In this document: piece after piece, positions 1 to 64,000 of the stretch
Layout of the letters: each line of letters starts with the position of its first letter
Numbering within the stretch: the first letter of the stretch is position 1
NCBI RefSeq assembly: GCF_001434575.1
Contig: NZ_AZDA01000079.1
Span: 1 to 64,000 of the forward strand
Length of the DNA: 64,000 bases
DNA from: Loigolactobacillus bifermentans DSM 20003
GTDB lineage: Bacteria; Bacillota; Bacilli; Lactobacillales; Lactobacillaceae
Reading direction: 5' to 3'
Translations under genes and position numbers: made by a program
Notes under the pieces: model-generated
Seen by the model: the letters and a program-made list of their open reading frames with translations, nothing else
Databases searched by the model: none
Told to the model about the DNA's origin: nothing

Positions 1-91
1 AGCCATGATTGCTTAATTCAAAATCTAAATTGTCTAACTTTTCTATTGCACTTCATGAAGAGGCAGACGCTTTTACGTCACAACTTTAATT

Positions 92-310
92 TTAATGGTT
101 TACATGAATGAATCGCTTATGCGGATGTAGGTAAAGGCCTAATTCGTTCATAACAATCAAGATCAACGTTGCCATTACCAGACCCACCCCAACTAGAATC
201 ATTGGTGAGCTCACTGTTAGAATAAAGTAAAGGCAGGTTAGGATAACGACAATTTGTAACAGCAGCAAGGAGCTTTGTATGTGCGGCGGTTTGGGCTGAT
301 CAGATTTCAT
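92..310 (-). CDS. small two-TM membrane protein, unknown function
   Basis: This encodes about 72 residues with two hydrophobic stretches, one near the middle (LLLLQIVVILTCLYFILTV) and a second starting MILVGVGLVMATLILIV, followed by a short His-containing tail. It is probably a two-helix inner-membrane protein. I chose the ATG at 310 because AAAGGA lies about 9 bases upstream. An ATG at 319 is in frame but abuts that ribosome site. I recognise no family or neighbour-based function. Confidence 0.55.
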   Translation of the reverse strand: MKSDQPKPPHIQSSLLLLQIVVILTCLYFILTVSSPMILVGVGLVMATLILIVMNELGLYLHPHKRFIHVNH

Positions 311-628
311 TGCATTCATTCCTTTTCATTTGAGATACCTGTATTCTAGCATAGAAATTTGGGAAAGCCAATTTTAAAGCTGTCACTTTTAAGCCATTGA
401 TCGATATTAATTCAAAAAATAGTCGCGAGATTGTTCTAAATTATGCGTTAGAAACGGCGCACCAGCACGGCTTTAAATGATTGATAAAGATTTTTTTAAT
501 TGGACGACTGAAGGTCTCAATTTAAAATTGGACAGGCAAATTTCAATATAAAGATTGCGCCGCCTGCCGTTTCTTGTTAGGCTTAAGGTATTCAATTGGT
601 ATAGGTTTGCAAACAAGGAGGCTGCCCC
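311..628. other. non-coding gap with competing inverted repeats
   Basis: No convincing gene is seen. The segment AGAAACGGCGCA near 450 can pair with GCCGTTTCT near 568-578 or, through CGGCGCA, with TGCGCCG just upstream of that. These alternatives exclude each other. A short palindrome CAATTTAAAATTG lies between them. It could be a structured leader for the small gene at 629 or a degenerate element; nothing decides between these. Confidence 0.3.
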
Positions 629-820
629 ATGACAACTAAAACTGAGTTACAACAGCATTTAGCACTGGTTGATTCAAAAGCTTTTTGTTCAAGCATGTTG
701 GTCCACGACACATTTCGTGCCTGCTTACACCGTAGCGCCGTTAATTTAGGCTTTATCGAACAAGATCGACTGACGCCTGCGGGCCATCAATATTTAAAAA
801 AGAACATTCAGCCTTTGTAA
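629..820 (+). CDS. small hypothetical protein (63 aa)
   Basis: This is a soluble 63-residue protein with two Cys (FCSS, RACLH) and a basic C-terminus. A strong AAGGAGG site lies about 7 bases before the ATG and a clean terminator follows directly, so it looks like a genuine single-gene unit. The middle part (FRACLHRSAVNLGFIEQDRL followed by TPAGHQYL) resembles a fragment of a winged-helix fold, but I do not recognise a family and assign no function. Confidence 0.6.
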   Translation: MTTKTELQQHLALVDSKAFCSSMLVHDTFRACLHRSAVNLGFIEQDRLTPAGHQYLKKNIQPL

Positions 821-825
821 TGACT

Positions 826-853
826 AACGATTGGCAAGCGCCAATCGTTTTTT
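826..853. terminator. rho-independent terminator
   Basis: The perfect stem AACGATTGGC / GCCAATCGTT with a 4-base loop is followed by a T run. It ends the 63-aa gene, and the T run touches the stop of the converging dehydrogenase gene. Confidence 0.85.
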
Positions 854-1725
854 CATGCTTGCCACCACAATTTGATCAAGGCTTGTGTGCCAGCATCCCC
901 TAACTGTTTGTCATCAACCAGTTGGGTATATAACTGTTTGGCTTGTGCGGTGGCTGGTAAATCAAGCTGCATCCGCTGAGCTTCTTGTAAGGCGATCCGT
1001 AAATCCTTGAGAAAATGCTTCGCGAAAAACCCCGGCGTATAATCCTGTTTTAAAATCCGTGGGCCATAGTTGCTTAAACTCCAGTTGGCCGCCGCGCCTG
1101 CCCCAACAGTTTTTAACACAGCCGCTAAGTCAAGCTGCGCAGCCTGTGCATAAACCAGCATTTCCGTTAACCCTGTCATGGTGCCCGCAATCATAATTTG
1201 ATTGGCCATTTTTGTATGTTGGCCTGCACCGTAATCACCAAACCGGACGATTTGTTGGCCAAAAACGTCAAAAATTGGTTGCATCGCTGTAAAAACAGCT
1301 TCCGGTCCGCCAACCATCACGGTTAACGTGCCTTTTTGGGCGCCAATATCCCCGCCAGAAACCGGCGCATCTAACACTGATAACTGTTGCTGTTCACCAG
1401 CTGTCCCAATTTTAACGGCCAAACTAGGCGTGCTGGTGGTCATATCGATCAACGTGGTCCCTGGCGTTGCCCCAGCCAACAACCCTGTTTCGGCATCAAA
1501 ATAAACCGTTTCAACATCGTTGGGATAACCCACCATGGTGAAAATCACATCATTATCTGCGGCTAATTTCCGTGGCGTGGCCGCCCAAGTTGCGCCGGCC
1601 TGTAAAACCGTTGCCGCATGTGCTTTGGTTCGATTATAGACTTGTACCGGATAACCTGCTTTTAACAAATTCTGAATCAAGCCTGTGCCCATGACACCCG
1701 TGCCAATAAACCCGATTTTTTGCAT
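853..1725 (-). CDS. NAD(P)-dependent beta-hydroxyacid dehydrogenase (3-hydroxyisobutyrate dehydrogenase family)
   Basis: This is a cytosolic oxidoreductase of about 290 residues that interconverts a beta-hydroxyacid and its semialdehyde or keto form. The N-terminal Rossmann motif GFIGTGVMG, the substrate-binding DAPVSGG motif around residue 120 and the catalytic Lys in GQHTKMANQ near 170 are all present, and the length is normal for the family (GarR/MmsB/YkwC type). I chose the ATG at 1725 because AAAGGTG lies 7 bases upstream; the GTG at 1734 has no good site. It follows the nitrilase-family gene by about 11 bases and is likely cotranscribed with it. The physiological substrate cannot be told. 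Confidence 0.85.
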   Translation of the reverse strand: MQKIGFIGTGVMGTGLIQNLLKAGYPVQVYNRTKAHAATVLQAGATWAATPRKLAADNDVIFTMVGYPNDVETVYFDAETGLLAGATPGTTLIDMTTSTPSLAVKIGTAGEQQQLSVLDAPVSGGDIGAQKGTLTVMVGGPEAVFTAMQPIFDVFGQQIVRFGDYGAGQHTKMANQIMIAGTMTGLTEMLVYAQAAQLDLAAVLKTVGAGAAANWSLSNYGPRILKQDYTPGFFAKHFLKDLRIALQEAQRMQLDLPATAQAKQLYTQLVDDKQLGDAGTQALIKLWWQA

Positions 1726-1736
1726 TTTGATCACCT

Positions 1737-2522
1737 TTATCCTTGATAGAGTTCAGGGCGCCGATCCGCAAAAACCGGCATCCCACCACGTACTGTTACC
1801 ACTTGTTGCAAATCTAATGTTGCCGTTGTAAAACCCGGTTGGGCGGCTAATTGCGTCACGACTTGCCCTAACGGATCGTAAACCAGCGAATGACCACCAA
1901 ATTGATCATTGGGGTTTTCGCCAACACAATTAACCGCCACCACAAACGCCTGATTTTCAATTGCTCTGGCGGCTAACAACTGCTGCCACTGCTGAATGCG
2001 TTGGGTTGGCCACTCTGCCACCACAAACAATACTTGTGCCCCGGTAGCCATTTCACAACGAATCCATTCTGGAAAACGCAAATCGTAACAAATAATGCCG
2101 GCAGCTGGTACAGCTTGTAGTTGAAATAGGTTCGGCCGCCGCCCGGCCGTTAAATACTGGTCCTCCGCCATTAAACCGAATAAGTGTACTTTGTCATATT
2201 GGCTTAAAAGCTGCCCTGTGGCGTCAAAGGTATACATGGTGTTATAATCATCACCATCCCGCCGGGTCGCCACCGAACCACCCACAATGGCAATTTGATA
2301 ACGCTGCGCCAAGCTTGCTAAAAAAGCTTGGGTAGCTTGACCATTCACATCACTATTTTGCTGTAAGTTTTGAAAGGCATACCCGGTACGCCACATTTCT
2401 GGTAACACCACCACCTGACACTTTGCTTGTGCCGCTTGCGCCACGACTTGTGTGACTTGTTGCTCATTTGCCGCAATCGCATCGTACTGCACAGCTAATT
2501 GAGCTAAGCCTACTTTTAACAC
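1737..2522 (-). CDS. carbon-nitrogen hydrolase (nitrilase superfamily, omega-amidase-like)
   Basis: This 261-residue enzyme should hydrolyse a C-N bond of an amide. The Glu-Lys-Cys triad is visible: Glu in VVLPEMW near residue 42, Lys in QYDKVHLFG near 112 and Cys in GIICYDLRFPEW near 145. The last motif and the overall length fit the omega-amidase/YafV-Nit2 branch, which acts on alpha-keto-glutaramate or similar compounds. It is the first gene of a two-gene unit with the dehydrogenase downstream. The exact substrate is inferred from family membership only. Confidence 0.85.
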   Translation of the reverse strand: MLKVGLAQLAVQYDAIAANEQQVTQVVAQAAQAKCQVVVLPEMWRTGYAFQNLQQNSDVNGQATQAFLASLAQRYQIAIVGGSVATRRDGDDYNTMYTFDATGQLLSQYDKVHLFGLMAEDQYLTAGRRPNLFQLQAVPAAGIICYDLRFPEWIRCEMATGAQVLFVVAEWPTQRIQQWQQLLAARAIENQAFVVAVNCVGENPNDQFGGHSLVYDPLGQVVTQLAAQPGFTTATLDLQQVVTVRGGMPVFADRRPELYQG

Positions 2523-2665
2523 CTGCGCACATCTCCTTTCATGCCAACTGCAACATTTATTTTTTAAGCGTAAGCAGTTTCACAAAATTTGTCAACGTAA
2601 GCAATTTCTTTCACTGAAAAAGCATGCTACACTGAAAGCAACTTAATCATAGGGAGTCTGACAGC

Positions 2666-3568
2666 ATGTCAAAAACAACTACGCTACTTGTTACCCTGCT
2701 TTCTGCTGGGTTATTACTCACCAGCTGTGGCAAGCAAGATCAAACCAAACTCACGGCCTCTGAATCCTCTAGCTTGGCGGCCACGAAGAAAATGTCCCAC
2801 TACACCTTACAGCAAAAATTCGTTGCCATTACAGATGCGACAATGGGACCTGTGCAGCTGGTCAACAAGCAATCCAGTAGTGCCAATGCACAGTTGAATA
2901 CTAAAATTAGCAAGGCCACACAGAAGATCCAACAGATTCAAACCGATCTTAGTCGCAATCAAACCAACAGCGCTTTAACCAACAAGCTCAGTCATTACGC
3001 CAAAACCAGTTTGAAATTACTAAATTCGATCACGGCTGCAAATAGCAATCAATACTCTGAAAACTTCACCAAATTAAGCAATGAAACACAGAAAATTGCC
3101 AAAGCAGACTTTAATAATGAACTCCCAAATTCTTATCAAAGTGTGTTAACCTACCAAGCAGAACATGGCACTTATGCCAGTGGGAATATTTTAAATACCC
3201 CTGACTTCCGGATTTCCTTTACTAAAATTCAAACCATGACCACTTCCGGCGGTGATACAGTCTTACTGTTAACGTACACTTATCACAACAAGCGGGACAC
3301 CACGGCAACCCCTGCCACTGACCTGGCCAAGTACGGTAGCTTCCATCAAGGCACAACCACACTGAAAAGCACCACGCCAACCACTTCAGATAGCACGTTG
3401 ACGCAGTCCTTAAACCAGGCTACCCAAACCGTAGCAGCTGGCAAAACCGTTACTGCCGCAACGGCCATGACGATCAGCAGTACAGATACTGCCATTGAAT
3501 ACAATGCCGTTCAGCCTAAGAATCAAAAATCACTGGGAACGATTACGATCAATCTGAAACAATCATAG
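2666..3568 (+). CDS. secreted lipoprotein, unknown function
   Basis: This is a 300-residue exported protein. It starts with a short basic N-terminus and a hydrophobic run ending in the lipobox LLTSC, so Cys21 should be lipidated and the protein anchored on the outside of the membrane. The rest is rich in Ser, Thr, Gln and Lys. It has helical character from about 30 to 150 and a likely beta domain from 180 to 300 that resembles DUF5067-type immunoglobulin-like folds (VLLLTYTYHNK). AGGGAG precedes the ATG, and a terminator follows. Its role is unknown; it could be a surface binding protein. Confidence 0.7.
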   Translation: MSKTTTLLVTLLSAGLLLTSCGKQDQTKLTASESSSLAATKKMSHYTLQQKFVAITDATMGPVQLVNKQSSSANAQLNTKISKATQKIQQIQTDLSRNQTNSALTNKLSHYAKTSLKLLNSITAANSNQYSENFTKLSNETQKIAKADFNNELPNSYQSVLTYQAEHGTYASGNILNTPDFRISFTKIQTMTTSGGDTVLLLTYTYHNKRDTTATPATDLAKYGSFHQGTTTLKSTTPTTSDSTLTQSLNQATQTVAAGKTVTAATAMTISSTDTAIEYNAVQPKNQKSLGTITINLKQS

Positions 3569-3580
3569 TCACCAGCCTCT

Positions 3581-3612
3581 AACAGCATGGGCCTTTACGC
3601 CATGCTGTTTTT
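3581..3612 (+). terminator. terminator of the lipoprotein gene
   Basis: The stem AACAGCATGG / CCATGCTGTT is followed by T5, 13 bases past the lipoprotein stop. Confidence 0.85.
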
Positions 3613-3637
3613 GTATGCGTTAGTCCTTTTCAAAACC

Positions 3638-3666
3638 TTGACAAAGTCATCAAAACTCGTTATACT
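3638..3666 (+). promoter_or_regulatory. promoter of the MFS-MarR operon
   Basis: TTGACA at 3638-3643 and TATACT at 3661-3666 are separated by 17 bp, which is a near-consensus housekeeping promoter. It lies between the upstream terminator and the MFS start. Confidence 0.8.
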
Positions 3667-3700
3667 TGCGCACGCAATTATTTTATAGTAAGAAGGTAAT

Positions 3701-5128
3701 GTGATATTGGGAACACAATCTAAAAATAAGTGGCTGATTTTGATCACCACATCGTTGATGACCTTTATGACTGTGTTAGACGCTTCAATCGTCAACATTG
3801 CCATGCCAGCTATTTCAACTGATCTGAAAATCCCAATGAATCGGGCTGAATGGGCGGTCTCATTTTACATTATTTTGATTTGTATGCTGATCACCTTATT
3901 CGGTAAACTCGGTGATGAGATCGGAAAAATTCGAATTTTCCAAACTGGCACGGTGATTTTCATTTTAGGTTCATTGCTCTGTGGATTAAGCCACAGTTTG
4001 GCCATGCTTCTCAGTGGTCGCTTGGTCCAAGCGCTAGGTGCCAGTATGACCATGGCCACTAATTTTGGGATCATTACCCAAATTTTCCCACAAAACCGGC
4101 GCGGTCGTGCCTTGGGCATTCTCAACAGCTTTGTCTCCCTTGGCAGTATTGCTGGCCCTGGAATCGGCGGGTTGGTGCTACAAACTTGGACTTGGCAAAC
4201 AATTTTCATGATCAATGTGCCGGTGGGCTTGTTCACCTTTGGCTTAGGCCTTTTTGTACTACCGCATCATGCACATCCTTGGCGTTTTCAATTAGATGGT
4301 CGCGGGTTTCTATTATGGGCATTAGCGATTCTCAGCCTGTTCACAGCCATTTTCTGGGGCCAAGAAATCGGTTTTACCCAATGGCGCATTCTCGGATTAA
4401 TCGTCCTAGCCATTGTGCTATTCGGCTCATTTTATCACGTTGAACAACATCAAGCGCAGCCCATGCTGAACTTTAAAATTTTTAACAACCATGAATTTAC
4501 GGTCGGGTTAATGTGTGCGCTATTAGTCTTTGTGACCACGTTCTTTGCCAACGTGTTAATGCCATTTTACCTTGAAAAGACATTGGCTTTAAGCGCCTTT
4601 GCAGCGGGCATCGTGTTAATGGGGATTCCGATCATGATGCTGATCACAGCCCCAATTAGCGGTGCGTTAGCCGACAACCACGGTGCCCAAGGACTAACCT
4701 TTACTGGCCTAGTCCTGTTGACCCTTGCGGAGACTTACTTTGCCATCATGACGCCACACCAATCATTTTTATGGATGATCGGCGCTATCTGCCTATCTGG
4801 GATCGGCATTGGCATGTTCCAATCCCCTAATAATTCGATTATTATGTCCAGTGTGCCGAAGCAGTATTTAGGGATTGCAGGCAGTTTAAACGGCTTAGCA
4901 CGGGAAGTTGGCATGATTTTAGGGTTATCTTTAGCCACTTCAATTTTATATTTAGGCATGAGCCAGCGGGCAGGCCGACACGTCACAACTTATGTCACAG
5001 CCCATCCTGAATGGTTCGTCACCGGCATGCATTTGGCATACGCCGTGGCAACACTTTGCGGTATCATTGCCTTATTGTTAACTGCACGCCGTTTATGGCT
5101 GGAAAGACGAGGGATGTCACATGAATAA
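3701..5128 (+). CDS. MFS multidrug exporter, DHA2 (14-TM) family
   Basis: This 475-residue polytopic membrane protein should be a proton-driven efflux pump of the EmrB/QacA group. Family marks are the first helix ending VLDASIVNIAMP, the conserved loop between helices 2 and 3 (LFGKLGDEIGK), the RLVQALGAS motif and the helix-5 segment GPGIGGLV. About 14 hydrophobic helices can be counted. The start is GTG at 3701 just after AAGG; a TTG at 3707 is an alternative. The stop overlaps the start of the MarR gene by 8 bases, so the two are translationally coupled and the regulator probably controls this pump. Substrates are unknown. Confidence 0.88.
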   Translation: MILGTQSKNKWLILITTSLMTFMTVLDASIVNIAMPAISTDLKIPMNRAEWAVSFYIILICMLITLFGKLGDEIGKIRIFQTGTVIFILGSLLCGLSHSLAMLLSGRLVQALGASMTMATNFGIITQIFPQNRRGRALGILNSFVSLGSIAGPGIGGLVLQTWTWQTIFMINVPVGLFTFGLGLFVLPHHAHPWRFQLDGRGFLLWALAILSLFTAIFWGQEIGFTQWRILGLIVLAIVLFGSFYHVEQHQAQPMLNFKIFNNHEFTVGLMCALLVFVTTFFANVLMPFYLEKTLALSAFAAGIVLMGIPIMMLITAPISGALADNHGAQGLTFTGLVLLTLAETYFAIMTPHQSFLWMIGAICLSGIGIGMFQSPNNSIIMSSVPKQYLGIAGSLNGLAREVGMILGLSLATSILYLGMSQRAGRHVTTYVTAHPEWFVTGMHLAYAVATLCGIIALLLTARRLWLERRGMSHE

Positions 5129-5555
5129 TGGCCTTTTTAAATGGCTGGCCATTGCCGATCGTCACTTTAAAATGACCTTAGACCGTGAATTAAAGCCATT
5201 ACATTTAAACGCGAGTAACTATTATTACTTACTTCGCTTAAACGAGCGCCCTGGTATGAGCCAAGAAAGTTTGATCAGCTTGATGTACTTAAACCCTAGT
5301 AATATCACGCGGGCCATTCAACAATTAGTGCAACTTGGTTATGTCATTAAAGCCAATGACCCCGCCGATCGGCGTAGCGTTCATCTGACACTAACGGCGG
5401 CTGGTCAAGCACTGGTACCGAAGATCCAACAATTGCTCAAACGCCTTAATCAACAAGTCGCCACCGTTTTAGGTGATGATTCAACTGTTTTTCAACAACA
5501 ATTGGAACAATTGGCTAAAATGGCGGTGCGCCTTGAAAAAGGTCAACCACTCTAA
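5121..5555 (+). CDS. MarR-family transcriptional regulator
   Basis: This 144-residue winged-helix repressor has a recognition helix region LNPSNITRAIQQLVQLG followed by the wing DRRSVHLTLTAAG, which are typical MarR features. It overlaps the MFS gene upstream, so it most likely senses a small phenolic or drug-like ligand and controls that pump. The usual site would be the promoter at 3638-3666, where I see no strong palindrome. The gene ends at a bidirectional terminator. Confidence 0.88.
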   Translation: MNNGLFKWLAIADRHFKMTLDRELKPLHLNASNYYYLLRLNERPGMSQESLISLMYLNPSNITRAIQQLVQLGYVIKANDPADRRSVHLTLTAAGQALVPKIQQLLKRLNQQVATVLGDDSTVFQQQLEQLAKMAVRLEKGQPL

Positions 5556-5605
5556 AAAATAAGCGTTAGCCTGTGATGATATCACTCTGGCTAACGCTTA
5601 TTTTT
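5556..5605. terminator. bidirectional terminator between marR and addA
   Basis: A long perfect stem AAAATAAGCGTTAGCC / GGCTAACGCTTATTTT encloses a second small palindrome GTGATGATATCAC. It serves the converging MarR and AddA genes and overlaps the AddA stop. Confidence 0.9.
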
Positions 5606-8600
5606 AAACTGCTAATAAATCACCACTGGCTAATAAGTACAAATAGCGCTGTGTCACAGGCCGTTGCAATAGTTGTGCCAATGCAGCAGCATAGAGATTG
5701 ATTTGGCCACGATACCGTTCTTTTAACAAGGCCTGGCGTTTTTCCGGTTGCTTTAAGCCCACGTGATCCGTTTTATAATCGAATAAAATCACATCTTCCG
5801 GCGTTACAAGATAACCATCCATGATACCGTGGATCAAGACTTGCGCATCTTCACCTGCTGGTAATTGTTGGAACAAGCGCGTTGCCGGTAATAATAATGA
5901 AAATGGCATTTCACGCTGGACCGCCTTTGGATGCAGCAACAATTGTTGTCCCAACGTGCTCTCAAAAAAGGTCATCAACGTTGGTAACGCAATTTTAGCG
6001 GCAACTTCTGTGGTTAATAAGCCCTGCGTCACTAATGTGTCAACTGTCTCCCCTAAACTGGCCAATGTTGGCTGCTGCGTCAAGTCCACTTGTTGAAGGA
6101 CCAAATGGGTCGCAGTTCCAATTTCAGCTGGTGTCGGTTGCCGCGTCGTCTGTAAAAATTGTGGCGTGGCAAAATCTTGTTGCACGTAACGTCGCTTTCC
6201 CTGTGGTGTTTGCAGATCCAATTGATTCATTTCCAAAACATCTGGATCCGCAAATAGTTGTTTCACTTCTGAAACAGATTGATAAGCTGTGGTGCTGGTA
6301 CTTTCTTGATAAGGATATTGTAAACGTAACACTTGTTGAATTTGATCCACATCGATGGTGGTTAATTCAGCTGGTTGTAGCGGTAACCGCCAGTCGTTGT
6401 CTGCTTGTTGTGGCGCCATCGTCGTCGTAAGCTGGGCCAGATCTTGCGGTTGCACAAACGTGATTTTAAAGGCTGTTTGATCTGCCGCCAAAACCGGTGC
6501 TGGTTGGCCTTGATCCAACCACTTTTCTGGGAACTGCGGTTGTCGGACCAAACAATACCCGAGCCAATCCATAAAATTATTGGTATCCCGGCGCAAGCTG
6601 TCATTTAACACCAACTGTTGACTTTGTAAGCCACGTTGCCATTTGGCCACCGCCGCTTCCTGACTCGGATAAGTGCCCACCAAATAAAGCTGCTGCTCAG
6701 CCCGCGTCAGTGCCACATACAACAACCGCATTTCTTCAGCGGCCTGGCGTTGTTGCACTTGGGTCCGCAACAATGCCTGTTGTGGCGTCGGTACTTTCAC
6801 CCGCTCTGTCGGCTCCAAATAAGTAATGCCCATGCCGTAGCGGTCATCTAGCACATAATCCTGACGTAAACTGGCCTGATTAAATTGATGGTTCCCGTCC
6901 ATTAAGAAAACAATGGGAAACTCTAGCCCTTTACTACCGTGAATGGTCATTAATGCCACCGCATTTTCTTGACTCACAGTGGGTGCTTCGGCTAAGTCCT
7001 GATCCTTTTCCTGCATTTTTTCAATAAACCGTACAAATTGGAATAAGCCTTTGAAACTGCTGGCCTCATAGGCGTGCGCGCGCTCATAAAGCGCATGTAA
7101 ATTGGCTTGACGCTGGGCACCTGCTGGCATCCCACCAACATAATCTAAAAAGCCCGTTTCCTGATAAATAGTCCAAATCAGGTTCACCAATTGATTTTGC
7201 CGCGCTAATTGCCGAAATTGCGTGAGTTGCCCTAAGAAGCGGGTTAATTTTTGTTGGAGTTTGCCTTCAAAAGAGCCGGTAACCGCCCGCTTTTGAAACG
7301 CCAGTACGGCTTGATAATAGTCCCCGGTGCGCTGATTAATGCGCAATGCAGCGAGTTCATTTTCCTTTAGGCCCACGATCGGTGACCGTAAAACAGCCGC
7401 CAGTGGAATATCCTGGTAGGGGTTATCGATAATCTGCAACAAGGACAACATGATCTGGACTTCCGTTGTTTGAAAGTAGTTTTCGGTGTTCGCCACCACC
7501 AGCGGAATTCCCATGACTTTAAAAGTTTCGGTTAACGCTAAATTATTTTTGCGCGTTGGTGCCAGTAATGCAATATCACCATAAGTCACGGCCCGCATTT
7601 GTTGCGTTTGCCGATCATATAATTGCCCGTGTGCCACTAAAGCTTGGATCTTCTGGCCCACTATTTGGAGCTGGCCCTGCGTTTTATCTGGACCTGCCTT
7701 TTCGTCAGTGGTATACAGCAACAATTCAGGTTGCGCGCTTAATTCAGGATACTTGGCACCTGGAATCAAACGTGCAGCATCATCATAAGGCATTTCTCCC
7801 ACCGCTTCATCCATGAGTTGACTAAAAATCAAGTTGACAAAATCTGTTACAGCTGGCGCAGAACGAAAGTTTTCAGCTAAAATAATCCGCTGATCCGGCG
7901 TGTCTGAATTTGCAAAAGCCTGATATTTTTTCAAAAACAGGCTCGGATCTGCCAAACGAAAGGCATAGATCGATTGTTTGACATCCCCGACCATAAAGCG
8001 ATTGCCTGGCGTCGCCTGCGCAACGGTGGTTAAAATCGTTTCTTGCAATCGGTTAATATCTTGATATTCATCCACCAATACTTCTTGAAATTGTTGTTGT
8101 AAATTAGCTTGCACTTGCTGACCCTTAGGGGCCTTTAAAATCGCCAATGTTAAGTGCTCTAAATCACTAAAATCTAACACTTGCCGTTGCCGTTTAGCTT
8201 GGGTAAATGCGGCTTGAAATTGTTGGACCACGATCACTAATTGCTGGACTAAAGTGCCAGCGGCAACCATGATCTGCTGCGTATCGTCTGCTGGCAGTTG
8301 AAAATAAGCCGTCGCCAAAGTCACCACCGTTTTTTTAGCTTGGTCGCGATAAGTGGCAATGGTATTTTTAGCAGCCAAAGCGGCTGGTTCTAAATTGCGC
8401 AATGATGGTGCCCGCTGAAATTTAAAGCCTGTTAACGCTTTTTGAATCTGATCCCAGTCCCCCTGCGCCACTGTTTGGCGCAAAGTTGCTAATTGCGCTT
8501 GATCCTGGGTCAGCACTGCGCCAAACTTTACCAGGTCCGGCTGCGCTTGTGCAATCGTCAATGCGCTGGCTAAATCGCGTTGCGCTTGCATCAATTCACT

Positions 8601-9263
8601 TTCCAAATAAGGTTTTAACTGTTGCTGATAAAATGGGGTTTCAGTTAACGGTTGGTTGCCCACAACATATGCCTGGGGTAACGCATTGAGCCAAGCTTCC
8701 GGGTCTGGATTTGCATTCGCAAAGTCGAATAACCGATAAACAAGCTCGGTTAGCCCATCATCACTTCGATCATTCGAAAAATTTTGAACCAGTTGCGGAA
8801 AACTTGGACTGCTGGCGTACAACTTTTCACGCAGCTCATTCCAAACATCTTCCCGTAATAACAGTTGCTCGGTATCATCTGTTAACAGGCGAAAATTCGG
8901 GTCTAAATCGATGACATAGTAATAACGCTGGATCACGCGTAAACAAAATGCATGCAAGGTGCTGATCTGCGCACTGCCTAACAGCCCTAATTGCCGCCGT
9001 AAACGTTGTTGCTTGGTACCAGGTGCTAACTGTTTCAGTTGTGCCTCTAGCGCAGCTTGAATCCGCTGGCGCATTTCAGCAGCCGCCGCTTCCGTAAATG
9101 TCACAACGAGCAATTGATCTAAGTCCGTGCCTTGCAAAATTTCTTGGATCACCCGTTCAACGAGCACCGTTGTTTTCCCAGAGCCTGCTGATGCAGACAC
9201 TAAAATATTGTGTCCCCGGGCGTCAACCGCGGCCTGTTGATGCGCTGTAAATTTTCGTGCCAT
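5604..9263 (-). CDS. addA: ATP-dependent helicase/nuclease subunit A (AddA/RexA)
   Basis: This large subunit of the AddAB (RexAB) enzyme unwinds and degrades double-strand DNA ends, switches at Chi and feeds RecA-dependent repair. From the chosen start it has about 1219 residues. UvrD-type motifs are visible: Walker A SASAGSGKTTVLVERV near residue 35, DEYQDIN (motif II), GDVKQSIYAFR (III), MTIHGSKGLEFP (V) and LYVALTRAE (VI). The C-terminal RecB-like nuclease carries the active-site motif FDYKTDHV. I prefer the ATG at 9263, 4 bases after the addB stop, over the one at 9293. The gene is last in the addB-addA operon and ends at the shared terminator. Confidence 0.96.
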   Translation of the reverse strand: MARKFTAHQQAAVDARGHNILVSASAGSGKTTVLVERVIQEILQGTDLDQLLVVTFTEAAAAEMRQRIQAALEAQLKQLAPGTKQQRLRRQLGLLGSAQISTLHAFCLRVIQRYYYVIDLDPNFRLLTDDTEQLLLREDVWNELREKLYASSPSFPQLVQNFSNDRSDDGLTELVYRLFDFANANPDPEAWLNALPQAYVVGNQPLTETPFYQQQLKPYLESELMQAQRDLASALTIAQAQPDLVKFGAVLTQDQAQLATLRQTVAQGDWDQIQKALTGFKFQRAPSLRNLEPAALAAKNTIATYRDQAKKTVVTLATAYFQLPADDTQQIMVAAGTLVQQLVIVVQQFQAAFTQAKRQRQVLDFSDLEHLTLAILKAPKGQQVQANLQQQFQEVLVDEYQDINRLQETILTTVAQATPGNRFMVGDVKQSIYAFRLADPSLFLKKYQAFANSDTPDQRIILAENFRSAPAVTDFVNLIFSQLMDEAVGEMPYDDAARLIPGAKYPELSAQPELLLYTTDEKAGPDKTQGQLQIVGQKIQALVAHGQLYDRQTQQMRAVTYGDIALLAPTRKNNLALTETFKVMGIPLVVANTENYFQTTEVQIMLSLLQIIDNPYQDIPLAAVLRSPIVGLKENELAALRINQRTGDYYQAVLAFQKRAVTGSFEGKLQQKLTRFLGQLTQFRQLARQNQLVNLIWTIYQETGFLDYVGGMPAGAQRQANLHALYERAHAYEASSFKGLFQFVRFIEKMQEKDQDLAEAPTVSQENAVALMTIHGSKGLEFPIVFLMDGNHQFNQASLRQDYVLDDRYGMGITYLEPTERVKVPTPQQALLRTQVQQRQAAEEMRLLYVALTRAEQQLYLVGTYPSQEAAVAKWQRGLQSQQLVLNDSLRRDTNNFMDWLGYCLVRQPQFPEKWLDQGQPAPVLAADQTAFKITFVQPQDLAQLTTTMAPQQADNDWRLPLQPAELTTIDVDQIQQVLRLQYPYQESTSTTAYQSVSEVKQLFADPDVLEMNQLDLQTPQGKRRYVQQDFATPQFLQTTRQPTPAEIGTATHLVLQQVDLTQQPTLASLGETVDTLVTQGLLTTEVAAKIALPTLMTFFESTLGQQLLLHPKAVQREMPFSLLLPATRLFQQLPAGEDAQVLIHGIMDGYLVTPEDVILFDYKTDHVGLKQPEKRQALLKERYRGQINLYAAALAQLLQRPVTQRYLYLLASGDLLAV

Positions 9264-9267
9264 TGGC

Positions 9268-12200
9268 TTAGGCATCCCCTTTCGTCTGTTCATGACGCAA
9301 CATTTCGATCACCTTTTGCGGTGTCAACTTATCCAATTGATTGTATTGATTTTCCGGTAACATCGCATCAAATTGGAAAATCGGCTGGTAAGGTGAATAC
9401 TGTAACGCTGTATGTTGATCTGGCCACTTCACTGGATTTAACGCATCTGCCCCAGCAAAAATAGCGGTACCGGCGGCTTTGATCAGCGCCGCGTTATGGG
9501 CTAGCAATAAGTCCAATTCTTGCGAAGTGACCAGTTTGCTATCCCGGGATGCATAGCCATGACTAATGGTTTTTTGCAATGGATAGACCGGTGAATGGCC
9601 AGTACGTGCTGCTGCCAAATCTTCATCTAAAGCCGCTAACAAGTTTTCATCATTCAATAAAATACCATCGTATTTATTGGCCGCTAACACAGCTTCATCA
9701 AAACTTTGTTTCAAAACGTCCTGTAATTTTAATTTAGGATTTTGCAAGTGCAAATAAACAGCCCCTGCTGGCTGAACCGTTTGATGGTCGGCACCTGTAA
9801 GGGTGGACACATTTTGCATCACAGCCGTTAAATAGGTCAGCATTTGTAGTGCTAAGCCGTAATAAGCATCCCGAAAATTAAATTGGTGGGCGCTTGACTT
9901 ATAATCCACAATGCCTAAATAACGCTCACCCGGCAATACCAATTGATCGATTCGATCAATTTTTCCTCGGACTTGGACCACTTTTTGATTGGGCAACTCA
10001 AACCGTAATGGTTGTAACCCCTGATCACTCCCCACATGCCCAAACAACACTTCGGTTTGCAAGGGTTCCATTTTCGTGCGTTGCCCTTGTTGCCGCATGG
10101 CAAACCCCATTTGCCGGACGGTTTGCACCAATTGCTTGGCCAAATAAGCCATGCGATTGGAGCTCTTTAAAATCTGAAATTGTGGCTGGGCTTGTAGTTC
10201 CTGACAAATCCGCGTCACAAGTTTGTCAATTGCAGCTGGCGCTAGTTGCGCAATCGACTGACCTTGCGCTTTGATCTGTGTCAACAATTGATCTAACGCT
10301 GCATGGTAAAACTCCCCTGTACTTGCCGGGGATAACTGGAAAACATCGCGTTCCTGCAGCTTTAAACCATACTTCAAGAAATAAGCATACTGATTTTGGT
10401 AAAACTCTTCTAACTTGGAAATCGACGTGTTGATCAATTTGCCATATAACCCTTGCACGATCTCCGGGCGTAACGGCTCCGGCTCATTGTGATAGGTTAA
10501 ACCTGCTAAGGCTTGGTCACTTAAAGCGGCTAAAGCTGGCTGACGCCGAATTTCTTGATAAAGTAGGCGCCATACCGCTGGTAGCGGCGTTTTTTCAGAC
10601 TGTGCCTGCCGCACGATTTGTACTAATTCAGACAAGACCACCCGTGGTGCCCCTAAATAAGGCTGCACTGGACTGGTTAGCGTTGGCGCGGGCACAGCTT
10701 GTGGTTCCACTTGAAACTGCTGTTGTAGGCGTTGCACATAAGGTGACAATTGCAGCGCCCCAGCATCATCTAACTCTGGGCATGTAAAAATCAACTGTTC
10801 CTGTGCGTTTAAAAAGGCCAAATAGTTTAAAAAGGCCTCACCAGCAAATCGTTGGGTCAACGACTCGCTGAGTTGCATCGTCGCGGGTAAATAAGGTGCT
10901 AAGCGTTCCTGATCTTGATCACTTAATAATTGCTCCTGCACTTGCCGGTCCGGCATCACCTGGTCAGTCGCCCCAATAATAAACACAATTTTACGCGGTG
11001 CTCCTTGTACAATTCCTGTTTCAGAAACCAGCACTTGATCTAATGTTGACGGAATCTGGGCATAACTGGCACCGTTGAACCCAGCCGTTAAAGTCGCTAA
11101 AAAATCCGCGGCCACAAACGGTTGCGCGCCTAGTAGATCCACGTATTCATCCAACAGCTTACAGAATGTTTGCCACACTTGTTCCGGTTCAGCGGCTGTG
11201 GTGAGATCTCCAACTGCTAGTGCTTGATCGCGCCACGCCATTAACCGTTGTGGGACCCCTTGTTGGACTAGAAATTGATAAAGGACGGTGATTGCTGCTG
11301 TTCCTGTATCGGCAGCTGCCATTTTTTCAAAAAAAGCTGGCAACGTTGCCTTAACATAATGACGAATTTGATTCACTTGTTCCGTAATTTGCTGATCTGC
11401 TGTGGTTTCAACACCAAAATCATGGTCGGCAAACCGATAAAACTGCCAGTCTTCTTGGCGCAACCATTGCTGGCCTTCAAATCCATACTTCAACACCATG
11501 TTTTCCGTCAAATCAACAGCCTGCCGATAGGCCGCTACGGTGAGATCCTGCGGACGTAAGAGTTCGGTTTTTAACAGCCGCATCATATCCTGATAGCGAT
11601 AATAACGCCGCTGAATATTAAATAACGCTGTAATCAATTCCAGCAAAGGGTGGTCTGCCATTTGATGCGTCAAATCCGCAAAATATGGAATCTGTTGGGC
11701 TTTAAAAATCGGTGCTAAAATCGTTTCGTAAGGTGTTAGATGACGCGTCATAATCAAAAAATCACGATAACGATACCCTTTTTCCGCTACCAATTGGCGA
11801 ATACGCGTAGCGACCTGTTGCAGCTCGCGATACCGATTCGGTGCCGTGATGATCTGCAAGCTGGCTGGATCGGTTAAAGGCGCCGCTGCTGGTGTCGCAG
11901 TGCCATCAGTGGAGGCCTGCCAGTACTGTTCCACAGCCAATAAGTCTGCTGTCCGAGCTGGTTTTGTACGGACATCCATTAAAACTGGGATCTGACGTTG
12001 ACGTGCAAACTGGTAAAGTTGATGATACAGCTGAGCCGGCTTAAAAAACAAACTCTGGGGATCAGGTACCGTGGTGGCCGCTGGCTGATCTAACATCAGA
12101 TCCAGCACCACACTTTGACTTTGTGCCATTAAGACTTGCACCAAACGCTGTTCTTGCCCCGTCATTTGGTTATAACCGGCAATGATAAAGTGCGTGTCTG

Positions 12201-12810
12201 CCAAAGAGATTTGCTGTAAATAATCTGCTAAAGTCGTTAATAAATCGGTATTGGCTAAATAACGCTGCTTAAAGGCCGTGACAAAATCTGGGTAGAGCAC
12301 CTGTAAATCATGCAGTTTTGCCACCAAATCTTGATTGGCATCCTGGGGCAAATCAGCAATGACGTCCGCCAGTAATGCTGGAGTTAACTGTGCCTGCTGT
12401 AAGGCCACCAATTGCCCGGCCACCATGGCCACAAAACCAACCTGCTGTTGCTCACCACGAAAAATCGTTAATTCCGTTTGGTGCACTTGTAACAGTTGTG
12501 TGACCAGCATATTCAATCCGGCCTGATCTAAACGGGGCAATTGATAATAAGCCGTATTTTTCATGAAATACCAGGCTAGCCGAGTAAATGAAAAGACTTG
12601 CAACCGATTTTGCGCATAAAACGGCTGATCCGCAGCAGTGGCGGCCTTTAAGGCACTGAGCACCCCAACTTCTGTACCAAACTTAATATGGTTGGGAATC
12701 AAATAAAAAAAACGGTCATGTGGTGCCTTTGCCATTGCTTGCTGCAGTAAAGTGACTAATGTGGCCTGATGATCGCCACTAGCCGGTCCAATCACAAACT
12801 GTAAACTCAT
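9268..12810 (-). CDS. addB: ATP-dependent helicase/nuclease subunit B (AddB/RexB)
   Basis: This 1180-residue partner of AddA carries an inactivated helicase-like body used for Chi recognition and a C-terminal nuclease domain. The nuclease motif GIVDYKSSAHQF is present near residue 960, preceded by VRGKIDRIDQL. The N-terminal nucleotide site is degenerate (IGPASGDHQATLV instead of a GxxGxGKS Walker A). I see no C-terminal Cys cluster of the kind that binds Fe-S in Bacillus AddB; the few Cys are scattered. Both losses fit the RexB branch of Lactobacillales. It lies directly upstream of addA. Confidence 0.94.
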   Translation of the reverse strand: MSLQFVIGPASGDHQATLVTLLQQAMAKAPHDRFFYLIPNHIKFGTEVGVLSALKAATAADQPFYAQNRLQVFSFTRLAWYFMKNTAYYQLPRLDQAGLNMLVTQLLQVHQTELTIFRGEQQQVGFVAMVAGQLVALQQAQLTPALLADVIADLPQDANQDLVAKLHDLQVLYPDFVTAFKQRYLANTDLLTTLADYLQQISLADTHFIIAGYNQMTGQEQRLVQVLMAQSQSVVLDLMLDQPAATTVPDPQSLFFKPAQLYHQLYQFARQRQIPVLMDVRTKPARTADLLAVEQYWQASTDGTATPAAAPLTDPASLQIITAPNRYRELQQVATRIRQLVAEKGYRYRDFLIMTRHLTPYETILAPIFKAQQIPYFADLTHQMADHPLLELITALFNIQRRYYRYQDMMRLLKTELLRPQDLTVAAYRQAVDLTENMVLKYGFEGQQWLRQEDWQFYRFADHDFGVETTADQQITEQVNQIRHYVKATLPAFFEKMAAADTGTAAITVLYQFLVQQGVPQRLMAWRDQALAVGDLTTAAEPEQVWQTFCKLLDEYVDLLGAQPFVAADFLATLTAGFNGASYAQIPSTLDQVLVSETGIVQGAPRKIVFIIGATDQVMPDRQVQEQLLSDQDQERLAPYLPATMQLSESLTQRFAGEAFLNYLAFLNAQEQLIFTCPELDDAGALQLSPYVQRLQQQFQVEPQAVPAPTLTSPVQPYLGAPRVVLSELVQIVRQAQSEKTPLPAVWRLLYQEIRRQPALAALSDQALAGLTYHNEPEPLRPEIVQGLYGKLINTSISKLEEFYQNQYAYFLKYGLKLQERDVFQLSPASTGEFYHAALDQLLTQIKAQGQSIAQLAPAAIDKLVTRICQELQAQPQFQILKSSNRMAYLAKQLVQTVRQMGFAMRQQGQRTKMEPLQTEVLFGHVGSDQGLQPLRFELPNQKVVQVRGKIDRIDQLVLPGERYLGIVDYKSSAHQFNFRDAYYGLALQMLTYLTAVMQNVSTLTGADHQTVQPAGAVYLHLQNPKLKLQDVLKQSFDEAVLAANKYDGILLNDENLLAALDEDLAAARTGHSPVYPLQKTISHGYASRDSKLVTSQELDLLLAHNAALIKAAGTAIFAGADALNPVKWPDQHTALQYSPYQPIFQFDAMLPENQYNQLDKLTPQKVIEMLRHEQTKGDA

Positions 12811-12896
12811 TTTGTTCCGTCCTTTCGTTCCGAAGTGCTTCTAGTTTAACATAGAAACGCATTTTAGAACATATGTTCACGGCTATTTAGTCGCAA

Positions 12897-12937
12897 AAAA
12901 AGCCCGTGCTTCTATTAAGTTAGAAACACAGGCTTTT
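12897..12937 (-). terminator. terminator of the HAD gene
   Basis: An imperfect stem AAAAGCC / GGCTTTT with an inner TTCTA / TAGAA helix is followed, on the minus strand, by a U run. It lies 19 bases after the HAD stop and separates that gene from addB. Confidence 0.75.
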
Positions 12938-12955
12938 GCTAACGCGTCTTTTCAG

Positions 12956-13615
12956 TTACTTGGCAAATTCTAAAATGCCTTTCAAACTCTTGACCTGATG
13001 CTGCGGTTCAACGGTATCTGGTACTGGATCGTCGTGCCGGTTGATCCAAATCGCCGTCCAACCCATTTCAAGCGCTGGTAAAATATCAGTTTGATAGTTC
13101 GCTGCCACGTGAATGTGATCAGGTTCAAATTGCAATTCCCGCTGTAATGTATCAAAGAAGCGAATATCTGGTTTATAAGTCTGTACCATTTCTGATGTAC
13201 ATAAGGTAACCGGTAAATTCAACTTAGTCGTGTGCGCCATGACAATATCATCAGCGGTATTGGCCATAATCGCAATATTGTAATCACGGTTAATTAACGT
13301 TTTCAACGTATGTTCGACATCTGGAAAAAGCGGCAAGTTTTGCAATGCCGCAATCAAATGGAAGTAATTCCGTTTAAATGCACGATCCTTAATGCCAAAA
13401 TGATAATCTAAGGCAATCAACGCATCCCGCAAAACCAGGTCGTAATCAACGTAAGGGATTACATTACCCGGATCAGCAATATAATCCGCAAAGGTTGTCC
13501 GCGCCTCTTTTGCATCCACCCCATCAATTTCGTTTGCAATTGCCTCAACGCAATCAAATAAGCCAGTACGATCAAATAAAGTGTCGTATAAATCAAAACT
13601 GATCCATTTTGCCAT
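12956..13615 (-). CDS. HAD-superfamily hydrolase
   Basis: This 219-residue cytosolic phosphatase or dehalogenase-like enzyme starts WISFDLYDTLFD, the HAD motif I with the nucleophile Asp, and continues with a helical cap. Motif II is in IAIMANTAD, the motif III Lys in QTYKPDIRFF, and the last motif is degraded (VAANYQTDILPALEMGWTAI). The domain order and length match the L-2-haloacid dehalogenase-like subgroup. Start ATG with GAGAGGA 6 bases upstream. Three tandem structured repeats lie only 42 bases upstream of the start. The substrate is unknown. Confidence 0.82.
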   Translation of the reverse strand: MAKWISFDLYDTLFDRTGLFDCVEAIANEIDGVDAKEARTTFADYIADPGNVIPYVDYDLVLRDALIALDYHFGIKDRAFKRNYFHLIAALQNLPLFPDVEHTLKTLINRDYNIAIMANTADDIVMAHTTKLNLPVTLCTSEMVQTYKPDIRFFDTLQRELQFEPDHIHVAANYQTDILPALEMGWTAIWINRHDDPVPDTVEPQHQVKSLKGILEFAK

Positions 13616-13656
13616 GTCTATCGTCCTCTCAAACTTTCTCTCTGACGTTAAGTATA

Positions 13657-13950
13657 CACCAGCTCAGGTGTATAGGACACCTTTGCTTTGCAAAGGCTTT
13701 ATCTTCACTGGTTGTCCAGTCTTGTGGGGGTAAACCGCCCCGCAGGACACATGGCACCAGCTCAAGTACATAGGGTACCTTTGCTTTGCAAAGGCTTCAT
13801 CTTCGCTGGTTGTCCAGTCTTGTGGGGGCAGACCACCCCGCAGGACACATGGCACCAGCTAACTGATCTAAGGTACCTTTGCTTCGCAAACGTTTTATTT
13901 CCGCTGGTTGTCCATTGCTACAGGCACAACCTACACATCCGAAACACACC
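13657..13950. repeat. three tandem 98-bp structured repeat units (cluster 1)
   Basis: Units lie at 13657-13754, 13755-13852 and 13853-13950, each beginning CACCAGCT; units 1 and 2 end ACATGG. Each has three helices. The outer P1 is CCAG(C) / (G)CTGG. The inner P2 is CCTTTGC-TTT-GCAAAGG, perfect in units 1 and 2. P3 is TGTCC..TGTGGGG / CCCCGCA..GGACA. Unit 3 keeps P1 and most of P2 but has a decayed P3. The same fold with different stem sequences recurs near 45.7 and 46.5 kb. Apparent reading frames across it follow the repeat period and have no ribosome sites. Confidence 0.85.
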
Positions 13951-14004
13951 GTTGACTCAAAAAAGCAAGCAGGCGTGTGAATCACATGTCTGCTTGCTTA
14001 AAGG

Positions 14005-14544
14005 TTATGCAATGACTAATTGTTGTGTTTGAATCACGCCTAAAACACCGATAAAGGCAGGTACTTGTTGCAAGGCTGTTGCCACTGTTTGTTGGGTGCC
14101 TGCTGCTGCCATCACATATGTTTTGTTGTACTGCGGTACGGCTAACGTGGCGTAGGCAATCACCCCTAAGCGGCGTTTGGTCATCAAGTCAATGGCTTCA
14201 GCTAAGGTTGCAGCCCGTACCAAATAATGTTGTTGGTCATGGGTGGTCATTTTATAAACCGTCAGTTCTTGGGACCAACTCATTGTGGGTTTGATCGTGG
14301 TTGTTTTCGTTGTCCGCCGACGCCGGCGTTTGGGTTGTTGTGGGCTCAAGGTCTTAATTTGTTTGGTTAAGTCATCAATAATAGCATGTAACTCTTGAAT
14401 TTCATGACAGGCCACACAAGTCTGCGGCTGACTGCCCGCTTCGTGCTGTGCGTTGTCATGATCGGTATACAAATTTGCCAAGTAAACCAGCAATTTATGC
14501 TGATTTTCTTTTAATTGTTGCCGCTTTGCTTCCATCTTCATCAC
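14005..14544 (-). CDS. hypothetical protein with CxxCH motif and Arg-rich linker
   Basis: This 179-residue protein is in three parts. The N-terminal helical part (about 1-75) contains CVACHEIQELH; it has no signal peptide, so a heme role is unlikely, while a metal site is possible. A strongly basic linker PKRRRRRTTK is next, and then a compact alpha/beta domain (about 88-179, WSQELTVYKM to VIQTQQLVIA) that looks like two repeats of a small fold. Start choices are GTG at 14544 or in-frame ATGs at 14541 and 14535, with AGGTG nearby. The basic linker suggests nucleic-acid contact, but this is inference. It stands alone upstream of the repeat cluster. Confidence 0.6.
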   Translation of the reverse strand: MMKMEAKRQQLKENQHKLLVYLANLYTDHDNAQHEAGSQPQTCVACHEIQELHAIIDDLTKQIKTLSPQQPKRRRRRTTKTTTIKPTMSWSQELTVYKMTTHDQQHYLVRAATLAEAIDLMTKRRLGVIAYATLAVPQYNKTYVMAAAGTQQTVATALQQVPAFIGVLGVIQTQQLVIA

Positions 14545-14670
14545 CTATCATTTCAGTCAATATCAAGTATGCGTTAATATTACAACAAGATTACAAAGGT
14601 GTCAAATTTATAACAAAAGCGTTACCAACTTATCTATCTCAACACAAAGCAATTAAAATCAGCGCTAATA

Positions 14671-14702
14671 AAAAAGGATCGCATGACATTTGCAATCCTT
14701 TC
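14671..14702 (-). terminator. terminator of the pyruvate oxidase gene
   Basis: The stem AAAAGGAT / ATCCTTT is followed by U residues on the minus strand, 14 bases past the pyruvate oxidase stop. Confidence 0.7.
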
Positions 14703-14715
14703 TTCCTTTACAAAC

Positions 14716-16458
14716 TTAGGCTTTTGCTTCAGCGTCTGCCAACAATTGGCGGAATGGCACCAGGCCTTCTGCACGATACTGCTTCACAAAGGCAGCGACT
14801 TGAGCTGGATCTTGTGTTTCAGGATCCAATTGTAATTGTTCAACTGGTAATGGGCGTAAATTAGAGATCTTCACATCGATTACAACAGGCCCTTTGCGGT
14901 CTTTCGCAGCAGCGAAGGCCGCTTTTAATTCGGCTAGATTGTGCACTTCATAGCCATCTGCACCAAGCGCCTTTGCAGCGTCACCAAAGTCCCCGTCAAT
15001 CAAATCAACCCCTGAATGTGGTTGCTGATTATCGTCTTGTTCGCCTTCAATGAAGCCTAGGCTTTGGTTCGTTAAGATCACATTGATAATTGGCATATGA
15101 TATTTCACTTGGGTCAACACATCTTGCATGACCATAGCCCAGCCGCCATCGCCGGAAATGGACCAAACTTGACGATCCGGGTAATAAGATTGTGCCCCAA
15201 TGGCTGCTGGCAATGCATAGCCCATTGTGGCATACCAGCCAGACGTGGTAAAACGTTGTTGTTGGTCTGCTTTTAAGAACCGCATCCCGTTAATCGTCAC
15301 ATTTCCCACATCCGTTTGGAAAATCGCATCATCAGTTGCCATATCGTTAATAGCCTTGAAAACGGGTTCCACATGTAATGGGGTGCTGTCATCTGTTTCC
15401 AATGACGTCAACCAGTCACGCCAGTTCGCTTTATTGGCCAAAGCCGCTTCATACCAAGGGGTTGTTGCCGTTGGTTCTGAACGATCTAATAAGGCCTTCA
15501 ACGTTTGATGTGCATCTGCCAAAATTGCAACATCCACACTGTGACGACGTTTAAACTTAGTGCCATCAATATCAACTTGAATGTACTTTGCATCTGGTGC
15601 AATAAAGTAAGGCTGGAATGGGAAATCAGAGCCTAAGAACAGCACTGTATCAGCGCCACGCGCGACTTCAACCCCTGGTTTTGAGGCTACACGTCCAGCT
15701 GAACCCATATTGCCTTTATAAGAATCGGGTACGATACCTTTGGCTAACGCAGTGGTCACAATTGGAATATGCATTTTTTCAGAAAAAGCAATCAAGTCTT
15801 CACGTGCACCACGAATGCCTTGGCCCACATAGATCAATGGATGCTTTGCAGCTTTTAATAAGGCCAATGCTTCATCTACTTTGGTTAAATCAGGTGCCGG
15901 ATAAATTGGCTTTTGATAAAGGTTTGCAGATGACACATAATCGTCTTCGATTTCCTGCCAGCCTAAATCTTTTGGTAACGTCAGGACGGCAACCCCCTGA
16001 TGCGCATACGCTTGCCGAATGGCCTCATCGACCACATGTGGTAATTGTTCGGCGGTCATGATCGTCCGATTGTAAACAGAAACATCCGCAAACATTGGGT
16101 TTTCATTCATTTCTTGGAAATAGTTGGTATTCATAACAGAAGTTGGGACTTGGCCCACTAAGGCTAACACAGGGACATGATCATATTGCGCATCATACAG
16201 ACCGTTTAGCAAGTGCACCGCACCAGGGCCAGCAGAACCAAACGTCACACCGATTTTCCCTGTCACTTTGGCTTCCCCAACAGCCGCTAAGGCGCCGACC
16301 TCCTCGTGACGCACTTGCACATAATTTAAGGTATCCTGACGATTGTGAAGTGCATTCATGGTTGAATCAAAGGAACCACCAGGCAAGCCATAAATATTCT
16401 TGACGCCCCAGCTTTCAATGACCTTCAACATTGCATCTGCCGCATTAATTTTTGTCAT
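14716..16458 (-). CDS. pox: pyruvate oxidase (ThDP- and FAD-dependent)
   Basis: This converts pyruvate, phosphate and O2 to acetyl phosphate, CO2 and H2O2 in the cytosol, an aerobic energy route of lactobacilli. The 580 residues have the standard POX order. The PYR domain has the conserved Glu in QVRHEEVGALAA, the FAD-binding middle domain follows, and the PP domain has the ThDP/Mg motif GDGGWAMVMQDV ending in NQSLGF. The ATG at 16458 has GGAGG 7 bases upstream, so an ATG 27 bases further up is not used. It is a single-gene unit with a palindrome over its promoter. Its H2O2 output fits the peroxidase genes near 61-64 kb. Confidence 0.93.
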   Translation of the reverse strand: MTKINAADAMLKVIESWGVKNIYGLPGGSFDSTMNALHNRQDTLNYVQVRHEEVGALAAVGEAKVTGKIGVTFGSAGPGAVHLLNGLYDAQYDHVPVLALVGQVPTSVMNTNYFQEMNENPMFADVSVYNRTIMTAEQLPHVVDEAIRQAYAHQGVAVLTLPKDLGWQEIEDDYVSSANLYQKPIYPAPDLTKVDEALALLKAAKHPLIYVGQGIRGAREDLIAFSEKMHIPIVTTALAKGIVPDSYKGNMGSAGRVASKPGVEVARGADTVLFLGSDFPFQPYFIAPDAKYIQVDIDGTKFKRRHSVDVAILADAHQTLKALLDRSEPTATTPWYEAALANKANWRDWLTSLETDDSTPLHVEPVFKAINDMATDDAIFQTDVGNVTINGMRFLKADQQQRFTTSGWYATMGYALPAAIGAQSYYPDRQVWSISGDGGWAMVMQDVLTQVKYHMPIINVILTNQSLGFIEGEQDDNQQPHSGVDLIDGDFGDAAKALGADGYEVHNLAELKAAFAAAKDRKGPVVIDVKISNLRPLPVEQLQLDPETQDPAQVAAFVKQYRAEGLVPFRQLLADAEAKA

Positions 16459-16516
16459 GTTATAACCTCCATGTCTGACCATCATTTTTAAGCATCAATT
16501 GCTTTTGAATTTTGCT

Positions 16517-16577
16517 TACTAAAAATAAGTATATTTTTAGTATAGCACTTTACTTACTAAATACAAGCAAAAGTAAA
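16517..16577 (-). promoter_or_regulatory. pyruvate oxidase promoter with overlapping inverted repeats
   Basis: On the minus strand TTGTAT (plus 16561-16566) and TATACT (plus 16539-16544) are 16 bp apart. A perfect 11-bp inverted repeat TACTAAAAATA / TATTTTTAGTA spans 16517-16542 and covers the -10. A second, TTTACTT / AAGTAAA, brackets the -35 (16549-16577). These look like operators; the protein that binds them is unknown. Confidence 0.65.
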
Positions 16578-16663
16578 AAAGCACCACCGACTAACTTCAG
16601 CATACTATGTGCTGGCCTGACAAAGCGACTAATATGCACAACTAAAAACCGATTTTAGGCCAA

Positions 16664-16690
16664 AAAAAACGCCTGTTACCAGACGTTTGT
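16664..16690 (-). terminator. terminator of the NlpC/P60 gene
   Basis: The stem AAACGCCTG / CAGACGTTT (one mismatch) is followed on the minus strand by a long U run, 11 bases past the stop. Confidence 0.75.
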
Positions 16691-16700
16691 CATGACTAAT

Positions 16701-17606
16701 TTAGTTAACATGGACCCCAAATGAAGGTTGGAAGTAAGAATTGATGCTTTGTACTTCAACACTTTGACCAGGTTGTGGGGCAGCGATATATTGGTTATTA
16801 CCAATATAAACGGCGGTATGATAAGTTGAACCTTGGTTGCCCCAGAACATTAAATCACCAGCCTGTAATTGGCTAACACTAACACGTGAACCTGCTGATT
16901 CTTGTGCAGTAGTCGTCCGACCAATTTGTTTACCGGCTTGATTATAAGCATATTGGGTCAAACCAGAGCAATCAAAACCGCCGTTACCCGTACCGCCCCA
17001 TGCATAAGGTACACCTAATTGAGACTTTGCAGCATTCACAATGGCTTGGGCTGTGTTATTTGAATAAGTGCCAGTTGCTGTCGGCGTAGTTGATGCAGTG
17101 GTCGCAGCTGCCTGTTGTTGGCTGGTAGCTTGTTGACCAGCAGCTTGATACGTTGCACCCGTTTGAGCGGTTGTTGCGGCTTGCGTCGTCGCTGCCTGTG
17201 CAGTGGTTGTAGCTGCTGTGCTGGTTTGAGCCTGAGCTTGACCAGCTTGAACAGTCGCCGTTTGTTGGTCAGCAGTAACCTGTAAATATTTACCTGGAAC
17301 CCATTGATCCTGGCCAATATTGTACCAAGTTTCACCATAAACTTGTTTACTGGCTGTAATATTGACTTGATCCCCTTCAGTCAAATAACGAACTGGTTGT
17401 GGTGTTTGGTCAACGTTGTTCCAAACGGTTGTTGCACCGCCATGATACGTGACAGTCCCCGTTGTCGCTGCCTGAGCGGCCGTTGATGTTTGCAAACTGA
17501 TCACCGTTGCACCAGCGACCCCGATCACACCAGCGGTGATTCCTTTTACCAAATTACTTTTCATTTTCATAAAGCGCGCATACCCCTTAATATCATCTTT
17601 TTTCAT
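16701..17606 (-). CDS. secreted NlpC/P60 peptidoglycan endopeptidase with SH3-like domain
   Basis: This is an exported cell-wall hydrolase of about 300 residues that should cut within peptidoglycan stem peptides. A signal peptide (KMKSNLVKGITAGVIGVAGA, cleaved after TSTAAQA) is followed by a bacterial SH3 domain (about 55-115, TVWNNVDQTPQPVRYLTEGD), a 70-residue Ala/Thr/Gln linker and the C-terminal NlpC/P60 domain. That domain has the catalytic Cys in FDCSGLTQYAY, the His in TYHTAVYIG and a third polar residue near NQYIAAP. The start may be the ATG at 17606 (AGGA upstream) or in-frame ATGs at 17570/17564. It is monocistronic. Confidence 0.9.
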   Translation of the reverse strand: MKKDDIKGYARFMKMKSNLVKGITAGVIGVAGATVISLQTSTAAQAATTGTVTYHGGATTVWNNVDQTPQPVRYLTEGDQVNITASKQVYGETWYNIGQDQWVPGKYLQVTADQQTATVQAGQAQAQTSTAATTTAQAATTQAATTAQTGATYQAAGQQATSQQQAAATTASTTPTATGTYSNNTAQAIVNAAKSQLGVPYAWGGTGNGGFDCSGLTQYAYNQAGKQIGRTTTAQESAGSRVSVSQLQAGDLMFWGNQGSTYHTAVYIGNNQYIAAPQPGQSVEVQSINSYFQPSFGVHVN

Positions 17607-17763
17607 TTTTCCTAATGTTAACTATACCGGCTTACCGTTACAACCCCGTATCGGTAAAATGACAACTATATTACAAAAACGTGAAAGTCTTGCATTCAGT
17701 TTAATTTCGTGCTAGTTTGTCACTTTCTGAAAGAAAATCACATTTTGAGTTGTTGACAATCAC

Positions 17764-17800
17764 AAAAAAAGTCAGGCCCATTGCTGAGCCTGACTTTTTT
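17764..17800 (-). terminator. terminator of the 93-aa gene
   Basis: The stem AAAAGTCAGGC / GCCTGACTTTTTT overlaps the stop codon of the minus-strand gene at 17799-18080. Confidence 0.85.
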
Positions 17801-18080
17801 ATTCTGGTAAGTTTTTCAAATGCTTCTTGAGATACGCCAATAACTGCGCCTCATTTCGAAAAACACGCGGTCGTTTCTGACCGTGTAGCCTTAGATTGAT
17901 CTGATTGATCTTCATACGTCCTGTCCAGGTATAGCTGTATTGTACGACATAGCGATTATTTAACAGCTTTTTCCCAAACCGCAGCACGTAATAATTTTCA
18001 GACGCAATCAGTGGCGACACGTAATTTTTTTTATATTTAAAGCCATTCGCTTTTAAATAATTTTTGGTTTTACTAAGCAT
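17799..18080 (-). CDS. small hypothetical protein (93 aa)
   Basis: This is a basic 93-residue protein (many Lys, Arg, Tyr) with alternating beta-like segments such as YVVQYSYTWTGRMKINQINL and a helical C-terminus. No signal or membrane segment is seen. It has an ATG with AGGAAG upstream and its own terminator, so it is probably real. No family recognised. Confidence 0.55.
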   Translation of the reverse strand: MLSKTKNYLKANGFKYKKNYVSPLIASENYYVLRFGKKLLNNRYVVQYSYTWTGRMKINQINLRLHGQKRPRVFRNEAQLLAYLKKHLKNLPE

Positions 18081-18182
18081 TGATCGCCACTTCCTTCCGC
18101 CCGATTTAAAGCACTAGCTAATGTATATAATACAAAAATTTGGGCTTAAAAGCTAGCAAATCAATCTAATTTATGCTTTTTA

Positions 18183-18428
18183 CTATAGGCGTCCTGTATA
18201 AGTCATGAAACTAATGTAACAAGTATCCCCATCTGGTAAGTCATAACCTGTGTTCACGCCACTTCCATTATCTTCGTGTAGTACCATGAATTCACCTGAA
18301 CCAAAATCTTGCGAATTTAAATAAGTGACTAATTTATGATCGCACTCTTCCAAAGTTTTACCAGTCACCATACGGCGGTTCCAACCACGGTTCACTTCAC
18401 TGTTTTTGTTCGTATTAATTGCAGGCAT
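18183..18428 (-). CDS. small hypothetical protein (81 aa)
   Basis: This 81-residue soluble protein has two Cys (EECDHK, DTCYIS) and an acidic, Gly-rich second half. It is preceded by GAGGAGCG about 5 bases before the ATG. It stands alone between the 93-aa gene and the channel gene. No family or function can be given. Confidence 0.55.
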   Translation of the reverse strand: MPAINTNKNSEVNRGWNRRMVTGKTLEECDHKLVTYLNSQDFGSGEFMVLHEDNGSGVNTGYDLPDGDTCYISFMTYTGRL

Positions 18429-18633
18429 TTTATCGCTCCTCTTTATAAAAACTGTCTTCTATTATACGCACTTTTCTTTCAGAAAACATAAAGAACTAAT
18501 GAATTTGGAAATTTTTCGAAAAAATCCAATTTTTTTCTGAAACCTTTGGTATACTAGGAACTTGTACGCATCATTTGCTTTTTCATGAAAAGCACATTAC
18601 ATAATTGTTTAGCATAACAAGGGGGAAAATCAG

Positions 18634-19350
18634 TTGATTCATCAGATGTTGGCAGAATTTATGGGAACCGCCTTAATGATCGTTTTTGGGGTCGGCGTTC
18701 ACTGTAGTGAAGTTTTGAAAGGCACCAAATACCGTGGTTCCGGTCATATTTTCGCCATTACAACTTGGGGTTTTGGTATCACCGTTTCATTATTTATCTT
18801 TGGTAATGTTTGCATCAACCCAGCCATGGTCTTGGCGCAATGCCTATTAGGCAATATCGCTTGGTCATTATTTATTCCTTATTCTGTCGCCGAAGTCTTA
18901 GGCGGGGTTGTTGGCGCCGTGATTGTTTGGATCATGTACGCTGATCATTTTAAGGCGTCTCAAGACGAAATTTCACCGATCACCATTCGGAACCTGTTCT
19001 GTACAGCACCTGCTATTCGGAACTTACCTCGAAATTTCTTCGTGGAATTCTTTGATACCTTTATCTTTATTGCGTCTATTCTGGCTATTTCAGAAATTAA
19101 AACACCTGGGATCGTCCCAATCGGCGTTGGTTTGCTGGTTTGGGCTATCGGCATGGGGCTTGGCGGTCCAACAGGGTTCGCGATGAACCTGGCGCGTGAT
19201 ATGGGCCCACGGATCGCTCACGCGATTTTACCTATTAAAAATAAAGCAGATAATGACTGGCAATACGGAATCATCGTTCCCGGGATTGCACCTTTCGTAG
19301 GTGCTGCCGCTGCCGCATTATTCATGCATGGTTTCTTCAATATCGGTTAA
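18634..19350 (+). CDS. MIP-family channel (glycerol/lactate facilitator-like)
   Basis: This 238-residue six-helix channel lets small neutral solutes such as glycerol, water or undissociated lactic acid cross the membrane; lactobacillar homologues such as LarD move lactate. The first half-helix motif is intact (INPAM near residue 68). The second is MNLARDMGPR near 188, where Leu replaces the Pro of NPA. The start is TTG with GGGGG 9 bases upstream, and a strong terminator follows. It stands alone, without glycerol kinase or lar genes, so the solute is uncertain. Confidence 0.85.
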   Translation: MIHQMLAEFMGTALMIVFGVGVHCSEVLKGTKYRGSGHIFAITTWGFGITVSLFIFGNVCINPAMVLAQCLLGNIAWSLFIPYSVAEVLGGVVGAVIVWIMYADHFKASQDEISPITIRNLFCTAPAIRNLPRNFFVEFFDTFIFIASILAISEIKTPGIVPIGVGLLVWAIGMGLGGPTGFAMNLARDMGPRIAHAILPIKNKADNDWQYGIIVPGIAPFVGAAAAALFMHGFFNIG

Positions 19351-19353
19351 TTC

Positions 19354-19394
19354 CATTCAAAAATCCTTGGCAGTTTGCCAAGGATTTTTGAATG
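19354..19394 (+). terminator. terminator of the MIP channel gene
   Basis: A perfect 18-bp stem CATTCAAAAATCCTTGGC / GCCAAGGATTTTTGAATG with a 5-base loop. It may also stop the converging 77-aa gene. Confidence 0.9.
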
Positions 19395-19401
19395 CCTTTT
19401 T

Positions 19402-19635
19402 TTAAACCATATCCCACAAAAGATCTTTATCAGGGGCCACCGTGTTAGCAGGCACCACATCAAAGCCTAACGCCTTCCCTGCGTCAATGGCGCCACCGGC
19501 AACCGTTAACAGCGTTTGTTGTTGGTAGGCTTGCTTAATCGCAGTACTAGCCGCTGCCAGATCATCAAATTGCGCATAGTAGCTGGCCCGCAAACCACCG
19601 TTAAAGTAAAAACTAACTTTAAAATATTTATTCAC
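19402..19635 (-). CDS. small hypothetical protein (77 aa)
   Basis: This 77-residue soluble protein begins MNKYFKVSFYFNGGLRASYY and then has a helix (DDLAAASTAIKQAYQQQT). AGAGGAAA is upstream of the ATG. The pattern looks like a small alpha/beta fold. It converges on the channel gene. No family recognised. Confidence 0.55.
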   Translation of the reverse strand: MNKYFKVSFYFNGGLRASYYAQFDDLAAASTAIKQAYQQQTLLTVAGGAIDAGKALGFDVVPANTVAPDKDLLWDMV

Positions 19636-19671
19636 AGTTTTTCCTCTTTTCTCATTTACTAAAAGGATACC

Positions 19672-20610
19672 CTAAACCGGCTTATTTTGAAACGTTTGTC
19701 GCCCTAATTCTTGGTAAAAAGTTGCCAATTGTGCCCCCTGCTGCGTCAAGGTCCAGGCTAACACTTGCCGCCGCTGCGCTGGTTGCATCAGAATCGTCGG
19801 CAATGCTAATTCGTCCTGAATTGTTGCATAAGCCGCTAAAATATCGGTCAGATCCAGATTATCTTGTACCATTAATTGTTGAAAACACTGACTGTAATAA
19901 GCTTCGACCTTATAATAAGTTAACCGATAATCAAAACTGCGTGGTGTTAAAGCATGCTGACACGCCTGTTGCGTGTGGCACATGGAAACACCTGCCAGCT
20001 CAAAATCAACACAGCGCAACAAAGCTAGCAACGACTGCCCCGGCTGCTTAGCCGCCCAAGCGGCTTGAAACCGTAAATGCTGCACTAAATATTGTTGCGC
20101 AAAATCACCTTGCGTCTGTGCCGCTGTATTAGCCGCCGTCAATAACTGAGCCACACAGGCTGTTTCTGATAAGCCAACAGCTGGTAATTGTTGCCGCTTG
20201 GCTTGTTCAAAGTCGATGATGCCTGGAAAATAGTGACAGTGTACCCACCAACTGGTTGTGTCACAGGTCAATAACGTTTGCCCAGCTGGCGTCACTTGGT
20301 AATAGCCTTGCGGAAAATCCGCCTGCCACTGATCCGGTGTGACTGCTGCAAGTCGCGCCACTAACTCAGCTTTACGACCACTGATTTTAAGTTGCTGCCG
20401 CCGTAACACAACTTTCAAGGCCGCCACTGTTTGTTGGGGTAACACCACCAGCGCGTCATGACTAACTTGCACCAAGTGCTGTTTGAGCAAAGTTGGCAAG
20501 ATCTGCTGTGGCGTCACGTCATAGTGTTGCCAAAAAGCTTGTTTAAACTGATAGGTTTGCGGCTGTCCTGCAATGAGATGTAAGGCAATCACGAACTGCG
20601 CCGGTGTCAT
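19672..20610 (-). CDS. hypothetical protein with a SAP-like domain
   Basis: The protein has about 312 residues. Around residues 60-85 it has VAALKVVLRRQQLKISGRKA followed by ELVARL, which matches the helix-turn-helix pattern of SAP domains, usually nucleic-acid-binding. The rest is Gln/Leu-rich and helical, with no membrane segment. The ATG at 20610 is chosen because AAAGGGGGG lies 8 bases upstream; an ATG 21 bases further up lacks a site. It stands alone. The SAP call is from pattern only and the role is unknown. Confidence 0.6.
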   Translation of the reverse strand: MTPAQFVIALHLIAGQPQTYQFKQAFWQHYDVTPQQILPTLLKQHLVQVSHDALVVLPQQTVAALKVVLRRQQLKISGRKAELVARLAAVTPDQWQADFPQGYYQVTPAGQTLLTCDTTSWWVHCHYFPGIIDFEQAKRQQLPAVGLSETACVAQLLTAANTAAQTQGDFAQQYLVQHLRFQAAWAAKQPGQSLLALLRCVDFELAGVSMCHTQQACQHALTPRSFDYRLTYYKVEAYYSQCFQQLMVQDNLDLTDILAAYATIQDELALPTILMQPAQRRQVLAWTLTQQGAQLATFYQELGRQTFQNKPV

Positions 20611-20788
20611 ATAGTGCCCCCCTTTTGCCATGCTGAATAGCTTTCATTGTAAAGCGCCACGCCAAGCTGTCAACCTGTGTGAATCTGTGAAAACGGTATG
20701 AATTCTTCATGTTCGCTTGCCTTCTTTTAAAACAGCGCTTACAATTTAGTTATGCAAAATATTTATTTTTTACTGGAGGCCAACTAAC

Positions 20789-22009
20789 ATGGAAACTGTA
20801 CAACGCTTAACCGACTCAATTCTCTCGCTGGACTGTAACGACCGTCGCTTGGAACGATTCGAAAATCTTTTCCCATTACCAGATGGCGTTTCTTACAATT
20901 CTTACTATATTGACGATGAAAAAACTGCCATTGTCGATACCGTTGATTCTAGTGTGACCTTACAATTTTTAGAAAATGTGAAATACGCCTTAAACGGCCG
21001 TGACTTAGACTTTTTGATCGTCAACCATATGGAACCCGATCATTGTGCCAACATTGTTGAATTAGCGAAACTATACCCGAATATGAAACTGGTCGGTAAT
21101 GCACAAACCTTTGCCTTTTTCGAACAGTTTTACCCAAGCGCTGATTTAACAGCCAACTACTACCCGGTTAAAAATGGTGATCAGCTTTCTTTAGGACAGC
21201 ATGAATTAAACTTCGTCTTTGCGCCAATGGTCCACTGGCCAGAAGTAATGTTCTCTTATGAAAGTACTGAAAAAATCTTATTCTCAGCCGACGCTTTTGG
21301 CACTTTCGGCGCTTTAAACGGGAACTTATTTACAGACGAAACAGACTATGAAAACCTTTATGGCGATGAATGCCGCCGTTATTACACCAATATTGTTGGG
21401 AAATACGGGCCACAAGTCAAGCGCGCTTTAAAAAAAGCCAGTAAGCTTGATATTGCAATGATTGCCCCACTACACGGTCCCGTTTGGCGTTCTAATATCG
21501 ATTACATTTTAGACCGTTACATGAAGTGGGCCACTTATACCCCTGAAAAGGCCGGTGTGGTCATCCCTTACGCGTCTGCTTACGGCAACACGGCCTCTGC
21601 AGTTGACTATTTGGCCAACCGTCTCTCTGAACAAGGTGTCAAAGATATTCGGATCTTCGACGTTTCAAAAACAGATGCCTCTTATATCATTGCCAACATT
21701 TTCAAGTATAGCCATGTGGTGTTTGCAGCCCCAACCTATAACTTAAACCTATTCCCAGCTATGAAATCCTTCTTAGATGAAATGGCGATCTTGGAAATTA
21801 AGAATCGGCAGTTTGCGGTGATTGGTAACGGCACTTGGTCCCCAACTTCCACCAAAGAAATGATTGAATTCTTCGATACGCAAAAGGGCTGGACGAACTT
21901 AGGCGATACCATTACGCTGAAAACAGCCATGGTCGACGATGAAAAGGCCCAATTCGATGTGTTAGCGAAGGCCATTGCGGATTCCGTTAAGGCAACTGAA
22001 ATTGACTAA
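20789..22009 (+). CDS. flavodiiron protein (A-type flavoprotein, FprA-like)
   Basis: This 406-residue cytosolic protein reduces O2 to water, or nitric oxide to N2O, using electrons from a reductase. The N-terminal metallo-beta-lactamase-like domain keeps the diiron ligands: HMEPDH near residue 82, a His in PMVHWPEVM near 148, an Asp in FSADAFG near 167 and a His in APLHGPVW near 230. The C-terminal flavodoxin domain (about 255-400) has the FMN loop YASAYGNTA. GGAGG precedes the ATG. It is monocistronic with a terminator. It would help remove oxygen in a bacterium that also makes H2O2 by pyruvate oxidase. Confidence 0.93.
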   Translation: METVQRLTDSILSLDCNDRRLERFENLFPLPDGVSYNSYYIDDEKTAIVDTVDSSVTLQFLENVKYALNGRDLDFLIVNHMEPDHCANIVELAKLYPNMKLVGNAQTFAFFEQFYPSADLTANYYPVKNGDQLSLGQHELNFVFAPMVHWPEVMFSYESTEKILFSADAFGTFGALNGNLFTDETDYENLYGDECRRYYTNIVGKYGPQVKRALKKASKLDIAMIAPLHGPVWRSNIDYILDRYMKWATYTPEKAGVVIPYASAYGNTASAVDYLANRLSEQGVKDIRIFDVSKTDASYIIANIFKYSHVVFAAPTYNLNLFPAMKSFLDEMAILEIKNRQFAVIGNGTWSPTSTKEMIEFFDTQKGWTNLGDTITLKTAMVDDEKAQFDVLAKAIADSVKATEID

Positions 22010-22023
22010 TTGGTTCAAAAAAA

Positions 22024-22051
22024 GTAGCGTCAGACAAAATGTCTGCGCTAC
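22024..22051. terminator. bidirectional terminator
   Basis: The stem GTAGCG.CAGACA / TGTCTG.CGCTAC is followed by a T run and lies between the converging flavodiiron and 137-aa membrane protein genes. Confidence 0.85.
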
Positions 22052-22055
22052 TTTT

Positions 22056-22466
22056 TTAGCGGGCCGAAACTGGCCGCGTTTTAACTGCTGGCTTGGCCTT
22101 TGGTGCTGGTGCCAAGGTCGGCATATGGTGAAACCACGCAATTGCTACCACAAACGGTAGCAAAATCAAGGCTTCTAATCCAAAAATCAAAAAGGCTAAG
22201 CCTTGCACAGAAAGTTCCTCTTGATCTAATTGTTGTAACTGTTGTTTGACAGTCGCCTTACCGTGATGTGCCTTAACCGGTGCTGCGGTTTTACCACTGG
22301 CTTCTGTATCGTCATCATCAGCCGGCATGGTGATCGAGATCAGCGGATTTGCTGGTACCGGGGTTTCTGGACAAAATTGAACGATTGCCAAAAATTCAAC
22401 CGCTAAAAATGTTAAAAATAACATGAGAATATTTTCTTGAATAAAGCGCCACCCAAAGCGTTTCAT
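22056..22466 (-). CDS. two-TM membrane protein, unknown
   Basis: This encodes about 136 residues with a helix at 10-30 (ENILMLFLTFLAVEFLAIVQ), an external or internal middle part with the acidic stretch ADDDDTE, then a second helix (AFLIFGLEALILLPFVVAIA) and a Pro/Lys/Arg-rich tail. The start is taken at 22466, 9 bases after GGAGGGGG; a GTG 6 bases upstream is possible. No family recognised. Confidence 0.55.
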   Translation of the reverse strand: MKRFGWRFIQENILMLFLTFLAVEFLAIVQFCPETPVPANPLISITMPADDDDTEASGKTAAPVKAHHGKATVKQQLQQLDQEELSVQGLAFLIFGLEALILLPFVVAIAWFHHMPTLAPAPKAKPAVKTRPVSAR

Positions 22467-22612
22467 ATTCACGCCCCCTCCAATTAGAAAACGTTTCCTA
22501 ACAATCGATTTTAGCGTAACAAAATCGCCTGAAAGTCCACTGGGAGGGGCCTGAGAGAATCACAAGTAAAAAGTGTAAGAACTTGCGCTTCATCTCATAG
22601 TTCAGCAAATTT

Positions 22613-24421
22613 TTATTTAAATTTAGGTAGCACCAAATGTTGATAAAGCTTAACGGTTAACCCATAGTAACCTAAATATAAAATGCCAAAGATGCTAAAC
22701 GGTACTAACAAATCACGGTAAGGATGTGTCAGCAAACCACTGACTTCAAACAATTGGAGCCCAAATAGCACATGGACCACCCCTAGAACAGCTGGTAAGG
22801 CAAACAACACGCCAATTTCGCGGTTAACACTCCGCCGTAATAATTTAGAACGTGTCCCAATCTTACCTAACATTTGATAACGTCGCCGATCATTAGCCGC
22901 ACCGGCTAAAATCTTAAACATTAAGCAACTGGCTAGCATCGCTAAAAAGGCAATTCCTAAGAAGAAGCCCATAAACTCAAGGCCAGAAACCAAGCTGTTC
23001 ATTAATTCATAGCTTTGATATTTACTTAAAACGAGCCCCACTGAACTTGGAAAATGATTCTCTTGATTGTCTGTGATCACAAGTTGTTTGATTTGAGGCA
23101 ACGCTTGATAGAAGTTCTTGGTTTGAATCGCAACAACGCGATAGTGTGGCCCCTGCAAGGCCTGATAAGCACCGGCATCAACCACCCGCACAGGATGACC
23201 ATAATCATTAGGCCGTAACCAATCATTTAACGTTTGTTGCCATTGTTGTTGCTTGGCCAGTGTCAGCTCAGACGGTTTAATTTCCCGATACGCCTTTTGA
23301 CTGGTGGTGGTGCTTTGATGAATCGCTAACAGCGGTTGCGTAAATTGAGCCCGATTAAAGTACACCGTTCCCTTTACCACTTTGTAATCAACCTGCCATT
23401 GCCGCTTAATGTCTAATTGAGCCGCCTTTTTCTGTTGGGCCGCCGTTGGGTCATGTAAGACCACATCATATGGCGACACGTCAGCAATATTGTGCAGCTG
23501 GCTTTGGAAACCCATCCCCACTGTTAACGCCCCTAATGCTAAGGCAAAGAGCAGTGTGACCAACGTTAACATCCGATTTAAATCATGTAATCGAAATTGT
23601 AACTGTGCCAACACAAAGTTATTAAGCCCGTGATAAGCAAAGTGTTCCCGACGTTTTAAGCACTGTAGGCACCAGGTAAATAACGCGCGAAAAAGTAAAA
23701 AAGTGCCGACGACAATGGTGACTAACGCAATCCCAATACTACTCATTTTTAGCACATCAATTTTGATCATCGACCAGTATCCAATGGCCAATAAGATCAG
23801 CCCAAGCAAGCTTTGGAAAAACTGACCACGTGGTTGTCGTTGTAAATGAGTTGGCTGTGTATCACGATGTAATAGCGTCAGTACCGGTGTGCGCCGCAAT
23901 TGCACTTGATTGACGATTGCTGCCAATAAGAACAAGACGCCGAAAAAAATCAACGTACTGATCATGGCTGGTCCGTAAAACGGTGTAAAGTGATGCACCG
24001 TTAAATGCATGCGACTGAGTAATAAATGGCCGGTTAGCTCAGTGAGACCTAAGCCAATCAGTAAGCCTAATACAGTGGCAACTGAACCAATCACCAATGT
24101 TTCAATGAAAATCAACTGCCCTAATTTACGCCCTTTGGCACCTAACACCATGAATAAGCCGTAATCACGTTGGCGCATACTAAGTAAAAAGTTGTTGGCA
24201 TACAACAAATAAATAAATGTAATAATCGCCAACAGGACTGACCCGAATTGGAAGACTAGAAAGGCCATGCTAACTGGCGAATTCGATGTAACGAAGCTTT
24301 TATTTAAAGCCAAAGCTTCAAACATATAAAAAATCGCACTGGCCATGGCTAAACCGGATAAAAGCACTAAATAATCCCGCAACCGGCTTTTAATCCCTGT
24401 TAAAGCTAATTTCCACAGCAT
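22613..24421 (-). CDS. ABC transporter permease, FtsX/BceB-like
   Basis: This 602-residue membrane protein has about ten helices and a large extracellular domain between helices 7 and 8 (roughly 310-480). That arrangement is typical of BceB/VraG-type permeases, which detoxify or sense cell-wall-active peptides. The start ATG directly follows the stop of the ATPase gene, so the two are cotranscribed. BceAB systems usually sit next to an intramembrane-sensing histidine kinase, but none is adjacent here. The kinase at 27.6 kb has a large loop region and is of a different type. The ligand is unknown. Confidence 0.85.
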   Translation of the reverse strand: MLWKLALTGIKSRLRDYLVLLSGLAMASAIFYMFEALALNKSFVTSNSPVSMAFLVFQFGSVLLAIITFIYLLYANNFLLSMRQRDYGLFMVLGAKGRKLGQLIFIETLVIGSVATVLGLLIGLGLTELTGHLLLSRMHLTVHHFTPFYGPAMISTLIFFGVLFLLAAIVNQVQLRRTPVLTLLHRDTQPTHLQRQPRGQFFQSLLGLILLAIGYWSMIKIDVLKMSSIGIALVTIVVGTFLLFRALFTWCLQCLKRREHFAYHGLNNFVLAQLQFRLHDLNRMLTLVTLLFALALGALTVGMGFQSQLHNIADVSPYDVVLHDPTAAQQKKAAQLDIKRQWQVDYKVVKGTVYFNRAQFTQPLLAIHQSTTTSQKAYREIKPSELTLAKQQQWQQTLNDWLRPNDYGHPVRVVDAGAYQALQGPHYRVVAIQTKNFYQALPQIKQLVITDNQENHFPSSVGLVLSKYQSYELMNSLVSGLEFMGFFLGIAFLAMLASCLMFKILAGAANDRRRYQMLGKIGTRSKLLRRSVNREIGVLFALPAVLGVVHVLFGLQLFEVSGLLTHPYRDLLVPFSIFGILYLGYYGLTVKLYQHLVLPKFK

Positions 24422-25183
24422 TTAGTCGCCCCCCTGTTCCGTTCGACCTAACACTTGTAAAATTTGTTGGTAAAATTCTTGCTTGGTCTGTTGACCGCGC
24501 TTTAATTCAGTGCCGATCCGGCCGTCTTTAATGAATAAGATCCGTTGGCAGTAGCTAGCCGAAAATGGGTCATGCGTCACCAATAAAATCGATACGTGTT
24601 GTTGTTCATTAAGCTGGGTCATGGTTTCCAACAAGTCTTTGGCACTTTTTGAATCCAAAGCACCAGTCGGTTCATCCCCCATTAAAATACTCGGTTCCTG
24701 CACTAAGGCCCTAGCAGCTGCCACCCGCTGCTTTTGGCCACCAGAAATCTCAGTGGGATAATGGGTTAAAATCTGGTCAATGCCTAAAGTTGCCGCGATT
24801 TTAGCCACCGCTGGCTTAATTTTTTTAGCCGCTACATTTTGAAGGGACAGCGGTAAGGCAATATTGTCATACGCTGTTAAATTTTCTAACAAATTGAAAT
24901 CTTGGAAAATAAAGCCAATTTCCCGGGCGCGAAAATCGGCTAAAGCATCGCCTTTTAACGCGGCTAAATTTTGGCCGTTGATCACCACTTCACCTGCTGT
25001 CGGTTGATCCAAAGTAGACAAAATATTTAATAACGTGGTCTTGCCTGAGCCGGAAGCCCCCATAATACCGACAAATTCACCTGCTTCAACGTCGAAATTA
25101 ATATTGTGTAAGGCTTCAAACTGCGGTTCATTTTTACCGCCATATACCTTGCGGACTTGTTTTACTGTCATGACTGCGGTCAT
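24422..25183 (-). CDS. ABC transporter ATP-binding protein (MacB/BceA-like)
   Basis: This 253-residue ATPase is the partner of the downstream permease. Walker A is GASGSGKTTLLN near residue 45, the signature is SGGQKQRVAAARAL near 150, Walker B ends ILMGDEPTGALD, and the switch His is in LLVTHDP. These match the LolD/MacB/BceA group. I place the start at ATG 25183 with AGAAGGA 6 bases upstream; a longer frame to 25276 runs into the divergent promoter of the dehydrogenase gene. Confidence 0.9.
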   Translation of the reverse strand: MTAVMTVKQVRKVYGGKNEPQFEALHNINFDVEAGEFVGIMGASGSGKTTLLNILSTLDQPTAGEVVINGQNLAALKGDALADFRAREIGFIFQDFNLLENLTAYDNIALPLSLQNVAAKKIKPAVAKIAATLGIDQILTHYPTEISGGQKQRVAAARALVQEPSILMGDEPTGALDSKSAKDLLETMTQLNEQQHVSILLVTHDPFSASYCQRILFIKDGRIGTELKRGQQTKQEFYQQILQVLGRTEQGGD

Positions 25184-25310
25184 CAAACATCCTTCTTTCT
25201 CATTTTGATTTACTTTTAGTTTACCGGGAAATGACCAACCGCTCCAGTGCTCGAGCTTACATCTCCCCGTCGTCAACGAACAGTTTTGTAAGTTTAACCA
25301 TGAGTTCCCC

Positions 25311-25338
25311 TTGTAATCGATGCCAAATCTCGTATACT
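25311..25338 (+). promoter_or_regulatory. promoter of the hydroxyacid dehydrogenase gene
   Basis: TTGTAA at 25311-25316 and TATACT at 25333-25338 are 16 bp apart. An inverted repeat CTCGT / ACGAG (about 25329-25349) straddles the -10 and could be an operator. Confidence 0.6.
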
Positions 25339-25371
25339 TTAAGCACGAGATTAAATTTTGGAGTGATTTTG

Positions 25372-26298
25372 ATGAATAAAGTTGGGATTATTGGTGTGGG
25401 ACATGTGGGCTCAGCAGCTGCACATGAAATCGTTGTCCGTGGGTTGTGTCATCACCTTGTCTTGATTGATGACCGTGATGCTAAAGCCAAGGCAGAATGC
25501 TTAGATCTAAAGGATATGGGTGCACAAACGCTCTCCCATACCAAAATTTCTGCACAGGATTACAGTTTATTAAGCGATGCTGACGTGGTGATTTTTTCAA
25601 CCGGTGCTGTGGATCGACAAGGTCCTGACCGGATGCAAGAATTAAACTGGACCAAACAAACTGTCTATGATGCGATTCCAAAACTGATGGCAACTGGCTT
25701 TAACGGCGTGATCGTCTCAATCACCAATCCTTGCGATGTGATTGCGGCCTTGATTCAAAAAGTATCTGGCTTACCTAAAAATCGTGTTTTCGGTACCGGG
25801 ACTTCGTTGGATACTGCGCGGATGAAACGGGTGCTGTCTCAAACTTTCAACGTGAACCCTAAAAACATCGGCGGCTACGTGTTAGGCGAACATGGGGATT
25901 CTCAATTTACAGCCTGGTCGACCGTTTCTGTCGCCGGCATTCCGTTAGCAGAATACCCTGGTACTGCGGACTTAGATCTGGCACAACTCACCAAAGAAAT
26001 CTCAGCTGGTGGCTGGGCCGTTCACAGTGGCAAAGGCTACACATGCTATGGCATCTCTTCTTGCGTCAGCAATATTGTCAAGGCAATCTTAACAGATGAA
26101 GTGGGCGCCTTCCCGGTTTCAACCTATTCTGACCGCTACGATACTTACATCGGTCGCCCGGCTTACATCGCTGGTTCTGGGGTAGTCAAACCGTTGCCAT
26201 TAAATTTGACCATCGATGAACGTACCCAGCTCGACCAATCGGCTGCTAAGATCCGCAAAAGCTTCCTAGAAAATGCAGTGGTTCAGGCCGCGCAATAG
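25372..26298 (+). CDS. L-2-hydroxyacid dehydrogenase of the LDH/MDH family (L-HicDH-like)
   Basis: This 308-residue NAD-dependent cytosolic enzyme reduces 2-keto acids. It has the Rossmann motif GIIGVGHVGS, the conserved ITNPCDV, the LDTAR motif with the substrate-binding Arg, and the catalytic His in LGEHGDSQ. In the active-site loop (GAVDRQGPDR) an Asp sits where L-lactate dehydrogenases have Gln102, so simple lactate specificity is doubtful. The GKGYTCYG motif resembles L-2-hydroxyisocaproate dehydrogenases, which take branched-chain keto acids. The start is ATG 25372 after TTGGAG. A terminator follows. Confidence 0.87.
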   Translation: MNKVGIIGVGHVGSAAAHEIVVRGLCHHLVLIDDRDAKAKAECLDLKDMGAQTLSHTKISAQDYSLLSDADVVIFSTGAVDRQGPDRMQELNWTKQTVYDAIPKLMATGFNGVIVSITNPCDVIAALIQKVSGLPKNRVFGTGTSLDTARMKRVLSQTFNVNPKNIGGYVLGEHGDSQFTAWSTVSVAGIPLAEYPGTADLDLAQLTKEISAGGWAVHSGKGYTCYGISSCVSNIVKAILTDEVGAFPVSTYSDRYDTYIGRPAYIAGSGVVKPLPLNLTIDERTQLDQSAAKIRKSFLENAVVQAAQ

Positions 26299-26322
26299 GC
26301 CTTTCTTGTGGTGTACTCAGTT

Positions 26323-26359
26323 AAAGAACCACCCGGAATTTTTCCGAGTGGTTCTTTTT
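26323..26359. terminator. bidirectional terminator
   Basis: The stem AAAGAACCAC.CGGAA / TTCCG.GTGGTTCTTT lies between the converging dehydrogenase and carboxypeptidase genes. Confidence 0.88.
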
Positions 26360-26376
26360 GATTTTGTCTGATTTTT

Positions 26377-27630
26377 TTAAAACAAATGCTGCCATAATCG
26401 GTTAATTTGCTGACCGATAGACGCCTTTTTAACAGCCTTTTGCGTGTATACCGGTACCTTCGTGCCTGTTGACCCTTTTAAAAATTGACGTGTTTGCGCT
26501 GGTAAGGTAACTTCTGCCACACCGGCTTTGGTTTGTGCCTTAGTCGGTGCCGCCAAAGTGGTTTTAAGACGCAATTTATAAGTGGCCTTTTGCCCTTTTG
26601 GCACCCAATAGGTCAGCGCCTGCTTGGTTTTAGCAGTGGTCGTTGTTGTTTGACCTGTCTTGATTTTCACGGTTGCTTTGGGTTTTAAAGTGACTTGTTG
26701 GTTTTGTTGATACACGGCATGCATGATTTTTGCGGTTTCTGTGAAACGCGCATTGGCATCATCGTCACCTTGATTGGCATGCATCACCACCGTGATCAGC
26801 CGCGCCCCATTTTTAGTCACTGTCCCAGTAAAGCAAGCACCTGCTGCATCGGTCGTGCCTGTTTTCAACCCGTCTACTGGCAAGTCAGAAACGGCAGCTT
26901 GCTGGCCTGGTAACATGTAGTTCCAAGTGGTCATGTCACTGGTTGTGGTAGCAGTGGCCTTAAAAGTCGCCTTGGTGAGTTTCGTTGTTTGTAAGACTTG
27001 TGGAAAATCATCGATCAAATGACGGGCTACAATCGCCATATCTTCCGCCGTCATTTTATTTTCTGCTTTTTCACCCGAACCAGGGTAAATATGCCCTTCC
27101 AGGTCTTCATTATTCAGGCCTGATGTGTTAACAATCGTCGCATCTTGAATACCCCATTTTTTCAACAACGCCCGCATTTGATCCACTGCTTTGGTTTGAT
27201 TGCCGGCAAAGGCATCCCCTAGCAAAATGGCAGCAGAATTCGCTGATGAGATCAGCGCCGCTTGATACAACGTTTTAATGGTGTATTCGCCATTTTGGGC
27301 CAATGGCACATTGGTCAATTCTGTATTTTTCGTTAACTGATAGGCTTGATCTGTAACCTTCACCTTGGATTGCCAATGTAACTTACCTTGCTGAATCGCT
27401 TGTAAGGTTAAATAAACCGTGATCAGCTTGGTCATCGAGCCAATGGGCAGGACCTGATTGGCATTTTGTTGATACAAGATCTGACCAGAATTCGCATCAA
27501 CTGCCAACCCTGCTTTCGCATCGACTTGCGGTGAAGTCGTGGCGGCTTGAACCGTCATGGCCTGCATGCTACTGGCAACAAGGCCAAACACCACCAAAAA
27601 ACTCAGCACCACTCGTTTGACGTTTTTCAT
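26377..27630 (-). CDS. dacA: D-alanyl-D-alanine carboxypeptidase (PBP5/DacA type, class S11)
   Basis: This 417-residue exported serine carboxypeptidase trims the terminal D-Ala of peptidoglycan pentapeptides. It has a signal peptide ending about MTVQAA, the active-site SxxK in PIGSMTKLI near residue 64, SxN in ISSANSAA near 123, and KTG in GLKTGTTDAAG near 256. A C-terminal beta domain follows, and the end is a weak amphipathic helix (IGQQINRLWQHLF) suited to membrane attachment. The start overlaps the kinase stop in ATGA, making it the third gene of a response regulator-kinase-dacA operon, so its level is probably set by that two-component system. Confidence 0.92.
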   Translation of the reverse strand: MKNVKRVVLSFLVVFGLVASSMQAMTVQAATTSPQVDAKAGLAVDANSGQILYQQNANQVLPIGSMTKLITVYLTLQAIQQGKLHWQSKVKVTDQAYQLTKNTELTNVPLAQNGEYTIKTLYQAALISSANSAAILLGDAFAGNQTKAVDQMRALLKKWGIQDATIVNTSGLNNEDLEGHIYPGSGEKAENKMTAEDMAIVARHLIDDFPQVLQTTKLTKATFKATATTTSDMTTWNYMLPGQQAAVSDLPVDGLKTGTTDAAGACFTGTVTKNGARLITVVMHANQGDDDANARFTETAKIMHAVYQQNQQVTLKPKATVKIKTGQTTTTTAKTKQALTYWVPKGQKATYKLRLKTTLAAPTKAQTKAGVAEVTLPAQTRQFLKGSTGTKVPVYTQKAVKKASIGQQINRLWQHLF

Positions 27631-28784
27631 TTTTTCTCCTTTTCCTGCGGTTTCAGCTTTTGGCCTTGTTGGACCGGTAAATGCATGATAAAAGCCGTCC
27701 GCTTGGCATTTGAGCGGGCATAAATATCCCCGCCGTGGCGTTGCACAATACTTTGCGCAATGGCCAATCCTAAACCTGTCCCACCTGTTGCCGTATTCCG
27801 CGATTCTTCCACCCGGTAGAATCGATCAAACAACTGATGTAACGCTGCATTGGGAATCGGTGTCCCATTATTGGCCACTTGGATCACCACTTCAGGGCCG
27901 TGTTGCCGCGCCCGTAGCCAAATCGTAGAAGCACCTTTGCCGTATTTCAAGGCATTACTGATCAGGTTATTAAATACCCGACTTAACTTCTCCGCATCAG
28001 CGTCCATCATTAAAGGCACAGGTTCGGTTTTCACTGAAATTTGAATTTGCTTTTTCTCGGCTTCTAGTTCAAAACTAGCAGCAAGCTGATCCAACATTTG
28101 CCCCATATCAATTTGATGAATGGATAACGGTGTGGACGTTTGCCGCATTTTGGTGTACTCAAACAGATCCTCGACCAAAACTTGCATTTGTTTGGCCTTA
28201 TCGTAAGCTGTATGCGTGTACTTTAACACCTGTTCTGGCTTTTGATACTGCTTATTTTCAATTAAACCTAAGTACCCAATAATCGAGGTCAGTGGTGTGC
28301 GCAAATCATGACTCACATTGGTGATCAGCTCGTCCTTAGAGTTTTCGATTCGCCGTTCTTCCGCCATAGACTGAACCGTCGAATCCACCAGCGCATTAAT
28401 GCTGAGAATCACCCGTTGCAAATCGCCGCGTAACGTAAACGGAATGCGATGTTCAAAGTGACCATCCGCAATATAGTGCAATTCTGCGATCACATGGCTT
28501 AACTGCATTTGGTGATACCGGCGAATCAAGCGCCAGTAGATCACCAAGGCATCGAACACCAACATCATCACCGTGAACACCCGCTGCCAACTCATTAAAT
28601 GAAAGTTATTCGGGCCTAATGTGACCGCCTTTTTGATTTGAAAAATCGCGTCGCTTAACGCTTGGTTGGTGTGAATCGCTTGATTGGCCAACACGATAAT
28701 CGATAGATTCAACAGTAATAATAAAATGAAAGTGGTAATGCCTTCCATTAATAGCGCACTTTTTTCACGCCCAGTTAACTTCAA
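27627..28784 (-). CDS. sensor histidine kinase (VanS/PhoR-like)
   Basis: This 385-residue membrane kinase has two N-terminal helices (about 14-35 and 67-85) with a short outer loop, a HAMP-like linker, the phosphorylated His in NVSHDLRTPLTSIIGYL near residue 157 and the ATPase domain (N box NLISNALKYGKG, G box GGTGLGLAIA). The start is TTG with GAGGGGG upstream. It sits between the response regulator and dacA and overlaps dacA by 4 bases. The order resembles VanRS with a D,D-carboxypeptidase, so it may respond to cell-wall stress; the signal is not visible in the sequence. Confidence 0.9.
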   Translation of the reverse strand: MKLTGREKSALLMEGITTFILLLLLNLSIIVLANQAIHTNQALSDAIFQIKKAVTLGPNNFHLMSWQRVFTVMMLVFDALVIYWRLIRRYHQMQLSHVIAELHYIADGHFEHRIPFTLRGDLQRVILSINALVDSTVQSMAEERRIENSKDELITNVSHDLRTPLTSIIGYLGLIENKQYQKPEQVLKYTHTAYDKAKQMQVLVEDLFEYTKMRQTSTPLSIHQIDMGQMLDQLAASFELEAEKKQIQISVKTEPVPLMMDADAEKLSRVFNNLISNALKYGKGASTIWLRARQHGPEVVIQVANNGTPIPNAALHQLFDRFYRVEESRNTATGGTGLGLAIAQSIVQRHGGDIYARSNAKRTAFIMHLPVQQGQKLKPQEKEKK

Positions 28785-28804
28785 CGCGCTGCCCCCTCAA
28801 CTGA

Positions 28805-29494
28805 CTAATGAACCTCAACTTTATAACCGACGCCCCAAACCGTTTGAATCACTTTTTCGCCATTCGTTGCTTCTTCGATTTTGTCCCGCAAATGACTCAC
28901 GTGTACCATGACAGTTTTCGCCGAAACGATACTTTCTTGTTGCCAAACCCGTTCGAAAATCTCATCAGCTGAGTAAACCCGATTAGGATGACTGGCTAAT
29001 AAGTACAAAATGCCGAATTCCAATGCTGTTAGCTGAATTTGTTGGCCGGTTAACGTGGTCACTTCATGAGAGTCTTTTTTGATCACCAGTGGGCCGACCT
29101 CTAACACGTCAGGTGTATCGTTGGTAACTTGATGTTGGCTCCGCCGCAATAACGACTTCACCCGCGCCATGACTTCTAATGGGTTAAATGGCTTGGACAC
29201 ATAGTCATCGGCCCCGCTGATCAAACCCTTGATTTTATCCATATCGGTAGTTTTAGCCGACAACATTAACACTGGGATCTGCGAATCTTTACGCACCTCA
29301 CGAACCACTTCCATCCCATCCATATTCGGCATCATAATGTCCAAGATCATTAACGCTGTATCTGGATTGGTGGCTAATTTGGTCATCGCTTCTTTGCCAT
29401 CATAAGCTTTGATGGGTTCATAGCCTTCATTTTTAATATAAATACTGAGTAATTCAACAATATCTTGATCGTCGTCAACAACTAAAATTTTCAC
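28805..29494 (-). CDS. OmpR-family response regulator
   Basis: This 229-residue DNA-binding regulator has a receiver domain with acidic VVDDDQD, phosphorylated Asp in LMILDIMMPNMDG near residue 52 and Lys in VSKPFNP. A winged-helix output domain follows (ALEFGILYLLASHPNRVYSA to TVWGVGYKVEVH). The start is GTG with GAGGG upstream. It is the first gene of the operon with the kinase and dacA, and is closest to VanR/PhoP-type regulators. Targets beyond its own operon are unknown. Confidence 0.92.
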   Translation of the reverse strand: MKILVVDDDQDIVELLSIYIKNEGYEPIKAYDGKEAMTKLATNPDTALMILDIMMPNMDGMEVVREVRKDSQIPVLMLSAKTTDMDKIKGLISGADDYVSKPFNPLEVMARVKSLLRRSQHQVTNDTPDVLEVGPLVIKKDSHEVTTLTGQQIQLTALEFGILYLLASHPNRVYSADEIFERVWQQESIVSAKTVMVHVSHLRDKIEEATNGEKVIQTVWGVGYKVEVH

Positions 29495-29635
29495 GAAAAT
29501 CCCTCATTTCAATTCGAACTGGCCTGATTTAAATCAGCCGTTTATGATAGGGGAAGCGCCGCACGCCTGCTTTTTTACAATCAGTCACACCCTATGGTCT
29601 TCATTGTAACAAACAAAGCCTAAGAAAAATTAAAA

Positions 29636-30757
29636 TCATACCAAGATATTTGGTTGTTGCGTCAAACGTTGTTGTAATCGTGGCGTTAAGTGCACCCCTA
29701 AACCAACACCGGTGGGCACGGTTAAGCGCCCGCCAATGAGTTGAAAGTCAGTGGTTAACAGATCCCGCTGATAATAGTGCGCACTGGCTGCCAAATCAGA
29801 TGGCAACTGAAAAACTGGTAAGCTGGCCAACGCCAAGGCTGTTGCGCGACCAATGCCACCTTCTAACATACCGCCACACCAAAGCGGCCAATGATGTTGC
29901 TTCGCCCAACGAATCATCGCTAAGGCTGGTCCTAGTCCCCCAACTCGGGCGAGTTTTAAATTCAGGACTTGCCCCGCCCCTAATGCATTGGCCGTTTCCA
30001 AATCAGCTAGCGTGGCCACACTTTCATCTAAACAAATCGGTGTGTGTAGCCGTTGCTGCAACCATTGTTTGCCCACTAGATCCGTAGCTGGTAGCGGTTC
30101 TTCGATCAACGCAAGGTCTAATTGATCCAATTGCTGTAAAAAGGGGAGATCTGCTGTTGTAAATGCTGAATTAGCATCCACCAACAATTGCAGTTTGGGA
30201 AAAGCCTGACGCACGGCCTGAACTCGCGCCAAGTCAGCCGACTGGGTGACCTTCAACTTAATCCGGCGATAGCCTTGCTGGACCGCTGTGGTCACCTGCG
30301 CCACAGTGGCCTGTGGTGTGCCACTGGCGCCTAAACTGATGCCAACTGAGATTTGCGCTTGCGGCTGACAATTTAATTCAACTGCCAAACAAGCCGCCAA
30401 TGACTGGCCTTGGCGCTGGGCCCACAAATCCCAGATGGCCGTTTCCAAAGCCGCCTGCGCCATTTGAAACCCAGTTACCGCAGTCCAAAACGACTGCACC
30501 GCCTGTGGTGTGGTAAACGATTGCCCTTTTAGCGCTGGAATCAACGTTTGGGTCAAAATCGCACGACTGGTGGCTTGGGTCTCTGCCACATAATATGGTG
30601 TGTCAAAACTTTCTAATTCACCAAGCCCTTGATGGCCCATTTCGTCAACCACTTGCACCAAGGTGATCCCGCGAGTTTGCACCGTTTCATGGGCCGAACG
30701 AAACGGTCGTTTCAATTGCAAGGTCACAGGCAACAACCGCACTGCTGTTAGTTCCAT
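29636..30757 (-). CDS. menC: o-succinylbenzoate synthase (MenC)
   Basis: This 373-residue enolase-superfamily enzyme dehydrates SHCHC to o-succinylbenzoate in menaquinone synthesis. The catalytic residues are visible: KxK in RRIKLKVTQ near 165, metal ligands Asp in LLVDANSAF, Glu in LIEEPLP and Asp in CLDESVAT, and the second Lys in LNLKLARVGG near 264. It overlaps menH by 10 bases and is the last gene of menF-menD-menH-menC. Enolase relatives such as N-acylamino acid racemase look alike, but the operon supports MenC. Confidence 0.92.
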   Translation of the reverse strand: MELTAVRLLPVTLQLKRPFRSAHETVQTRGITLVQVVDEMGHQGLGELESFDTPYYVAETQATSRAILTQTLIPALKGQSFTTPQAVQSFWTAVTGFQMAQAALETAIWDLWAQRQGQSLAACLAVELNCQPQAQISVGISLGASGTPQATVAQVTTAVQQGYRRIKLKVTQSADLARVQAVRQAFPKLQLLVDANSAFTTADLPFLQQLDQLDLALIEEPLPATDLVGKQWLQQRLHTPICLDESVATLADLETANALGAGQVLNLKLARVGGLGPALAMIRWAKQHHWPLWCGGMLEGGIGRATALALASLPVFQLPSDLAASAHYYQRDLLTTDFQLIGGRLTVPTGVGLGVHLTPRLQQRLTQQPNILV

Positions 30758-31506
30758 CCGGTTTGTGCCTCTAAAATGGCTTGATAAGCCGCTGGTTGTT
30801 CCAAGTGCACATTATGTCCGGCAGCTGGCACCACAAAGCGCTTTGCCTGAGGCAATAAAGCTGCCATTTGTTGACTGATCTGCTGGAACTTCGGGTCTAA
30901 TGCCCCAACGATCAGCGTTGTCGGCACGGTTAAATAAGGCAACGCTGGCCATAAGTTCGGCTGCTGGCCAGTGCCAAAATAACGCAAACTATTCACCAGG
31001 CCCACTGGCTTATGTTGCTGGCGTTGCTGTTGAATCCGGTGTTGTTGGGTAAGGGGCAGCCGTTGTTGACTGGCAAATAAAGGCAGCCGAGCCCACGCTT
31101 GCGCAAAGGCTGGTAACCCATTTGCTAACAGCTGCTGGGCTAAGGCCTGATCATGGGCTTGCCGCTGAGCTTGCGCTGCCACACTGGCCAAGCCTGGGGA
31201 ACTACTTTCCAATACCAAATGCTGCACGAATTCTGGATAGCGCAAAGCCAATCCCAACGCTAAGCGCCCGCCCATAGAATAACCCACTAAGGTCACCGGT
31301 GCAGGCTGTTCCCGCAACCACCGGGCCCAAGTCTCCGTTTGTGTCCACATGTTATAGGCCGCCGGGTCCGTTGCCGGATGGTCCCCGTGTCCGACTAACG
31401 TGACACAAGTCGTTTGGCCAGGTAAGGTCATAGCCAGGTGGGCAAATTCCCGCTGACTGCCCATAAAACCGTGAAAAAAGACCCAATGTTGTGGTGCTTT
31501 AACCAT
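30748..31506 (-). CDS. menH: SHCHC synthase (MenH), alpha/beta hydrolase
   Basis: This enzyme of about 252 residues eliminates pyruvate from SEPHCHC in menaquinone synthesis. The alpha/beta-hydrolase triad is visible: Ser in VGYSMGGRLAL near 88, Asp in VGALDPKF, and His in AAGHNVHLE near 232. Start ATG 31506 overlaps the menD stop (TAATG); a GTG 9 bases upstream is less likely. It lies between menD and menC, which supports the assignment over other hydrolases. Confidence 0.9.
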   Translation of the reverse strand: MVKAPQHWVFFHGFMGSQREFAHLAMTLPGQTTCVTLVGHGDHPATDPAAYNMWTQTETWARWLREQPAPVTLVGYSMGGRLALGLALRYPEFVQHLVLESSSPGLASVAAQAQRQAHDQALAQQLLANGLPAFAQAWARLPLFASQQRLPLTQQHRIQQQRQQHKPVGLVNSLRYFGTGQQPNLWPALPYLTVPTTLIVGALDPKFQQISQQMAALLPQAKRFVVPAAGHNVHLEQPAAYQAILEAQTGWN

Positions 31507-33206
31507 TAAAACCACCCACTTTCTTGTAATGCACGCTGAATCTGAGCAACTGCGGCTGCATGCTGTGCCACATTTGCCTCACGCTGGGTTGGCACTTCAA
31601 TCAACTGTAAGCCTTGAACAGGCTGCGCCAAAGCCGCCACTAAAGCAGCCGATGTGGTGGCCTGTTGATAGCGACCATGATAAAGTGCGGCCACTTGGGC
31701 CCAGTCTAACGTTTGCGGCGTTCCGAAAACCGTTTCAAAATAAGCGGGTTCATCATGTTGCGGTAAAAATGAGAAAATACCGCCGCCTTGATTGTTAAGT
31801 AAGATCACCGTTAATTGCAACGAATAGCGTTGGGTCAGCATGAGTCCGTTTAAGTCGTGGAATAATGCCAAATCACCGGTCACCAAATAATGCGGTCGCG
31901 AATTGGTACTCATCCCCAGCGCCGTAGAAACGATCCCGTCAATGCCGTTGGCCCCACGATTGCAAAACAGACGTTGGGTTGCTGTTGCAGGCTGATAAAA
32001 GTCGTCCATATCCCGAATCGGCATAGAATTGCTGATAAAAATATCCGCATTCGCCGGCAACGTGCGCGCTAACACTTGTGGCACCCCAACTTCCGTTAAA
32101 GTTGCGCGAGTTGTTGGTGCCGGTAGCGCCGCAGCTAAAATCGCGCTAATCGCTTGCCAGTGCGCCCACCAAGTTGCTGGCGCCGGTGTCAATGCTGCCA
32201 ATTGTGGAACCAAAGCCGGCAACGTGCTTTGCAGCAAGACGGTAGTACTTAACGTGTGGTCGGGCCAATCGGCATGCATCACCACCTGATAAATAGGACA
32301 TGTTTGTGCTTGCAGCCAATCTGAAATCGCCGCTGACACCAGCGTTCCGCCTAACCGTAAAATCACTTCCGGTTGGAGCGCCGTTGGCAGTGTACCTTGG
32401 GCCGCCTTGAGCATCAAATCAGCTTGACCAATTGTTGCCGCTGCCCCACGTAATTGGCTTAAAGGATCCGTCCAAATCGGCCACCCTAACCGCTGAGCCG
32501 CGGCCGCAAAATCCGTTAAGGCTGATGTTGTGTCATGGGGGCCGACAATCACTAAAACCCGTTTGCCTTGTAGGCCCGTTAGCGCCTGAGCTGCCAAGGT
32601 TTGTGTCGTCGTCACTTGCTGTAATGAGGCAACTGGTTGAAACGGCAAAGCCAAGTCTGGCATCAAGGGTTTACGCAAGGGCAAATTCAGTTGGATCGGC
32701 CCTTGCGGCGGTGTTAGCGCCGTTTGAACACTCCGTTGTACCACCATATTGGTGTAGTCACCTTCTGCGGCAAGTTCACTGGGCAACGGTAATTGCCAAA
32801 ATGCTTTCACTTGTTGCCCATAAAAATGATCTTGATCTAACGCTTGTGGGGCGCCAATCTTGGTTAATTCCGGTGGTCGATCGGTGGTCAGCACAAGTAA
32901 TGGCACTTCACTGATCTTCGCTTCACAAATCGCTGGATAAAAGTTCGCAGCAGCCGTCCCTGATGTACAGACTAACAACACTGGTTGCTGACGGGTCTTC
33001 GCCAAACCTAAGGCAAAAAAGCCAGCTGACCGTTCATCTACGTCTACATACAATTCTAATTGTTTGGCCTGTGCCAACTGGGCCACACGCAACGCCACTG
33101 GTGTTGACCGTGAGCCAGGTGCCAGCACCACCACCCGACCTTGTTGCGCCATAAACGCGCCTAAAATCTGATCCACGCGCGCCGTTACATTGGTTTGTGC
33201 ATTCAT
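31506..33206 (-). CDS. menD: SEPHCHC synthase (MenD)
   Basis: This 566-residue ThDP enzyme joins isochorismate and 2-oxoglutarate. It has the MenD-type N-terminus (RVDQILGAFMAQQGRVVVL), a conserved SPGSRSTP-like substrate motif APGSRSTPVAL near 31-41, CTSGTAAANFYPA, and the C-terminal ThDP site with GDLALFHDLNGL and LNNQGGGIFSF. The ATG at 33206 overlaps the menF stop (ATGA) and has AAAGGGG 7 bases upstream; a longer frame runs into menF. Confidence 0.95.
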   Translation of the reverse strand: MNAQTNVTARVDQILGAFMAQQGRVVVLAPGSRSTPVALRVAQLAQAKQLELYVDVDERSAGFFALGLAKTRQQPVLLVCTSGTAAANFYPAICEAKISEVPLLVLTTDRPPELTKIGAPQALDQDHFYGQQVKAFWQLPLPSELAAEGDYTNMVVQRSVQTALTPPQGPIQLNLPLRKPLMPDLALPFQPVASLQQVTTTQTLAAQALTGLQGKRVLVIVGPHDTTSALTDFAAAAQRLGWPIWTDPLSQLRGAAATIGQADLMLKAAQGTLPTALQPEVILRLGGTLVSAAISDWLQAQTCPIYQVVMHADWPDHTLSTTVLLQSTLPALVPQLAALTPAPATWWAHWQAISAILAAALPAPTTRATLTEVGVPQVLARTLPANADIFISNSMPIRDMDDFYQPATATQRLFCNRGANGIDGIVSTALGMSTNSRPHYLVTGDLALFHDLNGLMLTQRYSLQLTVILLNNQGGGIFSFLPQHDEPAYFETVFGTPQTLDWAQVAALYHGRYQQATTSAALVAALAQPVQGLQLIEVPTQREANVAQHAAAVAQIQRALQESGWF

Positions 33207-34456
33207 TTTGCGTCCCCTTTCAAGGCTTGTAACATCGGTTGAAATTTCAACGCTGTTTCCTGAAATTCTTGTGGTGCTTGCGAGCCCACAACGATCCCGG
33301 CGCCTGCAAATAACCAAGCCTGCTGACCTTGCAGTAAACCAGACCGAATGCCCACTGCAAACTCACCATCGCCGGCTAAATTAAAATGACCGATTGGTGC
33401 CCCAAATAAGCCGCGCTGCTGTGGCTCCACTTGCCGAATCTGCTGCAAGGCTGCCACCTTTGGCAATCCGCCTAACGCAGGGGTTGGGTGCAAGCTGGCC
33501 AATAACGCACCTAATGTCACCACGCCATTGCCTGTGATCGGCGTCCATAAATGCTGAACTTGCGGATTTTTCAATAATTGCGGTTGTTGGTCATAATGAA
33601 CGGTTAACCCTAACTGACGTAAAGCCTGCGTAATCGCTTGTACCACATAGGCCTGTTCCTGTCGATTTTTAGCATCATTTAGCAATTGCGCCCCCAGCGT
33701 TTGATCTTGCTCAGGCGTCACCCCACGCCGAATCGTGCCGGCAATGGCTGCAGTGGTGACTTGATCGCCTTGACGGGCCACTAAACGCTCTGGTGTGGCG
33801 CTGATAAACGTTCGGTCTTGATAGCGTAATAAAAAGTGGTACGTTTGCGGCTGTTGCTGCCGTAATGTTTGCCACACTTGTACCGGTTGCCAAGCCTGAC
33901 CCGCGGTAACGGCTAACACCCGTGCTAAAACGACTTTTTGCTGCTGGTGTTGTTGCAACCGGGCAACCGTTGCAGTGACGCCTTGTTGCCAGTGTTGTGC
34001 TGCCAACGCATGGGTTTGCACCGCTTGTAACCGTTGTGCAGGTAAGGCCACTTGTTGGGCCAACTGCTGTTCAAACCAAGCTTGCTGATCAGCAGGGCCT
34101 TGATAAATCGCCTGCGTTGCCGTTAAATGGACTAAAAACTGTGGCACGAAAAAGTAACCGGTGGTCAGCGGTCCCCAAACGCTGGCCCGCTGATCCGTGG
34201 TTTGAAAACCGCCAGCACCGACTACTTCGATTTCTGGTTGTTGAAATTGTTGCTTTAATTGTTGTTGCCATTGGGTCAATGTGGTGAGATCACCTTGTTG
34301 CGGCTTAAAATCTGCAATTTGCCCATAAGCCACATAACAGTCACCATTGGGCATTTCACCCATATAAAACGGGTCATACTGAGCGCCTAAGGCACATAAC
34401 TGTGCTAGCGTTGGCCGCTGTGTCAGCGCTTGAACCCGATAATTTAAGTTTTTCAT
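33203..34456 (-). CDS. menF: isochorismate synthase (MenF)
   Basis: This enzyme of about 417 residues isomerises chorismate to isochorismate. The chorismate-utilising domain occupies about 160-410, with FISATPERLV, TAAIAGTIRRG, the HLWTPITG strand, HPTPALGGLPK and the Glu/metal segment ERGLFGAPIG-like (QRGLFGAPIGHF). The start is taken at ATG 34456 after TGAGG. It is the first gene of the menFDHC operon. menB, menE, menA and the methylase are not in this window. Confidence 0.93.
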   Translation of the reverse strand: MKNLNYRVQALTQRPTLAQLCALGAQYDPFYMGEMPNGDCYVAYGQIADFKPQQGDLTTLTQWQQQLKQQFQQPEIEVVGAGGFQTTDQRASVWGPLTTGYFFVPQFLVHLTATQAIYQGPADQQAWFEQQLAQQVALPAQRLQAVQTHALAAQHWQQGVTATVARLQQHQQQKVVLARVLAVTAGQAWQPVQVWQTLRQQQPQTYHFLLRYQDRTFISATPERLVARQGDQVTTAAIAGTIRRGVTPEQDQTLGAQLLNDAKNRQEQAYVVQAITQALRQLGLTVHYDQQPQLLKNPQVQHLWTPITGNGVVTLGALLASLHPTPALGGLPKVAALQQIRQVEPQQRGLFGAPIGHFNLAGDGEFAVGIRSGLLQGQQAWLFAGAGIVVGSQAPQEFQETALKFQPMLQALKGDAK

Positions 34457-34629
34457 AAAAAATTGCCTCAATTTCCTAGCTTCGCTTTAAAAATACCAAG
34501 TTCCCGTGAGAATTTGCTTAAAAACCCGTAAAAATCCGATTTGGCGCAAAGTTACCTTTTGGTATATACTCTTTTGAAGACAACCAATTGAATCGGTTGT
34601 TGAATTGATCCAGCAAAGGAGCTAACAAC

Positions 34630-35250
34630 GTGCAAGTCAACTATGAACAGTCCAGTACCCAAATCATTAAAAAGCTACGCCAGCCTTATTTATGGCCTAA
34701 TTTAGTGATTTTTCTGGCGTTAACCCTTATAGTCGGCCTATTAAGCCTTTTTATTGCGGATCTATTGCCGCACACGCTGGCCTTTTCCATTCGGATCATG
34801 GCTGTCGCAGTTGTTGACTTTTTATTGTTAGCCTTAACCTTTGTCCAATACATGCAATACCTCAGCTACTTAAAAGAACATCCCAAACGGGTGCGGATGA
34901 TCAACTATATTCATAATTTAGCGCAACAGGGGCTTCCTGAAAAGCCTTTGAAACAATTAATCAAATTAGTGGCTATCACTGAAGACCTGCGCAAGCCGCA
35001 ATGGGAACCCCTTCAAACTGTTTTACGCCGGGCCGACAATGATCCGGAACAACGTGAGATCCTGTTGGAAAATCTGGAACAGTCTGAAAAAAAACTGAAC
35101 GAATTTTGGGAACGCCGCCGCTTTGTAAGCCCGGTCACCTTTAAAGAATTTTTACAACAATTACAAGTGAATCACCATGAATTAGTGCCTGCTAAACGTG
35201 AATTTCGGTTAGAACACAGCGCATTGCCAACCCGTCGTCACCCACGCTAA
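34630..35250 (+). CDS. membrane protein with two N-terminal helices, unknown
   Basis: This 206-residue protein has two helices (NLVIFLALTLIVGLLSLFIA and MAVAVVDFLLLALTFVQYM) followed by a 120-residue charged cytosolic tail rich in Lys, Glu and Arg that is likely helical (SEKKLNEFWERRRF). The start is GTG with AAAGGAG 8 bases upstream. I recognise no family. It precedes two further membrane protein genes on the same strand. Confidence 0.6.
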   Translation: MQVNYEQSSTQIIKKLRQPYLWPNLVIFLALTLIVGLLSLFIADLLPHTLAFSIRIMAVAVVDFLLLALTFVQYMQYLSYLKEHPKRVRMINYIHNLAQQGLPEKPLKQLIKLVAITEDLRKPQWEPLQTVLRRADNDPEQREILLENLEQSEKKLNEFWERRRFVSPVTFKEFLQQLQVNHHELVPAKREFRLEHSALPTRRHPR

Positions 35251-35340
35251 CCAAGCGTTTTAACACCTTTCCAGCCCCTATCAAGGTATACTAACCTTAA
35301 AGATCGTCTGTCGGTAAGGTTTTTTGAGGGGGCTGATGCC

Positions 35341-35517
35341 ATGCAGCTGATCGTCGTGGCATTATTTCTGACAACACTCGGGGTACTCGACTTATTGCGT
35401 TTAACACACTGTCAACATTTTGCGCGCTGGCACCGGCGCTTGATTGGCGTAGTGGCTGTGCTTTTAATTTTATGTGGCTTAGCGATTCATTTTCATCACT
35501 GTTGTTTGATCAACTAA
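35341..35517 (+). CDS. 58-aa two-helix membrane protein
   Basis: This is a short frame starting MQLIVVALFLTTLGVLDLLR, with a basic middle (HFARWHRRLIG) and a second hydrophobic helix (VVAVLLILCGLAI) ending HFHHCCLIN. GAGGGGG lies about 9 bases before the ATG and the next gene follows closely. The hydrophobic pattern and ribosome site make it a likely real small membrane protein, though too short to match a family. Confidence 0.5.
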   Translation: MQLIVVALFLTTLGVLDLLRLTHCQHFARWHRRLIGVVAVLLILCGLAIHFHHCCLIN

Positions 35518-35577
35518 ATAAAACGCAGGCGTTGACATTTTTTGCCAACGCTTTTTTAAGCATAAAGAAGGTATTCA

Positions 35578-36339
35578 ATGCAAACAGCATTTCAAACTGC
35601 CAATCACATTTGGCTGGCCTGGTTAGGCTACGGTCTGGGCTTGCCCTTACTGGGCGGTCTGCTCTTAGCCGGCCTCAGTCATCAATGTAAAAAATTGATT
35701 GTCACCTTATTCGGCTGGCAGGCGCAAATTTACGGTGGCGGCCTTGGCGTCATGCTCCACGAGCTCAGTCACTTGCTAGTGGCCCTCCTTTTTGGCCATC
35801 AGATTGTTGATTTTCAACTCCTGGTTCCGCCTTGGAAGCTTAACCCCCAAGCTGAAGGACAGGCGCTAGGTTACGTGGTCCACCAAGGTAAAAATAATTG
35901 GTGGTCTAAAGCTGGTAACGTCTTTATTGGGCTAGCCCCTTTATTCGGTGGCACGCTGGTGCTGTGGCTGATCACGCATTTTGGGTGGCCTGAATTGGCC
36001 CAATTTGAGCAACACTTGCTCACAGGTGCGACTGCACCCAGTACCCTGTTACCAACCCATTGGGGGCGCTGGGGAATTTGGCTACTGCTGACGTTGCAAA
36101 TTGCCATTGGTGGCTTCGACTTAAGCCCTGCTGACTACCAAAACGCCAGTGCTGGCGTGGTCACCTTGCTGATCGGGTTGTACGGCTTCAGCTGGCTTGG
36201 CGCCTTACTGGGTTTTGGAGGCACCTTACAACAAGTCGCGCAACAGTGGGGTATTTTAGCCTTAGGCTGGCTGGGTAGTGCCCTGTTAGTACTACTTGTC
36301 GTCACTGGGCTCCTTACCTTGCTCAACGGCCACCGTTAA
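35578..36339 (+). CDS. membrane protein with HExxH-type motif (M50-like)
   Basis: This 253-residue protein has about six helices. Near residue 62 the membrane segment contains HELSH, the zinc motif of intramembrane and related M50 proteases (GLGVMLHELSHLLVALLFG). A second conserved stretch, FIGLAPLFGGTL near 118, fits the helix before the third ligand, and an Asp lies in GFDLSPADY near 180. It could be a site-2-like protease or an inactive relative. AAGAAGG precedes the ATG. The substrate is unknown. Confidence 0.65.
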   Translation: MQTAFQTANHIWLAWLGYGLGLPLLGGLLLAGLSHQCKKLIVTLFGWQAQIYGGGLGVMLHELSHLLVALLFGHQIVDFQLLVPPWKLNPQAEGQALGYVVHQGKNNWWSKAGNVFIGLAPLFGGTLVLWLITHFGWPELAQFEQHLLTGATAPSTLLPTHWGRWGIWLLLTLQIAIGGFDLSPADYQNASAGVVTLLIGLYGFSWLGALLGFGGTLQQVAQQWGILALGWLGSALLVLLVVTGLLTLLNGHR

Positions 36340-36356
36340 CGTCAAGTAGAAGCACC

Positions 36357-36387
36357 GGGACAATCGCAAGTGGATTGTCCCTTTTTT
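36357..36387 (+). terminator. terminator of the M50-like gene
   Basis: A perfect stem GGGACAATC / GATTGTCCC followed by T6. Confidence 0.9.
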
Positions 36388-36443
36388 GCGCGCAGCTAAG
36401 TGATTAAGATAGGACTTGTCATTAAGGAAAGGAAGTCCTGGTC

Positions 36444-37613
36444 ATGAAAACAAATTTTGATTTCTTAATGCCTAGCGTGAACTTTTTCGGCGCTGGTGTC
36501 ATTCAAAAAATCGGTGAACGTGCTAAAATGCTGAAATGTCAACATCCATTGATCATTACCGATCAATTTCTCGAGAAAATGCCCCAAGGTCCTGTGGCAC
36601 AGACGATTGCGTCCCTAACAGCTGCTGGTATTCCTTATACCGTTTACGATGGGGTCGAACCGAACCCTAAGATCCACAATATTCAAGCAGCTAGTAAATT
36701 ATACCGCGCTGCAAGCTGTGACAGTTTGATCACCATCGGCGGCGGTTCAGCACATGATACCGGGAAAGGCACCGGGATCTTACTCACCAATGGCTCTGAT
36801 ATTAGTCAATTTGCGGGGATCGAAAAATTAACCAACCCGCTACCAACCCTATTGGCCGTAAACACCACTGCTGGAACTGGTTCAGAACTGACACGGCATT
36901 GTGTGATCACCAATGAAGCCACACACTTAAAATTTGTCATCGTGTCCTGGCGCAACATGCCCACGGTTTCCTTTAACGATCCTTTGCTCATGTTGGATGT
37001 GCCACCACGGATGACCGCTGCTACGGGGATGGACGCCTTTGTTCAAGCCATTGAGCCTTACATTTCCACGAACCGTAATCCGATCACCGATGGGCAATGT
37101 TTACAAGCCATTAAATTAATTGAACATTCATTGCGCACTGCTGTTGCTGATGGGCATAACGTGCAAGCACGAACTGAAATGGCAGAAGCTGAAATGCTCG
37201 CTGGTATGGCGTTTAACAATGCCGACCTCGGTTACGTTCACGCCATGGCGCACCAATTAGGCGGCCAATATGATGCCCCACATGGTGTCTGCTGTGCCTT
37301 ACTGCTACCAACGGTTGAGGAATTCAACCTGATTGCTTGCCCAGAACGCTTTGTCGATCTTGCCAAAGCCATGGGTGAAAATGTAGCCGGCTTATCCACG
37401 CGTGATGCCGCCGAACTGGCCATTAAAGCCATGCGGCAACTGGCCGATGATGTGGGCATTCCGCACAGTATCCAGGCGATTGGCGCAAAACCTGAAGACT
37501 TTGAAATGATGGCCACAAACGCCTTAAAAGATGGGAATGCCTTCTCCAATCCACGGAAAGCCACCCGTCAGCAGATCGTTCAATTGTTCCAAAATGCTTA
37601 TGATGCCAAATAA
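36444..37613 (+). CDS. iron-type (group III) alcohol dehydrogenase
   Basis: This 389-residue NAD(P)-dependent enzyme belongs to the family with 1,3-propanediol dehydrogenase and methanol dehydrogenase. The nucleotide site GGGSAHDTGKGTGIL lies near 97, the Asp metal ligand in ATGMDAFVQAIE near 195, and His residues in GYVHAMAHQLGG near 263 and APHGVCCALLLP near 277. The usual second ligand (His four residues after the Asp) is Gln here, which may change the metal or activity. GGAAGTCCTGG precedes the ATG. It is monocistronic. The aldehyde substrate is unknown. Confidence 0.9.
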   Translation: MKTNFDFLMPSVNFFGAGVIQKIGERAKMLKCQHPLIITDQFLEKMPQGPVAQTIASLTAAGIPYTVYDGVEPNPKIHNIQAASKLYRAASCDSLITIGGGSAHDTGKGTGILLTNGSDISQFAGIEKLTNPLPTLLAVNTTAGTGSELTRHCVITNEATHLKFVIVSWRNMPTVSFNDPLLMLDVPPRMTAATGMDAFVQAIEPYISTNRNPITDGQCLQAIKLIEHSLRTAVADGHNVQARTEMAEAEMLAGMAFNNADLGYVHAMAHQLGGQYDAPHGVCCALLLPTVEEFNLIACPERFVDLAKAMGENVAGLSTRDAAELAIKAMRQLADDVGIPHSIQAIGAKPEDFEMMATNALKDGNAFSNPRKATRQQIVQLFQNAYDAK

Positions 37614-37615
37614 TG

Positions 37616-37665
37616 ACAGCAAAAAACGTTGCCCCTTTTTCGAAAGCGGCAACGTTTTTTGCTGT
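37616..37665. terminator. bidirectional terminator
   Basis: The long stem ACAGCAAAAAACGTTGCC / GGCAACGTTTTTTGCTGT lies between the converging alcohol dehydrogenase and MFS genes. Confidence 0.92.
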
Positions 37666-37669
37666 TTTA

Positions 37670-39220
37670 TTAACGTGTGTTCTGATCACGAATCAATACT
37701 GCACTGGCCAAAGCGCCTAGCGTCAACAGAATGGCAATGAGCCACAAACTATTTTGCATCCCGGCCTGGAAAGCAGTTGCAACAGCTCGCTTTACCCCAG
37801 CAAAGAAGGGTTGCTGGGCAAAGGCTTGGGCTTGCCGACTGGTAAACAACCCTTGACCAACAAAAGCCCCAGCTTGCAACAATAAATGCTTGATTGGCGC
37901 TAACATTGTGGCTGGTAAGCCTGCCACCTGGGCGAGTTGGTGCGGTAGCGCGTCCCGATACCCAGCACTCACACGAATCCCTAGGATCACGACTCCAAAG
38001 GAAATCCCAAATTGTCGGCAAACATTCAAAATACCCGATGCCATCCCTGAATCGGCTGCTGGAACACTTCCCATCACGGCATTCGAAATCGGTGGACTAA
38101 CTAAAGCGTTGCTCAACCCTAATAAAATAAAACCAGGTACCAACATCGCCCACTTAAACGGTACTTTAATTTGATACGCCATGGTGAGCACCCCTGCTGC
38201 GCCTAGCAATAAGGCAATGGTAATTAACCACCGATTGCCAAATTTACCTGCTAAAATCCCAGCTAAAGGCCCCACAACCAACGCAAAAGCACTGATCAAC
38301 AACATGCGTAACCCCGTATCAAACTCAGAATAGCCCATATAGTTTTGCATTAAAATAATCAGGTAAGTAAAACCACCGTACAAACCAGCCCCTAATGTAA
38401 AGGCCGCTAAGTTAGCCCCAACAAAACTGCGCGATTTAAATAAGGCTAATTTTACCATCGGTTGTGACCGCCGTCGTTCCACGACGATAAAAAGCACCAA
38501 CGCAACCAACGCCAAAGCAAACCAACCACTGACCCGCCAAGCCAACCACGAATCGGCACTATGATTTTCTTTTTGGATCAATCCTAAAATAATCCCAAAA
38601 ATCAACACTGCACTTAACAGTAAGCCCGGTAGATCCAAGTGTTGGGTTCGATCACGAGCAGTGCGCTGAATGACCAGACTACCTGCCAATAGCGCAATCA
38701 CCCCAATGGGTAAGTTAACCAAGAAAATACTTCGCCAACCAAAAGCCGCCACTAAGGACCCACCAATCAGCGGTCCAGCTGCAACGGCCAAGCCAACTGC
38801 GCTACTCCAAATTCCCAGTGCTACGCCGCGTTGACGCGCTGGAAAAGCAGCATTCACAATGGTCAGCGATAGTGACATCATCGCTGCCCCACCAATACCT
38901 TGAAACCCCCGGAAAATATTCAACCACAAGCCACTGGCGGCCAGCCCACTAGCCAGTGAACCTGCCGCAAAAATAACCAGTCCCCCTAAAAAGACTGGCT
39001 TACGACCAATCATGTCCCCTAATTTCGATACCGGTAATAACATCACCGCATAAACCAGTGTGTAAGCATTTAATACCCATTGTAACGTGGAAAACGTGAC
39101 ATGAAATGCAGTTTGAATATCAGGTAACGCCACATTGACAATGGTAATGTCCAACATTGCCATAAACACAGCCACACTCACTGTAGCCAGCACCCACCAC
39201 TTTTTAGTCTGAGTCCCCAT
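37670..39220 (-). CDS. MFS multidrug exporter, DHA2 (14-TM) family
   Basis: This pump of about 516 residues in the EmrB/QacA group carries MLDITIVNVALPDIQ in helix 1, LGDMIGRKPVFLGG in loop 2-3, and AAGPLIGGSL in helix 5, with about 14 helices. The ATG at 39220 has AAAGGAAG 8 bases upstream. The ArsR-family gene lies just upstream and is followed by a terminator. A copy of the sequence found in the ArsR promoter lies just ahead of this gene, so the pump is probably repressed by that regulator. Substrates are unknown. Confidence 0.9.
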   Translation of the reverse strand: MGTQTKKWWVLATVSVAVFMAMLDITIVNVALPDIQTAFHVTFSTLQWVLNAYTLVYAVMLLPVSKLGDMIGRKPVFLGGLVIFAAGSLASGLAASGLWLNIFRGFQGIGGAAMMSLSLTIVNAAFPARQRGVALGIWSSAVGLAVAAGPLIGGSLVAAFGWRSIFLVNLPIGVIALLAGSLVIQRTARDRTQHLDLPGLLLSAVLIFGIILGLIQKENHSADSWLAWRVSGWFALALVALVLFIVVERRRSQPMVKLALFKSRSFVGANLAAFTLGAGLYGGFTYLIILMQNYMGYSEFDTGLRMLLISAFALVVGPLAGILAGKFGNRWLITIALLLGAAGVLTMAYQIKVPFKWAMLVPGFILLGLSNALVSPPISNAVMGSVPAADSGMASGILNVCRQFGISFGVVILGIRVSAGYRDALPHQLAQVAGLPATMLAPIKHLLLQAGAFVGQGLFTSRQAQAFAQQPFFAGVKRAVATAFQAGMQNSLWLIAILLTLGALASAVLIRDQNTR

Positions 39221-39248
39221 TTTGACACTTCCTTTGTGTTCTTTAGTA

Positions 39249-39266
39249 CACACATATGCACATATA
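39249..39266. promoter_or_regulatory. candidate ArsR operator upstream of the MFS gene
   Basis: On the minus strand this reads TATATGTGCATATGTGTG and matches 16 of 18 positions of the element inside the arsR promoter at 39637-39654. It lies 28 bases upstream of the MFS start, after the arsR terminator. Confidence 0.6.
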
Positions 39267-39274
39267 AGTCATTC

Positions 39275-39300
39275 AAAAAGCCTGCTTAATGAGGCAGGCT
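39275..39300 (-). terminator. terminator of the ArsR gene
   Basis: The stem AGCCTGC / GCAGGCT with a U run on the minus strand overlaps the ArsR stop codon and separates it from the pump gene, which therefore needs its own promoter. Confidence 0.8.
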
Positions 39301-39624
39301 CAGTAAAGCCTTCATATTAACCGCTGCATCCGCAAATTTATCAGCCACCACTTGGGCATTGGCCTGATAGTAAATTTCACGCCCTGCTTTACGCCGCTGT
39401 ACCACCTGATAACGATAGAGTAGGTCTAAATGCCGAGAAATCACCGACCGATTTTGTGGAAATTCCGCCGCAATCTCACTAATCGTCATTTCACCATTAC
39501 TGGCTAAAAATAAAATCAAGTTACTGCGCACCGGGTCACAGATCACGCGAAAAAACGGTAGATCAATTTTTTCTTCGATTAATTGTTGACAAGTCTCTGG
39601 ATCATATTTATGTTGCATCTGCAT
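39286..39624 (-). CDS. ArsR-family transcriptional repressor
   Basis: This small winged-helix repressor of about 112 residues has FRVICDPVRSNLILFLASNG, the recognition helix EFPQNRSVISRHLDLL and a wing with RKAGREIYYQ. The promoter read on the minus strand (TTGACA at 39664-39659, TATAAT at 39640-39635) puts the transcript start near 39628. Upstream in-frame starts at 39657 and 39636 are therefore excluded, and the message would be nearly leaderless from 39624 or 39618. No clear metal-binding Cys pair is seen. It probably controls itself and the MFS pump. Confidence 0.82.
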   Translation of the reverse strand: MQMQHKYDPETCQQLIEEKIDLPFFRVICDPVRSNLILFLASNGEMTISEIAAEFPQNRSVISRHLDLLYRYQVVQRRKAGREIYYQANAQVVADKFADAAVNMKALLSLPH

Positions 39625-39634
39625 CACCACGTTC

Positions 39635-39664
39635 ATTATATGTGCATGTTTGTGCACGTGTCAA
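39635..39664 (-). promoter_or_regulatory. arsR promoter with operator in the spacer
   Basis: On the minus strand TTGACA and TATAAT are 18 bp apart, both perfect hexamers. The 18-bp element at 39637-39654, repeated ahead of the MFS gene, fills the spacer, so a bound repressor would block the polymerase. Confidence 0.7.
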
Positions 39665-39754
39665 CCATTTTATAACCCAATCATTGCGTGCTACATTTGG
39701 CCATCACGATTCTCAAGCCGCCGGTATTTGGCTCTTAACGCATCATTCAAACCT

Positions 39755-39787
39755 AAAAAAAGACCTGCTGGTTTCCCAACAAGTCTT
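39755..39787 (-). terminator. terminator of the cystine-type symporter gene
   Basis: The stem AAGACCTGCTGG / CCAACAAGTCTT with flanking A and T runs lies just past the symporter stop. Confidence 0.75.
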
Positions 39788-39793
39788 TCAAAC

Positions 39794-41074
39794 CTATGCG
39801 GCTGCTTTTTTCTCACTTTGTGAAACTAACGTTGCAGCCACCATGGAACTGGTAACGTTCGTGGTTGTCCGAGCCATATCAGCAAACGCATCAATCCCGG
39901 CAAAAATACTGATCATACTAACTGGTAACCCTAAAATTACGAATAATGCGGTCGCTAACATAATGCCACCACCAGGCACACCTGCAGTCCCTAAGGAGAC
40001 GATTGGGCATAGCACAATGATCACTACGGCCTGGGCAATGGAAATATTGCCCCCCATTGCATGGATCGTATAAACAGCTAACAATGGTGGCCAAACGCCG
40101 GCACAACCAGACATCCCCATGGTCGTGCCTAAAGACCCAACAAAGTTCGCAACACTTTCAGGAACCCCAACCTTCGTGGTTAAACATTCCACATAAAGTG
40201 GCAAGGTCCCAGAACTACTCCGAGTAGAAAATGCCATTAATTGCGCTGGAATAATCCCTTTAAAGAATTTTCGCAATGACATTTTACCAACAAACTTCAG
40301 CAAAATACTGTCGGTTACGTAAATGTGGAACGCACAGCCGACAAAAGCAAACACGATCAACAATGCCAATGGTAATAACGCTTTGGGATCACTGTTACTA
40401 ACCGTGTCTGCCATTAAACAAATCACAGAGTATGGCAAGAACTTAATGATCACCCGAATCAATTGATACACAATGGCGTGGCTATCATCAATGAAGTGCT
40501 TAAAGGTCACCATGCGGGTTGCATCCTTGGAAGACAACGCCACAACCGCGATCCCAACAATAATGGCAAAGAAGACGACTGGAATCAATTGCCCTTCTGA
40601 CATGGCATTAAATAGATTATCCGAGAATAAATCCGTAATGACTTGTGTGAATGGTGGGATCTTAGCAATTTTGACACTCTCCACAATATGTAAGTGACTC
40701 CCTTGCCCTAAACCAGAAGCAAGCGCTAATGCCATCCCAACAATAGCGGCTAATAACGTTTGGAATAATAGCCAAAAAACTGATTTTGCCCCAATTTTCT
40801 TTAATTGCTGCAACGATTTCATATCATAAATACTCTTGATCAATGACACTAATAATAGCGGAATAACCATCATCGAAATGACTTTGGTATAAATTGTCCC
40901 TAAAACGGCAACATAAGTGGTATGGCCCTTAAAAATCAAACCGATCACGATCCCAATGATTAAAGCCACTACCGCTGCAAACGTAAAGTTTGACTTGTGT
41001 TGCAATAAATAAATTCCGTAACAGGCCAGTAGCGCAACCGCTAACGTGGCCAAATTCCACATAATATCCATTTG
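39794..41074 (-). CDS. dicarboxylate/amino acid:cation symporter, TcyP-like (L-cystine uptake)
   Basis: This 426-residue membrane carrier belongs to the DAACS family. Near residue 270 it has the Ser-rich re-entrant loop AFSTRSSSGTLPLYVE, followed by ESVANFVGSLGTTMGMSGCAG. That resembles the cystine carrier TcyP of Bacillus more than glutamate carriers, which have a charged NMDGT-type motif at that place. About eight helices can be counted. The start is taken at ATG 41074 with GGGGGA upstream; a longer frame to 41110 lacks a site. It stands alone. Cystine as substrate is inferred from the motif. Confidence 0.83.
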   Translation of the reverse strand, partial: QMDIMWNLATLAVALLACYGIYLLQHKSNFTFAAVVALIIGIVIGLIFKGHTTYVAVLGTIYTKVISMMVIPLLLVSLIKSIYDMKSLQQLKKIGAKSVFWLLFQTLLAAIVGMALALASGLGQGSHLHIVESVKIAKIPPFTQVITDLFSDNLFNAMSEGQLIPVVFFAIIVGIAVVALSSKDATRMVTFKHFIDDSHAIVYQLIRVIIKFLPYSVICLMADTVSNSDPKALLPLALLIVFAFVGCAFHIYVTDSILLKFVGKMSLRKFFKGIIPAQLMAFSTRSSSGTLPLYVECLTTKVGVPESVANFVGSLGTTMGMSGCAGVWPPLLAVYTIHAMGGNISIAQAVVIIVLCPIVSLGTAGVPGGGIMLATALFVILGLPVSMISIFAGIDAFADMARTTTNVTSSMVAATLVSQSEKKAAA

Positions 41075-41406
41075 AATCCCCCATTTAGTGATGTAACTGA
41101 TCGACAACACGTTCTATTAAAAAACAAATTGACCGGTCTGTCCTAAATTATGAGAAGGTTAATAAAAAAAACATTTTGGCTCTCATTCAATGTTTTCAAC
41201 AAGTTAATTTTCAAAATTGATTTCAGACAGTTTTCACAATTTAAAATGAAAACGAAATTATGAAAACTTTATAATACTAGGCTCGTTCAATAAAAGTTAG
41301 CAATTTTAATAAAAAAATCTCGTCAAAAGCGCCAAAATAACGTCAAAAAAAATAAGACCATGACTTACGCCATTATCTTATTTTTCACAATCTGAACAAT
41401 TCAGCG
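41075..41406. other. AT-rich gap with terminator, no gene seen
   Basis: No coding frame is convincing. It holds a terminator-like stem (AATAAGA / TCTTATT, about 41350-41385) for the minus-strand ECF gene, an AT-rich stretch with TATAAT at about 41268-41275, and repeated GAAAAC/GTTTTC segments at 41200-41265 that could be promoter or operator sequence for the symporter gene. Confidence 0.4.
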
Positions 41407-41967
41407 CTAGTGCTGCTTAATCAAAAAGCGCTTAAACCGCGGTTGATTGACTAACGCCGCCACAATCAAGCAGGATAAGATCTTATCCACGAAATTCCCC
41501 ACAACAGTCCCCATAAACGTTGAGGAGATCATAGATTTACCGGAAGCCTTTAACGTGAAGATCAATAAGTCAGTGCCTGAACCGGTAAACCCACCGTACA
41601 GCCAAAGTCGAATTGGCGTACCGATAGCTGGCGCCACAACAGACAAAATCAGCCCTGCAATAATTGCCTTCCGGTAGGAAAAGCCATTGTGCCGCGCTAG
41701 TAAACCGACAACAATTGCCACCGCAATACTGACGATTGCAAAGGGTAATTCCATTAGGCCACCGCCAAACGGCATTAGTAAAAAGTTAGACACAAAGCCA
41801 GTTAAGGCACCCCATAAAATACCGCCTTCCACCGCCATGTAAATCGTCCCAATGGTATCTAAAAATAATAATGGGATATGTAATGCAGCCACCGTTTCCC
41901 CTAAAACGACGTTTAAAACGGCTGCTAGTGCACAATAAACTACCAAACGCACCTGGTTATGTTGCAA
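41407..41967 (-). CDS. ECF transporter S component (CD3073-like)
   Basis: This 186-residue membrane protein with six helices is the substrate-binding part of an energy-coupling-factor importer. Helix 1 and the loop LGETVAALHIPLLFLDTIGT, then EGGILWGALTGFVSNFL, match S-component patterns, and the basic C-terminus (PRFKRFLIKQH) is cytosolic. The start is TTG with GAGGAG upstream. No EcfA/EcfT genes are near, so it must use a shared module. The next gene upstream in the operon is a TudS-like desulfidase, a pairing I recall from Clostridium difficile (CD3072/CD3073). The substrate may be a thio-compound, which is inference. Confidence 0.8.
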   Translation of the reverse strand: MQHNQVRLVVYCALAAVLNVVLGETVAALHIPLLFLDTIGTIYMAVEGGILWGALTGFVSNFLLMPFGGGLMELPFAIVSIAVAIVVGLLARHNGFSYRKAIIAGLILSVVAPAIGTPIRLWLYGGFTGSGTDLLIFTLKASGKSMISSTFMGTVVGNFVDKILSCLIVAALVNQPRFKRFLIKQH

Positions 41968-41986
41968 AAAAAATCACTCCTCATAT

Positions 41987-42463
41987 TTAATCGCTTGATT
42001 TCAAAAATTGTTGCAATTGCTGTTCAAAAGCAGCGGCATTTTCAGGATAGGTCACTGGAACGGCTAATTTCGGCAGTTCCAGGCCATTGTCCTGGCAAAG
42101 CTGTTCAAAAATAGACATGAACACCCCTGGTCGCTTCAATAAATCACAATTAGGACTGTCCTCAATGCCTAGCACCCCTAGTAACTGGACCCCATCCGCT
42201 TGTAATTGAACCAATTCCTGAATCGTTGGTTGCAATAATTGCCGACAATAGGCGTGATAGCCTGGCAATGCTTGGTATTCGGCATACGTCATACCAGGTC
42301 GATTCGCCCCTAAGTGCAAAAACTCAGGACATGGCAATTGCACCAAACTAATTTGCGGCGGGATCTGCTTCACAAACGGAAACGCCCCAATTGCACGTTC
42401 TAAACCGTGCACCACCACACTTTGATTCAGAACACAATGACTGACAACGAGTGCACAGCGCAT
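41987..42463 (-). CDS. TudS-like desulfidase (DUF523-related)
   Basis: This protein of about 158 residues has three Cys placed as in thiouracil desulfidase TudS, which binds a [4Fe-4S] cluster and removes sulfur from thionucleobases: one in SHCVLNQ near residue 10, one in LPCPEF near 45, and one in SPNCDLLKRPG near 125. The ATG at 42463 has AAGGAGG 6 bases upstream; a longer frame begins 9 bases earlier. It is the first gene of a two-gene unit with the ECF S component. The true substrate is not known. Confidence 0.75.
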   Translation of the reverse strand: MRCALVVSHCVLNQSVVVHGLERAIGAFPFVKQIPPQISLVQLPCPEFLHLGANRPGMTYAEYQALPGYHAYCRQLLQPTIQELVQLQADGVQLLGVLGIEDSPNCDLLKRPGVFMSIFEQLCQDNGLELPKLAVPVTYPENAAAFEQQLQQFLKSSD

Positions 42464-42693
42464 GTAAGTCACCTCCTTCCCTCAAAAATTATACTTGTTG
42501 TTTCGTTACTTCACAACGCTTACATGATGCTTTTCTTTCGTTATGTATTTAAGTAAATTGTTTGCAAGAATAATGCAATTATTTTCATGAAAACGTGCTT
42601 TATCCTTTTTTACCCCAGCGCTAAACTATTGTTGCTGCTTGAACAAAGCTGTAAAATAAGAGTTAACATCAAGTCAAAAAAGGGGGCTTCACT

Positions 42694-43488
42694 TTGCGTG
42701 ACACATTACCGGATCCGCTGGTTTTCCAAACCAATGCGGCAAAGCATAAACCTGAAAATATTCGGCAGCCATTAAATGCCTGTCCATTTTGTGCACCCGC
42801 GCAGCTCACCAATGTGTTGCTGCAACAGACTGATATGATCTGGCTGGTGAATAAATTTCGAACGCTGCAAAATACCTTGCAAACGTTGATCATTGAATCA
42901 ACGGATCATCAAGGGGACATTTCCAATTACACCGTGGCCTACAACCGTCAACTATTTGCTTTTGCATTTCAATGTTGGCAGCAACTGCAAGCTGATCCCC
43001 GTTACCAAAGCGTTGTGATGTATAAAAATTATGGGCCTTTATCTGGTGGCAGTTTGCGGCATCCCCATTTACAAATCGTCGGCTTTGAACAAATTGACGG
43101 CTACGCCGATATTTCACTGGCCCATTTTCAAGGCTTACCGGTTAGCGAAACAGATGCGCTAACGGTGACGATTTCCACCAAACCCGTCATGGGCTTTGTG
43201 GAGATCAACGTCCATTTAAAACAAGCAACGGCTTTAACCGCCTTAGCAGATACAGTCCAAGCAATTATCACCTATGTCTTGCAACGCCATTATCATGGTC
43301 AGTGTGACTCCTACAATCTCTTTTTTTACCAGCTTAACGGAGACGTTTACTGTAAAGTCCTCCCTCGTTTTGTGGTATCACCTTACTTCGTCGGTTATCA
43401 CTTGGCCCAGGTCAACGATCATGAACAATTGATGGCGGTTCAACATGGTTTACGCACCATCTTCGCTGAACGCGGGCTCTGCCAATGA
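42694..43488 (+). CDS. DUF4931 / GalT-like HIT-superfamily protein
   Basis: This 264-residue protein has an N-terminal CPFC Cys pair near 31 that could hold zinc and, near residue 116, GGSLRHPHLQIVG, which resembles the HxHxQ active-site motif of galactose-1-phosphate uridylyltransferase and other HIT enzymes. It may transfer a nucleotide or hydrolyse a nucleotide bond. The start is TTG with AGGGGG 7 bases upstream. The stop overlaps the next start by ATGA, so it is coupled to the TauE-like transporter. The substrate is unknown. Confidence 0.75.
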   Translation: MRDTLPDPLVFQTNAAKHKPENIRQPLNACPFCAPAQLTNVLLQQTDMIWLVNKFRTLQNTLQTLIIESTDHQGDISNYTVAYNRQLFAFAFQCWQQLQADPRYQSVVMYKNYGPLSGGSLRHPHLQIVGFEQIDGYADISLAHFQGLPVSETDALTVTISTKPVMGFVEINVHLKQATALTALADTVQAIITYVLQRHYHGQCDSYNLFFYQLNGDVYCKVLPRFVVSPYFVGYHLAQVNDHEQLMAVQHGLRTIFAERGLCQ

Positions 43489-44219
43489 GCCAACTGGTAT
43501 TTGTGCTGCTTATTGCCCTATTCGGTGCGCTGGTCCGGACAGTTGTCGGTTTCGGGGAAGCGCTGGTCTCCATGCCGTTATTAGCGTTGATTGGATTTGA
43601 CCTGCCAACCGCAACTGCCTTGATTGGCGCGCTAGGACTGATTGTCGCACTACCGGCAACCATTCGCTATCACCAACAGATTAACTTTCAGGTGGTACGC
43701 CGCTTGGTCACAGGTTCCTTGTTAGGCGTCCCATTAGGGATTTTACTGGTTAAAACCGTGCCGACGGGCTGGGTGCTTCATGGCTTAGGCTTATTTTTAA
43801 TGGCCAATGGTGGCTACGGATTATGGCAAGCGTTTCATCAGCACCGCCGCCAACCACACTTTCAGCACAATGGTTGGGACTATGTGGCCGGCTTGATAGC
43901 TGGTGCATTAGGCAGTGCTTACAACAGTCACGGGGTCCCAGTTGCCTTGTACGGCAGTTTTAAACAGTGGCCCGTGTCTCAACTACGTGGCATTTTACAG
44001 GCACACTTCCTATGCGTTGGGCTATTAGTGGTTGGCAGTCAAATAGCGGCTGGCTTTTGGAACATGACAGTGGTCAAACTGTTGTTGGTCTTACTGCCTT
44101 TATTAGTGCTAACAATTGGGGCTGGTAATTGGTTATTTGCTCGCTTGCCACGCGAAAAACTAACCCACTATTTAAACGGTTTATTCATTATTTTCGGAAG
44201 CTTATTATTAGCCCGGTAA
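43485..44219 (+). CDS. TauE/SafE-family membrane transporter (DUF81)
   Basis: This 244-residue protein with about eight helices has the family's repeated motif in GFGEALVSMPLLALIG and a second copy region with LIAGALGSAYNSHG. Relatives export sulfite, sulfoacetate or other small organic anions. It overlaps the DUF4931 gene and forms a two-gene unit with it; a strong terminator follows. The transported compound is unknown. Confidence 0.83.
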   Translation: MSQLVFVLLIALFGALVRTVVGFGEALVSMPLLALIGFDLPTATALIGALGLIVALPATIRYHQQINFQVVRRLVTGSLLGVPLGILLVKTVPTGWVLHGLGLFLMANGGYGLWQAFHQHRRQPHFQHNGWDYVAGLIAGALGSAYNSHGVPVALYGSFKQWPVSQLRGILQAHFLCVGLLVVGSQIAAGFWNMTVVKLLLVLLPLLVLTIGAGNWLFARLPREKLTHYLNGLFIIFGSLLLAR

Positions 44220-44220
44220 C

Positions 44221-44259
44221 ACAAAAAAACGCCACTCGCAATGAGCAGCGTTTTTTTGT
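44221..44259 (+). terminator. terminator after the TauE-like gene
   Basis: The stem ACAAAAAAACGC / GCGTTTTTTTGT with an inner CTC / GAG helix. Confidence 0.85.
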
Positions 44260-44340
44260 TTGGCTGTAGCAACTTTTTGTGTTAGACACACAATGAGCTA
44301 AATTATACCACATTTTCAGTAAATTAGGCGATTTCATTTA

Positions 44341-44913
44341 TCAGATAGCGTTTTCAAGTGTTTTTGACTGCATCAAGCCTTGGATCGTATCCCCAATAAA
44401 GGTCATTAAATAGTCGCCTTCTTGTTGCAGTGAACGTGGTTGGCAATCAAACAACCAACGGCGGAGTTCCGCAAATAACCCTGGTGCCAACATCATTTGA
44501 ATAAATTGAATGTAATCGGCTGTCACTGGTAATTGATTTTGGGCGCATAGATCCAGCAGCACCTCATGGATCAAGGTTGCAATTTCTGACTGTATGATTG
44601 GTGCTAAAGCATTTTGACCCGTCACGACCAGTACGCGCCGATAAAAGAAACGATTTCGTTCAAAATAAGTTAAAAGTTGCATCACCAGTTGCTGCCAATG
44701 GGCATCATCAGCCGGTACCGTTACAGCTTGGGTCAGATCTGTTTGATAAATGCCGGTTACCAAGGCATATTTATCTGGAAAATAACGGTAAAAACTTTGC
44801 CGCCGTAAATGCGCCGTGCGCATGATCAACGTGACGGATAGTTCTTGAAAAGAATAGGGAATCAATAATTTTTTTGTCGTTTGCGTAATTTGCGTTTGAA
44901 TGCGATCTTTCAT
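44341..44913 (-). CDS. TetR-family transcriptional regulator
   Basis: This 190-residue repressor has an N-terminal helix-turn-helix in ELSVTLIMRTAHLRRQSFYRY, ending FYRYFPDKYALV, which is the usual TetR signature. The C-terminal ligand domain (about 60-190) is helical; the N-terminal pattern is close to DhaS-type regulators. GAGG precedes the ATG. It stands divergent from the flavoprotein gene at 45125, a plausible target. Confidence 0.82.
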   Translation of the reverse strand: MKDRIQTQITQTTKKLLIPYSFQELSVTLIMRTAHLRRQSFYRYFPDKYALVTGIYQTDLTQAVTVPADDAHWQQLVMQLLTYFERNRFFYRRVLVVTGQNALAPIIQSEIATLIHEVLLDLCAQNQLPVTADYIQFIQMMLAPGLFAELRRWLFDCQPRSLQQEGDYLMTFIGDTIQGLMQSKTLENAI

Positions 44914-45124
44914 ACTGAAAACCTCGTTGCTTTTGGAATAAATTTATCATAGCACACGTGATTTTCTGAACTTGCTTAAAACACCTACTAATTTCAGCAA
45001 CCGCTTACTTACATCTTTTGTCAGTTTGTTTTCATTTAAAGTCACTTAATCTGACTTTTTTTCATACCGACAGAATTTTTTTGATACACTTAATTGGTAA
45101 CTACTGATCAAGAAAGGTGATCCT

Positions 45125-45619
45125 ATGTTAAAAAACCATCATATTGCCCTTTACGTTAGCGCCGCTTTAAACATTCATCAAGTGCCTCAATTGATTCAGG
45201 GCTTGATTGCGGCCGGTGCCGAAGTCCGGGTGGCCATGACACCAGGCGCGCAGGCATTTATCACCCCCTTAACTTTACAAACTTTAAGCCAACATCCGGT
45301 TTACACCAACCGCTTTGGCCAAAACAACGTGCAACATGTAAGTCACATTGACCTAGGCGACTGGGCTGAATTAGCCGTTGTGGCACCGGCCACGGCCGAC
45401 ATCATCGGTAAAATGGCCAACGGTATCGCTGACGACATTGCCACCACCGCGTTAGTGGCAACAGCAGCCCCTAAAATCGTCGTGCCGGCCATGCACCCGG
45501 TCATGCTGGCCAACGTAGCCGTACAACGTAATTTAAAGCAATTAGCAGCAGATGGCATCACCTTATTGAAGCCTGATGTCGGTTTCCAAGCAGACAGTTA
45601 CCAACGCTTTTTTGACTAA
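45125..45619 (+). CDS. HFCD-family flavoprotein (phosphopantothenoylcysteine decarboxylase-like)
   Basis: This 164-residue FMN-binding protein belongs to the family of PPC decarboxylase and EpiD. Family marks are the His in VSHIDLGDWAE near residue 74, PATADIIGKMANGIADD near 89 and PAMHPVML near 121. Two usual residues differ: Asp for the Asn in PASAN, and His for the Asn in PAMN. The role could therefore be another flavin-linked decarboxylation or reductase step. No lantibiotic genes lie nearby. AAGGTGA precedes the ATG and a strong terminator follows. Confidence 0.8.
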   Translation: MLKNHHIALYVSAALNIHQVPQLIQGLIAAGAEVRVAMTPGAQAFITPLTLQTLSQHPVYTNRFGQNNVQHVSHIDLGDWAELAVVAPATADIIGKMANGIADDIATTALVATAAPKIVVPAMHPVMLANVAVQRNLKQLAADGITLLKPDVGFQADSYQRFFD

Positions 45620-45625
45620 ATCATC

Positions 45626-45656
45626 CCGGTTAAGGCCCTGGCTTTAACCGGTTTTT
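45626..45656 (+). terminator. terminator of the flavoprotein gene
   Basis: The stem CCGGTTAAGGCC / GGCTTTAACCGG (one G-U) is followed by T5 and lies directly before the repeat cluster. Confidence 0.88.
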
Positions 45657-45661
45657 AATTG

Positions 45662-45857
45662 CACCAGCTAAGTACTCTGTGGTTATTTTGCTTCACAAAA
45701 TCCGATTTCCACTGGTTGTCCATTGCTACGGCACAATCTCCCTCGTAGAAAACATGGCACCTCCTAAAATCTCTGATGACTATTTTGCTTACGCAAAAAT
45801 CTTATTTCCGGAGGATGGCCATTCCGTCGGACGAAAACCGTCACGTCGGAAACATGG
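45662..45857. repeat. two structured repeat units (cluster 2)
   Basis: Unit 4 lies at 45662-45757 and unit 5 at 45758-45857. Unit 4 uses the CCAG / CTGG outer stem of cluster 1, with inner helix TTTTG.TTC.CAAAA and third helix CTACG / CGTAG. Unit 5 uses the other outer stem, CCTCC / GGAGG, inner TTTTGC / GCAAAA and third helix TTCCG.CG..GACG / CGTC..CG.CGGAA. Both end ACATGG. The junction of the two sequence types in adjacent units shows they belong to one family. Confidence 0.85.
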
Positions 45858-45904
45858 CAAAAAACAGACGCTACCCCAATGGTGAACGTCCGCTTCCTCA
45901 TCTG

Positions 45905-46432
45905 TTAATTGTTGCCTAGCCAGTCTTCATAATTTTCAATCACAGGCCGGCCATCTTCTTCATAGTACAAAATGTCGTGATTGCCATCGTAAGGGTCAAA
46001 CGCTGCATCTGCTTCGGCCTTAGCTGCCGCGGCCGCATTTTCATCTGCAATTTGCTTCTGGCGTGCTGCTTCCTGTTGCGCCGCAGCTGCAGCCTGTTCG
46101 GCTGCTTTTTTCTGAGATTTGGCGGCTGCTTGTTTTTGAGCCGCTGCAGCCTGCTGTGCCTTGGCAACTGATTCCGACTCAGCTTGCGCTTTAGCTGCTT
46201 TTTCGGCCTCTAATTGGCGTTGTTTTGATTCTGATGCTGCCTGCGCTTCTGACTCGGCCTTAACCTTTGATGCCGACTTTGCCTTGGCTTCAGATGCTTT
46301 TTTCGCTGAATCCTGCTGTTCTGTACGCGGTGTCGTGGTCTCAGCAGCCTCATCTGGCGTGATCATCACAATTCCAATCAGCAGTGCAACAAGGGCTAAA
46401 CTGATCCCGAGCGCCCATTTTTTAGCGTTCAT
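45905..46432 (-). CDS. membrane-anchored extracellular coiled-coil protein B
   Basis: This protein of about 175 residues has a signal-anchor helix (WALGISLALVALLIGIVMI) at the N-terminus, with basic residues before it, so the body lies outside. Residues 40-140 are an Ala/Lys/Glu/Gln-rich coiled coil (AAKSQKKAAEQAAAAAQQEA), followed by an acidic tail with YYEEDGRPVIENYEDW. It has no sortase motif. The ATG at 46432 uses AGGAGGT as its ribosome site, and that site is part of repeat unit 6. It is a shorter relative of the next gene upstream. No enzyme domain is visible; a structural or envelope role is likely. Confidence 0.65.
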   Translation of the reverse strand: MNAKKWALGISLALVALLIGIVMITPDEAAETTTPRTEQQDSAKKASEAKAKSASKVKAESEAQAASESKQRQLEAEKAAKAQAESESVAKAQQAAAAQKQAAAKSQKKAAEQAAAAAQQEAARQKQIADENAAAAAKAEADAAFDPYDGNHDILYYEEDGRPVIENYEDWLGNN

Positions 46433-46438
46433 GATCGG

Positions 46439-46635
46439 CACCTCCTAAGTGATCTATGGTTAGATTTTGTTATCACAAAATTTTATTTCGGAGGATCACC
46501 ATTCCGTCGGGCGAACACCGCCACGTCGGAATCATGGGCCTCCTCAGTGATCTAAGGTTAGATTTTGTTGTCACAAAATTTCATTTCGGAGGATCACCAT
46601 TCCGTCGGGCGTACCCCACCACGTCGGAAACATGG
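46439..46635. repeat. two structured repeat units (cluster 3)
   Basis: Unit 6 lies at 46439-46537 and unit 7 at 46538-46635, both of the CCTCC / GGAGG type. In unit 6, P1 is 46441-46445 with 46490-46494, P2 is TTTTGT-TATC-ACAAAA at 46465-46480, and P3 is TTCCG.CG.GGCG / CGCC.CG.CGGAA at about 46502-46531 with an outer CCAT / ATGG closing it. The cluster fills the gap between the two coiled-coil genes. On the minus strand its last bases are the ribosome site of gene B. Confidence 0.85.
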
Positions 46636-46658
46636 GCTCCTTTCCGTCACTGCCTAAC

Positions 46659-47273
46659 CTATTCATAGTCATCGTAGTCAACGGTATCCCCTGGATCAGA
46701 ATAGTACTCAATGTCATCTTCAACATAGTAGTCATAATCATCGTCGTCATCATAGTCGAGTTCCGCGGCTGCCTCAGAACGTGCCGCTTCCTCAGCAAGC
46801 TTGGCCTCAGCGTGTTCTGCTAAATCCTTTTGGCGTTGCGCTTCCGCCTTGGCATTAGCAGCAGCTTGTTCCGCGGCCTTCTTTTTCGATTCGGCAGCTG
46901 CTAATTCCGCTTGGCGCTGCTTGTCAGCAGCAGCCTGCTTTTGCGCTTCAGCATCGGCTTTTGCCTTCGCCAAAGATTCTGATTCAGCTTTTGCTTTCGC
47001 TGCTTTTTCCTTGGCTAATCGGGCCTTTGCTTCGGCTTCCTTTTTGGCCTTCGCGTCGGCCTTTGCTTTCGCCGCAGCTGCTTTCTTCGCTTTTGCTTGA
47101 CTGTCGCGCTTCTCAATTCGCGCTTGCTCTGCTGCCGTTTGACGGTCCTGATGTGACGATACCAACACGAAACCAACGATCAAACACAACAATGCGGCGC
47201 CAATACCGGCTAACCAATACCACTTGCGCGTTTTTTTTCGTTTTGGGCCATTACCTCTTTTCTCAGTCATTTT
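46659..47273 (-). CDS. membrane-anchored extracellular coiled-coil protein A
   Basis: This protein of about 204 residues has a very basic start (KRKKTRKWYW), one membrane helix (LAGIGAALLCLIVGFVLV), a 120-residue Ala/Lys/Glu coiled coil without LPxTG, and an acidic Asp/Tyr tail (DYDDDDDYDYYVEDD). The topology should place the coil outside. The ATG at 47273 has GGGAGGC 7 bases upstream; a longer frame begins 33 bases earlier. It shares its architecture with gene B downstream, which suggests duplication. TolA-like repeats make database similarity unreliable. Confidence 0.65.
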   Translation of the reverse strand, partial: KMTEKRGNGPKRKKTRKWYWLAGIGAALLCLIVGFVLVSSHQDRQTAAEQARIEKRDSQAKAKKAAAAKAKADAKAKKEAEAKARLAKEKAAKAKAESESLAKAKADAEAQKQAAADKQRQAELAAAESKKKAAEQAAANAKAEAQRQKDLAEHAEAKLAEEAARSEAAAELDYDDDDDYDYYVEDDIEYYSDPGDTVDYDDYE

Positions 47274-47431
47274 TTCCGCCTCCCTAGCGAATGACAACTG
47301 CGTCAACCAACCGATCTGTTGGCGCTGATTTTTCCCTCCCTTCTATCTAAAAAAGCGCTTTCCGTTGACATAAATGTACCATGCACCGGTATTGCGTTTC
47401 GAGAAATATACACCTCAAAAAATGTGGGTGG

Positions 47432-47536
47432 GCCATAATGCGGTTAGCCTTCGAGTATTAGCCAAAAATAGAGTAGAACTCTGAATTTCGAGTTCTACTC
47501 TATTTTGCAGCTAAACGGAGAAGGCTGCATTATGGC
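47432..47536. repeat. 105-bp inverted-repeat element with a central terminator-like stem
   Basis: The outer arms are GCCATAATGC (47432-47441) and GCATTATGGC (47527-47536), continued inward by AGCCTTC / GAAGGCT and TTAGC / GCTAA. The centre is a perfect 17-bp stem AAAATAGAGTAGAACTC / GAGTTCTACTCTATTTT (47465-47506). It may be a bidirectional terminator enlarged by extra pairing, or a small non-autonomous mobile element. No target duplication could be confirmed. Confidence 0.7.
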
Positions 47537-47600
47537 GCACGTTAGAGGCCGATTTTATTCCTTTTTCAGATAAATTTAAAATCGGCCGGGTGCGGTGCGC
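47535..47600. repeat. second nested inverted repeat
   Basis: An 11-bp perfect pair GGCCGATTTTA / TAAAATCGGCC (47547-47557 and 47577-47587) lies inside a weaker outer pair GCGCAC / GTGCGC (47535-47540 and 47595-47600). It directly abuts the preceding 105-bp element and shares its last bases. Confidence 0.6.
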
Positions 47601-47639
47601 AAACCAAAATAAGTAATTATGATCCAGTCACCTGTTTGA

Positions 47640-48764
47640 TCATGATTTTAATTTGGCAGTCGTGGCCTGACTTAACAGACGATAACCAGTAGCCACCACA
47701 GGAACCCCTAGTAAAATACCTAGAAAGCCCCCTAAACCACTGCCAACCGTAATGGCTGCTAATACCCACAACCCTGGCAGACCAATGGAGGTGCCCACCA
47801 CTTTAGGATAGATCAAATGCCCTTCAAGTTGTTGTAAGGCTAAAATAAAGACGATAAACAGCAGGGCCTTGACGGGATCATTGACCCCAATCAAAAGGCA
47901 GCCCACAGCGGCGCCAATCCAGGCCCCGAAAATCGGGATCAACGCCATCATCCCCACAAAAGCCCCAATCGAAACTGCATATGGAAAACGGAAAAGCCAC
48001 ATGCCGATCATACACAACGTGCCTAAAATTACAGCCTCCGTCACTTGTCCCACAATAAAGCTACTAAAAACTTGATGCGTGGTGCTTAACACATGGTGCA
48101 AAGGCCGTTGCCAGCTAGGCTTGATAAAGGCCTTCCCCACCCGCTTGATATTGCGCAATAATTTTTCTTTACTACTTAACATATAAATGGCAAAAATCAA
48201 CGCTAATACGCCGTCAAAAGCCCCTTTGGCAACCGTACTAAACACGGTAACCGTTGAGCCGAGAATACCGCCTAACCCAGAGGTAAAGTACTTCATCACT
48301 TTTGATTCAATACTGCTCCAATCCAGCGTCACACTGCTAAGTTGCTTTTGAATCAATGGCAACTGATCTGTTTGTTGCACCCACTTCACAAAGTGTTGCG
48401 CAATTAATGGCATCGCTGCAAAAAACTCGGATAGTGCTTTGCCAAATTGCGGGAGTACCAAACGTAAAATTAGCGCAATCACCAAAATAACGATCAAAAA
48501 GGTCAGTAATAAGCTCACCACGCGCCGCGTTTTCACCACGATTTTGCGTTGTGATCTCGGAAAATACCATTTTTCGATTCGACTGCACAAAAGATCTAAA
48601 ATATAAGCTAGTGCAGCGCCTAAAATCAATGGTAGCAAAATACCCACCAGGCTATGGCCAAAGCCCACCAGTTGTTTGGGATAAATCAACCCGACTAAAA
48701 TAATAACCCCTAAAGCCGTATAGCCTAAAATCTGTCGTCGTTTCAAACCCTCAGTCCCTTCCAA
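47640..48764 (-). CDS. AI-2E family transporter (YdbI/PerM-like permease)
   Basis: This 374-residue membrane protein has about seven helices. The N-terminal pair is followed by a long loop and then the conserved C-terminal core with VGMMALIPIFGAWIGAAVG, LQQLEGHLIYPKVVG and GSGLGGFLGILLGVPVVA, the family signature. Members were named for autoinducer-2 export, but many move Na+/H+ or unknown solutes, so the substrate is open. It precedes no obvious partner; a membrane protein gene lies upstream on the same strand. Confidence 0.88.
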   Translation of the reverse strand: MEGTEGLKRRQILGYTALGVIILVGLIYPKQLVGFGHSLVGILLPLILGAALAYILDLLCSRIEKWYFPRSQRKIVVKTRRVVSLLLTFLIVILVIALILRLVLPQFGKALSEFFAAMPLIAQHFVKWVQQTDQLPLIQKQLSSVTLDWSSIESKVMKYFTSGLGGILGSTVTVFSTVAKGAFDGVLALIFAIYMLSSKEKLLRNIKRVGKAFIKPSWQRPLHHVLSTTHQVFSSFIVGQVTEAVILGTLCMIGMWLFRFPYAVSIGAFVGMMALIPIFGAWIGAAVGCLLIGVNDPVKALLFIVFILALQQLEGHLIYPKVVGTSIGLPGLWVLAAITVGSGLGGFLGILLGVPVVATGYRLLSQATTAKLKS

Positions 48765-48801
48765 ATAATCGCTTCAATTTAACGTTAATCCCTTGCTGCC
48801 C

Positions 48802-49962
48802 TTACTCACGAATCACGATTTCCGCTTGATAGGTGGTGGGCAGCACTAACTGCTGAATTTGTCGAAATAACAGTAATACCCAGCTAAAGGCCAGGCTAAA
48901 CGCACTTAATTCAAAAGCGGTCAGCGATAAATACCCCACCACTTGAAATGCAATATCCAAGCCTACCAAAACACCGCCTAATAACAGTGACAGTTGTAAG
49001 AAAGACTTGGGGATCTGTGGTAACAGCCAGTGTAAGCTGATCATGATCACCAAGGCAAAATAAATCAGCAAATTCGCCACTTGATCATGTAGCCAATGGT
49101 AACGCTGATCATTGGGAAATACGCCGATCAACCCTAGATCCACCGCCATTAAGGTCATCAGCACACGTAACACTTGTAGTCGGGCGGAGGCCCCATAACG
49201 CTCACGTAACAGAATAAATAAATGATCGACTAAGGCCACCACAATCAACGCGGAAAAGATCAGGGTTAAATTAAATTGCCAACTATTGCTGGCTAACTTC
49301 GTACCTAAAAAACTTAAGTTATACTGCCACCAACGACGCTGACCATTGGCGGCCATTGCGATCAACGTCCCACCAATAATGACCAGCATCAAACAATTCA
49401 TAAACATTTGCGACGTGATGGTTTGGGCAATGTAACACATCGCCACATTGATCAGCCAGCAAAATACAAAAAAAATCATCACCGCTGTGCCAAGCCCAAA
49501 CGTGCTCCCTGCAAAAGCGGAGCCCATTAACCAAAACACGCCTAGTAAGGCGACAATCAAAATACCGACAAAAGAAAGCACGATCACTGGCAAATTCCGC
49601 CAATATAACTTTGTTGAAAAATCATTGGTCATTTGCCGCCGATTTTTCACTAAAAACACACTGAATAGCACTGAACCAGTTAGTGCGCCTAACAGAATCA
49701 CCCAACTGGCAATAGACTGTTCGCCAACCAATTTAATTTGGTGGGTCTGCCGGCAACCGATATAAAAAATCACACTGGCGCATACGGCAAACACAGTTGG
49801 CCACCGCCAAGCAACTTCAGCTAAGCCACCACGATCATGATCCGCTAACACCAGTTTATGTTGCTTTAGTACCACTTGCAACGTTTGTCCATTGTCAATT
49901 GCTGCCGCGCGTACCGCATCTTGCGGCAGTTTTAAACATACCTCGACCTCATCCTGTTTCAA
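48802..49962 (-). CDS. polytopic membrane protein with AbrB/MazE-like N-terminus
   Basis: The protein has 386 residues. The first 45 (EVEVCLKLPQDAVRAAAIDN, then GQTLQVVL and KLVLAD) look like the swapped-hairpin fold of SpoVT/AbrB/MazE proteins. The rest has about ten helices (starting WPTVFAVCASVIFYIGC) of no family I know, similar in outline to DUF998-type membrane proteins. It overlaps the upstream MgtC gene by 4 bases (ATGA), so both are made together. The N-terminal call is by pattern only. Confidence 0.6.
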   Translation of the reverse strand: MKQDEVEVCLKLPQDAVRAAAIDNGQTLQVVLKQHKLVLADHDRGGLAEVAWRWPTVFAVCASVIFYIGCRQTHQIKLVGEQSIASWVILLGALTGSVLFSVFLVKNRRQMTNDFSTKLYWRNLPVIVLSFVGILIVALLGVFWLMGSAFAGSTFGLGTAVMIFFVFCWLINVAMCYIAQTITSQMFMNCLMLVIIGGTLIAMAANGQRRWWQYNLSFLGTKLASNSWQFNLTLIFSALIVVALVDHLFILLRERYGASARLQVLRVLMTLMAVDLGLIGVFPNDQRYHWLHDQVANLLIYFALVIMISLHWLLPQIPKSFLQLSLLLGGVLVGLDIAFQVVGYLSLTAFELSAFSLAFSWVLLLFRQIQQLVLPTTYQAEIVIRE

Positions 49963-50639
49963 TTTTGCCAGTCCTCTCGCTTAACTTGTAGCACCATTGC
50001 TTGTTGCGACAACGCTAATAATAATAAATCAATATTTTCCTGTGCTGTCAACTGGGCATCGATTGCTAAGATAATTTGTTCTGGTGTGATCGAACTCACC
50101 GTCACACTTTGGTGTTGAAAACCAGCTTGTGCTAATAATTGCCGAATCGTCGCAAGCGTTTGCCCTTTATTTTCCAGCACCAGCCGACAATGAAAGTGTT
50201 TTTGCCGTAGTAAAAACTTAAAAATCGTATTTTCCCGCAACAAATATTGAACCAAGACAATTAAAATAGCCGCCGTTAATCCCAAGCTTTCCATACCAGC
50301 ACCAATGGCTAAGCCAACAATCGCGGTGGTCCAAACACCTGCCGCCGTGGTCAGGCCATTGACCCCTTCACCTTTTAACAAAATCGTCCCGGCACCAATA
50401 AAACTGATCCCACTGATGATCTGCGCCCCGATACGCGCCGGGTCTAAGCGCATGCCATGCAGCATCAACACATCGGTAAACCCATACTTTGAAATAATCA
50501 TTGCCAAAGCAGCGCCAATCGCAACGATCACATGGGTGCGGATCCCAGCATTTTTAAGTCGACGCGTTCGCTCATAGCCAATTAAACCACCACAACCAGC
50601 CGCCAACAAAAGCCGTCCGATCCAAACAACTTGCAGCAT
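49959..50639 (-). CDS. MgtC/SapB-family membrane protein
   Basis: This 226-residue protein has an N-terminal membrane domain of about five helices with the family's GLIGYERTRR near 17, AGIRTHVIVAIGAAL and GAGTILLKGEGVNGLTTAAG. A C-terminal cytosolic domain (about 150-226) resembles an ACT-like fold. Relatives modulate the Mg2+ response and ATP synthase activity. It is coupled to the downstream membrane protein gene. Confidence 0.9.
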   Translation of the reverse strand: MLQVVWIGRLLLAAGCGGLIGYERTRRLKNAGIRTHVIVAIGAALAMIISKYGFTDVLMLHGMRLDPARIGAQIISGISFIGAGTILLKGEGVNGLTTAAGVWTTAIVGLAIGAGMESLGLTAAILIVLVQYLLRENTIFKFLLRQKHFHCRLVLENKGQTLATIRQLLAQAGFQHQSVTVSSITPEQIILAIDAQLTAQENIDLLLLALSQQAMVLQVKREDWQN

Positions 50640-50719
50640 CGCTGTTCACCCTTTCTGATTAATTTTCGAAAGCTTAACTGCTACTAGCATAACGCATTTC
50701 AGGCAATCCTGACCACACA

Positions 50720-50750
50720 AAAAGAGACCTGTTATCACACAGATCTCTTT
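50720..50750 (-). terminator. terminator of the ABC exporter gene
   Basis: The stem AAAGAGA.CTGT / ACAG.TCTCTTT lies just past the exporter stop. Confidence 0.8.
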
Positions 50751-50764
50751 CAAAAATTGATATT

Positions 50765-52495
50765 TTAGGACGCCAATTGACTGGTCACATATTCGCGATA
50801 TAACGGATGGCTGGCCACTAGCTCTTTGTGTGTGCCGTGACCACTGACTTGACCTTTCTCAATGAAATAAATTTCGTCAGCGTCCACAATGGTGCTTAAG
50901 CGATGGGCGATGATCAACGTTGTCCGATCTTTCATTAATTCGGCCAAAGCTTGTTGCACCATCATTTCAGATTCTGCGTCTAAATTGGCAGTTGCCTCAT
51001 CCAGCAATAAAATTTGCGGATCCCTTAAAAAGGCCCGGGCAATGGCTAATCGTTGCCGTTGCCCACCAGATAACTTCACACCACGTTCACCAACTTGCGT
51101 GTCCAGTCCTTCCGACAACGCTTTAACAAAATCAGTGGCATAAGCCAGTGCTAAAACGTGCCACAATTGGTCATCGGTGTAAGTCCCAGTTAGACCGTAC
51201 GTCAAGTTGTAACGAATGGTGCCCGCTAGCATAGGGGCATCTTGCCCCACAAGGCCAATTTGTGACCGCCAACTGGCCAAATTTAAAGCAGCCACATCGG
51301 TATCCCCTAACCGGATCTGACCGGCTGTGGGATGATAAAAGCGTTCTAACAAACTAAAAATCGTTGATTTCCCACCACCAGAAGGGCCTGCAAAAGCGAC
51401 TACCGTATTGGGTTTCGCGGTGAAGGAAACCTGCTGTAAAATCGGTTGATCCGGTAGGTAACTAAAATCAACATGATCCATGGTCAATACTTGGCCAGTG
51501 GCTTGGGCCGGTACGCCGCTGATCTGATCTTCCTCAGGTTCCTGCAACAGTTCATTGATCCGCGCCGTCGAGCCGCTAGTTTTTGCTAAATCAGAGAAAA
51601 ACTGCCCGGCTGTCCCAAATGGACCGATCATTTGCACTAAGTACATCAAGAAGGAAAACATCATGCCCATACTCATGGTGCCTTGGGCCACACGATTAGC
51701 CCCATACGCCAACATGCCCACTACTAGGCCCATCATCACCATGGTCATTAACGGTCCTGCAACAGAATCGTAAATGGCTTCTTTTAGGCCAATTTGATAC
51801 AACTTTTGAATGCTGTTATGCCCGGTTTGCTGTTCAAAGTGTTCCGCATTGGATGACTTCATCAGCCGAACTTCACTTAAGACATCGCCTGCTTCACCGT
51901 TAAACCCAGCTAAGGCATCTTGGCGTGCATGCCCGACTTGCCGCGAACGACGTGCAACGGGCATCATCACCACCATGACTAATGGCACAGCAATGAACAT
52001 GATCAATGTCATATGCCAATCCATCAGCAACATTAAGACCAAGGCCCCGACTAATTGCAACAGCGATGTCGCCATGCGCGGAACAGAATTAGCCAACAGA
52101 TCCTTGACCTGGGTAGAATCATTCACCAGTCGTGACGTGATCTCGCCGGACTTGGTGTCATCAAAATAGTGGACCGGCAATCGTAATAACTTTTGCCACA
52201 AAAATTCACGCAGCTTCGCCACCACATCTTCACCGAAAAAGCCGAGTACGGCACCTGAAACACTACTGATCAAGGCGCTGCCAATAAATAAGGCAATCAC
52301 CGCAACCACCAAACCTGGATCGATATGATGCCCCAAACCGTTGATCAAGTTTTTCGCAAACTGGGGCACCAATAGCTGACTGCCGGTGGCGACCAAGCCT
52401 AACAGTAGGCCGACCACCAATTGCCAATACCGTGGCTTGATCGCCACAATTAAGCGTACAAAATCTTTTAATTTAAACCGTGATGGCTGTTGCAC
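50765..52495 (-). CDS. ABC multidrug exporter (permease-ATPase fusion)
   Basis: This 576-residue half-transporter works as a dimer. Six helices occupy about 20-310. The ATPase domain has Walker A GPSGGGKSTIFSLLERFY near 365, the Q-loop, the signature LSGGQRQRLAIARAF near 470, Walker B with ILLLDEATANLD and the switch His in LIIAHRLST. It belongs to the LmrA/BmrA/MsbA-like group. The MarR-family gene lies 15 bases upstream and shares its promoter, so expression should rise when MarR is released. Substrates are unknown. Confidence 0.92.
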   Translation of the reverse strand: MQQPSRFKLKDFVRLIVAIKPRYWQLVVGLLLGLVATGSQLLVPQFAKNLINGLGHHIDPGLVVAVIALFIGSALISSVSGAVLGFFGEDVVAKLREFLWQKLLRLPVHYFDDTKSGEITSRLVNDSTQVKDLLANSVPRMATSLLQLVGALVLMLLMDWHMTLIMFIAVPLVMVVMMPVARRSRQVGHARQDALAGFNGEAGDVLSEVRLMKSSNAEHFEQQTGHNSIQKLYQIGLKEAIYDSVAGPLMTMVMMGLVVGMLAYGANRVAQGTMSMGMMFSFLMYLVQMIGPFGTAGQFFSDLAKTSGSTARINELLQEPEEDQISGVPAQATGQVLTMDHVDFSYLPDQPILQQVSFTAKPNTVVAFAGPSGGGKSTIFSLLERFYHPTAGQIRLGDTDVAALNLASWRSQIGLVGQDAPMLAGTIRYNLTYGLTGTYTDDQLWHVLALAYATDFVKALSEGLDTQVGERGVKLSGGQRQRLAIARAFLRDPQILLLDEATANLDAESEMMVQQALAELMKDRTTLIIAHRLSTIVDADEIYFIEKGQVSGHGTHKELVASHPLYREYVTSQLAS

Positions 52496-52509
52496 TTTAA
52501 AAGCCCCCT

Positions 52510-53136
52510 TTAGTCCTCAAATGGTCCGCGAAAGCCGTTGGGAAAACGGCCGTCAAAAGGCCCACGACCACGCTGATGCTTGGCCCGCTTAAGCTGTTTT
52601 GCCTGTTTAAAAAAGTCCTGCCAATCAGTATCGCGATGGGCCTGTTTTAAAAAGGCTTGCCAATCCGTGTTTTCCCAAGTCACAGGATTGTCTTCTAAAT
52701 GTTGAACCAATTTGGCCATTAATTGCGTCAACTGCTGTTGTTCATCCGCAGTCAATCCAGCAAAAAGGCTTTCCGACAGTTCATCTTTTAATTGATGCGA
52801 GTTATCCAGAAAGTTTTGACCGGCTTCCGTTAAAACGATTTGTAAAATACGCTTGTCATTTTCATCCGGCTGACGTGTGATAAACCCGCGTTCTTCCAAT
52901 TTATTCACCAAAGCGCTGGCAGAACTTGGGCGAATGTCCAAGGCTTCCACAATTTGTGAATTGGTTAATTGGCCTTTGTCCGCCAATAAGCGCAGCACCC
53001 GTAATTGGCCTTGTTGTGGTTGCCGTGAATGGCCGTGTTTATCAAATTGCCAGCTTTTCATTGCTACACTAATGAAGCCATGTTGTTGCATTAAGCGGCC
53101 GAATAATTGTAAAAGTGTTTGTGAATCGTGTGTCAT
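52510..53136 (-). CDS. MarR-family repressor with long C-terminal tail
   Basis: This 208-residue regulator has a usual MarR core at about 15-150, with the recognition helix DIRPSSASALVNKLEERGF and the wing NDKRILQIVLTEAG. The extra C-terminal 50 residues are unusual: two similar stretches (NTDWQAFLKQAHRD, then DTDWQDFFKQAKQL) and a Gly/Arg/Phe end (RGRGPFDGRFPNGFRGPFED). It is cotranscribed with the ABC exporter, and two nested inverted repeats lie at its promoter. Confidence 0.86.
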   Translation of the reverse strand: MTHDSQTLLQLFGRLMQQHGFISVAMKSWQFDKHGHSRQPQQGQLRVLRLLADKGQLTNSQIVEALDIRPSSASALVNKLEERGFITRQPDENDKRILQIVLTEAGQNFLDNSHQLKDELSESLFAGLTADEQQQLTQLMAKLVQHLEDNPVTWENTDWQAFLKQAHRDTDWQDFFKQAKQLKRAKHQRGRGPFDGRFPNGFRGPFED

Positions 53137-53159
53137 TTCATCAGATCCTTTATTGAGAT

Positions 53160-53240
53160 TTTAGTTCGTTTTTATTTTATGAAACTAACTAACAGGGCCT
53201 ATTATAATTAGTTAGTTTATATTTGTCAACACGAACTAAA
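53160..53240. promoter_or_regulatory. nested MarR-type operators upstream of the marR-ABC operon
   Basis: A perfect 11-bp inverted repeat AAACTAACTAA (53182-53192) / TTAGTTAGTTT (53208-53218) lies inside a second pair TTTAGTTCG (53160-53168) / CGAACTAAA (53232-53240). Both share the TTAGTT half-site. The spacing suggests one repressor dimer per arm pair at the operon promoter. Confidence 0.65.
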
Positions 53241-53415
53241 TAGAAAGTTGATTTATTTTTTCTATCAGGTCTGGGTCTTGCTATGACGGGATTTTCGGTG
53301 CTTCGTAACCGATTACACCCACTGTAGCATGCACACAATTGATTCAAATCAACTTGTTTATCCGTTTAAAGTGAGTATTCTGGAAGACAATCGAATGATT
53401 TTGGGGGCAGTTCAT

Positions 53416-53622
53416 ATGGAAATCACACATCAGCATCATACAAATCATCATTTTTTGGCGCTTGGGTTAATTTTAGTCTTGGTTATTTTCGGTATCGCAA
53501 CAGCACAACAACCTCAAGCTCCTGCTAGTCAACCGACACAAACCAGTGTGCAGCACTTTTATGCCCAGCACCACGGGTTTTCAAATTTACTATTTCTAAA
53601 CCACGGTCATAGTTTAGACTAA
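53416..53622 (+). CDS. 68-aa His-rich single-TM protein
   Basis: It begins MEITHQHHTNHHFLALGLIL with six His before one membrane helix (LALGLILVLVIFGIATA), then a Gln/Pro/Ala linker and a His-containing end. GGGGG lies 7 bases before the ATG. The His-rich start could bind metal. Longer in-frame extension upstream has no ribosome site. Function unknown. Confidence 0.5.
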   Translation: MEITHQHHTNHHFLALGLILVLVIFGIATAQQPQAPASQPTQTSVQHFYAQHHGFSNLLFLNHGHSLD

Positions 53623-53623
53623 C

Positions 53624-53670
53624 AAAAATCCTACCACCTCCGACTAATGACGGAAATGATAGGATTTTTT
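53624..53670. terminator. bidirectional terminator
   Basis: The outer stem AAAAATCCTA / TAGGATTTTT with an inner TCCG / CGGA helix separates the His-rich gene from the converging 266-aa gene and overlaps that gene's stop. Confidence 0.82.
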
Positions 53671-54469
53671 AAATGGTTGCAATTTGTTGTGCCAATGCGG
53701 CAATGGCAGGGGCCACCGCCGAGGCCTCAGCGGTGGTCACAGCATGATAAAACGCATTGATCTGTTGCACCAGCTGCGGTGCTGTCACCAGTGCTGCTAA
53801 TTCAGTGGTTGTAATGGTTGCGCCAGTGCCATACTGATCAGCTGCCACTAATAATAAAATCACCATGCTATTGATCAACTCTTCGCCTAGTTGGATATAG
53901 CCAGTTGGCGTAGGGCGCATAAAAGGTGACACTAACACTTGCGCAGTGCGGTGAAATTCTTGCTGCCAAAATTGGATCAAGCTTTGCTTTGAAACAACCG
54001 GCATTGGCGTTAAAATTTGTTGTAGCCGGCTTAACTCATCTTGATTTTCCCATAAAATTTCAGCCTGTTGTAATGCGCCTAATAATTTTAACCGCGCGAC
54101 AACCGTTGGCCGCGTTGTTTGGCTTAAATCACCGGCCAAACCCCAACGGACCGCTGTTTCCAGGGCTTGTAGTGCCTGAACGGTGACTAACAAGCGCCCT
54201 GTTGGCCATTCAATTATGACTTGATGCAACCGTTGTGCCATAAAGGGTGTCACTTTGACTTTTTCACGAGTCGCCAAATCAAAACTTTCCTTCAAAAATG
54301 TGAGCAATCGCGGTTCGGTGACGTACAAATCAAAATCAGTTGTGCCATAAATCAACAACGCATCTGGTTGGTCAACACGCGCCAAATAAGCAATTGCGGC
54401 TAAGCCGCGATTACTAGTATTCCAGATCACTTTGGTAAATCTCTCAATGATTGTTCGGTCTATCATCAC
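53669..54469 (-). CDS. hypothetical protein (266 aa)
   Basis: This soluble, helical protein has a beta-rich start (PDALLIYGTTDFDLYVTEPR) with an acidic DFD that could recall a nucleotidyltransferase core, though the rest of that signature is missing. An Ala/Gln/Leu-rich helical body and Thr-rich C-terminus follow. The start is ATG with AGAAGG upstream. No family can be assigned. Confidence 0.55.
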   Translation of the reverse strand: MMIDRTIIERFTKVIWNTSNRGLAAIAYLARVDQPDALLIYGTTDFDLYVTEPRLLTFLKESFDLATREKVKVTPFMAQRLHQVIIEWPTGRLLVTVQALQALETAVRWGLAGDLSQTTRPTVVARLKLLGALQQAEILWENQDELSRLQQILTPMPVVSKQSLIQFWQQEFHRTAQVLVSPFMRPTPTGYIQLGEELINSMVILLLVAADQYGTGATITTTELAALVTAPQLVQQINAFYHAVTTAEASAVAPAIAALAQQIATI

Positions 54470-54745
54470 ATGAGCCTTCTTTTCTAAATCAGTCGTTCGT
54501 TATTTTTGGTTTAGATGTCTGGCTTATTTTACCATAAATAAAAACCAAATCAGGCCTATTTTCGAAAGTTTTTTTCAAAAATGATATTTTATTAAGTTAC
54601 AAAACAGCCAGCATTGATTGACGTACTTTAAGGTAGACTGGCCTTTTAGTGACGCACTGTGCTTTCGTTCAAAATATTTTTTCACATTTTATGCTGAGTT
54701 GGTGTTATATTTAGGCCATGCCAAATTTCAATTTGAGGTGAACTT

Positions 54746-55612
54746 ATGTATCAACTAATTACTGATTCAGGCTGCGACTTGCCTTTTCAAACGTTGCAAG
54801 CCCATCATGTGGCCTTTGTTTCCATGCATTTCAATTTAGACGGCCAAGAAATAACAGATGATCTCGGACAAAGCTATGACATTAATGATTGTTTTGAAAA
54901 AATTGCGGCAGGTGTCATGCCAACCACAACGCAAGTGAATGTCGGTGAATTTTTAAATTGCTTTACCCCTTATGTTGAAGCAAAAACACCGATTCTTTAC
55001 TTAGGTTTCTCATCTGGTTTAAGCGGCACATACAACAGCGCCGTGCAAGCACGCGCCATGTTACTAGAGGATCATCCTGACGCTGAGATCTATGTAGTTG
55101 ACTCTCGGGCCGCTAGTGCTGGTTTAGGCTTAATGGTATTAGATGCCGTTGCCAAACAAGCTGCCGGCATGCCTATCGCTGAATTGGCCCAATGGTTAAC
55201 CGAGCAACGGAATTACTACCATCAATGGTTTACCGTTGACGACTTGAATTATCTCTACCACGGCGGACGCTTATCCCGCACCTCGGCTGCACTTGGCACC
55301 TTGTTAAAAATCAAGCCGGTGATGAACGTTGATGAGCCAGGGCATTTGGCCGTTGTAGGAAAAGTCCGTTCCCGGGCGAAGTCCTTACAAGCCTTAGCCG
55401 ACCACATTCTAACGGCTATGGGCGACCAACAAGCGACGACGATCATCATCGCCCATAGTCACGATCAGGCCGCTGCAGAAGTGGTTCAGACCAAACTAGC
55501 CGCTGCTGCCCCAGCCGCAACTATTAAACTGCTGCAAATCGGCCTGACCATTTCCAGTCACACTGGCATTAGCTGTGTAGCCGTGTTTGTCCACGGTACC
55601 ATCGAACGTTAA
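54746..55612 (+). CDS. DegV-family fatty acid-binding protein
   Basis: This 288-residue cytosolic protein belongs to the DegV/FakB group, whose members bind a fatty acid and present it to the kinase FakA. It begins MYQLITDSGCDLPFQ, has the fatty-acid carboxylate Ser/Thr loop in LGFSSGLSGTYNSA near 93, and FTVDDLNYLYHGGRLS near 160, which is the family signature. FakA is not in this window. AGGTGA precedes the ATG. Confidence 0.92.
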   Translation: MYQLITDSGCDLPFQTLQAHHVAFVSMHFNLDGQEITDDLGQSYDINDCFEKIAAGVMPTTTQVNVGEFLNCFTPYVEAKTPILYLGFSSGLSGTYNSAVQARAMLLEDHPDAEIYVVDSRAASAGLGLMVLDAVAKQAAGMPIAELAQWLTEQRNYYHQWFTVDDLNYLYHGGRLSRTSAALGTLLKIKPVMNVDEPGHLAVVGKVRSRAKSLQALADHILTAMGDQQATTIIIAHSHDQAAAEVVQTKLAAAAPAATIKLLQIGLTISSHTGISCVAVFVHGTIER

Positions 55613-55676
55613 GCAAACCGCTCTATTTTTTGATGAACTATCCGGTATTATTCAGACAATTTTTTATTTTTAATCC

Positions 55677-55715
55677 AAACAAAAAACAGACGCAAACGAC
55701 GTCTGTTTTTTGTTT
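55677..55715. terminator. bidirectional terminator
   Basis: A perfect 16-bp stem AAACAAAAAACAGACG / CGTCTGTTTTTTGTTT between the converging degV-like and ppx genes. Confidence 0.92.
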
Positions 55716-55718
55716 GAC

Positions 55719-56669
55719 CTAATCCACTTTACCTTGCTCTTGTAATTGTGATAAATGCTCGAATAAAACCCCTTCGCGTAACCCATTCTGGGAGAATGTC
55801 ACGCGGTCGGAATCTAAATAACGGGTCATCGCTACTAAAGGTGTTAGCCCTGCTGCAATAATGTCGGCACGCTCTTTGGCCAACCCAGGAATCTTTTTAC
55901 GGGCCGCGTAATCCTTGCTGACAATATCGGCATAAATGTCATCTGCTGCCGGCACCGGCATATGGTAGCCGTGAATATCTTCGAAGTTTAAGAAATTGGA
56001 CTGCTTGCGCTGGATCTTAGCCAGGGTTCGATTACTCCCACCTAACGCAACAATTGGCAAATTTTGCGCCTTATGCAGCCACCAAACACCGTTAAATAAT
56101 TGGTTCATAAACGTATACGCCCGGAATAAATCAGCCGCTTTGATCACATCTGTACTTTGACCAAAAAAGCGCTCCGTTAAATTGACGGATCCAATCGGCA
56201 AACTGATCAAATGTTGTGCCTTGCTATTTTGTACCAGAATCAGTTCACAACTGGCACCACCAGTATCCATGATCAAACAGTTCGCCACTGGCAAGGTGTT
56301 GATGACCCCTAGAAAATCATAATGCGCTTCTTGCGTTCCTGGGATCACTTCTAAATTCAAATCTGGCGCCACGCGACTGACTTGCTTTAAAAAGTCCTTT
56401 TTATTTTTTGCCATTCGTACAGCAGCTGTTGCTACTGCTTTAAGTTTCACATTCGGCAATTCCTGGTAAATGGTTTGAAAATCATTTAACGTGGCCAACG
56501 TGCGTTCCATGGCTGGCGGTTGAAGCAGCCGGTCACCATTCATGTTTTCAGAAAGCCGAACCATCGCCTTTTCTCGGCGCACCACTTGGTACGTCCCATC
56601 GTCTTGAATCGCGGTGATCGTCATGCGTGCTGAGCTTGAGCCTAAATCAATGACTGCAAAATTTTCCAT
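55719..56669 (-). CDS. ppx: exopolyphosphatase (Ppx/GppA family, short form)
   Basis: This 316-residue enzyme hydrolyses terminal phosphates from polyphosphate or pppGpp. The two ATPase-fold phosphate loops are intact: DLGSSSARM near residue 8 and MDTGGASCELILV near 141. The length matches single-domain bacterial Ppx without the HD part. Its start overlaps the ppk stop by one base (TAATG), and it is the last gene of the polyphosphate operon. Confidence 0.9.
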   Translation of the reverse strand: MENFAVIDLGSSSARMTITAIQDDGTYQVVRREKAMVRLSENMNGDRLLQPPAMERTLATLNDFQTIYQELPNVKLKAVATAAVRMAKNKKDFLKQVSRVAPDLNLEVIPGTQEAHYDFLGVINTLPVANCLIMDTGGASCELILVQNSKAQHLISLPIGSVNLTERFFGQSTDVIKAADLFRAYTFMNQLFNGVWWLHKAQNLPIVALGGSNRTLAKIQRKQSNFLNFEDIHGYHMPVPAADDIYADIVSKDYAARKKIPGLAKERADIIAAGLTPLVAMTRYLDSDRVTFSQNGLREGVLFEHLSQLQEQGKVD

Positions 56670-58807
56670 TAATCGTCATCCTCCGTTAACTCATCTTGGG
56701 GTTTCTTCATTGGGATAAAGTGCGTTTGTGGGGCTTGTTCTTTCGGTAAATGGGCTTGCCGGTGGGCCACCGCTTCTGCAACCAGCGTTTCCTGCATGTT
56801 CAACGGTGTCAATCCACGCCGGTTAACCCGCTCGTAGTGGCCATCTGGTTGCAGCACTCGGGTTTTCAAATTATCTCGCCACATCAAATCATAAATCCGC
56901 AAAATACGCTGTTTCACATCAGCTTGGAAAATCGGGAACAACAATTCAACTCGCCGTGAAATATTGCGGTTCATTAGATCTGCGCTGGACAAGTAAAGTT
57001 TTTCTTCGCCGCCAGCGTAAAAATAGTAGATCCGACTGTGCTCCAAAAAGCGACCAACGATCGAATGGACGGTAATGTTGTCACCAACACCCGCAACCCC
57101 TGTTTTCAAACGGCAAATGCCACGGACGATCAAGTCGATTTTAACACCAGCCGCACCGGCTGCATAAAGTTGCTCAATCAAATCTTTGTCGGATAACGAA
57201 TTCATTTTCATACGAATGACTGCTTTTTTACCCGCTTTGGCTTGCGCCACTTCATCTTGGATCCGTTGCTTCAAAAACGGCCGTAGCGTCAATGGTGCAA
57301 TATTCAATACTTCAAATTGTTCCGGCTCTGAAAAACCGGACAGCATATTGAAAATATTCGAGGCATCGACGCCCATTCTTGGATCAGCGGTAAATAACCC
57401 AAAGTCCGTGTATAAATTGGCGGTGACATCGTTGTAATTCCCAGTGGCCATGTGCATGTACCGGCGAATGCCATCATTTTCACGACGTACCACCAACAAC
57501 AACTTACAATGGGTTTTCAGCCCCACTAAGCCATAGATTACATGGCACCCCTTCCGTTCCAATTCATGAGCCCAATGTACGTTATTCTTTTCATCAAACC
57601 GTGCTTTCAATTCCACCAAAACGGTAACCTGCTTGCCATTTTGCGCTGCTTCACCTAAATAACGGATAATCGGCGACTGACTGGAGACCCGATAAAGCGT
57701 CATTTTAATAGCCAGCGTATTAGGATCGGTGGCAGCCTGCTTGACAAACTGGATCACCGGTTCAAAGCTGTCATACGGATGATGCAACAATAAGTCTTGC
57801 TTACGAATCGCCGCAAATAAATCATGGGTTTGTAAAGCCGGTTGAATCTCAGGTTTAAAGGGCTTAAACAACAGGTCTTCATGATTTTTCACTTGTTTAA
57901 CCAATTTACCTAAAAAGTTCAGATCAATTGGACCAGAAATTTCATACACATCTGCATCATGGACTTGTAGCGCTTTTACCAAACGCTTCCGCAAGCTTTT
58001 ACTGGTGGCAGACTCAATTTCTAACCGCATCACGGCCGTATGGTCTCGCATCGCCAGTTGATTGACGATTTCTTTCATAAGATCAGACGCATCTTTTTCT
58101 GCCACGTCAAAGTCCATGTCCCGAATCACTCGGAAGGCCTGGATCTCCTTCACTTTGTAACCTGTAAAGAGCTCTCCAATAAACGGTTTTAACAGTTCTT
58201 CCAACAAAATAAATTGATTTTCACCTGGCAAAGCCACCACCCGCTGAAACATATCCGGTACTTGAACCGTGGCAAAACGCTTTTCTTTTTCATCCGGCGC
58301 CGTTTTTTTCACTAACCGTAGCGCTAAGTTTAACGTGTTATTGCCAATAAACGGAAACGGCCGCGAGGCATCCACTGCCATTGGCGTCAAAACTGGCGCC
58401 AGCATTTGGTGGAAGTACTGACTGACAAACAACAGTTGTTTTTTATCCAGATCATCGTAACGCCGCAAATGAATGCCGACCTGATTCAACTGCGGCAATA
58501 ACGAGCGGATCAACGTGGAATATTGCTTATCCACTAACGTATGGATTTTCTGACTTAAGGCCCTGAGCTGTTCACCAGGCCGCATCCCAGCCGCATCTGG
58601 CTCATCGTACGCTACTGCTTGCATTTTCCGCAATGACGCCACGCGCACCATAAAAAACTCATCTAAGTTACTTTGGGTGATTCCTAAAAAGCGGACCCGT
58701 TCCAGTAAGGGATTGCGTTTATCCCGTGCTTCATCTAATACGCGATCATTAAAATCAACCCAACTCAATTCTCGATTCACAAAATATTTCGGTTCACTAT
58801 AATGCAT
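56669..58807 (-). CDS. ppk: polyphosphate kinase (PPK1)
   Basis: This 712-residue enzyme makes polyphosphate from ATP reversibly, on the inner face of the membrane. The N-terminal domain starts YFVNRELSWVDFNDRVL. The phosphorylated His is in YMHMATGNYND near 438, and the second catalytic His is in RFLEHSRIYYF near 595, both in the two phospholipase-D-like halves. The gene lies between a long degenerate ppx-like gene and a normal ppx, so synthesis and breakdown are set together. Confidence 0.95.
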   Translation of the reverse strand: MHYSEPKYFVNRELSWVDFNDRVLDEARDKRNPLLERVRFLGITQSNLDEFFMVRVASLRKMQAVAYDEPDAAGMRPGEQLRALSQKIHTLVDKQYSTLIRSLLPQLNQVGIHLRRYDDLDKKQLLFVSQYFHQMLAPVLTPMAVDASRPFPFIGNNTLNLALRLVKKTAPDEKEKRFATVQVPDMFQRVVALPGENQFILLEELLKPFIGELFTGYKVKEIQAFRVIRDMDFDVAEKDASDLMKEIVNQLAMRDHTAVMRLEIESATSKSLRKRLVKALQVHDADVYEISGPIDLNFLGKLVKQVKNHEDLLFKPFKPEIQPALQTHDLFAAIRKQDLLLHHPYDSFEPVIQFVKQAATDPNTLAIKMTLYRVSSQSPIIRYLGEAAQNGKQVTVLVELKARFDEKNNVHWAHELERKGCHVIYGLVGLKTHCKLLLVVRRENDGIRRYMHMATGNYNDVTANLYTDFGLFTADPRMGVDASNIFNMLSGFSEPEQFEVLNIAPLTLRPFLKQRIQDEVAQAKAGKKAVIRMKMNSLSDKDLIEQLYAAGAAGVKIDLIVRGICRLKTGVAGVGDNITVHSIVGRFLEHSRIYYFYAGGEEKLYLSSADLMNRNISRRVELLFPIFQADVKQRILRIYDLMWRDNLKTRVLQPDGHYERVNRRGLTPLNMQETLVAEAVAHRQAHLPKEQAPQTHFIPMKKPQDELTEDDD

Positions 58808-58836
58808 GCTGCACCTACTTTCTGTTAAATCCGCTG

Positions 58837-60369
58837 CTACAATTGCACTTTTTTACGCCGCAAAATCGGCTTTAGCCCATAGACTTTTTGGAAAAAATCT
58901 GCCTTCTGCTGAAAGGTCCACTGCTCTAACGTCAGGTCTTGATTGGTGGTCGCGGTAATCACCACCTGTTCCGGTTGTAAGCGCAATGAGATCTTACTGA
59001 TCTTATTTTGGTGACTATCATCCAAAGCGTCCGCTAAGCGTAAAATTGCCGCTAACTTTGCGACTTTCAGCCGGTCTGTTAAGTGCAGGCGCTCCACCTG
59101 ACTGAGATCCAACGACGGTGAGCTGGCACTATGATAACGTGCCACCGCAGCCACAATTTGCTGTTGCGTTTTGGTTAAACCGAGCACCGCACTTTCCTGA
59201 ATAATATATTCCGAGTGTAACGCATGATGATTGGCATCGATAAATAACCCTGTATCTTGCAAAATTGCCGCTAATTGAAGTAATAAACGATCCGATTTGG
59301 TCAAGCCATGAATTTTTTTCAACCGGTCAAATAATTGCCCTGCAAACATCAAAACCTGCTGCTGATGGCCTTCATCCACCTGATACCGCCGCGCAATCTG
59401 TTGGGCGCTGGTTAAAATGGCATCATCAAACTGCCACGACGTTGGGTAAAGCTGTTGCTCCTGGCTTAAATATGCCACATAGCCATCGACCATTTTCACA
59501 TTTGTCAACCAGATCTGCTTCACCGCCAACCGGTCAAAGATCTGATCCAACAACAGTAAGGTCGGTTCAACCGCTGCCGCCTCAATCTCCACCAACTTTA
59601 ACCGCGTCGCCAATTCCTGCTCTGATAAAGTCATCAAAGTGGCAAAGCGCTGGTCAAATTCTGCATGGCTTAACGCTTTACCTTGCTTATCACTTGCCAA
59701 CAAAGGCGCAAATAACGCGGTGATCGTGCCGCTTAAAATCACCTGATCAAACTTTTCAATCGGCAACAACCGCCAAACATCGAGTAACTTTGAGCGCAAA
59801 TAATCGCTTAACACCTGATCGTAGGCCGCCACTTGGTGCGCCAAGCCAGATAGCCGTTGCAGCACTTGCAACGGCCCTAACGGCAATTCACGTGTCAGCA
59901 CCAAGGCCCCTTTTTGGAAGATCAACAGGTCAATGGTGGTGGCCCCAATGTGCAGCAACAACGTATTTTCTTGAATCAACTGCTGAAACGGTGCGAAAAA
60001 TAAGGCAACCCCTTCATACTGCAACAATAACTCTTCATTGATCGTCATAAAATGCACGATCATCCCTGTGCGAATGTAGATCTGATCCCGAATGTAACTC
60101 ATATTTGTGGCCTCAGTCACCGTATGGCTTGCCACCACTCGCATATCCGCCACACCATAGTCTTGCATTAACTGCTGAAAGCCGCGCAGTGCTTGGATCA
60201 AGGCCTCAACTGACGCATTGGCAATGGTCCCGGCCGCAATCAAATGATTCCCTAATGCGATTCGCGCATTGGCCCGCTCAATCACCTGTAAGTGCCGCAG
60301 GTCAACAATGCTAAGATCCACATTTTGTTCGCCAATCACCACAGCCCCAAAAAGCTTGCCCTTTGCCAT
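58837..60369 (-). CDS. Ppx/GppA-HD family protein, probably catalytically degenerate
   Basis: This 510-residue protein has the long Ppx layout: a two-lobed ATPase-fold part (about 1-300) and an HD-like helical part (about 310-500). Key motifs are altered: the first loop reads GEQNVDLSIVDL without the usual DxGSNS, the second is HIGATTIDLLIF instead of DIGGGS, and the HD motif is LQDTGLFI rather than LHDIG. It is therefore likely to bind rather than cut polyphosphate or a nucleotide. It is the first gene of the ppk operon, 29 bases before ppk. Confidence 0.8.
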   Translation of the reverse strand: MAKGKLFGAVVIGEQNVDLSIVDLRHLQVIERANARIALGNHLIAAGTIANASVEALIQALRGFQQLMQDYGVADMRVVASHTVTEATNMSYIRDQIYIRTGMIVHFMTINEELLLQYEGVALFFAPFQQLIQENTLLLHIGATTIDLLIFQKGALVLTRELPLGPLQVLQRLSGLAHQVAAYDQVLSDYLRSKLLDVWRLLPIEKFDQVILSGTITALFAPLLASDKQGKALSHAEFDQRFATLMTLSEQELATRLKLVEIEAAAVEPTLLLLDQIFDRLAVKQIWLTNVKMVDGYVAYLSQEQQLYPTSWQFDDAILTSAQQIARRYQVDEGHQQQVLMFAGQLFDRLKKIHGLTKSDRLLLQLAAILQDTGLFIDANHHALHSEYIIQESAVLGLTKTQQQIVAAVARYHSASSPSLDLSQVERLHLTDRLKVAKLAAILRLADALDDSHQNKISKISLRLQPEQVVITATTNQDLTLEQWTFQQKADFFQKVYGLKPILRRKKVQL

Positions 60370-60504
60370 TCTGATCCCCCCTCGTATCGTAAAAGTTGTT
60401 CCAAGTTCAAAGTCATTAAGTCGACTTGAGTGCTACGTGATATTCACTAGTTGTTCATTAGATCTGGATCCAACTGGCCTAAGCTTATGCTCCCTTTTAA
60501 ACAG

Positions 60505-60915
60505 CTAGATCAAAATTCCCTGACAATGATCCATTTCATGCTGAATAATTTGCGCCACAAAGTCGGTGAACTGCCGCGTTTGCGGTTGAAAATGCTGGTC
60601 TAAATACTGGACGGTGATTTTTTTGTAGCGCTTAGCTGGTCGTTCACCACTTAAAGACAAGCAGCCTTCTGAAGCCTGATAAGGACCACTTTTTTGAGTG
60701 ATCTTCGGGTTGACCAGCGGCAAAATTAGCGGCCCCATTTGACACACAATGATTTGCTTATTGACACCGATCATATTGGCTGCCATGCCCACACAGTCTG
60801 CTGCATGTGCCTGCAACGTATCGTTGAGATCTTGAAGCACCTGTTGATCGGCACTTGTCGCTGGCACTGATTTTTGCGCCAAAAAAGTAGGATCACAGTT
60901 AATCGTTTTAATCAT
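60505..60915 (-). CDS. peptide deformylase-like protein
   Basis: This 136-residue protein belongs to the family that removes formyl from N-terminal Met. The metal motif QHEMDHCQG (near 122) and the Cys motif SEGCLSLSG (near 85) are present. Motif 1 reads VGMAANMIG: the Gln of GxGxAAxQ is Met here, which in other deformylases would reduce activity. It may be a secondary enzyme beside a normal Def elsewhere, and this variant is common in Firmicutes as I recall. The ATG at 60915 follows GAGGTG; a longer frame adds 16 residues. Confidence 0.8.
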   Translation of the reverse strand: MIKTINCDPTFLAQKSVPATSADQQVLQDLNDTLQAHAADCVGMAANMIGVNKQIIVCQMGPLILPLVNPKITQKSGPYQASEGCLSLSGERPAKRYKKITVQYLDQHFQPQTRQFTDFVAQIIQHEMDHCQGILI

Positions 60916-61089
60916 TAAAGGCACCTCATTTTGTTTGTTTTCGTTAACCTTATCATACCGCATTCCACTGCTTACTGACTATTTTGGCAAACCAATTTTG
61001 TAAATTTATCGAATCCAGACCTTCATTTGTAAAAATTTCATGTTCCCCCTTGCATCTTGCCTGAAAAGGCACTATAGTAAATTTAATCA

Positions 61090-61101
61090 ATCGTGCGCGA
61101 T
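61090..61101. promoter_or_regulatory. candidate operator upstream of marR-gpx
   Basis: An imperfect palindrome ATCGTGCGCGAT lies 24 bases before the MarR start, within a repeated ATCAAT context. It is a candidate binding site for the regulator it precedes. Confidence 0.35.
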
Positions 61102-61124
61102 CAATCAACCATAAAGGAAGCTCG

Positions 61125-61568
61125 ATGTTAATGAAACTAACGGATCAACTTTGTTTTGCGATTTATAAAACAGACCACTTGTTTAATCAATTTTACGCCC
61201 AGGTTTTAGGCGACTATCAGTTGACCTACCCACAGTACCTGGTGTTGCTAGCTCTTTGGCAAGCAGACCATCAGCGCCTGCATGACTTAGCGCAGCATTT
61301 AAACTTAGCAAGCAACACCTTAACCCCCTTGCTCAAGCGTTTAGAGACCCATGGTTGGCTGACCCGTACACGTTCCACCACTGACCGGCGCCAGCTTTTT
61401 GTTCACTTAACCGCTAAAGGCCAAGCAGCAGAACTACCGATCACCAACAAAGTCACCAGTTGTGTGCTGGATCAGCTGGGCATGTCGTTAGAAGAATACC
61501 GGCGCATGTTGGCCGATCAACAACAATTAGCGATGCAATTACAAAATTACTTACAACCTACCAAATGA
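61125..61568 (+). CDS. MarR-family regulator (OhrR-like)
   Basis: This 147-residue winged-helix protein starts LCFAIYKTDHLFNQFYAQVL, with Cys10 near the position of the peroxide-sensing Cys of OhrR (C15), then LASNTLTPLLKRLETHGWL and the wing RSTTDRRQLFVHLT. Glutathione peroxidase follows 14 bases after its stop, so the pair may form a peroxide-responsive operon. AAAGGAAG precedes the ATG. OhrR-type sensing is inferred from the Cys and from the neighbour. Confidence 0.82.
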   Translation: MLMKLTDQLCFAIYKTDHLFNQFYAQVLGDYQLTYPQYLVLLALWQADHQRLHDLAQHLNLASNTLTPLLKRLETHGWLTRTRSTTDRRQLFVHLTAKGQAAELPITNKVTSCVLDQLGMSLEEYRRMLADQQQLAMQLQNYLQPTK

Positions 61569-61582
61569 AAGGAAGTTTTCAC

Positions 61583-62044
61583 ATGAGCATTTACGATTTC
61601 AACGAAACAGAAATTTCAGGACAACCATTACCTTTAGCCGATTTCAAAGGCAAAGTCGTGTTGATCGTCAATACTGCCAGTAAATGTGGTCTCGCCCCAC
61701 AATTAGAAGGCCTGGAAACCTTGCATAAGACTTACGGGAAAGCTGGCTTAGTTGTGTTAGGCTTACCTTCCAACCAGTTCCATCAAGAATTGAAAACCGA
61801 CAGCGATGTCCAAGAATATTGCCAAATGCACTATGGCGTCACGTTCTTAATGACTAAACCGGTGTTAGTCAATGGCGACGGTGAAGACCCCTTATTCACT
61901 TATTTGAAAGCCGAATCCGGGCATGGCCGCATTAAATGGAACTACACCAAATTTTTAGTGGGCAAAGATGGCAACCTGATCAAGCGCTATGCGCCAACCA
62001 CCAAACCTAAAAAAATTGAGGCTGACATTAAAGCGGCACTTTAG
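61583..62044 (+). CDS. gpx: glutathione peroxidase family (thiol peroxidase)
   Basis: This 153-residue enzyme reduces hydroperoxides with thiols. The peroxidatic Cys is in NTASKCGLAPQ near residue 35, the conserved LPSNQF near 67 and WNYTKFLV near 125 supply the Gln and Trp of the active site, and a second Cys in VQEYCQMHYG near 80 may be the resolving residue, as in thioredoxin-linked forms. AAAGGAAG precedes ATG 61583. Cotranscribed with the OhrR-like regulator. Confidence 0.93.
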   Translation: MSIYDFNETEISGQPLPLADFKGKVVLIVNTASKCGLAPQLEGLETLHKTYGKAGLVVLGLPSNQFHQELKTDSDVQEYCQMHYGVTFLMTKPVLVNGDGEDPLFTYLKAESGHGRIKWNYTKFLVGKDGNLIKRYAPTTKPKKIEADIKAAL

Positions 62045-62051
62045 GGCATTG

Positions 62052-62084
62052 AAAAAAGCATTCCGATGTTTGGAATGCTTTTTT
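62052..62084. terminator. bidirectional terminator
   Basis: A perfect stem AAAAAAGCATTCC / GGAATGCTTTTTT between the converging gpx and baeRF genes. Confidence 0.9.
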
Positions 62085-62089
62085 AGCGT

Positions 62090-63226
62090 CTAATAACGTT
62101 TCACACCACAGGCTGGTCCAGCCACTGGCATGCTAGCTTGTGGCATAATGGTCACTTTACCACCTTGTTGCAAGACCAATGCACTCAGGTCAACTAATAA
62201 GTTATGGTACCGGCCGGCCATGGTGGTTTGGTCTAACCAACCATCTGGCATGACCAGACCTGGCATGGTACCATCTTCAACCAATAATAGTTCTGCTAAA
62301 TTACCATGCACCGCTGCTTGCACCAGATCTGCTGCTGTTTCACAAGTCAGTTGCCGGGCAATTGCACTGGCATAATGTTGTTGCGCCATTTCAATCTGTT
62401 GCTGCTGCCAGGCCGTAAACAACGGCTGGATGGCTTCATCTAAGGCTTCCCCGGTAACGCCCACTGGTGACCGGTCAATGCGCAACGTAGTGCTTAAATG
62501 CGGGTTCTTATTAAAGCTTCTAAACAAGGCTTGATTTTCAGGTAATGCAAACAATACCAGTCGTTCAGACCGTTCTTGCGCTAAATAATCAGCCACTTGT
62601 TGATAATAACGCTCATGATCAATGGCCTGTGCTTCAGACTTACTTTGATGACTATGATAACTCACCTGGCCACTTTGACTGCCGTGGGTTTTAAAGTTTA
62701 AGTCACCACCACGTAGTTCCGTTCCCAACGCCTTTTGCAAGGTAGTCGGCGCATCGGTGGCCATTTGAACCGGCGATAATTGCTGCCCTTGATAATGGTA
62801 GAGTTGCCATTGATCTTGGCTTAGACATAATAAGTCAAACGTAAATTCACGCTGTTGTGCCGCCAACATTGGCCGTAGATCAGGATAATTGCCCACGGAA
62901 ACAGTGGAAACGGACACTTGTGCTAACCGGGTCATACGAATATCATCTAACCCAATAATGATGCCTAACCCGCCGGTTAACTGCTGCTGCCATAAATGGC
63001 TTTCTTGTAAAAGCGTCGCCATTTTCGTTTGATAAGGTCGAAAATCAGCTTCCGGTGCGAAAACAGCGAATTGTTGCTGTGCCGTTTTTAAAAGGTTTTT
63101 TAAAGTTAATTGTACTTGCGTGCGCGCTTGTGGCGCTACTGGCGTTGCTAAATATAAAGAAATGAATGGATTGGTAATTTCATCGTTAACGAGGTTGCGA
63201 ACCGTCATGCGTGTTGTGTTTTCCAT
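62090..63226 (-). CDS. baeRF-family protein (bacterial relative of eukaryotic release factor 1)
   Basis: This protein of about 378 residues is laid out like the bacterial archaeo-eukaryotic release factor family: an N-terminal part with ISLYLATPVAPQ, a middle RNase H-like segment and a C-terminal L7Ae-like part (AAVHGNLAELLLVEDGTMPG, then LLVDLSALVLQQGG). Family members are predicted to act at ribosomes in rescue or termination. The exact role here is not known. The start is ATG 63226, chosen over one 36 bases further up. Confidence 0.75.
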   Translation of the reverse strand: MENTTRMTVRNLVNDEITNPFISLYLATPVAPQARTQVQLTLKNLLKTAQQQFAVFAPEADFRPYQTKMATLLQESHLWQQQLTGGLGIIIGLDDIRMTRLAQVSVSTVSVGNYPDLRPMLAAQQREFTFDLLCLSQDQWQLYHYQGQQLSPVQMATDAPTTLQKALGTELRGGDLNFKTHGSQSGQVSYHSHQSKSEAQAIDHERYYQQVADYLAQERSERLVLFALPENQALFRSFNKNPHLSTTLRIDRSPVGVTGEALDEAIQPLFTAWQQQQIEMAQQHYASAIARQLTCETAADLVQAAVHGNLAELLLVEDGTMPGLVMPDGWLDQTTMAGRYHNLLVDLSALVLQQGGKVTIMPQASMPVAGPACGVKRY

Positions 63227-63653
63227 TATAACAACATCCTTTCTTTGTACAAGCTCAAACAAATAACCTAAATCAAGCGTACCAGCTTCTATTCTAAAAA
63301 GCGACCATTATGTTGAAACGGTTTCATTTGATTTTAATGTCAAACGACATTCCGTTTGTCGTGGAAATTCATAAAAACCCCAAATTGGTATACCATCGCT
63401 AAATGATGCTTTGATGACACTGCAATGCTAATAACAGTCATCAGGATTTTTACGAACTCAGCATTCAAGCGGCAAGCGAGCAGCTTGAAAAATAGCAAGC
63501 ACACCATCGCTTTCGGAATCCAGATTAAGTCCGTAGACACATAGTCTCAGTCATGTTCACGATGTTCCAACCCTGCTGTTGCCGAAGGACGTTCTTTACC
63601 AGCTACCTTAGCGAATCATTGCACCAGGATTTGACTTTCGTTTCCAGCCGTGT
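63227..63653. other. 427-bp gap upstream of ahpC with hairpins, no gene seen
   Basis: No convincing gene is seen; a 66-codon minus frame inside has no ribosome site. Local structure includes CAAACG / CGTTTG near 63342-63359, a hairpin GATGAC.CTG / CAG.TCATC at about 63412-63443 followed by T5, and a purine-rich segment near 63600. It may be a leader, a divergent promoter or a small RNA. Confidence 0.4.
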
Positions 63654-63668
63654 TTATAATGATTATGA
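63631..63668 (+). promoter_or_regulatory. ahpC promoter with PerR-like box
   Basis: TTGACT at 63631-63636 and TATAAT at 63655-63660 are 18 bp apart. TTATAATGATTATGA at 63654-63668 matches the PerR consensus TTATAATNATTATAA at all but one defined position and covers the -10, so a peroxide-sensing PerR would block transcription until oxidised. Confidence 0.75.
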
Positions 63669-63703
63669 TTTAAGAATTAATCTAACTTGCGAGGCGATGT
63701 CAA

Positions 63704-64000
63704 ATGAGTATGATCGATAAGCAAATTGAACCGTTTAAGGTGAATGCCTATCAAGCTGGTGAATTAACCACTGTTACGGACCAAGACCTGTTAGGCAAAT
63801 GGGCCGTTATCCTTTTTTATCCAGCTGATTTTTCTTTCGTTTGTCCAACAGAATTAAGTGAGTTACAGGATCATTACGCAGCATTCCAATCAAATGATTG
63901 CAACGTGTACTCTGTTTCTGAAGATACAGAATTTGTCCACATGGCTTGGGCGCAAGCCACCCCAACGATTGGCAAGATCAAGTACCCGATGTTAGCCGAT
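63704..64000 (+). CDS. ahpC: alkyl hydroperoxide reductase AhpC (truncated by window end)
   Basis: The first 99 residues of a typical 2-Cys peroxiredoxin are present. The peroxidatic Cys47 is in PADFSFVCPTELSE, and EFVHMAWAQATPTIGKIKYP agrees with AhpC rather than with other peroxiredoxins. The resolving Cys and the rest lie beyond the window, and an ahpF partner would follow if present. GAGGCGAT precedes the ATG by 6 bases. It probably removes H2O2 generated by pyruvate oxidase. Confidence 0.93.
   Translation, partial: MSMIDKQIEPFKVNAYQAGELTTVTDQDLLGKWAVILFYPADFSFVCPTELSELQDHYAAFQSNDCNVYSVSEDTEFVHMAWAQATPTIGKIKYPMLAD

Follow-up and report, generated by a model that had tools for sequence, protein, structure and literature searches.

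A structured tandem repeat family at ribosome-binding sites of Loigolactobacillus

The MIRUs of mycobacteria occur as tandem units in variable number. They have been described as short, apparently mobile repeats that lodge at signals for translation start and affect the gene little; their insertion point is the start codon, and the ORF within them is coupled to the gene with a -4 spacing (PMC12548453). The pneumococcal BOX element (boxA-boxB(n)-boxC) is presented as structured and modular, with a variable number of internal units, and is thought to be parasitic (PMC3049150), and REPs are given as palindromes of 20-40 bp (PMC3733652).

The repeat of Loigolactobacillus that is the subject of this report resembles the MIRUs, as far as a description allows them to be likened, in being dispersed and in having gene-sense units at a translation-start signal; tandem units in variable number are likewise seen. 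It differs in that the site is the Shine-Dalgarno (SD) sequence and not the start codon, and in that a coupled ORF is not supported: in this species, and in a second one, G005, another frame is more open than the ATG frame. The repeat is read as working like the mycobacterial MIRUs, without support for the coupled ORF that defines them. With BOX it shares a structured and modular build and a variable unit number, however no counterparts of the end modules boxA and boxC were recognised (outside any systematic search), the two ends of the single unit examined (L068) are not linked by an inverted repeat, and placement at the SD, a feature of the Loigolactobacillus units, is absent from the part of the BOX description used here (PMC3049150). 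Like REPs and BIMEs the units are palindromic intergenic repeats of high copy number, yet they are ~98 nt long with two hairpins, and a Y1 (RAYT) transposase (PF01797) is present in only two of eight Loigolactobacillus genomes. Finally, stem P1 pairs the SD with an anti-SD in this species, as in SD-sequestering leaders such as riboswitches and thermosensors; unlike these, the units stand in tandem copies, have no regulon in common with G005, are not predicted to cause extra occlusion, and show no P1 of this type in an unfitted alignment of G005.

Seven units and a family of about 150

An earlier note on the window, that is the whole stretch of 64,000 nucleotides that was analysed, had placed in it seven units of 96-100 bp in the same orientation. 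These are two-hairpin units of ~98 nt, and all seven are recovered there, on the + strand, by a covariance model (R1) built from 78 units of this genome, the seven included. The units and the features around them are as follows.

12956..13615, - strand, HAD-family gene pointing away from array 1 (Pfam HAD_2, E 1.5e-8)
13657..13756, + strand, unit 1, P1 of type CCAGC/GCTGG, gene-proximal in array 1 (R1 78.1 bits)
13755..13854, + strand, unit 2, CCAGC type, array 1, 90% identity to unit 1 by blast (R1 85.7 bits)
13853..13951, + strand, unit 3, degenerate with P3 decayed (R1 44.4 bits over 13853-13926)
45662..45759, + strand, unit 4, CCAGC type, array 2 (R1 72.5 bits)
45758..45859, + strand, unit 5, CCTCC type, array 2 (R1 103.9 bits)
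45905..46432, - strand, gene of 175 aa whose presumed SD is the end of array 3
46439..46539, + strand, unit 6, CCTCC type, gene-proximal in array 3 (R1 88.5 bits)
46441..46446, - strand, AGGAGG at the minus-strand 3' end of unit 6, presumed SD of the minus-strand gene
46490..46494, - strand, CCTCC, the anti-SD arm of unit 6 P1 (GGAGG at 46490 on the + strand)
46537..46637, + strand, unit 7, CCTCC type, 92% identity to unit 6 (R1 85 bits)

Unit 3 lacks the ACATGG with which the units had been said to end, and unit 6 ends in TCATGG. Array 2 (units 4 and 5) is flanked by convergent gene ends with no start codon nearby, and at array 1 the HAD-family gene starts 42 nt beyond unit 1 and has a GAGAGGA of its own upstream. 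At array 3 the AGGAGG lies 8 nt from the ATG (46432-46430), and the gene starts 7 nt beyond the unit end as matched by the model; the product of this gene, judged by eye, has a hydrophobic N-terminus and a remainder rich in A, K and S, and its only Pfam match is a sub-threshold one to DUF1373.

In the stretches of this genome that were analysed the family comprises 153 units in 79 arrays, 31 of which are single units. R1 has matches in all eight Loigolactobacillus genomes and in none of 52 others, and the repeat is dense in this genus; strict restriction to it is ruled out by a genus model (R2), which has matches in 12 of 293 other Lactobacillaceae genomes, belonging to five further genera, in a survey whose misses are not firm because stricter filters were applied and 13 candidates were scored per genome. 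A pattern scan of named genomes returned 68 stretches, 63 of them from Loigolactobacillus and one a real unit in Pediococcus parvulus (nhmmer 1.3e-15); the four remaining ones outside the genus are taken as chance. Rfam has no match at gathering score in the window, and in the stretches submitted nothing credible covers a unit at E up to 5 or 1; plasmids and phages gave no match to one array query each. The tandem, same-strand arrangement proposed in the earlier note is supported, as are the lack of an Rfam match and the occurrence in other Lactobacillaceae, and the units belong to a family of ~150 short non-coding repeats with no match in the databases searched.

Paired changes in the stems

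When folded singly and compared with shuffles, units 1, 2, 5 and 6 are more stable (z -2.6, -3.0, -4.7 and -3.9) and units 3, 4 and 7 have no extra stability (z -0.15, +0.17 and -1.1), so that the seven units alone are weak structural evidence. Across the 78 own-genome units standard pairs fill 94.6% of pair cells, compared with 84.1% when shuffled, and two-sided changes occur at 14 of 23 pairs, compared with 8.0. The covariation score is 0.303 against 0.133 for shuffled alignments, with 0 of 500 shuffles reaching it, and in a control in which pairing partners were slid by 1-3 columns it is 0.044-0.095. The earlier note had taken paired changes on both arms as a sign of selected secondary structure and had proposed a covariance model with a covariation test; in the enlarged set of copies the stems covary well beyond the controls. 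In the alignment P1 occurs as CCTCC/GGAGG, CCAGC/GCTGG, CCTTC/GAAGG and CCGGC/GCCGG, two-sided changes are also found in P2 and P3, and P3 has seven different, fully Watson-Crick triplets at the same columns, some common types retaining one mismatch there.

Wobble pairs in P3 lie for the most part on the strand antisense to the gene (86 vs 10), and those in P1 lean to the mRNA strand (18 vs 8). Among 14 pairs of units from sister species, read on the element strand, 23 substitutions fall on 720 paired positions and 31 on 670 unpaired ones, a count that includes one misaligned pair (identity 0.44) and is too weak for use as evidence of selection. For P1 outside this species two alignments differ: in a model-fitted one, which itself leans to the model, 102 of 130 P1 cells pair in G001-G005 compared with 117 of 120 in this genome, and an unfitted alignment of 20 gene-proximal G005 units has P3 only as its consensus structure. 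No conserved ORF was established in the units.

Arrays at ribosome-binding sites

What the earlier note overlooked, as it lies on the other strand, is that the ribosome-binding sites of genes read opposite to the units, as numbered in the window, coincide with the array ends. In 60 of the 79 arrays of this species the start of an ORF of 50 aa or more lies within 30 nt (3-15 nt) of the gene-proximal end, compared with five of 79 at the other end (Fisher p 2e-20), the remaining 19 not being start-adjacent, and in G005 the same holds for 47 of 63 arrays, three of 109 matches being left out of that count. The gene-proximal end, usually AGGAGG in this species, stands as the SD of the following gene; in G005 and its relatives the unit end GTAGA runs into a purine-rich SD. 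None of the five arrays that end in a CCAGC or CCGGC arm is start-adjacent, compared with 60 of the 74 others (p 5e-4), and the gene-proximal position is held by 59 of 95 units with a CCTCC arm and four of 21 with a CCAGC arm, a count that leaves out 32 units with other arms and five unmatched ones.

The far side of the arrays was compared with the tails of all units in the analysed arrays, 21 of the 79 being excluded as having no readable CCAT edge. At 39 of the 58 readable edges the flank is unlike a unit tail. An SD-like 4-mer stands in the last 9 nt of 22 of them, whereas four control windows placed further out have it in 0, 4, 4 and 3 of 39; when flanks are judged by the array's own tail only, the count is 22 of 40. 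By eye a few of the 39 flanks look tail-like (C35:9287, C106:33413 and C143:15386).

The genes behind the arrays are unrelated, with Pfam matches for seven of them to DNA_topoisoIV, RNA_pol_Rpb1_1, Biotin_carb_N, ketoacyl-synt, FA_synthesis, PP-loop and, near the cut-off, HATPase_c. Between the 62 array genes of this species and the 50 of G005 there is one clear ortholog pair.

Such a position fits the translation regulator that was among three functions previously offered, in the form of a cis-acting 5'-leader RNA (a thermosensor, a riboswitch or a protein-binding leader) in which the SD/anti-SD pairing of P1 would switch translation of many genes. Of the 59 gene-proximal units of CCTCC type, 53 have P1 paired throughout if G-U on the mRNA strand is counted, the lean of its wobbles to the mRNA strand agrees, sister species keep 10 of 11 sites (in a biased sample), and one gene has units in four species. 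Against this, P1 is about equally intact in internal units (32 of 36), which control no gene directly, it does not show in the unfitted G005 consensus and pairs less often in G001-G005 than here in the fitted alignment, the P3 wobbles fall on the strand opposite to the mRNA, and the array genes are unrelated and hardly overlap with those of G005. Furthermore the predicted unpaired probability of the SD core is 0.354 (n=47, genes without GGAGG left out and three skipped) and that of 43 control genes 0.386 (p 0.59), and SD occlusion as a common switch is not supported. We regard a leader RNA as an unlikely account of the family. A leader-peptide attenuator was suggested by the AGGAGG-N-GCCATG at many junctions, which has the look of an SD with an ATG; in 82 own units, however, 28 ATG frames stop after 4-5 codons and 10 units have no ATG at the expected place. 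At least 16 codons are open in the ATG frame in 57% of own units compared with 72% and 73% in the other frames, and in 62% compared with 32% and 69% in G005; the ATG frame is the most open in L. backii (65, 53 and 28%) and L. zhaoyuanensis (57, 50 and 50%), so that the rejection is firm for this species and G005 only.

A probable mobile-type repeat and its alternatives

With a probability of roughly 0.6, the family is a mobile-type repeat of the Lactobacillaceae, short, non-coding and non-autonomous, that usually resides at the ribosome-binding site. A unit lies in gene sense, preceded by an SD-like sequence and followed by the start codon, and the bases at its end stand as the SD of the gene, apparently rebuilding it, so that occupation even of core genes would be tolerated. 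Arrays grow and shrink by whole units, probably via recombination between the tails of ~25-30 nt or by renewed insertion. New sites may arise by transposition, with the hairpins presumably serving the mobile step and the effect on the host being near neutral. The mobile hairpin element is the best fit of the three functions offered in the earlier note, with insertion itself as a presumed step, and no transposase or recombinase linked to the units was found. The PF01797 copy of this genome has no adjoining unit match at E up to 1, a broken copy has a single one at chance level (E 0.33), and mobilisation by a resident Y1 transposase is not supported, given its presence in so few of the genomes.

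If this reading is true, for ~60 genes of one lactic acid bacterium, including those for DNA gyrase and RNA polymerase, the SD used in translation would be part of a repeat, and small mobile repeats would be seen to occupy translation signals in bacteria other than mycobacteria too. Inserts of ~100 nt at the SD would have to be allowed for in the leader annotation, start-site calls and operon models of the genus, and the arrays would offer a variable-number typing marker for Loigolactobacillus, as well as natural pairs of leaders with and without units for measuring the effects of structured leaders.

Comparison between species shows that few array sites are common to distant species and that arrays differ by whole units. 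Orthologous leaders include 38 with a unit and 35 without, some of the latter ambiguous, and in the cleanest pair, at 83% amino acid identity, a single unit precedes GAGAGG in L. binensis (L068) and none is present in L. jiayinensis (L228). L. backii and L. iwatensis both have units at 10 of 11 SD sites, a sharing that is overestimated because loci were mostly picked for having units, and unit number differs at three of the 11, one of them being 1 vs 0. At this near-identical site a unit tail of ~27 nt persists in the "empty" species, and the site may therefore be a loss; the remaining "empty" leaders have diverged so far that they give no proof of insertion, and the leaders L. zhaoyuanensis L274 and L261 may hold decayed unit remnants. 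The array gene at C32:78641 of this species has units also in G005, L. backii and L. iwatensis, and a second array gene is common to those three, as expected of an old insertion or of a regulated gene.

A family of antisense or stand-alone small RNAs, passively multiplied and with the SD-adjacent copies as one habitat, would agree with the strand to which the P3 wobbles point and with a stand-alone class of units inside longer hairpin composites. An independent RNA gene has no need to end at a gene start, as the majority of arrays do, and we give this explanation the least credence of those considered.

The mobile-type repeat could also be guided by its own anti-SD, the CCTCC arm recognising GGAGG, a motif that precedes very many genes, and the changes in P1 being natural retargeting. 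This extension is distinctly doubtful; were it true, a selfish repeat would be taking its address from the recognition rule of the ribosome, at the price of rebuilding the SD. Another alternative, which we consider a long shot, makes the units single-strand elements of IS200/IS605 or REP type, in which the SD would be the cleavage site, paired with the internal CCTCC arm as guide, and P1 covariation would reflect retargeting. The order of SD-like flank, unit and SD at the unit end (the 22 of 39 flanks) is that of IS200/IS605-like elements, and a guide is consistent with the absence from start codons of arrays ending in non-SD arms, with hairpins near both unit ends, and with P3 wobbles that suggest one polarity of a single strand. 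It is opposed by the six of eight unit-bearing genomes in which no Y1 transposase was found and by the lack of an own-type P1 in the unfitted G005 alignment. Two non-SD units have a flank of their own, and by eye one of these flanks resembles the arm (AGCGGG, C63:36224) and the other does not (GTAGCTA, C119:71003).

Structure and range of the units

The earlier note placed seven units on one strand of the window and saw covarying stems in them, and all seven are recovered on the forward strand by a covariance model of 78 own-genome units in which they are included. Each unit is ~98 nt long and forms two hairpins, with P1 enclosing P2 and P3 coming next. The 78 units have a covariation score of 0.303, compared with 0.133 for shuffled units, none of 500 shuffles being as high; standard pairs fill 94.6% of pair cells (84.1% shuffled), and two-sided changes occur at 14 of 23 pairs (8.0 in shuffles), this shuffle control taking no account of kinship among units. 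Controls with slid partners score 0.044-0.095, and in P3 the same columns hold seven fully Watson-Crick triplets, some common types retaining a mismatch. Given how low the slid controls score and how many pair types occur, the covariation is unlikely to have arisen by chance. A search against Rfam gave no match over units in the stretches covered.

A BLAST search of the genome with unit 1 gave 52 matches, 46 of them at E < 0.1, and the stretches fetched around the matches hold 153 units. Counting same-strand units at most 150 nt apart as one array, these form 79 arrays (31 single, 28 double, 15 triple, 4 quadruple and 1 quintuple). No pair of units on opposite strands lies within 150 nt in this genome. 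The covariance model by itself finds 147 units at E <= 0.01 among 150 candidates scored. Loigolactobacillus has eight named species, and a model for the genus matched 20 of 301 family genomes: 8/8 from Loigolactobacillus and 12 of 293 others, the latter across five further genera, one of these 12 (L320) having tandem units of CCTCC type. A genuine unit outside Loigolactobacillus is:
L240 (Pediococcus parvulus), 3555-3658: unit with another hairpin repeat flanking it on both sides

There is a second class of unit, which stands alone, nested within longer hairpin composites and away from Shine-Dalgarno (SD) sequences. Five single units in the window genome (C136:10108, C30:62137, C41:6290, C65:43461 and C97:148014; stretches L024, L074, L082, L075 and L016) each lie inside a repeated ~300-bp composite which by eye has an apparent outer stem of its own, AGGCCGATTTT / AAAATCGGCC. 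In L. backii (contig C89) a stand-alone unit is found inside a ~770-nt hairpin-rich block with no evident gene (L210, 18046-18820). The block is cleanly missing from L. iwatensis (L317), its ends repeat ~4-5 nt (TTCTA/CTCTA), and it is possibly a separate mobile element.

Position at gene starts

The units were first read on the strand antisense to the neighbouring genes; on the gene strand an array mostly ends in ...TTAGGAGGT, followed by the start codon. The window contains three arrays:
13657-13951, forward: array 1, 42 nt ahead of a HAD gene which has its own SD
45662-45859, forward: array 2, between convergent gene ends
46439-46637, forward: array 3
46446-46441, reverse: end of unit 6, presumed SD, 8 nt from the ATG of gene 45905-46432

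Of the 79 arrays in the fetched stretches, 60 have an ORF of 50 aa or more beginning within 30 nt (3-15) of the gene-proximal end, against 5 of 79 for the opposite end (Fisher p 2e-20). In G005, the complete genome of a second species, 47 of 63 arrays are start-adjacent (ORF of at least 60 aa) and the junction reads GTGAAGTA or similar, then a motif such as AAAGGAG or GAGG. With a second profile the counts are 59/78 and 48/65 for these two genomes and, in partial samples, 16/19 for L. zhaoyuanensis, 18/30 for L. backii, 11/21 for L. iwatensis, 6/11 for L. binensis, 4/11 for L. jiayinensis, 0/3 for a further relative (G001) and 0/1 for Pediococcus. Position also goes with the P1 arm: 59 of 95 units with the SD-type CCTCC arm are gene-proximal as against 4 of 21 with CCAGC (p 5e-4; excluding 32 that have other arms and 5 left unmatched), and none of five arrays ending in a CCAGC or CCGGC arm is start-adjacent, compared with 60 of 74 others.

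The gene-distal edge is readable in 58 of the 79 arrays. In 39 of these the flank is unlike the compared unit tails, a few still being tail-like by eye, and an SD-like 4-mer lies within its last 9 nt in 22 of 39; in four more distant windows the counts are 0, 4, 4 and 3 of 39. Some flanks, for example AACAAAAGGAGGA and AAAACGAAAGGAGGC, resemble an SD that the gene formerly used. At the remaining 19 edges the tail repeats the family's end, at times perfectly over 27-30 nt (C30:42351, C145:2913). The simplest account is that the units are a small non-autonomous mobile repeat lodging at ribosome-binding sites and rebuilding the SD: a unit would settle at such a site and, the SD being rebuilt, the host gene would therefore stay on.

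Seven example array genes searched against Pfam include gyrase A, RNA polymerase beta', biotin carboxylase, ketoacyl synthase, PlsX-type and PP-loop proteins, the seventh, a gyrase-B-like ATPase, falling just below the cut-off. The ORF that begins at array 3 (45905-46432, reverse) has no clear protein family; it and the adjoining ORF (46659-47306, reverse) are by eye rich in A, K, S and E. If the origin of G005 is taken to lie near 0 and its terminus near 1.575 Mb, 43 of 47 start-adjacent arrays there are co-directional, as are 12 of 16 other arrays, which may reflect general gene strand bias alone. A group II intron domain V (RF00029, 49.3 bits) lies on the gene strand ~260 nt ahead of a three-unit array in the same genome (L052, 970-1040, at ~498456).

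Occupied and empty sites, and a possible role in translation

Clear orthologs among the array genes are few: comparing 62 own with 50 G005 genes gave one pair (65% over full length), other matches being at 24-45%. Across all species 38 ortholog leaders have a unit and 35 have none, a count that takes in both directions and includes ambiguous matches; when the queries are own genes, the figures are two and seven. Those two belong to the gene at C32:78641, in G005 and L. backii; L. iwatensis has units there too, and no other gene makes as good a case for a shared function. Ten of 11 SD sites are occupied in both L. backii and L. iwatensis, an overestimate of sharing in that the loci were mostly chosen because they carry units, and unit number differs at three (1 vs 2, 1 vs 0 and 5 vs 3). 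At the 1-vs-0 site, in a region fetched by homology, the difference is one whole unit between ~27-nt tail copies. The cleanest pair is a unit in L. binensis (L068) and an L. jiayinensis leader (L228) with no remnant.

The earlier note had allowed for a translation regulator, but a common translation switch is not supported and is the less likely reading: the SD core is predicted to be unpaired with a probability of 0.354 in 47 array genes and 0.386 in 43 controls (p 0.59), and P1 is intact about equally in internal CCTCC units (32/36) and gene-proximal ones (53/59). Outside the window species P1 itself is uncertain. In a model-fitted alignment its cells are paired in 102/130 for G001-G005, 117/120 for own units and 39/40 for L. 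backii and L. iwatensis; when 20 gene-proximal G005 units were aligned without fitting to the model, P3 alone appeared, with no own-type P1 and no covariation in that subset. In the lower P3 stem of 148 units, T-G wobbles outnumber A-C by 86 to 10 on the strand first read, three of eight pairs supplying 82 of the 86, and the lean is reversed in P1 (18 to 8). Although the counts are not independent, this asymmetry speaks for selection of P3 on the strand opposite to the gene, in the form of single-stranded DNA or antisense RNA.

Known repeats, coding and mobility

The mobile-repeat account has likewise been given for MIRUs, at start codons (PMC12548453); among structured modular repeats, BOX elements come closest in kind (PMC3049150). 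The present family stands apart in having the SD as its site, in a covarying arm that pairs with the SD, and in lacking a demonstrated ORF. No description of it was found among the open-licence papers searched, and a word search of a MITE review (PMC10969869) did not find MIRU, ribosome or Shine-Dalgarno. The units are probably non-coding in the window species and G005, where the ATG after the junction opens no preferred frame; in L. backii and L. zhaoyuanensis it does open one.

No terminal inverted repeats were found in the single unit of L068, and one array queried against plasmids and one against phages gave no match. No enzyme that would move the units was found: a Y1 transposase is present in two of eight genus genomes, and no unit lies beside the own-genome one at a meaningful score. 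Its copies in that genome are at C119:54660-55017, matched in two pieces, and at C85:82752-82964, with three stops.
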